From: Bacteroidia bacterium
GTDB taxonomy: Bacteria > Bacteroidota > Bacteroidia > SpSt-205
NCBI GenBank assembly: GCA_026413325.1
Contig: JANZYW010000017.1
Span: 1-33,400 of the forward strand
Direction of reading: 5' to 3'
Length of the DNA stretch: 33,400 nucleotides
A program made the translations under genes and the position numbers. Positions 1 to 33,400 of this stretch are shown in pieces. Position 1 is the stretch's first letter. Each line of letters opens with the position of its first letter. Below the pieces are notes generated by a model that did no database searches, had not been told where the DNA came from, and saw nothing but the letters and a program-made list of their open reading frames with translations.

Positions 1-1
1 G

Positions 2-649
2 GCGGTTCGCAAGATACCTGTTCACTATGCTCGTCAGATGGCGGGTGGGAGGTATCCCATGGCGGCGGGGGGGGTTTCTTCCACGAGCCATATTCCCCTA
101 AAACTTACTGCGGCGGGCGTCATGCCTATCATTTTTGCGCAGTCGCTCATGTTCCTTCCTGCTACCATAGCCCAGTACTTTCCTGAGAGCGATTTTTGGC
201 TTTCCACAGGCAGCTGGTTTGCAGATTATACGAGTTTTGCCTATAACATTCTTTTTGTGATACTTATTGTTGTATTTACCTATTTTTACACGGCTATTGC
301 CATTAATCCTCGGGATATAGCAGATCAACTCAAGCGGGCGGGGGGATATATTCCGGGTATCAAGCCTGGAAAGCCAACGGCCGACTATATTGATACTGTT
401 TTGACTCGGATTACCCTGCCGGGGGCTTTGGCTTTGGCAGGAGTAGCGATTTTGCCTGCGTTTGTGCGTTTGGCTGGAGTTTCCAATCAGTTTGCCCAAT
501 TTTTCGGTGGGACAACTATTCTCATCATGATCGGCGTTGTATTGGATACGCTTCAGCAGGTTGAGAGTTTCTTGCTTATGCGTCATTATGAGGGGTTAAT
601 GAAATCGGGCCGGATTCGAGGCCGATCGGTGGTGGGCACAGCTATATGA
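2..649 (+). CDS. secY: SecY preprotein translocase subunit, C-terminal half (5' truncated by window)
   Basis: This is the channel subunit of the SecYEG translocon in the inner membrane. The reading frame is open from base 2, and its first visible residues (AVRKIPVHYAR) match the cytosolic loop of SecY just before the STSHIPLK motif, so the start lies outside the window. About 215 residues remain, with several hydrophobic segments, the NPRDIADQLKRAGGYIPGIKPG loop that contacts the ribosome, and the C-terminal LMKSGRIRGR motif. The tail has a few extra residues (SVVGTAI) after that motif. The stop codon overlaps the map start as ATGA (646-649), so the two genes are translationally coupled. Position in the spc operon is canonical. 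Identification is secure. Confidence 0.97.
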   Translation, partial: AVRKIPVHYARQMAGGRYPMAAGGVSSTSHIPLKLTAAGVMPIIFAQSLMFLPATIAQYFPESDFWLSTGSWFADYTSFAYNILFVILIVVFTYFYTAIAINPRDIADQLKRAGGYIPGIKPGKPTADYIDTVLTRITLPGALALAGVAILPAFVRLAGVSNQFAQFFGGTTILIMIGVVLDTLQQVESFLLMRHYEGLMKSGRIRGRSVVGTAI

Positions 650-1455
650 AATACGAAGGTTGGGCTATTTATGAGGAGAGAGATATCAGCCGGATAGCGG
701 TCGCGGCAGATATTCTCAGTCGTCTTTTTGGATATCTTGTTCCTTACATCCGTCCAGGGGTTACGACTGCTGAGTTGGATGAAAGGGCTGAGGCCTTTAT
801 TCGTTCAGAGGGAGGAGAACCTGCTTTCAAAGGGTATAAGCCGCCTTTCGAGGATGTTCCGTATCCCTACACGTTGTGTGTGTCCATAGACCAAGAGATC
901 GTGCATGGGCTGCCTTCCACCCAACGGGTTTTGTGCACGGGGCAAATCGTGAGCATTGATTGTGGAGTTCGCGTAGAGGGTTTCCATGCGGACATGGCTT
1001 ATACTTTTCCCGTGGGAGAGATAGCTGCGCCCGTTCAACGTCTATTATGGGTCACTCAACAGGCTTTAGAGAGAGGCATCGCACAGGTACGTGCGGGGGG
1101 CTATCTGGGAGATATCGGAAATGCTATACATAGTTTTGTCAAGAGTTATACCTTTGCAGTTTCTGAGCAGTTGACTGGTCATGGGGTAGGAAGATACATG
1201 CATATGTTACCAGATGTACCGAATACTGGCAAGCCGGGAACAGGACCTCGCTTGCCAGAGAATCTCGTTATAGCGATAGAGCCCATGGTTCATATGGGCA
1301 GTCGTCGCATTCGCAAGGGGGCTGATGGATGGGCGGTAGAGACCCGAGATGGTTCTCTGTCGGCTCATTATGAGCATACAGTTGTAGTTCGCCCCGGGAA
1401 AGCCCAAGTTCTCACCTCTTTCGAGCCTATCCATAAAGCACTGGCGCATGTCTAA
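646..1455 (+). CDS. map: Methionine aminopeptidase, type I
   Basis: Removes the initiator methionine from new proteins in the cytosol. It has 269 residues, the usual length for a type Ia enzyme. The full set of active-site residues is visible: H87 in the VHGLPS motif, metal ligands D105 and D116 in the [18 protein letters not shown] segment, H179 in TGHGVGR, E212 in AIEPMV and E243 in HYEHTVVV. The motif usually written NMHEDPQVPN reads [10 protein letters not shown] here, a mild divergence that keeps the histidine. The start overlaps the secY stop (ATGA) and the 3' end overlaps infA by 8 bases, so it sits inside the ribosomal operon as usual in Bacteroidota. Confidence 0.97.
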
Positions 1456-1666
1456 AGATGATTTTATCCGATTGGATGGAACCATTGAGGAATCCCTTCC
1501 CAATGCGATGTTCCGCGTGCGGCTTGAGAATGGTCATCTTATCTTAGCCCACATTTCTGGTAAGATGCGCAAACACTTCATCCGCATTTTTCCAGGAGAT
1601 AAAGTCACAGTGGAAATATCGCCCTATGACCTTTCCAAAGGTAGAATCATCTATCGCTACAAATGA
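1448..1666 (+). CDS. infA: Translation initiation factor IF-1
   Basis: A 72-residue single OB-fold protein that occupies the ribosomal A site during initiation. The sequence has the family hallmarks: [20 protein letters not shown] at the start, then FRVRLENGH, then ISGKMRK and the C-terminal [18 protein letters not shown]. Length is exactly that of the family. The start codon lies 8 bases inside map, consistent with coupled translation. A strong promoter match follows directly after this gene (1671-1701). Confidence 0.98.
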
Positions 1667-1670
1667 GATT

Positions 1671-1701
1671 TTTGTCGAAAGAGAAAGATGGCTTATCTTT
1701 G
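1671..1701 (+). promoter_or_regulatory. Bacteroidota-type promoter before rpmJ
   Basis: TTTG at 1671-1674, a 19-base spacer, then TATCTTTG at 1694-1701. This matches the Bacteroidota housekeeping sigma consensus TTTG-N19/20-TAnnTTTG in both boxes and in spacing. It would start transcripts near 1706-1708 with a leader of about 30 nt before rpmJ, giving the alpha-operon genes their own promoter within the long ribosomal operon. Confidence 0.8.
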
Positions 1702-1738
1702 CTCGCTCATCAGAAATCCTTCTATATCTCACATACCT

Positions 1739-1855
1739 ATGAAAGTCAAAGCATCTGTTCGTAAACGTAGCAGTGACTGTATCGTTGTGCGTCGGAAGGG
1801 ACGTGTTTACATCATAAACAAGAAGAACCCCAAGCTCAAACAGCGTCAAGGGTAA
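1739..1855 (+). CDS. rpmJ: 50S ribosomal protein L36
   Basis: A 38-residue basic protein that starts [20 protein letters not shown] and ends NPKLKQRQG, the typical L36 pattern. Only one cysteine (C14) remains, so this is the zinc-free (C-minus) form common in Bacteroidota. The gene sits 72 bp after infA, separated from it by a promoter, and ends one base before the rpsM start. Placement between infA and rpsM is canonical. Confidence 0.97.
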
Positions 1856-1856
1856 T

Positions 1857-2237
1857 ATGGCACGGATAGCAGGTGTAGATTTGCCGCGAAACAAACCCGG
1901 TTTTATAGCCTTACGGTACATCTATGGAATCGGACGAAGCAATGCTTGGGAGCTTCTGGCCCAGGCGCAGATCGATCCAGCCAAACGAGTATCTGAATGG
2001 ACGGAGGAAGAGATCGCTCGCTTGCGCACTATAATAGAGCAGAACTATACTGTTGAAGGGCAGCTTCGGGCCGAGATCCAGCTGAATATACGTCGTCTGA
2101 TCGAGATAGGTTCTTACCGGGGGATGCGTCATAAATTAGGTCTTCCCGTTCGAGGGCAGCGTACTCGTACCAACGCTCGCACACGCAAAGGAAGGCGCAA
2201 GACGGTCGCAGGAAAGAAAAAAGCACCTAAGAAGTAG
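1857..2237 (+). CDS. rpsM: 30S ribosomal protein S13
   Basis: A 126-residue S13 of the 30S head that contacts the 50S subunit and the P-site tRNA. Visible hallmarks are the start [13 protein letters not shown], the [17 protein letters not shown] helix-hairpin-helix region, the [19 protein letters not shown] block and the basic tail [15 protein letters not shown] with a lysine-rich end. It begins one base after rpmJ and ends 6 bases before rpsK. Confidence 0.98.
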
Positions 2238-2243
2238 ACACCT

Positions 2244-2636
2244 ATGTCTTCAACGGATAAAAAAGGGAGAGCCCGCAAAAAAATAAAAGTAGCCCCCGAA
2301 GGAAAAGTATATATCCAGGCTACTTTCAATAACATCATCATTACCTTCACGGATGCTGCGGGAAATGTCATATCCTGGAGCTCAGCGGGCAAGTCGGGCT
2401 TTCGAGGCTCCAAGAAAAATACCCCCTATGCGGGGCAAGTAGCTGCGCAGAATGCAGCCCAGACCGCCTATGAAGCTGGACTTCGAATAGTGGATGCTTA
2501 TCTCAAGGGTACTGGATCGGGTCGGGAAGCAGCTCTTCTTGCAATAGAAGCCTCCGGCATTCAAGTGCGCAGCATAAAGGATATTACGCCGATTCCACAC
2601 AATGGATGTAGGCCGCCTAAACCCAGAAGAGTATAA
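2244..2636 (+). CDS. rpsK: 30S ribosomal protein S11
   Basis: A 130-residue S11 of the 30S platform. The family pattern is clear: a lysine-rich N-terminus, then [20 protein letters not shown], then [20 protein letters not shown], and the C-terminal [17 protein letters not shown]. It lies 6 bases after rpsM and 2 bases before rpsD, with no room for a separate promoter, so it is co-transcribed with them. Confidence 0.98.
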
Positions 2637-2638
2637 AT

Positions 2639-3247
2639 ATGGCACGGTATACAGGTCCTCGTCAGAAGATATCTCGTCGATTTGGAGAGCCGATTTTCGG
2701 GCCCTCCCGTGTGCTGAGTCGTAAGAACTATGCGCCAGGCATCCATGGCCGCTTCAAGAGAGGAGGGAAAGTGAGTGAATATGGGCGCCAGCTCATGGAG
2801 AAACAGAAAGCAAAAGCCATCTATGGAGTCTTAGAAAGACAGTTTCGTCGCTTTTTCGAAGAAGCCTCTCGTATGAAAGGTAGTACAGGGGAAAATCTCC
2901 TCCAGCTTCTGGAGCGTCGATTGGATAATGTCGTCTATAGAATGGGTTTTGCTCGAACTCGCCCTGCCGCTCGACAGCTTGTCAATCACGGTCATATACT
3001 TGTCAATGGCAAGCGTGTGACCATCCCTTCTTACTTGGTCTCTCCAGGCGATACGATTTCACTTACTCCACAAGCCCAGAAAGTAGAAGCTATCCGAAAA
3101 GTCTTCGAGGATCAAAGCCGCGGAAAATTTGGCTGGGTTGAGTTGCGTAAGCCGGAATATGCTGGTACTTTTCTGTATGTTCCGGCTCGGGCTGAGATCC
3201 CTGAAAACATACAAGAACGATATATCGTAGAGCTCTATTCTAAATAA
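2639..3247 (+). CDS. rpsD: 30S ribosomal protein S4
   Basis: A 202-residue S4, a primary 16S rRNA binder. It shows the N-terminal block with [19 protein letters not shown] and the S4 RNA-binding domain from about residue 92, [19 protein letters not shown], continuing through [17 protein letters not shown]. There are no cysteines, so this is the zinc-free form. In many bacteria S4 also represses the alpha operon; I see no obvious pseudoknot leader for that here. It lies 2 bases after rpsK and 6 bases before rpoA. Confidence 0.98.
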
Positions 3248-3253
3248 ATACGT

Positions 3254-4267
3254 ATGGCTACGCTACTTTCCTCTCCCTTAGTCCTCCCTGATACCTTCGA
3301 AGTCGTGGAGGAAACTCGTTATGCTGGGAAGTATCTCTTTCGTCCCTTAGAGCCGGGATATGGAGTGACAGTAGGGAACGCTCTTCGGAGGGTTCTCCTC
3401 TCCTCCATAGAGGGATATGCCATCGCCACCCTCAAAGTACCGGGCATCCTCCACGAGTTTAGTGCTATACCAGGGGTTATCGAAGATGTAGTGGATATTA
3501 TCCTCAATCTCAAGCAGGTCGCCCTTCGGCCCCTCGTAGAGGAAGCTCCTTCTCGTATATTTGTGGATATACGAGGGCAAGAGGTATTTACAGCAAAAGA
3601 CCTGGCAGCTGCCGCCACAGCCTACGAAGTGGCGAATCCAGACCTCGTTTTGATGCACCTGGATCCCTCAGCTGTCGTTCAAATGGAGTTGGGTGTCGCC
3701 CGCGGCCGGGGATATCGGCTCGCTGAGGAAAATAAAATCCTCCTCAAGGACACCCTTTCGCTACATGAGATCGTCCTGGATACCAGCTTCTCACCTGTGG
3801 TCCGAGTCGTCCCTCGGGTAGAAACCATGCTTTACCGCGAGAAAGCCGACTATGAACAGCTATTACTCGAAATAGAAACAAAAGGAAATGTAACTCCGCG
3901 AGAAGCTCTGCAATCAGCGACGCGCATCTTGTTGGATCACTTCTCTCGCTTACTCTCTGGAGAAGGAAATGGGAGTGGTGTGCCTACCAGTTTTCGAGCT
4001 TCTCCCTCTGGACCTGACCCCGCTGTGCTTCGCCTTCTACAAACGCCCTTAGCTGACATGGAGCTGAGTCTTACTGCGACTGCCTTTAACTCTCTCCGCA
4101 ATGGAGGCATTCTCCGCCTCATCGATCTGGTCCAGCTAACCCCAAAAGACTTAGAAAAATATCGAGGCATCGGCCGAGAGACTGTGGATAAGATCGAAAA
4201 TGCACTAAAAAGATTGGGGCTCAGCTTAGGAATGGATGTTACTCCCTATAAAGCCCTCTTATCCTGA
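3254..4267 (+). CDS. rpoA: DNA-directed RNA polymerase subunit alpha
   Basis: The 337-residue alpha subunit, whose dimer scaffolds RNA polymerase assembly. The N-terminal domain (about 1-235) contains the EPGYGVTVGNALRRVLLSS dimerisation motif. A linker of about 35 residues (LSGEGNGSGVPTSF onward) leads to the C-terminal domain (about 268-330) with the helix-hairpin-helix NSLRNGGILRLIDLVQLTP and GIGRETVDKIENALKRLGL. All parts are intact. It is 6 bases downstream of rpsD and 6 bases upstream of rplQ. Confidence 0.98.
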   Translation: MATLLSSPLVLPDTFEVVEETRYAGKYLFRPLEPGYGVTVGNALRRVLLSSIEGYAIATLKVPGILHEFSAIPGVIEDVVDIILNLKQVALRPLVEEAPSRIFVDIRGQEVFTAKDLAAAATAYEVANPDLVLMHLDPSAVVQMELGVARGRGYRLAEENKILLKDTLSLHEIVLDTSFSPVVRVVPRVETMLYREKADYEQLLLEIETKGNVTPREALQSATRILLDHFSRLLSGEGNGSGVPTSFRASPSGPDPAVLRLLQTPLADMELSLTATAFNSLRNGGILRLIDLVQLTPKDLEKYRGIGRETVDKIENALKRLGLSLGMDVTPYKALLS

Positions 4268-4273
4268 TACGCT

Positions 4274-4699
4274 ATGCGACACGGAGATACCATAAATAAC
4301 TTAGGGCGGAAAAAGGCCCATAGAGATGCCCTGCTGCGAAACCTGTCTCTCTCCCTCATAGAGCATAAGCGCTTGATTACTACGCTTGCAAAGGCCAAAG
4401 CGCTTCGTCGCTACATCGAGCCGTTACTTACCCGAGCGAAGCGAGATACACTGGCTAACCGTCGGCTCCTTTTCTCTTATCTCCAACATAAAAACGCTAT
4501 CAAGGAGCTGTACGGAGTGATCGCTCCAGCTATCGCTGATCGGCCGGGAGGATACACTCGGATTCTCAAGTTAGGACCTCGCCATGGCGATGGAGCAGAA
4601 CTCGCCCTCATCGAACTGGTAGACTTTAATCCGTATCTTGCGGGCGAGTCTCTTTCTCGTACAAAGGCTTCTCGTCGCCGTCGAAAGAAAGAAGCATAG
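4274..4699 (+). CDS. rplQ: 50S ribosomal protein L17
   Basis: A 141-residue L17 located near the peptide exit tunnel. The start MRHGDTINNLGRKKAHRDAL, the block ITTLAKAKALRRYIEPLLTRAKRDT and the GGYTRILKLGPRHGDGAELALIEL segment are diagnostic. The C-terminus carries a short basic extension (SRTKASRRRRKKEA). It is the last gene of the alpha operon. I see no clear intrinsic terminator between it and the tRNA. Confidence 0.97.
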   Translation: MRHGDTINNLGRKKAHRDALLRNLSLSLIEHKRLITTLAKAKALRRYIEPLLTRAKRDTLANRRLLFSYLQHKNAIKELYGVIAPAIADRPGGYTRILKLGPRHGDGAELALIELVDFNPYLAGESLSRTKASRRRRKKEA

Positions 4700-4756
4700 G
4701 AAACCTACCTACCCGGACGCAAAGGAAAGGCTGCTCCCTCAGCGAGTAGCTTTTCA

Positions 4757-4764
4757 TACCTTTG
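4757..4764 (+). promoter_or_regulatory. -7 box (TACCTTTG) before tRNA-Thr
   Basis: TACCTTTG fits the Bacteroidota -7 consensus TAnnTTTG exactly and ends 12 bases before the mature tRNA 5' end, leaving room for a very short 5' leader. No clear TTG -33 box is seen about 20 bases upstream. Confidence 0.55.
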
Positions 4765-4776
4765 CGGCGTCTTCCT

Positions 4777-4848
4777 GCCCCCTTAGCTCAGCGGTAGAGC
4801 AACTGATTTGTAATCAGTAGGTCGGCGGTTCAAATCCGTCAGGGGGCT
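4777..4848 (+). tRNA. tRNA-Thr (anticodon UGU)
   Basis: A complete cloverleaf folds by eye. The acceptor arms GCCCCCT / AGGGGGC pair over 7 bp. The D-arm is GCTC-AGCGGTA-GAGC. The anticodon stem ACTGA/TCAGT carries the loop TTTGTAA with anticodon TGT, reading ACA (Thr). The T-arm GGCGG-TTCAAAT-CCGTC has one G-T pair. The discriminator is T and the 3' CCA is not encoded. The gene stands alone after rplQ. Confidence 0.97.
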
Positions 4849-4849
4849 C

Positions 4850-4857
4850 TATCTTTG
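4850..4857 (+). promoter_or_regulatory. Second promoter-like -7 box (TATCTTTG) just after the tRNA
   Basis: TATCTTTG fits TAnnTTTG and starts two bases after the tRNA 3' end. It would fire rightwards into about 100 bp that hold no gene and then antisense to the 3' end of ribE. There is no matching -33 box inside the tRNA, so this may be chance. Confidence 0.25.
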
Positions 4858-4893
4858 TATTAATTCTCGGTCAGCAGTATTTCAGTTATGAAA

Positions 4894-4916
4894 GCTTAGG
4901 AAAAATTTTTCTAAGC
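4894..4916. repeat. Inverted repeat in the tRNA-ribE gap
   Basis: GCTTAG and CTAAGC arms enclose a self-complementary A5/T5 core with one extra G on the left arm, forming a long hairpin of moderate stability. It sits between the tRNA and the convergent ribE stop. Neither strand has a T-tract directly after it, so it is not a textbook intrinsic terminator. The repeat is directly visible; its function is unknown. Confidence 0.5.
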
Positions 4917-4965
4917 GGCTCTGGAGTGAGAAAAGGGAAGCGGCTGTTTTCTTTTGCATGGGACA

Positions 4966-5589
4966 CTAAGGCTGAGAGGGCAGTCCAGACGAAGGGAATC
5001 CGTATCGCTGTGCCCACCTCCAGAGATATTTTGCTAAAATGTCAAACTCTGCATTGACGCGCATCCCTCGTTTGAGCCGAGAAAATGTGGTATGCTGATA
5101 GGTCCAGGGGATAACGGCCACCTGAAAGCTTTCAAGTGCTACTTGTGTGACCGTTAGGCTCACCCCATCTAAGGCGATAGACCCCTTTTCCACGACAAAG
5201 GGGGCCCACTCAGGAGGAAGCTCAAAGGTGTAATAAAAACTTTCTCCTCCTACAGGCTGCATATCGAGAACAGTTAGGGTGGTGTCTACGTGTCCTTGTA
5301 CGATGTGACCCTCGATGCGAGCTGTTACGGGAAGGCTTCGCTCGAGATTTATTGGGTCCTGGAGGTCCAAGCTTCCTAACGTAGTTCGGGAAAGTGTTTC
5401 ACTCACTGCTTCCACACAGTAGAAACGGTGCTTAATAGCGATAACGGAGAGGCAGGCTCCATTGTGAGCGATACTGGCTCCAAGTGAGAGCTCTTCAATA
5501 AAGGGGGCTTGAATCCAGAATCTTCGACCTGAAGAAGTGGTTTCGATGGCTTGTACGGTGCCTACTGCTTCAACTATCCCAGAAAACAT
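4966..5589 (-). CDS. ribE: Riboflavin synthase, alpha subunit
   Basis: Catalyses the dismutation of two 6,7-dimethyl-8-ribityllumazine molecules to riboflavin. It has 207 residues, the normal length, with the N-terminal MFSGIVEAVG signature and two lumazine-binding half-domains. The first carries GASIAHNGACLSV and GHIVQGHVD (H95/H100), the second GSIALDGVSLTV and the EFDILAKYLWRW end. The start lies 17 bases after the stop of the upstream secreted-protein gene on the same strand, and no promoter or FMN riboswitch is visible in between. It is therefore probably co-transcribed with that gene, an unexpected partner for a vitamin enzyme. Confidence 0.96.
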   Translation of the reverse strand: MFSGIVEAVGTVQAIETTSSGRRFWIQAPFIEELSLGASIAHNGACLSVIAIKHRFYCVEAVSETLSRTTLGSLDLQDPINLERSLPVTARIEGHIVQGHVDTTLTVLDMQPVGGESFYYTFELPPEWAPFVVEKGSIALDGVSLTVTQVALESFQVAVIPWTYQHTTFSRLKRGMRVNAEFDILAKYLWRWAQRYGFPSSGLPSQP

Positions 5590-5606
5590 ATGCTATAAGC
5601 TACGAA

Positions 5607-8285
5607 TTATCGGAGAAGCGTTACTGAGCCTGCTTTTCGAAAGGTTCGAGATTCGCGCGTGTCTAACTCGGCCTCGATGAGGTAAAAGTACGTTCCTTCA
5701 ATAGCTGGCCGCCCATTTCGAAGGCCGTCCCATAAGCGGTTGATATCTTCACTTTCTGCGACGAGGCCTCCCCACCTATCGTAGATCCAACAGCGTATAG
5801 ACCGGATATTTCGATAGATAAAAGGGCGGAAGATGTCATTCAGCCCGTCCCCATTTGGAGTGAAGGAGTTTGGCAGCATGAGGATAGGACAGTTATCGAA
5901 GCAGAGGGGACTACTCAAGGAACTCTCATTTCCGCTCGTGTCTCGGGCAGTTATAGCGAAACAAAGCGCTACTGTGTTATCCCCTGTCCAGCTGAATACA
6001 CGCTGAGGTTCTTGTACTACAGCGAGTTGGGAATAAGGACCTTGAGGGGTAGAGGCTACATAGATGCCATATTCTCCTACGTCTCCTCCACATAGGCTAT
6101 CTGGTTTCTCCCAAGAAAGTCGAACGGTGTAACTTTCGCAGTCTACCTCAGCGATGAACGTGGCAGGGTCGGGTAAACAAGGAGGGGTTGTATCCCGAGG
6201 GGCTTCGCAAGCTTGATTCGAGGCATTCCAGAGGGGGTCTCGGATGCCAGCTACGCCGTACGAGCCTCGACTAAGGACGTAGTAACAATACAGTTGGTTA
6301 TTTTGAAGTCCCAGATCTAAGTAGCTGAATGAAGCCCTTCCAGTCGCTTGTACGGGGATAACGGCGATCCGATTAAAGACGCCTGGTTGAGGAGGATCTG
6401 CCCTATACAGGTAGAAAGTATCATTAATCCAGGGGACATTCTGTTCCCATTGAAGATAAAGAGCTCCATCTCGGGGCTGGATGCTCAAAAACACGCTGGA
6501 GGTAGTATTACTGGATGCTACTTCTCGTCCTGATCCATCCAGGAGTCGTACTCTGTATCGATAGGGTTGGGTGCGAGTAGAAAGGCTTCCTGCATCCAGA
6601 TATCCGGTGGTAGAGAGCCCAGAAGTGACTGTCTGAAATGCCGTTCCCGTGAGGCCTGTAGCTCGTTCGAGCGTATAAGTATACGGAGGAGGAAAGAAAG
6701 TGGAGTCTAAAATGAGAGGAGGATTCCAGGATACCCATATAGCTCCTGTTTGGGCATCGGTGGTATGCACGCTGTCCTGAGTCATGAGAGGAAAGTTGAG
6801 AGGAAGTTGAATACAGGCTTCCTCGCTGGGGCAGCTCAGCACCCCTCTGTAGAGGGCTCTTATACGATAGCAGTAGCGAGGACTAAACTCTAAGTCTGCA
6901 TCTATATAGGAAGATGCAGTACCAGCCACCTGTCCCACTAAAGTATATCCGGAGAGGGGACTTCGGCAGCAGGGTGTATCTGGATAGGTTTGAGGGGCGG
7001 GAGAGCGGTAGATGATATACGAGTCGGGAGGACAAGGAGGAGGAGTCCATGTGAGGGTAACCTGTCGAGGACCTGGCGTGAGGGAAAGCCCAGTGGGCGG
7101 AGGGGGCACCACATAGATTCGGGTGATGCGATTGGCTGCCAAAGGAGGGCGATGGGACAGGTTATCATGGGCGTACCAATCCACCTGATAAAACCTTGGT
7201 CGGATATGCTCACACCGAGTTTGCCAACTAAAAAGGGTTTGGGTAGAAGGAGGATTGAAACCAATAAGGGGGAAACTGGTCGGTGTAACTGTGGCTGGGC
7301 TGGGCTGAACCTGGAATGGGCCGTTGAATCCTTGGCCAGCGTTATTCAAATAAAAATAAACACTATCGCCTGTATCGGGATCATACGCTCGGGCGAGAAA
7401 TGACAGGAGCTGACCTGCTGTTATGCAAGTCTCCGCGGGAGCCTCTATCACGGGTGGGCGATTCTGGCAGGGAGCAACGAAGATCGCCATATCTCGGATC
7501 ACGTACCCGATACGCCGTCCTCCCCGATACTCTTCTATGAGGATGGATATGTTGTATACGCCTATCTGCTGGGGAGTGTTCCAAGTGACGAGTCCTGTCT
7601 GTCTGTCTATGGTAAAAGTTCCTCCAAAAGCACTGGGGTATCGATAATTTCCGACGGGAACTGGGTTTTGCATCGAGCCGGGGTCATACTGCTGGCAAGG
7701 GATGAGGCTAAAGACCAAAGAGTCTCCATCGGGGTCATATGCACCGGGATTGTGCGTCCATATCCTTCCTGTGCAGGCGTCATCGATTGGGTCATTGAGA
7801 AGGAGGGGCGAGCGATTCGTTCCAATGAAGGGGTTATTATTGAGCAGGGTCTCTACATAGAAGGAGGTAGCACCAGAGTTGCTCATGTTTCGCACGTTTT
7901 CTACCCGTGCGAAGTCGCTATAGCGAAGCTCATAAAGCCCCGGTCCGGGTAGAGTAACCTCCACGATATACAAGTTTTTCTTCACTCGGGGGCGAAGGTG
8001 GATGCCGAGCCGAGCGGGAGCTTGACAAGATCCAGTGGTAGGTCCGTTTGCCCGTGGGATGTTGGTATATACCTGTACCAGGTTTTTGGCGCTACCAATC
8101 ACGCTCCATATTTCTAAATCGGCGGTGCATCGGTCTACCCCAGCAGCGGCGGAGTCGGTATAGGTGGTGATAGTGATTCGATATCGGTTGGGGCCCAGAT
8201 AATCATAAGTTATCTGTCCGGCGAGATTGTGGGTAGCCCATACGAACGCAAAGCTAGCCCATACGGACGCGAGGAGCTGACGCAT
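5607..8285 (-). CDS. Secreted multidomain protein with T9SS type B (gliding motility-type/CHU) C-terminal domain
   Basis: An 892-residue exported protein. A signal peptide covers about residues 1-23 (hydrophobic, ending NLAG). An N-terminal beta domain starting QITYDYLGPNRYRITITTYT resembles the domain at the front of many Bacteroidota CHU-type proteins. Cadherin/Ig-like segments follow (YDPDGDSLVFSL; YDPDTGDSVYFYL). From about residue 390 to 797 there are several fibronectin type III-like repeats. The C-terminal 90 residues begin LPNSFTPNGDGLNDIFRP and end GSVTLLR, the type B sorting domain recognised by the type IX system. There are many cysteines, likely disulfide-bonded. The function is unknown; a cell-surface adhesin or matrix protein is a guess. 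The start codon shares a CATG with the divergent moxR gene. A one-mismatch -7 box (TTATTTTG, 8296-8303) lies just upstream. Confidence 0.9.
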   Translation of the reverse strand: MRQLLASVWASFAFVWATHNLAGQITYDYLGPNRYRITITTYTDSAAAGVDRCTADLEIWSVIGSAKNLVQVYTNIPRANGPTTGSCQAPARLGIHLRPRVKKNLYIVEVTLPGPGLYELRYSDFARVENVRNMSNSGATSFYVETLLNNNPFIGTNRSPLLLNDPIDDACTGRIWTHNPGAYDPDGDSLVFSLIPCQQYDPGSMQNPVPVGNYRYPSAFGGTFTIDRQTGLVTWNTPQQIGVYNISILIEEYRGGRRIGYVIRDMAIFVAPCQNRPPVIEAPAETCITAGQLLSFLARAYDPDTGDSVYFYLNNAGQGFNGPFQVQPSPATVTPTSFPLIGFNPPSTQTLFSWQTRCEHIRPRFYQVDWYAHDNLSHRPPLAANRITRIYVVPPPPTGLSLTPGPRQVTLTWTPPPCPPDSYIIYRSPAPQTYPDTPCCRSPLSGYTLVGQVAGTASSYIDADLEFSPRYCYRIRALYRGVLSCPSEEACIQLPLNFPLMTQDSVHTTDAQTGAIWVSWNPPLILDSTFFPPPYTYTLERATGLTGTAFQTVTSGLSTTGYLDAGSLSTRTQPYRYRVRLLDGSGREVASSNTTSSVFLSIQPRDGALYLQWEQNVPWINDTFYLYRADPPQPGVFNRIAVIPVQATGRASFSYLDLGLQNNQLYCYYVLSRGSYGVAGIRDPLWNASNQACEAPRDTTPPCLPDPATFIAEVDCESYTVRLSWEKPDSLCGGDVGEYGIYVASTPQGPYSQLAVVQEPQRVFSWTGDNTVALCFAITARDTSGNESSLSSPLCFDNCPILMLPNSFTPNGDGLNDIFRPFIYRNIRSIRCWIYDRWGGLVAESEDINRLWDGLRNGRPAIEGTYFYLIEAELDTRESRTFRKAGSVTLLR

Positions 8286-9255
8286 GCAGGTTATGCAAAA
8301 TAAACATATTTGCTGTGTGTTAGGAGAGCAATTGGTTTCTGCTGCTCAGCGGGTCATTGTAGGGCAGCGGGAGACGTTAGAGTTGTTATGGACTGCTTTG
8401 TTTGCAGGTGGGCATGTTCTGCTGGAGGGTGTTCCCGGTGTGGCTAAAACACTTATGGCAAGTACACTGGCCCGCTTATCTGGTTTAGAGTTTCGTAGGG
8501 TCCAGTTCACTCCAGATATGCTTCCTTCTGACCTAACGGGAGGAGTGGTATATGAGGGGCCGGGACGTTTCTCTGTGAAGAAAGGGCCTATTTTTACGCA
8601 GGTACTGCTGGCTGATGAAGTCAATCGTGCTCCTGCTAAAGTACAAAGTGCACTTTTGGAGTGCATGCAGGAGGGGCAAGTCACCCTTGGAGAGGAGACC
8701 TATAGCCTTCCCCGGCCCTTCTGGGTCCTGGCTACTCAAAATCCCATCGAGCAGGAGGGAACGTATGCTTTACCGGAGGCCCAGATAGATCGGTTTCTTT
8801 TTCGGATAGAGGTCCAGTATCCTACCGAAAATGAAGAGATCGAGATTATGCGTAGGTGGTCTCGTGTTGCTTATCCCGAACTTCCTCCCCCTCTTCTCTC
8901 CGCAAAGAAACTTCTGGAATATCAAGAGGAGGTTTCGCGAGTGGAAGTATCGGAACGCTTAGAGCGCTACATGGTCCGCCTGGTTCGAGTCACACGTACT
9001 CCTGCAGAGATAGGACTCAAGCAGTGGGGCGAGCGGATTGCCTATGGAGCTTCTCCTCGGGCTGCTTTGGCACTCCACAGAGCAAGTCGGGCTCGAGCTT
9101 TTCTGATGGGGAGGCAGGTCGTCTTACCGGAAGATGTAAAAGCCATAGCTCCAGCTGTGCTTCGGCACAGGGTCCTTCTGTCGTATGTAGCCGTAGCTGA
9201 AGGCATCCAGGCTGATACTTTCATCCAGGAGATTTTGAAACACGTACCCTATTGA
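8284..9255 (+). CDS. MoxR family AAA+ ATPase
   Basis: A 323-residue MoxR-type AAA+ ATPase, a chaperone-like family often tied to maturation of enzyme complexes or envelope functions. Walker A GVPGVAKT is at 49-56, Walker B LLADE at 108-112 (followed by VNRAPAKVQSALLECMQEG) and sensor 1 ATQNP at 150-154, with a helical lid domain at the C-terminus. Two in-frame ATGs compete: 8284 (first base inside the start codon of the divergent gene) and 8293; the second is plausible. Its usual partner, a DUF58 protein, is absent here. Instead the stop codon (9253-9255) is followed directly by the rodA ATG at 9256, suggesting a role linked to cell-wall elongation, which is an inference from position only. 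Confidence 0.93.
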   Translation: MQVMQNKHICCVLGEQLVSAAQRVIVGQRETLELLWTALFAGGHVLLEGVPGVAKTLMASTLARLSGLEFRRVQFTPDMLPSDLTGGVVYEGPGRFSVKKGPIFTQVLLADEVNRAPAKVQSALLECMQEGQVTLGEETYSLPRPFWVLATQNPIEQEGTYALPEAQIDRFLFRIEVQYPTENEEIEIMRRWSRVAYPELPPPLLSAKKLLEYQEEVSRVEVSERLERYMVRLVRVTRTPAEIGLKQWGERIAYGASPRAALALHRASRARAFLMGRQVVLPEDVKAIAPAVLRHRVLLSYVAVAEGIQADTFIQEILKHVPY

Positions 9256-10491
9256 ATGAGTCGAACTGCTCCTGATTGGCTTTTGTATGCTTTATCCGTG
9301 GTATTGATGGGGGTGGGGATCTTGAATCTTTACTCCATCGAGGCCTTTCCTTCTTTTGCTTGGTCATATGCCTATACTCGTCAGCTACTGTGGGCTTTAG
9401 CAGCCCTGCTTGTTATGGGTATTTCTACCCTGGTTGAGGGGCAGACGTGGCGTTTTTTTGCGTATGTGATTTATGGGGGAGGACTTTTTGTAATGGTCCT
9501 CACGGCTCTGGTGGCACGGGAAGTAAACGGAGCGCGAGCGTGGTTAGACATCGGTCCGCTACGGGTACAACCCTCCGAGTTTATGAAGGTAGCTACTGCT
9601 ATGGCCTTAGCTACATTTGTGACTCGGTATTCTTTCCGCTGGGATAGCTGGAAAGATCGCTTGGGAATCGTCGCTCTCGTCGGGCTTCCTGTGGGGCTAA
9701 CCTTGCTTCAGCGAGATACGGGTACAGCACTTACCTATGGGGCCTTACTGGTGCCTCTTTACCGATGGGGACTTTCTGCCTGGGTGATAGGCCTTCCCTT
9801 CATTCTGGGAGGATTGGCTTTTCTCACGTTGGTATATCCATGGGTCTATGTCGGAGCCGTTGTAAGTGGTCTTGTACTGCTGATGTACCTTTTCATTTTT
9901 CGCCGCAAACAGGCGGGGTTACATGTGGGTATTCTGGTATTGGTATGGGGTTGGTTAGCGCTCTCGGGTTTTCTGTATGAGCGGGTCTTAGCGCCTCATC
10001 AGCGTCAGCGCATACAAGCCTTGCTGAATCCTTATCAAGATCCCTTGGGAGCGGGGTGGAATACTATCCAGGCGCGGATTGCCGTCGTGGCGGGAGGGTT
10101 TGCGGGTCAGGGATACGGGAAAGGACTGCAGAGTAAATTAGACTTCATCCCGCAGCGTCACACAGACTTTGCCTTCTGTGGAATCGCAGAGGAATGGGGG
10201 TGGCTCGGCTCAGCAGTGCTTTTGCTCCTATTTTTATCTTTCATCCTTCGGGTAAGCTGGGTGGCCGAGCGCTCAAATAGTCCTTTTGCCCTGGTTTATG
10301 GGTATGGGTTCGCAGGATTTTTGTGGATACACTTTGTCATCAATATCGCCATGGTAACGGGGATATTCCCAGTCGTAGGCATACCCTTGATTTTCATCAG
10401 TTATGGAGGCTCTTCTTGGGTAGCTGTGGGATGGGGGTTAGGTGTCCTGCAAAGCTTGTATCGAGAGCGAGGGCTTCGGTTATTTGGCTGA
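9256..10491 (+). CDS. rodA: RodA-type SEDS peptidoglycan glycosyltransferase
   Basis: An integral membrane polymerase of lipid II glycan strands of the FtsW/RodA/SpoVE family, 411 residues with about ten hydrophobic helices. Hallmarks are VNGARAWLDIGPLRVQPSEFMK near residue 93, RDTGTALTYG near 155, the extracytoplasmic loop PQRHTDFAFCGIAEEWG with the conserved aspartate D304, and the C-terminal GIPLIFISYGGSS. The QRHTDF loop favours RodA over FtsW. The start abuts the moxR stop with no gap. The 3' end overlaps the convergent TPR gene by 12 bp. No mre genes or PBP2 are in the window. Confidence 0.92.
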   Translation: MSRTAPDWLLYALSVVLMGVGILNLYSIEAFPSFAWSYAYTRQLLWALAALLVMGISTLVEGQTWRFFAYVIYGGGLFVMVLTALVAREVNGARAWLDIGPLRVQPSEFMKVATAMALATFVTRYSFRWDSWKDRLGIVALVGLPVGLTLLQRDTGTALTYGALLVPLYRWGLSAWVIGLPFILGGLAFLTLVYPWVYVGAVVSGLVLLMYLFIFRRKQAGLHVGILVLVWGWLALSGFLYERVLAPHQRQRIQALLNPYQDPLGAGWNTIQARIAVVAGGFAGQGYGKGLQSKLDFIPQRHTDFAFCGIAEEWGWLGSAVLLLLFLSFILRVSWVAERSNSPFALVYGYGFAGFLWIHFVINIAMVTGIFPVVGIPLIFISYGGSSWVAVGWGLGVLQSLYRERGLRLFG

Positions 10492-11067
10492 TGCGGCGGG
10501 GACAGCGGCAGAGGGAACCAGTGCCTGAAGCAGCGGTTCCTCAGCTACCTCTGAGAGGAGATCGGGTTCTTGTTGGAGACAAGTTTCGAGGAGTTGAGCA
10601 GCCTCTGCATTTTGCCCCAAACGAGCCAGGAAGAGAGCTCGATAGTAGAGGACCTCTGGAGTTTGGTAAGGAAGCTCACTTGCGTATTGAATGGCTTCCT
10701 CTGCCGTGTCATTATCTCCAAAGTGCATAGCCCAGAAAGCTTTATGTACCCACCATCGGGGATTTCCTTTGTCTCGCTCTAAAATCTCGTCCAAGAGCTG
10801 GTAGGCTTCTCGGATTCGGTGCTGGCGTAGGAGTTCCTCATAGTAAGATTGAAGAGCAGGTAGGTAGGTGGGTGCCACTCGGCGGCACTCGACGAGTGCA
10901 GCGTAAGCTTCCTCGCTGCCGATTTTCTTGAGAAGTCGATATTTTTCATACCATAACTCAGGGCTTTGGGGGAAAAGCCCCAAGCCGATATGTAGGGGAG
11001 TAAGTGCTTCGCGTAATAGCCCAGCTTCGCTTAGTCGACGACTTTGCTTTAAGTATTCCGTAGTCAT
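10480..11067 (-). CDS. Tetratricopeptide-repeat protein
   Basis: A 195-residue soluble protein built of TPR-like helical pairs: LSEAGLLREALTPLHIGLGLFPQSPELW, then ALVECRRVAPTYLPAL, then EAYQLLDEILERDKGNPRWW, and LGQNAEAAQLLETCLQQEPDLL. Such repeats mediate protein contacts; no catalytic motif is seen. I place the start at 11067 (MTTEYLKQSRRL). A longer frame to 11112 exists, but a strong promoter (TACCTTTG at 11082-11089) lies inside it, so transcripts begin too late to use that start. It is convergent with and overlaps rodA by 12 bp. Partners are unknown. Confidence 0.8.
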   Translation of the reverse strand: MTTEYLKQSRRLSEAGLLREALTPLHIGLGLFPQSPELWYEKYRLLKKIGSEEAYAALVECRRVAPTYLPALQSYYEELLRQHRIREAYQLLDEILERDKGNPRWWVHKAFWAMHFGDNDTAEEAIQYASELPYQTPEVLYYRALFLARLGQNAEAAQLLETCLQQEPDLLSEVAEEPLLQALVPSAAVPAASAK

Positions 11068-11081
11068 GTTTATCACGAAAA

Positions 11082-11113
11082 CAAAGGTAGAGGTATTCTT
11101 GCTAATGGCCAAA
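11082..11113 (-). promoter_or_regulatory. Bacteroidota-type promoter for the TPR gene
   Basis: Read on the minus strand: TTTG (11113-11110), a 20-base spacer, then TACCTTTG (11089-11082). Both boxes and the spacing fit the consensus. The box ends 14 bases before the ATG at 11067, predicting a leader of under 10 nt. Confidence 0.8.
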
Positions 11114-11118
11114 TATAC

Positions 11119-12450
11119 TTAGGTATGTGCAGTAGTGAGGAAAGACTGGACGGCTTCCTCAGCGGCTGCCATGGCCCCCTCGATATACCCCATCCAGGTA
11201 GAAGAGCGCTCAGTTCCGACCCAGTAGAGGGGGGGAAGGTGGGTACGCAGGACTTGCCCGAAATAGCGCCATCCCCCTGGTCCGAAATAGCCAGTATAAC
11301 AGCCACCGATCGAAGGTTCTTCTGCCCAGGTTTTCTGAAAGAGCCATTTGGGCTTAGCCCCAAAGAGAGCTTCCATTTCTTTTTCATAGTAGGCTGTTCG
11401 CTCATTTGATGAGACGTGTAACAAACTTCGCGCCAATTTCCCCACTCCAAATCCCGTAATCTGTCCGTATTCTCCCGCTGAAGGGGAAGTATCGAAAGTG
11501 AGGCGCAAAGCTCCATGTAGCCTAAGAATGTGGCCGCTGAGACCTTTCTCTCGCCAGAAAGGAGTGTCATATATCGCTACTATTTTTGTAACACTCCCCA
11601 TGGGCATGTGCTGGGAGAGCTGCTGATAGAGAGGTGGGAGGGGGGGGGTCCATTGGATCGTACCTGTCTGAGCGGGAGGTATAGCTACGAACACAGCCCG
11701 AGCTGAGAGTTGATATCCCCCTTCACAGATGAGTTTGACTCGAGTAGGTTCTATCTCTACTCGGTGTACTCTTTCCCCTAAGCGATAAGGGATGTCCTGG
11801 GCGAGACTGTGCACGAATGTGATAGCACCCTGAGAAAACTTGAGCTCCTGAGCTCCTCCTTCTGTTTCGATGAGGGCTTCCAGACTTCCTGCACTTCGCA
11901 AATAAAATAGGGTGTGCCAGAGAGAGACCTCCTCCGGTTCACATCCCAACACGGTAGATAAGCCTACTTCGAATGTTTCACGGGCTTTTCGGGTGTAGAA
12001 GGTTCGGCGAATCCATGCGGCTAAGCTGACTTCATCCCACTCTGCAGTCGAGATGTGCCACGGGTAGGCTGGGTCCACCCGAGAGGCCATTTTTCTAAGT
12101 CGCATGAGTCCTATTCCCAAATCCAGGAGGGCAAGCCAGGAAAGACGAGGGATAGTGCCTTTGTATTTTTTTCTTTGCTGAGGTGTGAGCAGTAAGTGGG
12201 CACCTGCGGTATGGGTGCGGTGCAGGGGGATATGGTGACGTTGGTTCCAGCGAAGGGCGCGAGTATGTTGAGGACCTATCCACTGGCCTCCCAAGTCTAC
12301 AGGGTGCCCTTCTGGGGTATAGATGGTATGGAGCCTACCTCCCAGGCGCTGTTGACCTTCTATTACTTCTACGGAAACTCCTGCTTGTTTGAGGAGATGG
12401 GCGGCATAGAGGCCGCTCACTCCTCCTCCTATAATGGCTACATCGACCAC
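11119..12450 (-). CDS. FAD-dependent amine oxidase (flavin monoamine oxidase family)
   Basis: A 443-residue flavoprotein. The N-terminal Rossmann FAD motif is VAIIGGGVSGLYAAHLLKQAG, followed by EVIEGQQRLGGRLHTI and VDLGGQWIG, and the C-terminal FAD-contact region STWMGYIEGAMAAAEEAV is intact. This is the monoamine oxidase/putrescine oxidase superfamily; the substrate cannot be told from sequence. There is no signal peptide or C-terminal anchor, so it is probably cytosolic. The start is GTG at 12450, and a one-mismatch -7 box (TATTTTCG, 12455-12462) ends 4 bases before it, suggesting a leaderless transcript. It is divergent from the aminopeptidase gene. Confidence 0.9.
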   Translation of the reverse strand: MVDVAIIGGGVSGLYAAHLLKQAGVSVEVIEGQQRLGGRLHTIYTPEGHPVDLGGQWIGPQHTRALRWNQRHHIPLHRTHTAGAHLLLTPQQRKKYKGTIPRLSWLALLDLGIGLMRLRKMASRVDPAYPWHISTAEWDEVSLAAWIRRTFYTRKARETFEVGLSTVLGCEPEEVSLWHTLFYLRSAGSLEALIETEGGAQELKFSQGAITFVHSLAQDIPYRLGERVHRVEIEPTRVKLICEGGYQLSARAVFVAIPPAQTGTIQWTPPLPPLYQQLSQHMPMGSVTKIVAIYDTPFWREKGLSGHILRLHGALRLTFDTSPSAGEYGQITGFGVGKLARSLLHVSSNERTAYYEKEMEALFGAKPKWLFQKTWAEEPSIGGCYTGYFGPGGWRYFGQVLRTHLPPLYWVGTERSSTWMGYIEGAMAAAEEAVQSFLTTAHT

Positions 12451-12454
12451 CGGA

Positions 12455-12462
12455 CGAAAATA
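12455..12462 (-). promoter_or_regulatory. -7 box (TATTTTCG) for the amine oxidase gene
   Basis: One mismatch to TAnnTTTG; it ends 4 bases before the GTG start, the same spacing as in front of gcvT, nuoG and murQ. No -33 box was identified. Confidence 0.45.
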
Positions 12463-12506
12463 AGAACGAAAGAGGGCTCTTTTCTCCTCTTCAGGACGAA
12501 CAGGGA

Positions 12507-12531
12507 TCTCTCTAAAAACCTTCTAGAGAGA
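12507..12531. repeat. Perfect inverted repeat in a divergent intergenic region
   Basis: TCTCTCTA and TAGAGAGA arms (8 bp, perfect) flank a 9-base centre. The repeat lies between the divergent amine oxidase and aminopeptidase genes, outside both predicted transcripts. It could be an operator for a dimeric regulator, but no regulator gene is nearby. Confidence 0.5.
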
Positions 12532-12621
12532 AGTCAGGGGAGCATATTTCGAGTAAAGAGGTCTTTTTCGTTTCTTTAGGGAGCGAAGGGAAGGCACTTT
12601 TCTCGGAGGGGGTTGGACTGC

Positions 12622-12629
12622 TAACTTTG
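12622..12629 (+). promoter_or_regulatory. -7 box (TAACTTTG) for the M17 aminopeptidase gene
   Basis: An exact TAnnTTTG match ending 6 bases before the ATG at 12636. This argues against the upstream in-frame TTG at 12627, which overlaps the box, and predicts a leaderless or nearly leaderless mRNA. Confidence 0.6.
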
Positions 12630-12635
12630 CCCGCC

Positions 12636-14096
12636 ATGAAAGTCTCTCTCAGTTCCTCTCTGGTAGCGGAACGTCCCGTCCTTTGGATCGTCTCCCCTCG
12701 TTCGGATAGGGCTTGGACGGCGGTCCTGGCGCAGTGGGGGGTCTCTCCAGAAAGGTTTCCCCTTTCAGATAAGCTTGCTTTTTTTGTAGATGGACGGTAT
12801 AACTGGCTTCAAGTTCACTTGCCAGAAGATTCCCTGGAGCATTTGCGGAGAGGTATTTTTTATGCCCTCCGAAAGGCAGAGGAGGTGGGATGGAAATCCG
12901 TTCAAATAGCCTGGGTACATGAGGTTGGACAGGGTGAGGTGGAGGATTCTTATCAGGTGCTCGGAGAGATGTCTCTCATGGCGTTGTATCGTTTTACCAA
13001 GTATGCAGTTGACCCTGTTCCTTCGGTCGAGGAAATCACGCTCTACGTCCCAGATAGAGAGGCTGAGTTAGCTGCTCGACGGGGGCTTATTATCGGTGAA
13101 TCGGTCAATCTGGTTCGGGACTGGGTCAATGAACCCCCCAATATCCTTACGGCTGAAGAGCTGGCTCGGCGGATTGAAGAGGTGGGGCAGCAGGTGGGCT
13201 TTTCAGTAGAGGTTTGGGATAAAGCTCGGATACAGGCAGAAGGCATGGGAGGTATCCTTGCTGTAAATCGAGGAAGCCTCAATCCTCCTACGTTTACGGT
13301 CGCAGAGTACAGGCCCGACTCACCAGTGAATGACCGTCCGATAGTTCTCGTGGGGAAAGGCTTGGTATTTGACACGGGGGGATTAAGTCTCAAACCTACG
13401 CCTGATAGCATGGACTACATGAAATGCGATATGGCTGGGGGGGCGGCTGTGATTGGTGCCTTGCGTGCAATAGCCCTTTTGAAGTTACCTTACCATGTGA
13501 TAGCTCTGGTTCCTGCTACTGATAATCGACCCGGCGAAAATGCTTATACACCAAATGATATCATCCATCTCTACGATGGTACTCCTGTAGAGATCCGAAA
13601 TACCGATGCAGAAGGAAGGCTTATCTTGGCAGATGCTCTGGTGTATGCTCGCAGGTATAATCCCGCCCTGGTGATAGACTTTGCCACTCTAACTGGAGCG
13701 GCAGCGATGGCTGTAGGTCCTTATGCTTCCGTGGTGTTTTCAAATGCAAGTGCTGAAATCAAGGAGGCCTTTCTGGAGGCTGCTGGATATACGTATGAGC
13801 GTTTGGTGGAGTTTCCTTTGTGGGAGGAATATGGTTTTCTCATACGGAGTGATATCGCTGCGATCAAGAACTCTGCGGGGAGGGAAGCAGGGGCTATCAC
13901 AGCAGCAAAGTTTCTGGAGTATTTCGTGCGGTATCCATGGATCCATGTCGATATAGCGGGGACGGCCTATTATAGCAAGCCTATACCACCTGAAAGAGGT
14001 TTCCCTCGTCACTATCAGGTCAAGTATGCTTCGGGTGTCGGTGTTCGGCTGACAGTAGCATTTCTCATGCGACATGGAAAACGCCTCTTCACCTGA
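12636..14096 (+). CDS. Leucyl aminopeptidase (M17 family)
   Basis: A 486-residue cytosolic dinuclear-metal aminopeptidase. The N-terminal macrodomain-like half is variable. The catalytic half has VGKGLVFDTGGLSLKP (metal/substrate residues K241, D246), MKCDMAGGAAV, and the M17 signature NTDAEGRL at 322-329 with D324 and E326. Length fits the family (about 480-500). ATG 12636 was chosen over the upstream TTG because a promoter box ends 6 bases before it. The 3' end overlaps pdxA by 23 bases, so the two are probably co-transcribed with the third gene at 15123. Confidence 0.94.
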   Translation: MKVSLSSSLVAERPVLWIVSPRSDRAWTAVLAQWGVSPERFPLSDKLAFFVDGRYNWLQVHLPEDSLEHLRRGIFYALRKAEEVGWKSVQIAWVHEVGQGEVEDSYQVLGEMSLMALYRFTKYAVDPVPSVEEITLYVPDREAELAARRGLIIGESVNLVRDWVNEPPNILTAEELARRIEEVGQQVGFSVEVWDKARIQAEGMGGILAVNRGSLNPPTFTVAEYRPDSPVNDRPIVLVGKGLVFDTGGLSLKPTPDSMDYMKCDMAGGAAVIGALRAIALLKLPYHVIALVPATDNRPGENAYTPNDIIHLYDGTPVEIRNTDAEGRLILADALVYARRYNPALVIDFATLTGAAAMAVGPYASVVFSNASAEIKEAFLEAAGYTYERLVEFPLWEEYGFLIRSDIAAIKNSAGREAGAITAAKFLEYFVRYPWIHVDIAGTAYYSKPIPPERGFPRHYQVKYASGVGVRLTVAFLMRHGKRLFT

Positions 14097-15126
14097 GATA
14101 CCTCGGGTAGGCTTCTCGATGGGGGAGCCGGGAGGAGTGGGTCCGCAGCTGCTATTGACCTTCTTAGAGCGCGAAGGCTGGCAAGAAGCATACATCCCGG
14201 TCATATTTGGCCATAGAAAGGTTATCGAGCGTTGGAGAAGCTATTTGGGTTTGCGTAGCTTGCGATATCATGGGATTCGGCATCCAGCTGAAGTACGTCC
14301 TTCGCATATCAACCTGGTAGAGTGTGGGGAAATAGGGGATTTCTCGCTGGGTCGTTCTTCGATGGAGGGAGGGGCTTTTGCTCGGGAGGCCTTTGTACGA
14401 GCGGTCCAAGCCGCTCATGCGGGGGAGGTCGATCTTCTGGTGACTTTGCCAGTGGATAAGGTCACTTTTTATGATGCAGAAAAGTTTCCCTACAGGGGAC
14501 ATACAGAGTACTTGCGAGAGAGGTATGCGGGTTTTTTCCCTCTGATGGTCATGGTATCGGATATACTTCGAGTAGCTATTTTGACCGAGCACATTCCTCT
14601 TGCAGAAGTAGCTTCTTCTCTTTCGGGTGAGAAGCTTTATCAGAGTATACAGGTGCTCTATGCTGCTTTGCAGAGAGACTTTGCTGTGCCCTTACCGCGT
14701 ATAGCAGTTCTGGGGTTGAACCCCCATGCAGGGGATGGAGGACTCCTGGGTAAGGAAGAGCAGGAAATCTTGCTCCCTGTTCTTCAGCGTCTTCAAGAGG
14801 AGGGTATGTCGGTGGGAGGACCTTTTTCTCCGGATGGGTTCTTCTTTTCGGGTCAATATAGGGCCGTGGACGCAGTTTTAGCGCTTTATCACGATCAAGG
14901 TCTTATTCCTTTCAAGTTGATGGCAGGCTGGGATGGTTTTCAGTATACGGCGGGTCTTCCTTTCATCCGTACGGCACCTGATCACGGGGTAGCCTATGAT
15001 AAAGTGGGTACAGAGAAAGTTGAGCTGGGAAGCCTCTCTTCAGCGGTTTGGGAGGGTCTTTCTATTCTTCGGCGACGCCGAGCGTATGACCAAGAAAGGA
15101 GGCTTTCTTCTAAGGAGGTCCTGTGA
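14074..15126 (+). CDS. pdxA: 4-hydroxythreonine-4-phosphate dehydrogenase
   Basis: Oxidises 4-phosphohydroxy-L-threonine in the DXP-dependent pyridoxal phosphate pathway. It has 350 residues. GFSMGEPGGVGPQLLL at the N-terminus matches the family GDPxGIGPE start, with a glutamate in place of the usual aspartate. The three metal-binding histidines are present: H143 in RGHTEYL, H218 in GLNPHAGDGGLLG and H273 in YHDQGLIPFK; FIRTAPDHG follows. It overlaps the aminopeptidase end by 23 bases and its stop overlaps the next start as GTGA. The pdxJ partner is not in the window. Confidence 0.95.
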   Translation: MENASSPEIPRVGFSMGEPGGVGPQLLLTFLEREGWQEAYIPVIFGHRKVIERWRSYLGLRSLRYHGIRHPAEVRPSHINLVECGEIGDFSLGRSSMEGGAFAREAFVRAVQAAHAGEVDLLVTLPVDKVTFYDAEKFPYRGHTEYLRERYAGFFPLMVMVSDILRVAILTEHIPLAEVASSLSGEKLYQSIQVLYAALQRDFAVPLPRIAVLGLNPHAGDGGLLGKEEQEILLPVLQRLQEEGMSVGGPFSPDGFFFSGQYRAVDAVLALYHDQGLIPFKLMAGWDGFQYTAGLPFIRTAPDHGVAYDKVGTEKVELGSLSSAVWEGLSILRRRRAYDQERRLSSKEVL

Positions 15127-16016
15127 CGCCTGCTGTGGTTTGGCTCCTGCCAGCTCACGAAACTACCCATTATGAGCTGATGGGAGAGGTATATGCTCAT
15201 GCTCTGCGCTCACTCTCGGAAAAAATCCCTATATGGGGGGTGAGCTGGAATTTCAGCTGGCCTACTTCTCGACGGGGGTATGCCCTTTCTATCTGGAATG
15301 GGTACGGGCGTCAAATCGGTTTCTGGGGAAAATGGCGCTTGCGGCAGATGCGCAGAGAGGTGGAAAAAATGTGGAGAGAAGAGGGATTTGTCCCTCATAT
15401 CATCCAGCTCTCTTCGGCTCCTTGGGCTCCTTCTTTGGCAGAGATTTGGAAGCGGCGATTTTCTGCTTCTATTAGCCCCCCTCTTCCTTCTCTTTCTCGC
15501 TCCGACGAGGAGCTGCCCTTTCGATTGCCTACAACTGGGTTGCCAGAAGACGAGAGACCTATCCCCAAAACAGTGTGCCTTTTCGTCTCTCAGACAGCAG
15601 CTGTCGAAGCTGCATATATAGCCGAGATTCTGGCTTTAGAGAAATACGTCGTCTACATCGTGGGTACTCCCATAGAAAGTACACCCCTCCGAAATTCTGT
15701 CCATCGCTTTCCATATCATATTCGGCTGCGATTGGGCCTCTCATGGATAGAAACGGAGCTGTATGCCCTTCGCGCATCCATACTCATTTTGGTTGGGAAT
15801 GCATTGGGAGAAGAACTTCTCATTGAGTTAGGACGTCCTTGGGTCTGTAGAAAGGATCATCCCCTGGCATCACATGCATATGCGGGATATGAAGACCCTA
15901 CACAGCTACCTATCCTCTTACAGTCTATCTCCTCCTCCCCTCTAAATAGGCTCTCCCCCGAAGAGTTTACGCAAAAGCTGGTGGCCTACTATACCCGAAT
16001 GGCGAAATCCAACTGA
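15123..16016 (+). CDS. Protein of unknown function, possibly GT-B glycosyltransferase-like
   Basis: A 297-residue protein I do not recognise. Its GTG start overlaps the pdxA stop (GTGA), so it is translationally coupled to pdxA. An N-terminal half with FVPHIIQLSSAPWAPSLAEIW and a C-terminal half with hydrophobic strands (PKTVCLFVSQ, YVVYIVGTPI, SILILVGNALGEELLIELGRP) recall the two Rossmann-like halves of short GT-B glycosyltransferases, but no donor-site motif is clear and the middle is proline/serine-rich. There is no signal peptide or membrane segment. Its 3' end overlaps the convergent nuoG by 28 bp. The GT-B idea is weak inference. Confidence 0.75.
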   Translation: MTPAVVWLLPAHETTHYELMGEVYAHALRSLSEKIPIWGVSWNFSWPTSRRGYALSIWNGYGRQIGFWGKWRLRQMRREVEKMWREEGFVPHIIQLSSAPWAPSLAEIWKRRFSASISPPLPSLSRSDEELPFRLPTTGLPEDERPIPKTVCLFVSQTAAVEAAYIAEILALEKYVVYIVGTPIESTPLRNSVHRFPYHIRLRLGLSWIETELYALRASILILVGNALGEELLIELGRPWVCRKDHPLASHAYAGYEDPTQLPILLQSISSSPLNRLSPEEFTQKLVAYYTRMAKSN

Positions 16017-17716
16017 TTGTGTCTAAATATCTCTTTTCGTAGGAGCTTGGGATAGGTAGCTTTTTCTAAGAAAGGGAGGGAAGCTTTTAGTCTTTCCCAG
16101 AGAGGAAGGTGTTCTGTTGGAAGGCCTAAGGGATGTTTCAGAAGCTCTGCCAGACGGATAAGGACGCTATAGCTGGGGAGGCAGTCGGGGATGTGTGCAG
16201 GGCTTCGCCAGCGGTCTACGGCTTGGCCTGCCGCATCTAATCTGCTTTTAGGTAGGTAGAACCAATCTTGTGGGGTCATTTGTAGCCACTGGCGTGCAGG
16301 CTGGACTGTCTGGGCGATACCCTGGAAGTTGACAAACGTAGCAAAGCTCTCTAAATGAGTGGCTGCTGGTATAGTCCAGGTGAGCTTCTCATGTCCCGGA
16401 ATGAGCTGATGCAGGTGAGCGATAATGGACAGCGAGGAAGGAATGCGCGGAAGAAGAGTTTGTAAGGTTTCATCGTCTTCTATCCAGTATAGGATGGAGT
16501 AAGCCTCAGAAGAGAGTAGTTCTAAAAGGCTCTCGGGCAAGATAGGTTGATAGCCTAAGGCCTCGGCTCCTATGCTATTCGGGGTCCGGTCATCCCTTCG
16601 GAGGACAGTGTCTCCCCATCCAGCTTGAATGTGAGGTATATAGTATAGTGGGGTGCCAGGAAAAATCTTTTCAATGAAAGTTCGGAGTACGTATAAGGTT
16701 TCTATACTTGCTTGGGCAGAGCCCATGAAGAGAATTTTTCCGTTTGCCTGCGAAAGGAGCTGGGCGATTTGTTCTAATCCTTGCTCCCAGCTTACGGGTA
16801 CGTTTCCCTTTGCTCTGATACCAGAAGCTCGGTTTTCATTGTATTTAGCATAATCTAATCTGCCTTCATCGCAGAGCCAGTATTGATTAACAGAGAGATT
16901 TTTCCGAGGAGTGAGTCGCATCACAAGGTTATCTCGTATCCATACGTAGGCATTACACCCCCGAGCGCATCCTGTGCATAGGGTGGGAGTGTAATTCATT
17001 TCCCAAGGACGGGCTCTGAAGCGGTGGTCAGCACTGGTCAGTGCGCCTACAGGACAGATATCCACTGTATTTAGAGAATATGGATCATCAAAAGGCATCC
17101 CATCGGCAGTGGCAGGATAGTTTTGATTGCCTCGTTGGATAATAGTAAGCTGATGGGTACCGGAGATTTCTTCGGTGAATCGAACGCATCGGGTGCAGTT
17201 TATACATCTTTCTGCATCAAGTACCACCCGAGGTCCCAGTTGTAACCGTTTCGGTTTGTGAACCTTTTCTTCCTCAAATCGAGAGCCTTCTGGTCCATAC
17301 TTATAGGTCCAGATTTGCAGGGGGCATTCTCCTGCTTGGTCGCAGATGGGGCAGTCGAGGGGATGATTAATCAGAATGAACTCAAGGACAGCCTCCTGGG
17401 TTTTGCGTACCGTTTCAGATGAGCGATGCGTGCGAACATGAAGGTCGGGTACGAGGTCTGTGGTGCAAGCAGGGGTTGGCTTGGGGCCCCATCCAATCTT
17501 CAAAGAGCCGTCTTCTTCTCGGAGGTATTCCCCCGTTTGTCTGTCTTTCAGAGGCAGGCCGGTTTCGACAAGGCACATCCGACAATTTGCAGGTATGCTG
17601 AGGGCGGGGTGATAACAAAAGAAAGGTATTTCAATACCGTGGTCCAGGCAGTATTGGAGCAACTTTCCGGGCTGCTCATATAGGTGGGGCTGCCCGTCTA
17701 TATAAATGGTGGGCAT
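15989..17716 (-). CDS. nuoG: NADH-quinone oxidoreductase subunit G (iron-sulfur subunit of complex I)
   Basis: A 575-residue electron-transfer subunit of the complex I peripheral arm. The full ligand set is visible: 2Fe-2S C34/C45/C48/C84; the His-Cys3 cluster H118/C122/C125/C131; a 4Fe-4S site C171/C174/C177/C221; and the extra N7-type site C247/C250/C254/C282, which many NuoG proteins have lost. The C-terminal molybdopterin-oxidoreductase-like part is shorter than in E. coli (about 900 residues in total). A perfect -7 box ends 4 bases before the ATG. No other nuo gene is adjacent on either side, so the complex I genes are dispersed. The 3' end overlaps the convergent unknown gene. Confidence 0.9.
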   Translation of the reverse strand: MPTIYIDGQPHLYEQPGKLLQYCLDHGIEIPFFCYHPALSIPANCRMCLVETGLPLKDRQTGEYLREEDGSLKIGWGPKPTPACTTDLVPDLHVRTHRSSETVRKTQEAVLEFILINHPLDCPICDQAGECPLQIWTYKYGPEGSRFEEEKVHKPKRLQLGPRVVLDAERCINCTRCVRFTEEISGTHQLTIIQRGNQNYPATADGMPFDDPYSLNTVDICPVGALTSADHRFRARPWEMNYTPTLCTGCARGCNAYVWIRDNLVMRLTPRKNLSVNQYWLCDEGRLDYAKYNENRASGIRAKGNVPVSWEQGLEQIAQLLSQANGKILFMGSAQASIETLYVLRTFIEKIFPGTPLYYIPHIQAGWGDTVLRRDDRTPNSIGAEALGYQPILPESLLELLSSEAYSILYWIEDDETLQTLLPRIPSSLSIIAHLHQLIPGHEKLTWTIPAATHLESFATFVNFQGIAQTVQPARQWLQMTPQDWFYLPKSRLDAAGQAVDRWRSPAHIPDCLPSYSVLIRLAELLKHPLGLPTEHLPLWERLKASLPFLEKATYPKLLRKEIFRHNQLDFAIRV

Positions 17717-18000
17717 GGTACAAACATATAACGATTAGAGCGCCTGACGTATTTCAGCGGTGTGAGCTCCATATCGGCTCTGAGGGGAAAATAGCTTTCG
17801 ATAGGAGCCTGTATTTGTATTTCTAATAGGAATGCGTTATCTCCTAAGACAAGTGGCCGACTTCCGATGAAGACAGGAGAGGTATGTGTGGTCGATGTTC
17901 CTGTATCCTTTATCTGTAAACCGATGTAAAAATTATTTTTCTTTTTTCTGTAGGGTTTCTGGTACGGAAGGGCGCAGGAGATATCGATATAGGCTATAAT
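17698..18000 (-). pseudogene. Start-less open frame between the YihY gene and nuoG
   Basis: On the minus strand, 100 sense codons run without a stop from the codon after TAA (18003-18001) to TAG (17700-17698). The first 20 or so overlap the end of the YihY gene in another frame. The residues look protein-like (NNFYIGLQIKDTG, then VFIGSRPLVLGDNAFLLEIQI, then YFPLRADMELTPLKYV), but there is no ATG, GTG or TTG until a methionine about 75 codons in. It enters nuoG by 19 bases. It may be the 3' remnant of a decayed gene, or a former extension of the YihY protein cut off by a +1 shift near the A-rich tract at the YihY stop. Confidence 0.35.
17721..17728 (-). promoter_or_regulatory. -7 box (TATGTTTG) for nuoG
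   Basis: An exact TAnnTTTG match on the minus strand ending 4 bases before the nuoG ATG, so transcription would begin at or next to the start codon. No TTG -33 box was found at 17-23 bases. It gives the lone nuoG its own promoter separate from the upstream gene run. Confidence 0.55.
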
Positions 18001-18862
18001 TTATTTCGAATCCCACTAAGAGGACTATAGAGAGCCAGTAGAACCATACCATAAGAGCGATTACCGCAGCTATGCTGCCGTAAAAGCGGCTGAAGTTGGC
18101 TACTGCTAAGAAGTACCAGGAGAGCAGTTTCATCGCTGCTCCCATTAGGAAAGTAGCTGTGACGGCTCCTGGAGAAAGCCAGTAGGGCAAGGGCCGTCTG
18201 GGCATTCCTGCTCGATACATCACTTCTATCGCTGTACAAACGATACCGAAAAGCAAGATGAACTTCGCTATGCCGACCAAGACTTGGATCCCCGCAGCGA
18301 TCAGGGGGGGGGTGGACAATCGAAAAAGACCTGTCAGGTGTTGATCTTTGATGAAAGTAAAAGCAAGGTTGGCTACTACTAAAAGGAGGAGGAAAAAAAC
18401 AAGTCCCAAAGCCCGAAGCCATAAAACCCAAAAGGGAATTTGGGGCATATCTTCGTGAAAAAAGGCTCTGAGCATCGTGAGCATTCCTTGCCAAAGCGAG
18501 TATAGAGCAAGGGCCAGTGAAGTGGAAAGGAGGGTAAAATTTCGTCTTCTGTATACTTCTTCAAACACTACATCGTGTATGAGGTTGTAGACGGGGGGAG
18601 GTAGCACCGCTCCGAGCTGAGACTGAAGGATGCCTTCGAACTGCTCAAAAGGGAGATAGCTCAAGAGCAACATGGCAAAAAGCAAGCCAGGAAAGAGCGC
18701 AAAAAAGAAACTAAATGCCATCGCACTTCCTCTGAGGGTAAAGGTAGGATGAGTGATATTTTCCCAGAGAAGGGCAACGATGGCGCCTACGCGGGCGGTA
18801 CGAAAGCCGGGCAAACGAAGCTCGGCGATCTTCCTAAGAACAGTTCTGAGCCAATGCTGCAT
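17933..18862 (-). CDS. YihY/BrkB family inner-membrane protein
   Basis: A 309-residue polytopic membrane protein. About six hydrophobic helices follow an amphipathic N-terminus. Family features include FTLRGSAMAFSFFFALFPGLLFAML (around 40-65), YSLWQGMLTMLRAF and the last helices with YGSIAAVIALMVWFYWLSIVLLVGFEINYSLYR. The family was once annotated as RNase BN; its molecular role is unsettled. The start lies 29 bases inside the thioesterase gene, showing coupling with the envelope-related genes upstream. The C-terminus ends in an A-rich tract (QKKEK, stop TAA), after which another frame stays open. Confidence 0.88.
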   Translation of the reverse strand: MQHWLRTVLRKIAELRLPGFRTARVGAIVALLWENITHPTFTLRGSAMAFSFFFALFPGLLFAMLLLSYLPFEQFEGILQSQLGAVLPPPVYNLIHDVVFEEVYRRRNFTLLSTSLALALYSLWQGMLTMLRAFFHEDMPQIPFWVLWLRALGLVFFLLLLVVANLAFTFIKDQHLTGLFRLSTPPLIAAGIQVLVGIAKFILLFGIVCTAIEVMYRAGMPRRPLPYWLSPGAVTATFLMGAAMKLLSWYFLAVANFSRFYGSIAAVIALMVWFYWLSIVLLVGFEINYSLYRYLLRPSVPETLQKKEK

Positions 18863-19277
18863 AAAATGCCTCTGGAGGACGACAGGGACGCCAGGTTTCT
18901 CGAGAAATAAAGATTAAGAGAACCTCAGCTTCTGCTAACAGTTCCTTTTCCCGATACAGATGATGCTGGAAAAAAAGCTTGGTGGAAGGGGGCTGTCGTA
19001 GCCAGGTATGAATCCGCAGTTCCTCATCATACCGAGCGGGACGGTGATAGGTGATGGAAAACTGGCGTACAGGCAGGAGAATCCCCATTTTCTCCTCCAT
19101 TTCTGCGTAGGTAAGTCCCAGTCGACGGATCCATTCTGTACGAGCTATTTCACAGTAGACCGCATAATGGGCATAATAGACTACTCCCATCTGGTCCGTC
19201 TCAGCATATCGGACTCGTATTCGAGTTTCATGGGGGACCTCCCAGAGGTCTTTATTTATTTTTTCTGGGCTAACCAT
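18834..19277 (-). CDS. Acyl-CoA thioesterase, hotdog fold (YbgC/4HBT family)
   Basis: A 147-residue single-hotdog thioesterase that cleaves acyl-CoA or acyl-ACP thioesters. The signature RVRYAETDQMGVVYYAHYAVYCEIARTEWIR (from about residue 21) contains the catalytic aspartate D28 and the usual aromatic pair. YbgC is often linked to the Tol-Pal envelope system, but no tol genes are present here. The start overlaps the mltG end by 22 bases and the end overlaps the YihY gene by 29 bases, so this is a tightly coupled operon member. Confidence 0.9.
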   Translation of the reverse strand: MVSPEKINKDLWEVPHETRIRVRYAETDQMGVVYYAHYAVYCEIARTEWIRRLGLTYAEMEEKMGILLPVRQFSITYHRPARYDEELRIHTWLRQPPSTKLFFQHHLYREKELLAEAEVLLIFISRETWRPCRPPEAFYAALAQNCS

Positions 19278-20314
19278 CGCTCCAGAGCTCTTTGGTATGA
19301 ACGAGCTTTTCGTAGATGTTCTTGATAGCTTTCTGAGAAATCATGATAGCCGGATCCATCAGGGCGAGCGCAAAAATAAAGATAAGCACTGGGGGTGTAG
19401 TTGAGCACCGCTTCGATGCTTTCAATCGAAGGTATCCCCACCGGACCAGGAGGAAGTCCCCGTCTTTTATATGTGTTGTAGGGAGAATCAATCTCGAGCA
19501 TTTTATGAGTGACCCGATTGACGGAGAAATTTCCCCAGGCATATATAACAGTGGGATCAGCTTGGAGAGGCATACCCAGCCGTAAGCGATTGAGATACAC
19601 ACTTGCGATGAGAGGACGCTCACTTACCCGGTAGCTTTCCTGTTCGACGATGGATGCTAAGATGCCTATTTCTATAGGGGTAAGTCCCAGGGCATAGGCC
19701 TTTTTCTGTCGTTCTTCGTTCCAGAATCGGTGATAATTATCTTCCATCTTCTCTATTAGCCGTTGAGGTGAAATGGTCCAGTAGACTTCATAGACGTCAG
19801 GTAAGAAGAGGAGGGGCCACGTGTAGGAATTAAACCCTTTCTCCTCCCAGGGAAAATGTCGGAAAGTAGCCATCCAGGTGCTAGAGTCGTAAGCGAGTAC
19901 CTGCCCCAATGCAGCTGCTAACTGTCCTGGACTCCTATGCGGGCGGAGGTAAAATCGAATAGGAGTTTGCAAGCCTTTTCGAAGGCGATTCCATACATGC
20001 ATGCAGTTGTCTCCGGGTCGCAGCTCATAGTGGCCTGGGCGTAAGGGAGTAAAGAGAGCCAGCCAGTACCAGATGGTGTACCAGGGAAAAAGGGCCTGCA
20101 GCTGCTTTCGGTGTGTGTCTCGGGTCTGCTTGTCGAGAGGGATGCGCCAGATGAGTGGCTCCCGAAGGCGGATGGGGGCTGTGAACTGTAAAATCCCCGC
20201 CACGATCCCGAGGAGAAGGAGGCCTGCTGCGATTCGACGGAAGCGTTGACTCTGGAGGATATGTGACCACTGGAAAGAAGTGGATGTTTTTCGGGTGCGA
20301 CGTTTACGAGGCAT
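19256..20314 (-). CDS. mltG: Endolytic murein transglycosylase MltG
   Basis: Cleaves nascent glycan strands at the inner membrane and so limits strand length. It has 352 residues: a basic cytosolic N-terminus, one membrane anchor at about 28-46, a LysM-like linker with YELRPGDNCMHVWNRLRKG, and the YceG catalytic domain. The key motif IGILASIVEQESYRVSER holds the probable catalytic glutamate E224. LNRLRLGMPLQADPTVIYAWG and SPYNTYKRRGLPPGPVGIP are family signatures. The start lies 11 bases inside the upstream GT51-like gene, and the thioesterase gene overlaps its end. Sitting beside a GT51-like protein fits MltG's known link to glycan polymerases. Confidence 0.96.
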   Translation of the reverse strand: MPRKRRTRKTSTSFQWSHILQSQRFRRIAAGLLLLGIVAGILQFTAPIRLREPLIWRIPLDKQTRDTHRKQLQALFPWYTIWYWLALFTPLRPGHYELRPGDNCMHVWNRLRKGLQTPIRFYLRPHRSPGQLAAALGQVLAYDSSTWMATFRHFPWEEKGFNSYTWPLLFLPDVYEVYWTISPQRLIEKMEDNYHRFWNEERQKKAYALGLTPIEIGILASIVEQESYRVSERPLIASVYLNRLRLGMPLQADPTVIYAWGNFSVNRVTHKMLEIDSPYNTYKRRGLPPGPVGIPSIESIEAVLNYTPSAYLYFCARPDGSGYHDFSESYQEHLRKARSYQRALERWLAQKK

Positions 20315-20894
20315 GGCGGTCTTGGTAGAGGGAAATATGTCTTTTCAAGCGGCGATACTCAGGCTCGAGCCAGGTGGGTATCGGCTGAGAAAGGTAGGGC
20401 CATTGTCTGCGTACGATGAGTTCAGCTATTTCCTCAGGGCTCAGCTTTTCAAGAGATTTCCGAAAAAGACATTCGCTGGCGGCCTTGACTCCATATACAT
20501 TTGTGTCATAGGGGATGGAATTGAGGTAAAATGTAAGGAGGCGCCGTTCTCCCCATAATCCCTCGATGAGGGCACCTAAAAGGGAGCTTCCCCAGGTGGA
20601 AGCCTTAGTGGGATAGAAAATGAGTTCCGCAGTGCGCTGGGGCAGAGCAGGGGAACGCTGTCGGGTAGGTTGCCTTTCGACCCACTGGAATGCGTGAATA
20701 AGAGAAGCGGGCTGCTCTTTTTCTCCTACCCAGCCCCACTTAGGGGTACTGCCATGGAAAAAGCCCTGTAGTACGGGAAGAGGAGGGAAGGGTATCCACC
20801 GAAGACTCCATAGAAAAACAAGACCTACTATCAAAAAACTGGCTATGAGGCTGATCAGCTGCCGTAATACCCACCGTAGGGGCCAGAGAAGCAT
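20304..20894 (-). CDS. Degenerate GT51-family (MtgA-like) membrane protein, probably catalytically inactive
   Basis: A 196-residue protein with one membrane helix (about 12-33) and a domain resembling monofunctional peptidoglycan glycosyltransferases. The C-terminal part is clear: LWGERRLLTFYLNSIPYDTN, then VYGVKAASECLF, RKSLEKLSPEEIAELI (family: YLNxxxxGxxxxGxxAAxxYF, then K-x-LTxxEAAxLA). The N-terminal active-site motifs are not. Where the family has AAEDxxFxxHxG (catalytic Glu), this protein reads LIHAFQWVERQ (65-75). The STIxQQxAKNLF motif reads PALPQRTAELIF (82-93). It is also 30-45 residues shorter, mostly between these motifs. I infer a non-catalytic partner, perhaps of MltG, whose gene overlaps it by 11 bases. 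An unrecognised divergent active form remains possible. Confidence 0.8.
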   Translation of the reverse strand: MLLWPLRWVLRQLISLIASFLIVGLVFLWSLRWIPFPPLPVLQGFFHGSTPKWGWVGEKEQPASLIHAFQWVERQPTRQRSPALPQRTAELIFYPTKASTWGSSLLGALIEGLWGERRLLTFYLNSIPYDTNVYGVKAASECLFRKSLEKLSPEEIAELIVRRQWPYLSQPIPTWLEPEYRRLKRHISLYQDRHAS

Positions 20895-20896
20895 GG

Positions 20897-21616
20897 CTAC
20901 CCCAGCTGAAGGTGTTCTAATCGTTGCTTGTAAAAGTTGTTAATCGTCTCTACTACTCCTTCGGGCGTATCTACTAAGGCAAAGAGGAGGGTATCTTCAG
21001 GGGAGATATAGCTCCACTCTTCCATGAGGGTTTTCTTCATCCATTCGATAAGCCCTTGCCAAAAGGCAGTGCCAACCATTACGACAGGAAATCGCTCGAT
21101 TTTCCGAGTTTGAATAAGGGTCAGGGCCTCAAATAGCTCGTCCATTGTACCAAACCCGCCTGGAAGCACGACAAAGGCCTGAGCATATTTCACAAACATG
21201 ACCTTTCGCACAAAAAAATAATCAAAATTGATGAGAAGATTGTCATCTACGTAAGGGTTAGGGTGCTGTTCGAAAGGAAGAACGATATTGAGCCCCACAG
21301 AATGTCCTCCCAGTTCTTTTGCACCTTTATTTGCAGCCTCCATGATCCCAGGGCCCCCTCCTGTTATGATCCCATATCCGCTCTCTACCAATGCCCGAGC
21401 TACTTGGACGGCGAGCTCATAATGTGGGCTGCCTGGTTGGGCCCGAGCTGAGCCAAATATCGATACGCAAGGCCCTATTCGCGCTAAAGTTTCAAATCCT
21501 TCTACAAATTCCGCCATTATACGGAATATTTGCCACGTATCGGTGGCCCTCTTTTCCCTTAGGTCTCGTGTTTTATTGAAGATATTCTTGGGCAGACCGT
21601 TTGTAGGAGGTATCAT
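20897..21616 (-). CDS. LOG family protein (TIGR00730-type nucleotide 5'-monophosphate phosphoribohydrolase)
   Basis: A 239-residue Rossmann-fold protein of the Lonely Guy family, which hydrolyses nucleoside or cytokinin-riboside monophosphates to a base and ribose-5-phosphate. Both signatures are present: GGGPGIMEAANKGA (86-99) and PGGFGTMDELFEAL (152-165), the latter with the catalytic glutamate and PRPP-like binding loop, plus the upstream RKVMFVKYA helix. An N-terminal extension of about 30 residues precedes the core. It stops two bases before the GT51-like gene. A -7 box lies just upstream of its start. The physiological substrate in this organism is unknown. Confidence 0.92.
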   Translation of the reverse strand: MIPPTNGLPKNIFNKTRDLREKRATDTWQIFRIMAEFVEGFETLARIGPCVSIFGSARAQPGSPHYELAVQVARALVESGYGIITGGGPGIMEAANKGAKELGGHSVGLNIVLPFEQHPNPYVDDNLLINFDYFFVRKVMFVKYAQAFVVLPGGFGTMDELFEALTLIQTRKIERFPVVMVGTAFWQGLIEWMKKTLMEEWSYISPEDTLLFALVDTPEGVVETINNFYKQRLEHLQLG

Positions 21617-21629
21617 ACAAGCTAAATAA

Positions 21630-21637
21630 CAAAGTTA
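21630..21637 (-). promoter_or_regulatory. -7 box (TAACTTTG) for the LOG gene
   Basis: An exact TAnnTTTG match on the minus strand, ending 13 bases before the ATG and overlapping the last codon of acpH. It would give the LOG-GT51-mltG-thioesterase-YihY run an internal promoter. No -33 box is evident. Confidence 0.45.
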
Positions 21638-22234
21638 CAGTATTTTCTGGAAGGTATCCGCGCTCTGCTTCCATGTACACGCCTCTTGCCAAAAGGGTAA
21701 TAAAAGAGAAATGAGTATCTCATTTGTACTTTCAAGAAAGTTTATGACGATAGAAGCGTCGATGGGGAGCCGTCGTCGATGAATAAATCGCTCAATATGA
21801 AGGGCCATTCCCGAGAATCGGGCAAACCGGAGCAGCAGGTGCTCTTTCTCGAGGGCTTGTAGAAACTCGACCCACGTGGCGGGAGCCCATTTTCGATGGG
21901 GGTAAAGTGTTTCTCGTAGAAATCTTTCTTCGAAATCTGCCAGACTTTCTGCGGGATGGAAGCTTTCCCATGCTTCTCCGAGGATGGCATCCAGCCAGAG
22001 GTCTACAAAGAGCCCTGCATATTTTCCTGCTACGGGGCGCAGATGCCGTCGGGCTGAAAGGAAAGCAGGATGTCGGTCTGTCTGCCAATCCACCCACCGA
22101 TGGTATTGTATCCCTTTCTGAATGAGAGGGGGTAGGGCTTCTTCTCTTTTTCCCTTTACTCCGTCTGCTATGAAAGCTCCGAATCGAAAGGGAGGGGGAT
22201 TCACAGCGAGGAAAATATGACCTAAATGATGCAT
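21635..22234 (-). CDS. acpH: Acyl carrier protein phosphodiesterase
   Basis: A 199-residue protein of the AcpH family (HD-like fold), which removes 4'-phosphopantetheine from holo-ACP. Family pattern: MHHLGHIFLAV, then FGAFIADGVKGKR, then IQYHRWVDWQTDRHPAFLSAR, then GLFVDLWLDAILGEAWESFH. The metal-binding aspartate and histidine positions of these motifs are kept. It starts 19 bases after murQ and ends 18 bases before the LOG gene. Assignment rests on the N-terminal half; the C-terminal half is more variable. Confidence 0.85.
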   Translation of the reverse strand: MHHLGHIFLAVNPPPFRFGAFIADGVKGKREEALPPLIQKGIQYHRWVDWQTDRHPAFLSARRHLRPVAGKYAGLFVDLWLDAILGEAWESFHPAESLADFEERFLRETLYPHRKWAPATWVEFLQALEKEHLLLRFARFSGMALHIERFIHRRRLPIDASIVINFLESTNEILISLLLPFWQEACTWKQSADTFQKIL

Positions 22235-22253
22235 GTGGTTTTTCTCTGGCAGA

Positions 22254-23102
22254 CTATTGGGGGCTCTCTTTTTCGTTTTGCCCTTCTTCCTGGGAGGGGA
22301 GATGTAAGTGATCTAAAGCTTTCCGTAAACTACCCATTTCTCGTAGGAGTGTTTCTGCCTCTTGAAGAGAGAGACCTGTGGCTTCCATGAGATAGTGAGT
22401 CGCTCGCTGCCACAGTTTTCGGTTTAGGAGTTGTAGATCCACCATGCGGCTGTTCCGCACGTGCCCTAATCGGGTGAAGGCAGCTGTAGTAATCATATTG
22501 AGTATGAGCTTGGTGGCTGTACCAGCCTTTAGGCGGGTACTGCCTGTCAGCACCTCAGGACCTGTTATGACGACGATAGGGTGCTCTACCAGGTTTTCCA
22601 GTGGGGTGTTGGGGTTGGCAGTAAAGGCGCCGGTTAGGGCTCCTACTTTCCGTGCATAGAGAGCGGCTCCGAGAGCAAAAGGGGTTCGTCCACTTGCACT
22701 GATGGCAAAGAGGGTGTCCTTTTCGCAGAGCTGGAGGCGTTGTAGTTCGGTCTGAGCCGCTGCCTCGTCATCTTCAGCAGCTTCTATCGGGCCCCTCAGG
22801 GCTGCCTCCCCACCAGCGATGATGCCTATCACTCGGTCGGAAGGCACCCCGAAAGTAGGCGGGCATTCAGCTGCATCTAAGACGCCGATCCTACCGCTGG
22901 TTCCGCTCCCCGCATAAATCAGCCTTCCTCCTTGCTTTATTCTTTCCACCAGGGCTTCGATAAAACGGGAGAGCTGCGGTATGACTTCCCGTACCTTGAG
23001 GGGAACTTTCTGATCTTCATCATTCATGGCAAAGAGCACAGCTTCGATTTCCCATGTCTCGATGTTTGGATAGGGTGAGTCTTTCTCGGTCAGCCAACCC
23101 AC
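22254..23102 (-). CDS. murQ: N-acetylmuramic acid 6-phosphate etherase
   Basis: Splits MurNAc-6-P into GlcNAc-6-P and lactate in cell-wall recycling. The SIS domain has AGSGTSGRIGVLDAAECPPTFGV, whose ECPPTF glutamate is catalytic, and GPIEAAEDDEAA with the second active-site glutamate; ISASGRTPFALGA and the C-terminal VDLQLLNRKLWQRA follow. The frame extends upstream to an ATG at 23240, but those 46 codons have no counterpart in the family. I choose GTG at 23102 (then GWLTEKDSPYPN, the normal MurQ opening), 282 residues, because a -7-like box (TATCTTCG, 23107-23114) ends 4 bases before it. No murP-type PTS gene or regulator is adjacent. Confidence 0.92.
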   Translation of the reverse strand: MGWLTEKDSPYPNIETWEIEAVLFAMNDEDQKVPLKVREVIPQLSRFIEALVERIKQGGRLIYAGSGTSGRIGVLDAAECPPTFGVPSDRVIGIIAGGEAALRGPIEAAEDDEAAAQTELQRLQLCEKDTLFAISASGRTPFALGAALYARKVGALTGAFTANPNTPLENLVEHPIVVITGPEVLTGSTRLKAGTATKLILNMITTAAFTRLGHVRNSRMVDLQLLNRKLWQRATHYLMEATGLSLQEAETLLREMGSLRKALDHLHLPSQEEGQNEKESPQ

Positions 23103-23106
23103 TGGA

Positions 23107-23114
23107 CGAAGATA
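23107..23114 (-). promoter_or_regulatory. -7-like box (TATCTTCG) deciding the murQ start
   Basis: One mismatch to TAnnTTTG on the minus strand; it ends 4 bases before the GTG at 23102, the same spacing as for gcvT, nuoG and the amine oxidase gene. It lies inside the longer alternative frame, so that frame's ATG (23240) would not be on this transcript. Confidence 0.5.
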
Positions 23115-23255
23115 CGTCCAGATGTGGATTAACAGGGGAGAGTAGGCTTTGTCTCGTCTTGGGAGTGTTCGGGTATGCGGGCAGGCCCGGTCGGTGACAG
23201 CCTCCGAGAACTTGGACCTATGGAGGGGGGGAGCTCCCATCTTGCTTGAAAAGGG

Positions 23256-24422
23256 CTACCACACACGAACTACAAATCCTTTTAGATATTCCCCTTGTGG
23301 ATGATAAAGGTCTATCGGGTGATCGGGGGGAGCGTGAAGAAAATGTAGGATTTGTATCGTCCGTCCAGTGTCAGTGGCGGCTTGATAGAGCATATCGCGG
23401 AATAAGGCAGGGGTCATGTGGGCCGAGCAAGAAAAGGTAAAAAGTAGCCCCCCTACAGGAAGGGCTCGCAGGGCTCTTCGATTGATTTCTCGATAGCCTC
23501 TTATGGCTTGAGGGAGGGTATCTTGATGATGGGTAAAAGCAGGAGGATCTAAGACCAGTATATCCCATTTCCCCGGCTCTATCTGCTTCAAGGCGTCGAA
23601 GGCATCGCTCACCCATAGGGTATGAGCGACATTAGATAAGCCATTTAATTGCAGATTCTTCTCTATGAGAGCGGCAGGTTCGGGCATGATCTCTACTGAG
23701 AGAATCTCCTGAGCCCTCCCAGCCGCTGCATAGACAGTGAAGCCCCCTGTATACGCAAAAAAATTGGCTACCTTTTTTCCAGCGGAGTACTCTCGTAGGA
23801 GTTGGCGGTTTTGTCGTTGGTCGAGGAAGAAACCAGTTTTTTGGCCGGTGGGGATAGAAACCGAGAATTTGAGCCCGTTTTCCTCGAGGATGACTTCTGG
23901 GATAGGCTCTCCCCATATCCATTCAGAATCAGTCAGATGCTCTCTGCGCAGGTATACACTTTTGATGGGAAGCTTTTCTGTGAGGAAACGGAGTAGGGCA
24001 GGACGGAGGCGTTCTGCACCAGGCGTTCGAAGCTGGATGACTGCCACGGAGTCGTAAATATCGACGATGATCCCTGGCGTTTGGTCTCCTTCGCTGTTGA
24101 GGAGGCGATATCCAGTAGTGAGTCGCAGGTCAGGTAGGCTTTGCCTCAGGGTGAGAGCTCTTTGGAAGCGTTCTTGCCAGAAACGCTCATTTGGAGTGAT
24201 TTTAGTCGTTTCCCATGAAAATACCCGACAGCGAATGGGACTTTGCGGGTCCCAGTGGCCATATGCTACGGGATTGCCGTGTTCATCACAGATACATACG
24301 GTATCCCCTGCCTCTGCTATCGAATCTGGACTGAACGCCCCAGAAAAAAGCCATGGATGCCGCTGCTGCCTGATTTTCTCAGCTTTACCGGGTCGTAGCC
24401 GAACACGAGGGGTGCGCGTCAT
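23256..24422 (-). CDS. RlmI-like class I SAM-dependent rRNA (cytosine-C5) methyltransferase
   Basis: A 388-residue enzyme resembling 23S rRNA m5C methyltransferases of the RlmI/YccW type. A PUA domain lies at the N-terminus (about 1-75; RVRLRPGKAEKIRQQRHPWLFSGA). A central domain has NSEGDQTPGIIVDIYDSVAV. The SAM-binding core has GKKVANFFAYTGGFTVYAA and DILVLDPPAF, and a catalytic-type cysteine sits in TFSCSAHM. The ATG at 24422 (MTRTPRVRLRPG) is preferred over an in-frame TTG three codons upstream. It ends 15-16 bases upstream of the longer murQ frame, and 111 bp separate it from comB. Confidence 0.92.
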   Translation of the reverse strand: MTRTPRVRLRPGKAEKIRQQRHPWLFSGAFSPDSIAEAGDTVCICDEHGNPVAYGHWDPQSPIRCRVFSWETTKITPNERFWQERFQRALTLRQSLPDLRLTTGYRLLNSEGDQTPGIIVDIYDSVAVIQLRTPGAERLRPALLRFLTEKLPIKSVYLRREHLTDSEWIWGEPIPEVILEENGLKFSVSIPTGQKTGFFLDQRQNRQLLREYSAGKKVANFFAYTGGFTVYAAAGRAQEILSVEIMPEPAALIEKNLQLNGLSNVAHTLWVSDAFDALKQIEPGKWDILVLDPPAFTHHQDTLPQAIRGYREINRRALRALPVGGLLFTFSCSAHMTPALFRDMLYQAATDTGRTIQILHFLHAPPDHPIDLYHPQGEYLKGFVVRVW

Positions 24423-24532
24423 GGAAGGCAAGTAAAATGCACAGGAAATAGAGGCATTCAGCTAATCCCCTCCCATAAAGGAAAGGAGAGAGGAACGGCG
24501 AAACGATCTTCTGATTCGTAAAGGGGAGCAAG

Positions 24533-25261
24533 CTACGCTTGTACTGCAAGAAGGTTGACTAACGCCCCTGATTGATAGTAAGGGAGGACGGGGTGTAGAT
24601 CCCTCCGCAAGCTGTATTTTACATCTCGCTGCATTCCCAGTTCTACCAACCTGTCAAAGTGAGCAGAATGTTCCAGGTAGTACTTTTTTCGATGGTCGGC
24701 CATTTGGTACAGACTCATAGCGATGAGGGTAGCATCATCGTTTACTCGGAAGTGCCCTTCTAACTCAGTGGCAACCGCTCCAGCAAATAGGGTGTCCTCT
24801 AAGTTCACATGATCCTTCCAGCCTGAGCAGACCAGTAGGACGGGTTCTTCTTGGATTCGGAGCCAGTTCACGAGGGTAGACATGTTGACGAAGGCACCTG
24901 CGACGATCTTTTTTGCGTGGCGTACAGCCCATAGCGCACGTGTTCCATTCGTGGTGGTGAAAGCTAATTTTTTGCCCTGCAAGTCGGCCTCTAAAAAGTC
25001 GTAGGGGGAGTTGCCAAAATCGAAGCCTGTTACTTTTTCCGCCCCCCTTTCTGCGGCTGTGAGGTAACCTTCTCGCTTGAGGCTTCGACAAGCCCGAAGT
25101 GAAGGGACAGGTCGGATTTCCGTGACTCCTCTATCCAGTGCCACGCAGAAACTGGTCGTGGCCCGTAGGATGTCGATGACTACCACGATGTAATCCCCTA
25201 CTTTGAAAGTAGGTATCAGTGCTGTAGACAAGCATACTCGAACCAACGGACGAAATCTCAT
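24533..25261 (-). CDS. comB: ComB family 2-phosphosulfolactate phosphatase
   Basis: A 242-residue Mg-dependent phosphatase family that in methanogens converts 2-phosphosulfolactate to sulfolactate for coenzyme M. Family motifs are clear: VVVIDILRATTSFCVALDRG, then AERGAEKVTGFDFGNSPYDF, then FTTTNGTRALWAV, then VLLVCSGWKDHVNLEDTLFAGA. No ComA, ComC or other coenzyme M gene is present, so the role in this bacterium is unknown. A link to sulfonate or sulfonolipid metabolism is only a guess. The start overlaps the gcvT stop as ATGA (25258-25261), so it is translationally coupled to gcvT. Confidence 0.92.
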   Translation of the reverse strand: MRFRPLVRVCLSTALIPTFKVGDYIVVVIDILRATTSFCVALDRGVTEIRPVPSLRACRSLKREGYLTAAERGAEKVTGFDFGNSPYDFLEADLQGKKLAFTTTNGTRALWAVRHAKKIVAGAFVNMSTLVNWLRIQEEPVLLVCSGWKDHVNLEDTLFAGAVATELEGHFRVNDDATLIAMSLYQMADHRKKYYLEHSAHFDRLVELGMQRDVKYSLRRDLHPVLPYYQSGALVNLLAVQA

Positions 25262-26382
25262 AGGCGAGCTTTGAGGCGTTGGGTGAGGGATGTCTCTGAT
25301 ACGAAGGGGGGACGGGTAATGCGAAGAGGGGTCAGCTGTCCTCGGATAGAGATATACACCGTGTCTCCGAGTTGGTACGTAGGGGGGAGGTAGCCTAATG
25401 CGATGCCCCGTTGCAGTGTAGGTCCGAGGGAGCCAGAAGTGATCCGTCCGATTTCTTCTCCCTTTTCATTCAGAAGAGGCATCGCATTTCGGGGGAGCAC
25501 ACGAGCGGATTCACTTAGTAGGCCTACCAGTTTCCGGCGGAGTCCTTCCTGTTTCTGCGCTTGGAGAGCGGAGCGCCCGATAAAGTCTCCCTTTTCCAGT
25601 TTCACAGCCCAGCCGGCCCCCGCTTCTAAGGGGGTTGTACTTTCATCTATATCGGTACCACAGAGGAGATAGCCCATTTCCAGGCGCAGGGTATTTCTTG
25701 CAGCTAAACCAGCTGGGGATGCCTTCAAGGAGCCTCTCTCAGCCTGGAGGATAGCCCAAAGTTGGGGGCCATATTCTTTGCGAACGAAAAGCTCATAAGT
25801 CCATTCTCCTGTGTAACCCGTCGTTGCGACAAGGACTTCCATACCTGCCACAGAAAGTTTTTGACAGCTGTAGTAAGGCATAGCCTCGATAGCTGTCCTG
25901 TCCGTGTGCATACCCAGTAGGTCTGTACTGGCAGGTCCCGAAAGTGCGATAAGAACTGTTTCCTCAGAGATGTCCTGGAGTGATACGCCCGTGGGTGGAA
26001 GGTTTTCTCTTAGCCACTCGCGATCCCGAGTTGTATTTGCTGCATTGACCACTAGGAGAAATAGTTCTGACTCCAGTTGGTAGAGGATTAGATCGTCGAT
26101 GATACCTCCTTGGGGGTTGAGTAGGAACGTATACTGGGCTCGTCCTGGGGTGAGTTTCGCCAGATCATTGGTGAGCACAGACTGCAGAAACTCCGCAGCT
26201 TTGGGCCCCCTCACCAGAAATTCTCCCATGTGGGAGAGGTCAAAAAGGCCGGCTTGTTGTCGTACGGCATGATGCTCTGCTAACTCGCTTTTGTACCGCA
26301 GAGGCATCTCCCACCCCCCGAAAGCCGTCAAATGGGCACCTAGCTCTCGATGTTTTTCTAAAAGAGGAGTTACTTTTAGCAC
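25258..26382 (-). CDS. gcvT: Glycine cleavage system T protein (aminomethyltransferase)
   Basis: Transfers the methylene group from aminomethyl-lipoyl GcvH to tetrahydrofolate. It has 374 residues. The N-terminal fold includes AHLTAFGGWEMPLRY, then HHAVRQQAGLFDLSHMGEF, and GGIIDDLILY with the folate-site aspartate D96/D97; the C-terminal domain has GLAARNTLRLEMGY and GAGWAVKLEKGDFIG. The frame begins at GTG 26400, but a perfect -7 box (TACCTTTG, 26387-26394) lies inside those first codons, so I choose the GTG at 26382 (MLKVTPLLEKH), which also matches usual family N-termini. gcvH and gcvP are elsewhere. Confidence 0.95.
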   Translation of the reverse strand: MLKVTPLLEKHRELGAHLTAFGGWEMPLRYKSELAEHHAVRQQAGLFDLSHMGEFLVRGPKAAEFLQSVLTNDLAKLTPGRAQYTFLLNPQGGIIDDLILYQLESELFLLVVNAANTTRDREWLRENLPPTGVSLQDISEETVLIALSGPASTDLLGMHTDRTAIEAMPYYSCQKLSVAGMEVLVATTGYTGEWTYELFVRKEYGPQLWAILQAERGSLKASPAGLAARNTLRLEMGYLLCGTDIDESTTPLEAGAGWAVKLEKGDFIGRSALQAQKQEGLRRKLVGLLSESARVLPRNAMPLLNEKGEEIGRITSGSLGPTLQRGIALGYLPPTYQLGDTVYISIRGQLTPLRITRPPFVSETSLTQRLKARL

Positions 26383-26386
26383 TACG

Positions 26387-26394
26387 CAAAGGTA
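26387..26394 (-). promoter_or_regulatory. -7 box (TACCTTTG) for gcvT
   Basis: An exact TAnnTTTG match on the minus strand, ending 4 bases before the GTG at 26382. It predicts a leaderless gcvT-comB mRNA. It lies only 8 bp from the divergent -7 box at 26403-26410. Confidence 0.6.
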
Positions 26395-26402
26395 CGACAC
26401 CG

Positions 26403-26410
26403 TATATTTG
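26403..26410 (+). promoter_or_regulatory. -7 box (TATATTTG) for the WecA-like gene
   Basis: An exact TAnnTTTG match on the plus strand, 22 bases before the ATG at 26433. No TTG box about 20 bases upstream. Its polymerase footprint would overlap that of the gcvT promoter. Confidence 0.5.
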
Positions 26411-26432
26411 TTCGTGCTCGAAACAGTTTGCT

Positions 26433-27452
26433 ATGGCATTTGTGCTTGTGGCCCTTGGCTCGCTCCTCTCTGTATGGGTATGGAACGAAATTTTTCTGCG
26501 GTTTGCTCGACGGTTAGGGGCTCTCAGCCAGGGCATTCCTAATCAGAGACGATGGGATAGTCGACGCAAACCTATCATAGGAGGTATCGGTTTTTTCGTA
26601 GTGGCGCTGGGCTTAGCTGCGTGGCGGCCGGCGGATCTCCCTGTTTCTCATGCGCTTCTGGCAGGGGCAGTGGTGGCTTTTCTTACCGGATTAGCGGATG
26701 ATGCATTCGTCTCTGTACCGCATATCAAGCTGCTGGGCCAGTTAGCTGCAGCTACGGTAGCCCTCGCATTAGAAGCACCCCGCCTCGAACTGGGCAACCC
26801 TATTGCCTCCTTTTCTTTGACGCTTTTTTGGTATGTGGCCGTAATGAATGCCTTCAACATGATGGACAACATGGATGGCATTTCAGGCAGTCTGGCCTTT
26901 TCTATGCTGATAGGGACTCCGTGGCTACTTCCGCAAAGTCCGCATGTTTTCCTCTACGTTGGCCTGGCAGGAGCCATACTCGCTTTTTTGTATCGAAATT
27001 GGCATCCTTCTCACTTGTATATGGGGGACAATGGAAGCCAGTTCTTGGGTTTCGTCCTCGCCTACTGGGGTACAGAAGTATGGGAGGCCCGTTTTGTTCT
27101 TTCTCCCTGGGCCAATCTGTTTGGGTTGATCAGTCTTTTTGCGCTTTTGGCTGGGGATACCTTTTGGGTAATTCTCTCCCGTCTGGTGCGGGGTGTTAGC
27201 CCTTTCAATGGAGGTACGGACCACCTGACGCACCGTCTGGCTCAGCGAGGGTGGCCTGTCCGATGGATATCGCTGAGCATTTTGGGCGGGCAAGCTACCC
27301 TCACTCTCCTCTCTATTTTCTCCGGAGGCCATGAGCAGTATGAGTGGCTCCAGATCCTTGTCATCGCAGCTGTTGGAGGAGGTATTGGTTTCGTTCACCT
27401 GCGGCATATGCGGTCTGCTCTTCGTTTGGCTCGAATGAGACAGACAGTGTGA
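26433..27452 (+). CDS. Polyprenyl-phosphate HexNAc-1-phosphate transferase (MraY/WecA family)
   Basis: A 339-residue integral membrane enzyme that loads a sugar-1-phosphate onto undecaprenyl phosphate, the first step of a surface glycan. There are roughly ten membrane helices. Conserved cytosolic motifs are GLADD (86-90), the catalytic NAFNMMDNMDG (139-149), HLYMGDNGSQFLGF (194-207) and NGGTDHLTHRL near 257-267. The last motif fits the WecA/TagO branch rather than MraY. The stop overlaps the GTG start of the following glycosyltransferase, which probably adds a later sugar to the same lipid carrier. Confidence 0.92.
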   Translation: MAFVLVALGSLLSVWVWNEIFLRFARRLGALSQGIPNQRRWDSRRKPIIGGIGFFVVALGLAAWRPADLPVSHALLAGAVVAFLTGLADDAFVSVPHIKLLGQLAAATVALALEAPRLELGNPIASFSLTLFWYVAVMNAFNMMDNMDGISGSLAFSMLIGTPWLLPQSPHVFLYVGLAGAILAFLYRNWHPSHLYMGDNGSQFLGFVLAYWGTEVWEARFVLSPWANLFGLISLFALLAGDTFWVILSRLVRGVSPFNGGTDHLTHRLAQRGWPVRWISLSILGGQATLTLLSIFSGGHEQYEWLQILVIAAVGGGIGFVHLRHMRSALRLARMRQTV

Positions 27453-28615
27453 GGATTCTCTACTGGCAATATTTTTTTACTCCCCCCGGTGGGTGGGGAA
27501 ATCGAAGAAGCTATGATTTGGCTCGTTTTTGGCGTCAGGCAGGGCACCAGGTATGGATAGTCGCGGGAGGTACGTACTTTCCCCCTTCCCTTGTGCGGAG
27601 ACTGGGAAAGCGTCGCTGTTTCCGGACGAAAGAAGGGATAGTCATCGTGTATTATCCTGCTGTATATCATCAAGGACAGGCTTTCTGGCGGAGGGTGAGG
27701 AGTCTGGTAGTTTTTTCCTTGTGGAGCTTGTACATTCTCTGGCGTTTGCGAAAAGTGGTCTATTTTCTGATTGCTGCGGTCCCTCCCCCTTCCTTGCCCT
27801 TTTTAGCTGCATTCTACAAACGGTTCTTTCGTCACCCGTTTGCGGTGGAGCTGTATGATGCATGGCCGCTTGTGCCTGAGGCGGTGGGGGTGGTTCCGGC
27901 ATTTCTGCGGGGAGCACTACGTAAATTGAGCTACTGGAGCTATAACCAGGCAGACGTGATTCTGGCGCTGTCACCGGGCATTTCTCAAGCCCTCTGCCTG
28001 CCCCGGGCCTATTTGAGCTATAATGGGACTCGTCCCGAGCTATTTTACCGGCGGAAGCCTCCTGCTTTCTTACCCTTTCGAATCATCTATGCGGGTACCC
28101 TTGGGTGGGTAAACTATCTGGATTTCCTGATAGAAGTAGCAAATAGGCTTCGGGAGTATTCTGCGATAGAATTTTGGGTAATAGGAGAGGGAGGGGAGAA
28201 AGCCAAGGTCGTCGAAAAGGCAGCTCATTTGCCAGCCCTTCATTTTTTTCCCGCTGTCCCAGTAGAAGAGGTTCCCTATTGGCTTTCTGAAGCGCATATC
28301 GGGGTCTCTACCGTGCGTCCAGTAGACGTGTTGTCTACTAATAGTGCAAATAAATTTTATGATTATCTTGCCAACGGACTGGTTGTGGGTATCAACTATG
28401 GGGGATGGCAAGCGGAGCTACTGAGGCGGGAGAAATGTGGTTTTAGCTCTTCGGATGTGGATTCTTTTTGTAGGAAGATTTTACATTACTACTGGCACAG
28501 GAGAGAGTGGGAGTATGCCTCTGCTCGTGCCCGGTTGGTAGCAGAGAGACTGTTCGATAGGCGTATTCTTGCGAGGCAGATCATAGAGCTGCTTTCTCCA
28601 TTCTCGTGTACTTGA
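27449..28615 (+). CDS. Glycosyltransferase, GT4-like (GT-B fold)
   Basis: A 388-residue GT-B glycosyltransferase. It opens VRILYWQYFFTPPGGWGNRRSYDLARFWRQAGH, the usual N-terminal pattern with a glycine-rich acceptor loop. DVILALSPGISQAL and the donor-domain start FRIIYAGTLGWVNYLDFLIE follow, then the sugar-nucleotide site ANKFYDYLANGLVVGINYGG. I place the start at GTG 27449, overlapping the upstream stop as GTGA. The frame is open 35 codons further up to ATG 27344, but that part overlaps the WecA-like gene and is not protein-like. No membrane helices are certain. Sugar specificity is unknown; context suggests surface polysaccharide. Confidence 0.92.
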   Translation: MRILYWQYFFTPPGGWGNRRSYDLARFWRQAGHQVWIVAGGTYFPPSLVRRLGKRRCFRTKEGIVIVYYPAVYHQGQAFWRRVRSLVVFSLWSLYILWRLRKVVYFLIAAVPPPSLPFLAAFYKRFFRHPFAVELYDAWPLVPEAVGVVPAFLRGALRKLSYWSYNQADVILALSPGISQALCLPRAYLSYNGTRPELFYRRKPPAFLPFRIIYAGTLGWVNYLDFLIEVANRLREYSAIEFWVIGEGGEKAKVVEKAAHLPALHFFPAVPVEEVPYWLSEAHIGVSTVRPVDVLSTNSANKFYDYLANGLVVGINYGGWQAELLRREKCGFSSSDVDSFCRKILHYYWHRREWEYASARARLVAERLFDRRILARQIIELLSPFSCT

Positions 28616-28625
28616 GAGAGGGCGT

Positions 28626-28633
28626 TACCTTCG
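28626..28633 (+). promoter_or_regulatory. -7-like box (TACCTTCG) for the PurF-like gene
   Basis: One mismatch to TAnnTTTG; it ends 6 bases before the ATG at 28640, matching the spacing seen for the aminopeptidase and the small membrane protein genes. Confidence 0.45.
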
Positions 28634-28639
28634 CGGCGT

Positions 28640-30490
28640 ATGTGTGGTGTGGTGTGGGTGCGACTTTTGCGTCCACTGGATGACTATCCCTCCCCCGTGT
28701 GGGGCCTTCGGCACGTTTCTTTACTTCTCCAGAAACAGCGCAATAGAGGTCAGGATGGTGCAGGGCTGCTGACCTATAAGGCCCGAGTTGCTGCTGGTAG
28801 CCCTTATTTTTACAGAAAGCGCTTGATTGCGCCTCGTCCTCCCTGGAAATTCCTGCTTGAAGAGATATGGCAAGAATGGGAGCTCCACCAGCGGGAAGGA
28901 AAACATCCGTACGCTTTTCCTTTCGTAGGAGAGGCTTACTTAGGCCACCTGCGGTATGGCACTTTCGGGGGGTACACGCTCGAAGAAACCCATCCGGTCA
29001 TTCGACAGAGTAGCTGGCCTTCTCGCTCTTTGGTGATTGCAGGGAACTTCAATCTCACGAATGCGCAGGAGCTTTTTCAGCGGCTTGTAGCGATGGGGCA
29101 GCACCCCCTTTTCCGAAGTGATACCTATACGATACTCGAGCGGATGGGTCACTTTCTGGACGAGTATGTCGAGAAGCTTTATCAAGAAGCCAAGGAAAAC
29201 GGACTGGATAAAGCAGAAGCTTCGTCCTATATCACGGAGCACTTCCCTATGGTAGAATGGCTGGCCCGCAGTGCGCGACGGTGGGATGGGGGGTATGTGA
29301 TTGCAGGTTTACTCGGAAATGGCTGGGGGTTCGTCATGCGAGACCCTCTCGGTATCCGACCTGCTTATTATCTCGTAACCGAAGAGGTGATCGCGATGGC
29401 TTCTGAAGCCGCTGCGCTGCACAATGTGTTTGGAGTCTCTCCGACGTATGTCAAAGAAATTCCGCCTGGACATGCTCTCACTGTGTCTCCTTCGGGCTCT
29501 TGGCAGGTGCTCCCTTTCTCTGAGCCTGCCCAGAAACCTACCCGATGTGCTTTCGAACGAATCTACTTCTCGAGGGGTAACTCTCCTCATATCTATGGAG
29601 AACGCAAAGCTCTTGGAGCTTTGCTTGCCGCCGAAATAGCTCGATTTCTTGACTATCGTTTCGATAACGTAATATTCACTTACATTCCCAATACCTCACA
29701 AGCAGCCTTCTGGGGACTCTTGAAGGAACTGGAGAATATTCTCATCCTTCGCCAGTACAAACGCATCCAACGAGAACGGCTCAGTGAAGAGCAGCTCCGA
29801 GAAGTGCTTCAGCAGCGCATCCGGGCAGAATACCTGGTGTGGAAGGATACCCAGAGCCGTACTTTCATTTCTGCTCCTGAGCTTCGCTCAGAAATGTCTC
29901 GGTATGTCTATGATGTGATTTACCACGTGGTTCGCCCAGGAGAAGATACATTGGTATGCTTAGATGACTCTATCGTACGGGGTACTACCTTACGCCAGAC
30001 GCTTCTTCAGACGTTAGCTCGTCTCCAACCTGCTCAACTTATCGTTGCCTCTTCGGCACCTCAGATACGGTACCCCGATTTTTATGGGATTGATATGGCT
30101 ACCTTAGGGGATCTAATCGCTTTCCAAGCTGCAGTTCAGCTCCTGCGAGAATACCGACTAGAGGAAGTACTTTCTCATACTTATGAGCTGTGCAAGCGGG
30201 CAGAGGGGACAGAGGAGTTTGCCTCCGTAAACTATGTCAAAGCCATTTATGCTCCTTTTACAGAAGCACAAATCGCAGCAAAAATAGCTGAGTTAGTCAG
30301 GCCTCCTGAGCTTTCGTGTCCGCTAACGCTCATTTTCCAACCCGTGGAAAACCTTCCTAAAGCCCTTCCCAACCATCGGGGAGATTGGTATTTCACTGGT
30401 ACATACCCCACTCCGGGGGGATACATGCAGGTCAATCGGGCTTTTATGCAATACTACGAAGGGCAGACACACAGGAGGGCTTATGAATGA
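28640..30490 (+). CDS. Amidophosphoribosyltransferase paralogue (Bacteroidota long PurF-like type)
   Basis: A 616-residue fusion of a class II glutamine amidotransferase and a phosphoribosyltransferase. The N-terminal nucleophile is Cys2 (MCGVVW). RNRGQDGAG and HLRYGTFGGY are glutaminase motifs. The usual NGNLTN is replaced by AGNFNLTN, as I recall for the longer Bacteroidota paralogue. The PRPP-binding loop DDSIVRGTT is intact at 442-450. It is longer than housekeeping PurF (about 470-510) through inserts around the glutaminase core and an extended C-terminus, so it may be a second copy with a separate role rather than the purine-pathway enzyme. A -7-like box ends 6 bases before the ATG. Confidence 0.9.
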   Translation: MCGVVWVRLLRPLDDYPSPVWGLRHVSLLLQKQRNRGQDGAGLLTYKARVAAGSPYFYRKRLIAPRPPWKFLLEEIWQEWELHQREGKHPYAFPFVGEAYLGHLRYGTFGGYTLEETHPVIRQSSWPSRSLVIAGNFNLTNAQELFQRLVAMGQHPLFRSDTYTILERMGHFLDEYVEKLYQEAKENGLDKAEASSYITEHFPMVEWLARSARRWDGGYVIAGLLGNGWGFVMRDPLGIRPAYYLVTEEVIAMASEAAALHNVFGVSPTYVKEIPPGHALTVSPSGSWQVLPFSEPAQKPTRCAFERIYFSRGNSPHIYGERKALGALLAAEIARFLDYRFDNVIFTYIPNTSQAAFWGLLKELENILILRQYKRIQRERLSEEQLREVLQQRIRAEYLVWKDTQSRTFISAPELRSEMSRYVYDVIYHVVRPGEDTLVCLDDSIVRGTTLRQTLLQTLARLQPAQLIVASSAPQIRYPDFYGIDMATLGDLIAFQAAVQLLREYRLEEVLSHTYELCKRAEGTEEFASVNYVKAIYAPFTEAQIAAKIAELVRPPELSCPLTLIFQPVENLPKALPNHRGDWYFTGTYPTPGGYMQVNRAFMQYYEGQTHRRAYE

Positions 30491-30784
30491 TTCTCTCTTT
30501 CCTTTCAGCCTACATCCGACCCCTCCTGGTAGCTAACGGGGTCTCGAAGGGCAGAAATATAGTGCAGCTATTCAGGAGGAGAAGCTTCTTTGCCCTCAGA
30601 ACTGGTTACCCTATCCATCGGGGAGCTCTCAGCATAGCTTCCGTCCCTCTTCGATTCTTTAGTCTTATGAGGCTTTTTGTTTTGTATCACCCGTCACCGC
30701 TTTCTACGGCGGTATAGAAAGATGCATAAAGTTACCTAAGAAGAATAGCCATACATAAGGGTAGCTTACTTGAACTAATCCTTC
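30491..30784. other. Intergenic stretch without a supported gene; holds an inverted repeat and an interrupted short frame
   Basis: About 300 bp. ATG 30483 overlaps the PurF-like stop and opens 17 codons to TAA (30534-30536). The same frame then runs 41 further codons with protein-like content to TAG (30660-30662), possibly a decayed small gene. A different frame from 30487 stays open for 76 codons but reads as an arginine/hydrophobic mix with no support. CTTTCTA (30700-30706) and TAGAAAG (30715-30721) form a 7-bp inverted repeat with an 8-base loop, without a T-tract after it. Confidence 0.4.
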
Positions 30785-30792
30785 TACCTTTG
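30785..30792 (+). promoter_or_regulatory. -7 box (TACCTTTG) for the small membrane protein gene
   Basis: An exact TAnnTTTG match ending 6 bases before the ATG at 30799, so the mRNA is probably leaderless. A TTG lies only 12 bases upstream, too close for a standard -33 box. It excludes the in-frame TTG at 30790, which is part of the box. Confidence 0.6.
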
Positions 30793-30798
30793 CAAGTT

Positions 30799-31491
30799 AT
30801 GCAAACTGTTAGTGCATCGCGTATCTGGGGACTTGCCTGGGAACGCTTCAAAGAAACATGGGGGCCGCTTGTGGGCCTCTTCGTCGTTAGCATTTTGGTG
30901 TCATTTATCCCTTTCGTGGGTTCTCTATTTAGCTTACTTATTTTCTCGCCGGCTCTTTTTGTTGCGGGGCTCTGGGTAGCCAGGGAGGGAAAACTAAGCT
31001 TCGGAGATCCTTTCAAGGATGTAGGAAAGTTAGTTCTCATGGGCTTGTACCTCGTCGTTCTCTTCCTTGTCCCTGGAATCATCTGGGCGATTGCCTATAC
31101 TTCCTATGGGATGTCTGTCTTCATGGCCCCTGATACTTTCAATCCCTATGGAGAAGGGGGTTCTTCTCTTGGTGCAGGCTTCTTTGCTCTCATTCTCCTC
31201 GCCAGTCTTTGCCTTTTCGTGATTCAGCTTCTTTTCTGGCCTGGTATTCTACTCCTATACGAGGGAAAAGCGAGTTTTGGGGGAGCCTTTGGAGCAGGCC
31301 TCAATCTTACTCTCAAAAATATCGGGATAGCAGTCGGATTTTTTCTTCTTTTCCTTCTTGTAAACCTGCTTGGCGCTATCGCTTGTGGCGTCGGCTTGCT
31401 CATAACCGTGCCTGTTTCGTACGTAGCATATGGGATCTTTTATCTGGTTATGATGGGAGAATGGTCTGAAAACAATTCCACCTTGGCGTAG
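30799..31491 (+). CDS. Integral membrane protein of unknown function
   Basis: A 230-residue protein with about six hydrophobic segments: LVGLFVVSILVSFIPFVGSL, SPALFVAGLWVA, LVLMGLYLVVLFLVPGIIWA, FFALILLASLCLFVIQLLF, IGIAVGFFLLFLLVNLLGAI and a final segment ending VSYVAYGIFYLV. The layout of a soluble-looking N-terminus (SRIWGLAWERFKETWG) and glycine-rich loops before paired helices recalls DUF975/DUF4013-type membrane proteins, but I cannot assign a family firmly. It is a single-gene unit with its own promoter. The ATG at 30799 is chosen from the promoter position. Confidence 0.82.
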   Translation: MQTVSASRIWGLAWERFKETWGPLVGLFVVSILVSFIPFVGSLFSLLIFSPALFVAGLWVAREGKLSFGDPFKDVGKLVLMGLYLVVLFLVPGIIWAIAYTSYGMSVFMAPDTFNPYGEGGSSLGAGFFALILLASLCLFVIQLLFWPGILLLYEGKASFGGAFGAGLNLTLKNIGIAVGFFLLFLLVNLLGAIACGVGLLITVPVSYVAYGIFYLVMMGEWSENNSTLA

Positions 31492-31641
31492 CTATCGGCT
31501 TTTGACTTTAGTTTCAGAAGGAATAGCCTTAGGAGGAAATTTTTCGGGATACAACGCATCGTACCAGAGGAGGGGTAGCTTTTGACAGGAGCTCTCCTTG
31601 GAGGGTGTGTTTTCAGGATGAAGGGTGCCCCTCTGCCCCTC
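31492..31641 (-). pseudogene. Short start-less open frame after the RND gene
   Basis: On the minus strand, one frame is open for about 49 codons and ends at TAG 31494-31492, directly beside the stop of the convergent membrane protein gene. Its end reads LPLLWYDALYPEKFPPKAI then PSETKVKSR, which looks like a real protein C-terminus, but there is no ATG or GTG, and the only TTG leaves about 20 codons. Most likely a remnant, possibly of a longer tail of the RND gene just upstream, displaced by a +1 shift and a stop. Chance is also possible. Confidence 0.25.
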
Positions 31642-31666
31642 TATCTAAGGAGCAGCCGAAGCCAGC

Positions 31667-33400
31667 CTAATCCTTGAGAAATCGATATCGGAAGGCACGA
31701 ATCCGCCTTTCCCATGTGAGGATACCTACATGATGGAGGTAGTACAAGACCGGGACGACTACCAACGTGATCACCGTGGCGAAGCTAAGTCCAAATATAA
31801 TCGCGCTGGCTAAAGGAAGCCAGAAAAATGCCGTGTCTCCCCCGAAGAAAATTTTCGGATCCAGATCCGTAAAGAGTGAAACGAAATCAATATTGAACCC
31901 CACTGCGAGGGGGATAAGTCCTAAAACGGTAGAGGTAGCTGTGAGGAGTACGGGCTTGAGCCGAATAGAGGCCCCTTCGATGATGGCTTGACGAGTTCTA
32001 TATCCTCTGTGCCGCAGCTCTTCGATAAACTCGACCAGTAGGATACCATTTTTGATGACCACACCCAGCAGAGCGACGATACCCACTCCAGCTAATACTA
32101 CCGAAAATTCGATGCGGGTGAGAGCGAACCCCCATATCACGCCAATAAGGCTGAAAAGGACCTGGGAGAGAATAACGAGAGATTTCCCTATCGAGTTAAA
32201 CTGAGCTATCAGAATAAGGAATATCCCTCCAACTGCCAGTAGGAAGGCGCGCTGGAGAAAACCAGCTGCTTTTGCTTGTTCTTCCTGCTCGCCTCCGATG
32301 CGGATGGAAACTTCTCGGGGCAAGGGGAACCCTTGGAGAGCTTTTCGGAGCTGATTGTTAATTTCGGTAGCATTGTAGCCTGGGAGCACGTCTGAAGAGA
32401 GGGTAATCGTACGCTTGAGATTTTTTCTGCGGATGAGACCAGGACCTGAGGTATAGGAAAGGCTTGCAAAGCTCGACAAAGGATACTGCTTGAGTCGACC
32501 ATCACTCAGGTCTCGAAATACGATGCGGTGAGCCAAAAGCTGCTCTGGATTGCGCTGGTAATCTTCTGCGTATCGAATCTGGATCGGATATTCTTCTTCT
32601 CCTTCCCGAAACTTCGAGGCTTCCTTTCCGTAAAGAGCGGTTCGAAGCTCACTTCCTAGCTGAGCGGAGGTGATACCTGCCCGGAGCGTGCGCTCTCTAT
32701 CTACCAATAATCGAATCTCGGGACGTCCCAGCACCAGATCGGTTGAAAGATCTTGAATACCTGGCACCTGGAGAGAATCGAGGTATCGCTTGACTTGCTG
32801 AGAAGCGCGAATCGCTAAAGCGGGGTTCTCACTGGAGATCTCGATCTGGATAGGCTTCCCCGCTGGAGGTCCCGCTCTATCTCCTTCCACCAGGAGATTT
32901 ACACCCGGAAGGTCAGCCAAAGCGGTGTAGATGGAGTCCAGGTAGGGTCGCGTAGACCTTCCGCCCCGCTTACGAAATTCTACAAATGCCACGGTGATTT
33001 TAGCGCGGTTAGGCGCATTATTGCTGGTACGGTCAAAAGCATCGCCAGCCCCTACGCCCACATTCACCAGTATCGAAGTTACAAGAGGGTTATCAGGCTT
33101 CAGAACTTTCCGTACGCGATCGTATGCGATCTGTGCAATTTGATAAGTGTACTCGGCAGAAGCCCCTTCTGGAAGCTTTAGATAAGCATAAATGTAGTTA
33201 GGATCCCGAGAAGGGAAAAAGCTTACTTTCGGAGGACGAATGGCAAATAAGGCTATCCCCCCAAGGAAAAGAGCGAGCACGCTTACTAAGACCCATTTGG
33301 GATGACCTCGAGTGATAGACCAACGAAGGAGCCGCTGATGAGAATCCATGAAAGTGGGAAGCAATCGTTCTTGGAAGCGTTCGATCAGCTTCCGTAAGAG
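31667..33400 (-). CDS. Efflux RND transporter permease, C-terminal half (5' truncated by window edge)
   Basis: The C-terminal 577 residues of an inner-membrane RND pump (AcrB/CusA superfamily); the frame is open to base 33400, so the start lies beyond the window. Visible parts: a membrane helix (WVLVSVLALFLGGIALFAI), the second porter domain opening FFPSRDPNYIYAYLKLPEGAS, then the last helices. GVVIKNGILLVEFIEELRHRG and GASIRLKPVLLTATSTVLGLIPLAVG are family signatures. The N-terminal half with the TM4 proton-relay motif is not visible, so metal (CusA) versus organic substrate (AcrB) cannot be decided. Adaptor and TolC partner genes, if linked, would lie upstream. Confidence 0.94.
   Translation of the reverse strand, partial: LLRKLIERFQERLLPTFMDSHQRLLRWSITRGHPKWVLVSVLALFLGGIALFAIRPPKVSFFPSRDPNYIYAYLKLPEGASAEYTYQIAQIAYDRVRKVLKPDNPLVTSILVNVGVGAGDAFDRTSNNAPNRAKITVAFVEFRKRGGRSTRPYLDSIYTALADLPGVNLLVEGDRAGPPAGKPIQIEISSENPALAIRASQQVKRYLDSLQVPGIQDLSTDLVLGRPEIRLLVDRERTLRAGITSAQLGSELRTALYGKEASKFREGEEEYPIQIRYAEDYQRNPEQLLAHRIVFRDLSDGRLKQYPLSSFASLSYTSGPGLIRRKNLKRTITLSSDVLPGYNATEINNQLRKALQGFPLPREVSIRIGGEQEEQAKAAGFLQRAFLLAVGGIFLILIAQFNSIGKSLVILSQVLFSLIGVIWGFALTRIEFSVVLAGVGIVALLGVVIKNGILLVEFIEELRHRGYRTRQAIIEGASIRLKPVLLTATSTVLGLIPLAVGFNIDFVSLFTDLDPKIFFGGDTAFFWLPLASAIIFGLSFATVITLVVVPVLYYLHHVGILTWERRIRAFRYRFLKD

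Follow-up and report, generated by a model that had tools for sequence, protein, structure and literature searches.

Promoters of the sigma-ABfr type at start codons and predicted leaderless or near-leaderless expression in a family of Bacteroidota

Promoters of the sigma-ABfr type located at the start codon very probably produce leaderless or near-leaderless mRNAs in the Bacteroidota family examined here; among genes that head transcription units, no other detectable layout is as common. The layout was first proposed for seven genes of the window, a stretch of 33,400 nucleotides from a Bacteroidia bacterium (GCA_026413325.1, contig JANZYW010000017.1). Inspection of the sequence located all seven boxes at the claimed spacing of 4 or 6 nt before the start codon, four of them exact matches to TAnnTTTG and three with a single mismatch, which in each case yields TAnnTTCG. 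GTG serves as the start codon in three of the seven genes (gcvT 26382, amine oxidase 12450, murQ 23102), one more than originally counted. The TPR gene had been described as not leaderless, yet an in-frame GTG at 11076 is found 5 nt from an exact box and adds an eighth leaderless candidate. The boxes and the genes that they precede are as follows, with positions given in the window.

26387..26394, minus strand: gcvT -7 box TACCTTTG, exact; TACCTTTG-CGTA-GTG, 4 nt before the GTG at 26382.
25258..26382, minus strand: coding sequence of gcvT, beginning at the GTG predicted to be leaderless; NCBIfam GcvT, 417 bits, with the profile alignment starting at residue 1.
17721..17728, minus strand: nuoG -7 box TATGTTTG, exact; TATGTTTG-TACC-ATG, 4 nt before the ATG at 17716.
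15989..17716, minus strand: nuoG-like gene; NCBIfam TIGR01973, 377 bits, under the curated cut-off.
12455..12462, minus strand: -7-like box of the FAD amine oxidase gene TATTTTCG, one mismatch at -6; TATTTTCG-TCCG-GTG, 4 nt before the GTG at 12450.
23107..23114, minus strand: murQ -7-like box TATCTTCG, one mismatch; TATCTTCG-TCCA-GTG, 4 nt before the GTG at 23102.
12622..12629, plus strand: leucyl aminopeptidase -7 box TAACTTTG, exact; TAACTTTG-CCCGCC-ATG, 6 nt before the ATG at 12636.
28626..28633, plus strand: -7-like box of the PurF-like amidotransferase gene TACCTTCG, one mismatch; TACCTTCG-CGGCGT-ATG, 6 nt before the ATG at 28640.
30785..30792, plus strand: -7 box of the membrane protein gene TACCTTTG, exact; TACCTTTG-CAAGTT-ATG, 6 nt before the ATG at 30799.
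11082..11089, minus strand: TPR gene -7 box TACCTTTG, 5 nt before the in-frame GTG at 11076; additional leaderless candidate.
11110-11117: second box of the TPR gene, TATATTTG.
26403..26410, plus strand: -7 box of the MraY/WecA-like gene TATATTTG, with the ATG at 26433 and a predicted leader of ~18 nt; back to back with the gcvT box.

Exact TAnnTTTG words numbered 29 on both strands of the window, a count reached in none of 100 shuffles, against an expectation of 14.65. Five ATG or GTG candidate starts, the fifth being the TPR GTG at 11076, carry an exact box at 3-8 nt, compared to a mean of 0.13 and a maximum of 2 in 1000 shuffles of the upstream regions. In order to obtain a distribution of spacings, stretches of the organism's own 2.19 Mb genome (414 kb) and of three other members of the genus were analyzed with gene starts from a longest-ORF caller built for this analysis, allowing any in-frame ATG or GTG in the first 120 nt; all statistics beyond whole-genome pattern counts derive from such sampled stretches. 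The genome-wide spacing histogram, fixed beforehand as the result on which the proposal could fall, showed a sharp peak at 4 nt, with 5 nt the next most frequent spacing and a tail extending to 8 nt. The counts of exact boxes at 3 to 8 nt before ATG or GTG in the 414 kb of the own genome were 1, 31, 15, 9, 8 and 5. The total of 69 compares with 1.6 in shuffled upstream regions, and the 31 at 4 nt with 0.3; in genome G302 there were 43 at 4 nt where 0.2 were expected. Across the whole own genome, TAnnTTTG-N4-ATG occurred 178 times versus 23 for the reversed pattern and 19 for a spacing of N20 before ATG. A composition or annotation artefact, in which AT-rich words fall close to starts by chance, gains some credit from the weakness of single hits where 14.65 exact words are expected per window, but the spacing statistics refute it: neither the 69 sites against 1.6, nor the 178 against 23, nor the conservation between orthologs described below is accommodated, and the probability left to it is practically negligible.

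The start calls are computational, and the true starts could in principle lie further downstream, the mRNAs being normally leadered and the nearby ATG or GTG coincidental. This is extremely improbable, as several of the starts are anchored in the protein sequence: that of the PurF-like gene by MCG, which supplies the N-terminal Cys nucleophile, that of the amine oxidase by the N-terminal dinucleotide-binding motif VAIIGGGVSGLYAA, and that of GcvT by the profile alignment from its first residue. Furthermore, the peak is limited to in-frame ATG and GTG; GTG starts peaked at the same spacing as ATG starts, while TTG and four non-start codons gave no spacing peak in the same box-to-codon test. The MurQ profile alignment begins at residue 8 of the GTG-start product. 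The C at -6 that sets the amine oxidase box apart from the consensus is found in 6% of weight-matrix sites.

Since a promoter is expected only at the first genes of transcription units and a translation signal at all genes, position within the operon separates the two. The exact box was present at 3-5 nt in 95 of 306 divergent genes (31%) and in 36 of 482 genes that directly adjoin a neighbour on the same strand (7.5%) in genomes G000 (the own genome), G300, G302 and G304, an odds ratio of 5.6 (P = 1e-17). The box is a promoter element and not a ribosome signal. The competing explanation, that it recruits ribosomes to an ordinary leadered mRNA in a Kozak-like manner or as a U-rich site for S1, is in line with the U-rich composition of the box, its proximity to the start codon and the AT-rich context upstream of starts in Bacteroidota, which initiate without Shine-Dalgarno sequences (PMC6847099, PMC9581028). 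It was rejected on the operon-position test and is very improbable, because operon-internal genes mostly lack the box and show an almost flat profile upstream, without strong context, because the consensus is that of the sigma-ABfr -7 box down to the depletion of G, and because two back-to-back boxes within 26-90 bp leave scant space for other promoters and leaders. The promoter of nuoG directly follows the stop codon of the upstream gene in several genomes, and promoters of this kind account for part of the boxes in the operon-internal class; the 7.5% may represent such promoters within operons or wrongly placed starts.

The logo of 109 sites at 4 nt reads TAYCTTTG, with a pyrimidine at -1 and an AT-rich patch from -19 to -16. 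G is depleted to 13% and 6% at -10 and -9, respectively, as in TAHHTTTG. No TTTG was apparent at -33, the information content being zero from -36 to -30 in the 109-site logo, which bears out the original remark that -33 boxes are mostly unclear for this class. The promoters of F. johnsoniae likewise avoid G in the box, carry an AT-rich patch near -18 and hardly show the -33 element, although most mRNAs of this species are leadered (PMC6847099); the -33 TTTG is therefore not required of every sigma-ABfr promoter. The primary sigma factor of approximately 290 residues is of the short Bacteroidota type, lacking region 1.1 and with regions 2.3-2.4 conserved, and its region 2 is nearly identical to that of another Bacteroidia genome, G049. 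The sigma-70 family model gave 5 matches each in G000 and G302, of which 4 were above the cut-off (one primary and a few ECF-type), and 37 matches in G049.

The box spans -12 to -5 in F. psychrophilum, that is, 4 nt before +1 (PMC9723704), and is separated from the start site by 4-5 nt in F. johnsoniae (PMC6847099). With this gap, +1 would fall on the start codon for boxes at 4-5 nt, and boxes at 6 nt would give a leader of about 1-2 nt. The transcription start is thus positioned by the spacing measured in Flavobacterium, and the agreement of the 4-5 nt peak with that spacing supports the proposal that the mRNAs would begin at the start codon. Two features typical of leaderless genes were found: a fixed distance of the box that places the +1 predicted from Flavobacterium at the start codon, and concentration of the signal at the first genes of transcription units. 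By weight matrix, sites at 3-8 nt exceeded background in ~46% of divergent genes and sites at 9-29 nt in ~8%; the ~46% was estimated as an excess in four sampled genomes and covers leaders of 0-4 nt. Since the sites at 6-8 nt would give leaders of 1-4 nt, "near-leaderless" is the safer wording for them. In the mechanism proposed, promoters of the primary sigma factor of sigma-ABfr type would carry the -7 box TAHHTTTG at a distance of 4-5 nt, and sometimes 3-8 nt, from the start codon, and RNA polymerase would begin transcription at the first base (A or G) of AUG or GUG or at most about 4 nt away. Translation would then involve neither a leader nor contact with a Shine-Dalgarno sequence; the ribosome would presumably recognize the start codon at the 5' end directly, as is established for the leaderless mRNAs of other organisms.

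Shine-Dalgarno 4-mers were scarce, preceding 6.4% of operon-internal starts. Neither an Rfam search nor the 515F-primer pattern matched a 16S rRNA in the genomes of the family; the 515F pattern was absent from all 13 genomes of the order (G000 and G297-G308), including one of 2.27 Mb in a single contig. Ribosomal protein bS21 had no match in the own genome, which may reflect a contig gap, and matches in 11 of the 11 other family genomes searched. The first base of codon 2 was C in 43% of genes with a box at 3-6 nt versus 24% of operon-internal genes (P = 5e-6), in which A prevails (G000, G300, G302 and G304). This bias toward C may reflect initial transcription or leaderless initiation.

The arrangement is conserved between orthologs. 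The gcvT box, TACCTTTG or TACTTTTG, is found 3-4 nt before ATG or GTG in all nine genus genomes with readable upstream sequence (eight besides the own), and the nuoG box, TATGTTTG and once TACATTTG, at 4 nt in 10 of the 10 genus genomes searched. The aminopeptidase box lies 5-7 nt before the ATG in 10 of 10 genus genomes. Presence of the box coincided between orthologs in 192 reciprocal best-hit pairs of sampled genes (P = 4e-12). The spacer letters vary among the orthologs of all three genes, and in gcvT they differ in nearly every one; constant length combined with variable letters is the signature of box-to-start geometry.

The count for N4 exceeded that for the reversed pattern in all 12 family genomes searched. 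The eleven besides the own genome, of which ten belong to the genus and one to a second genus, had 133-223 N4 sites versus 2-18 reversed controls. The own genome has the densest N4 signal among 297 Bacteroidota genomes, about 81 per Mb; most of these have an N4:N20 ratio near 1:1. The exact box at 3-5 nt preceded 111 of 401 unit-first genes (28%) in four family genomes versus 5 of 167 (3%) in three other Bacteroidota (P = 9e-14). G308, from another family of the same order, had no genome-wide excess (50 N4 sites versus 39 for the control) but nevertheless contains the gcvT site with a GTG start, TATCTTTG-N4-GTG. Outside the order, a weaker excess of N4 over N20 was observed in family f25 of another class (56:5 in G144 and 33:4 in G105; also G136) and in G115 (80:21), and sequence samples contained small peaks at 3-7 nt in G144 and at 4 nt in G115. 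This pattern in the sequences suggests moderate leaderless use in f25 and G115, elsewhere in the phylum, in which case the trait would be graded with the window's family at the extreme. G041, initially second best in the phylum with 128 N4 sites versus 33 controls, was discarded since a 100 kb sample contained none at 4 nt before ATG; its N4 sites probably lie in clusters, within repeats or a gene family. The nearest named genome is that of the Bacteroidia MAG SKYB116 (72% in RpoA), for which a literature search found no paper.

The promoters described here share with the sigma-ABfr promoters of Bacteroides and Flavobacterium (TTTG at -33, TAnnTTTG at -7) the same -7 consensus including TAHHTTTG, the hardly visible -33 element and the type of primary sigma factor. 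The promoters of those genera are mostly leadered, whereas in the window's family the distance of the box peaks at the start codon. Published shares of leaderless or short-leader mRNAs for Flavobacterium and Bacteroides are 3.7-13%: leaderless mRNAs make up 5.5% in F. psychrophilum (PMC9723704), leaders under 10 nt 3.7% in B. thetaiotaomicron, and 87% of the leaders in F. johnsoniae exceed 10 nt (PMC6847099). Leaderless genes amount to ~39% in Deinococcus-Thermus and ~19% in Actinobacteria, with a Pribnow-type box some 10 nt upstream of the start (PMC3160421). These groups are alike in the fixed short box-to-start distance and the high genome-wide share, and unlike in that the box here is a -7 element of the sigma-ABfr type, TAnnTTTG, located 4 nt from the start, and that the phylum does not use Shine-Dalgarno initiation. 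The same survey, from 2011, reported leaderless genes in one of 37 Bacteroidetes/Chlorobi genomes and thought additional high-percentage groups unlikely; it was blind to the TAnnTTTG layout because only Pribnow-like boxes were sought (PMC3160421). In start-prediction work, ribosome sites of an AT-rich, non-canonical kind are ascribed to the group (PMC9581028), and an analysis from 2017 suggested that leaderless mRNA and/or RPS1 underlie AT-rich biases in Bacteroidetes (PMC5397173). No earlier report of a leaderless-rich Bacteroidota lineage was found in a literature search whose scope excluded most subscription journals. Leaderless expression and the sigma-ABfr promoter are each known; what is new is their systematic combination at such a level.

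In model Bacteroidota the mRNAs carry leaders that lack Shine-Dalgarno sequences. About half of the transcription units in this little-known family apparently lack a leader, which indicates that the ribosomes of the phylum can be pushed to the opposite end of the range and makes the family a natural comparison set for start-codon recognition in the leadered models. Longest-ORF start calls run past the promoter box in gcvT, where the call at 26400 is upstream of the box, and in murQ, so that many N termini may be mis-annotated and GTG starts missed.

Boxes were found on both sides in 45 of 153 divergent pairs, mostly with start codons 26-90 bp apart, and the divergent promoters thus lie within one short symmetric region as in bidirectional promoters. 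An example is CAT-TTTG-CAAAAATG-GG-TACTTTTG-CTTG-GTG (26 bp). The 45 double-box pairs are near the 39 or so expected from the single rates, and the double layout is therefore a by-product of the leaderless layout with no separate adaptation. A general enrichment of exact divergent boxes at one fixed back-to-back distance was not found, the distances being spread over 26-90 bp. Bidirectional promoters of E. coli have a pseudo-symmetric sequence on which polymerase binding is mutually exclusive between directions (PMC12825309). The likeness is in a short pseudo-symmetric sequence expected to drive divergent transcription; unlike in E. coli, there are two separate back-to-back -7 boxes with both mRNAs predicted to be leaderless and 26-90 bp between the start codons. 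A bolder reading, for which the chances appear evenly balanced, is that leaderless expression is the default of a whole Bacteroidota family lacking Shine-Dalgarno sequences and that its divergent genes use minimal bidirectional leaderless promoters of 26-45 bp with mutually exclusive directions. Regions of 26-29 bp from start to start in G000, G300, G302 and G304 consist of little beyond two back-to-back -7 boxes and spacers of 3-6 nt. At 26380-26440 of the window, an opposite -7 box (CAAAnnTA) is located 8-12 bp behind the gcvT box in every readable ortholog of the order, a distance at which the MraY/WecA-like gene and gcvT would use one tiny promoter region.
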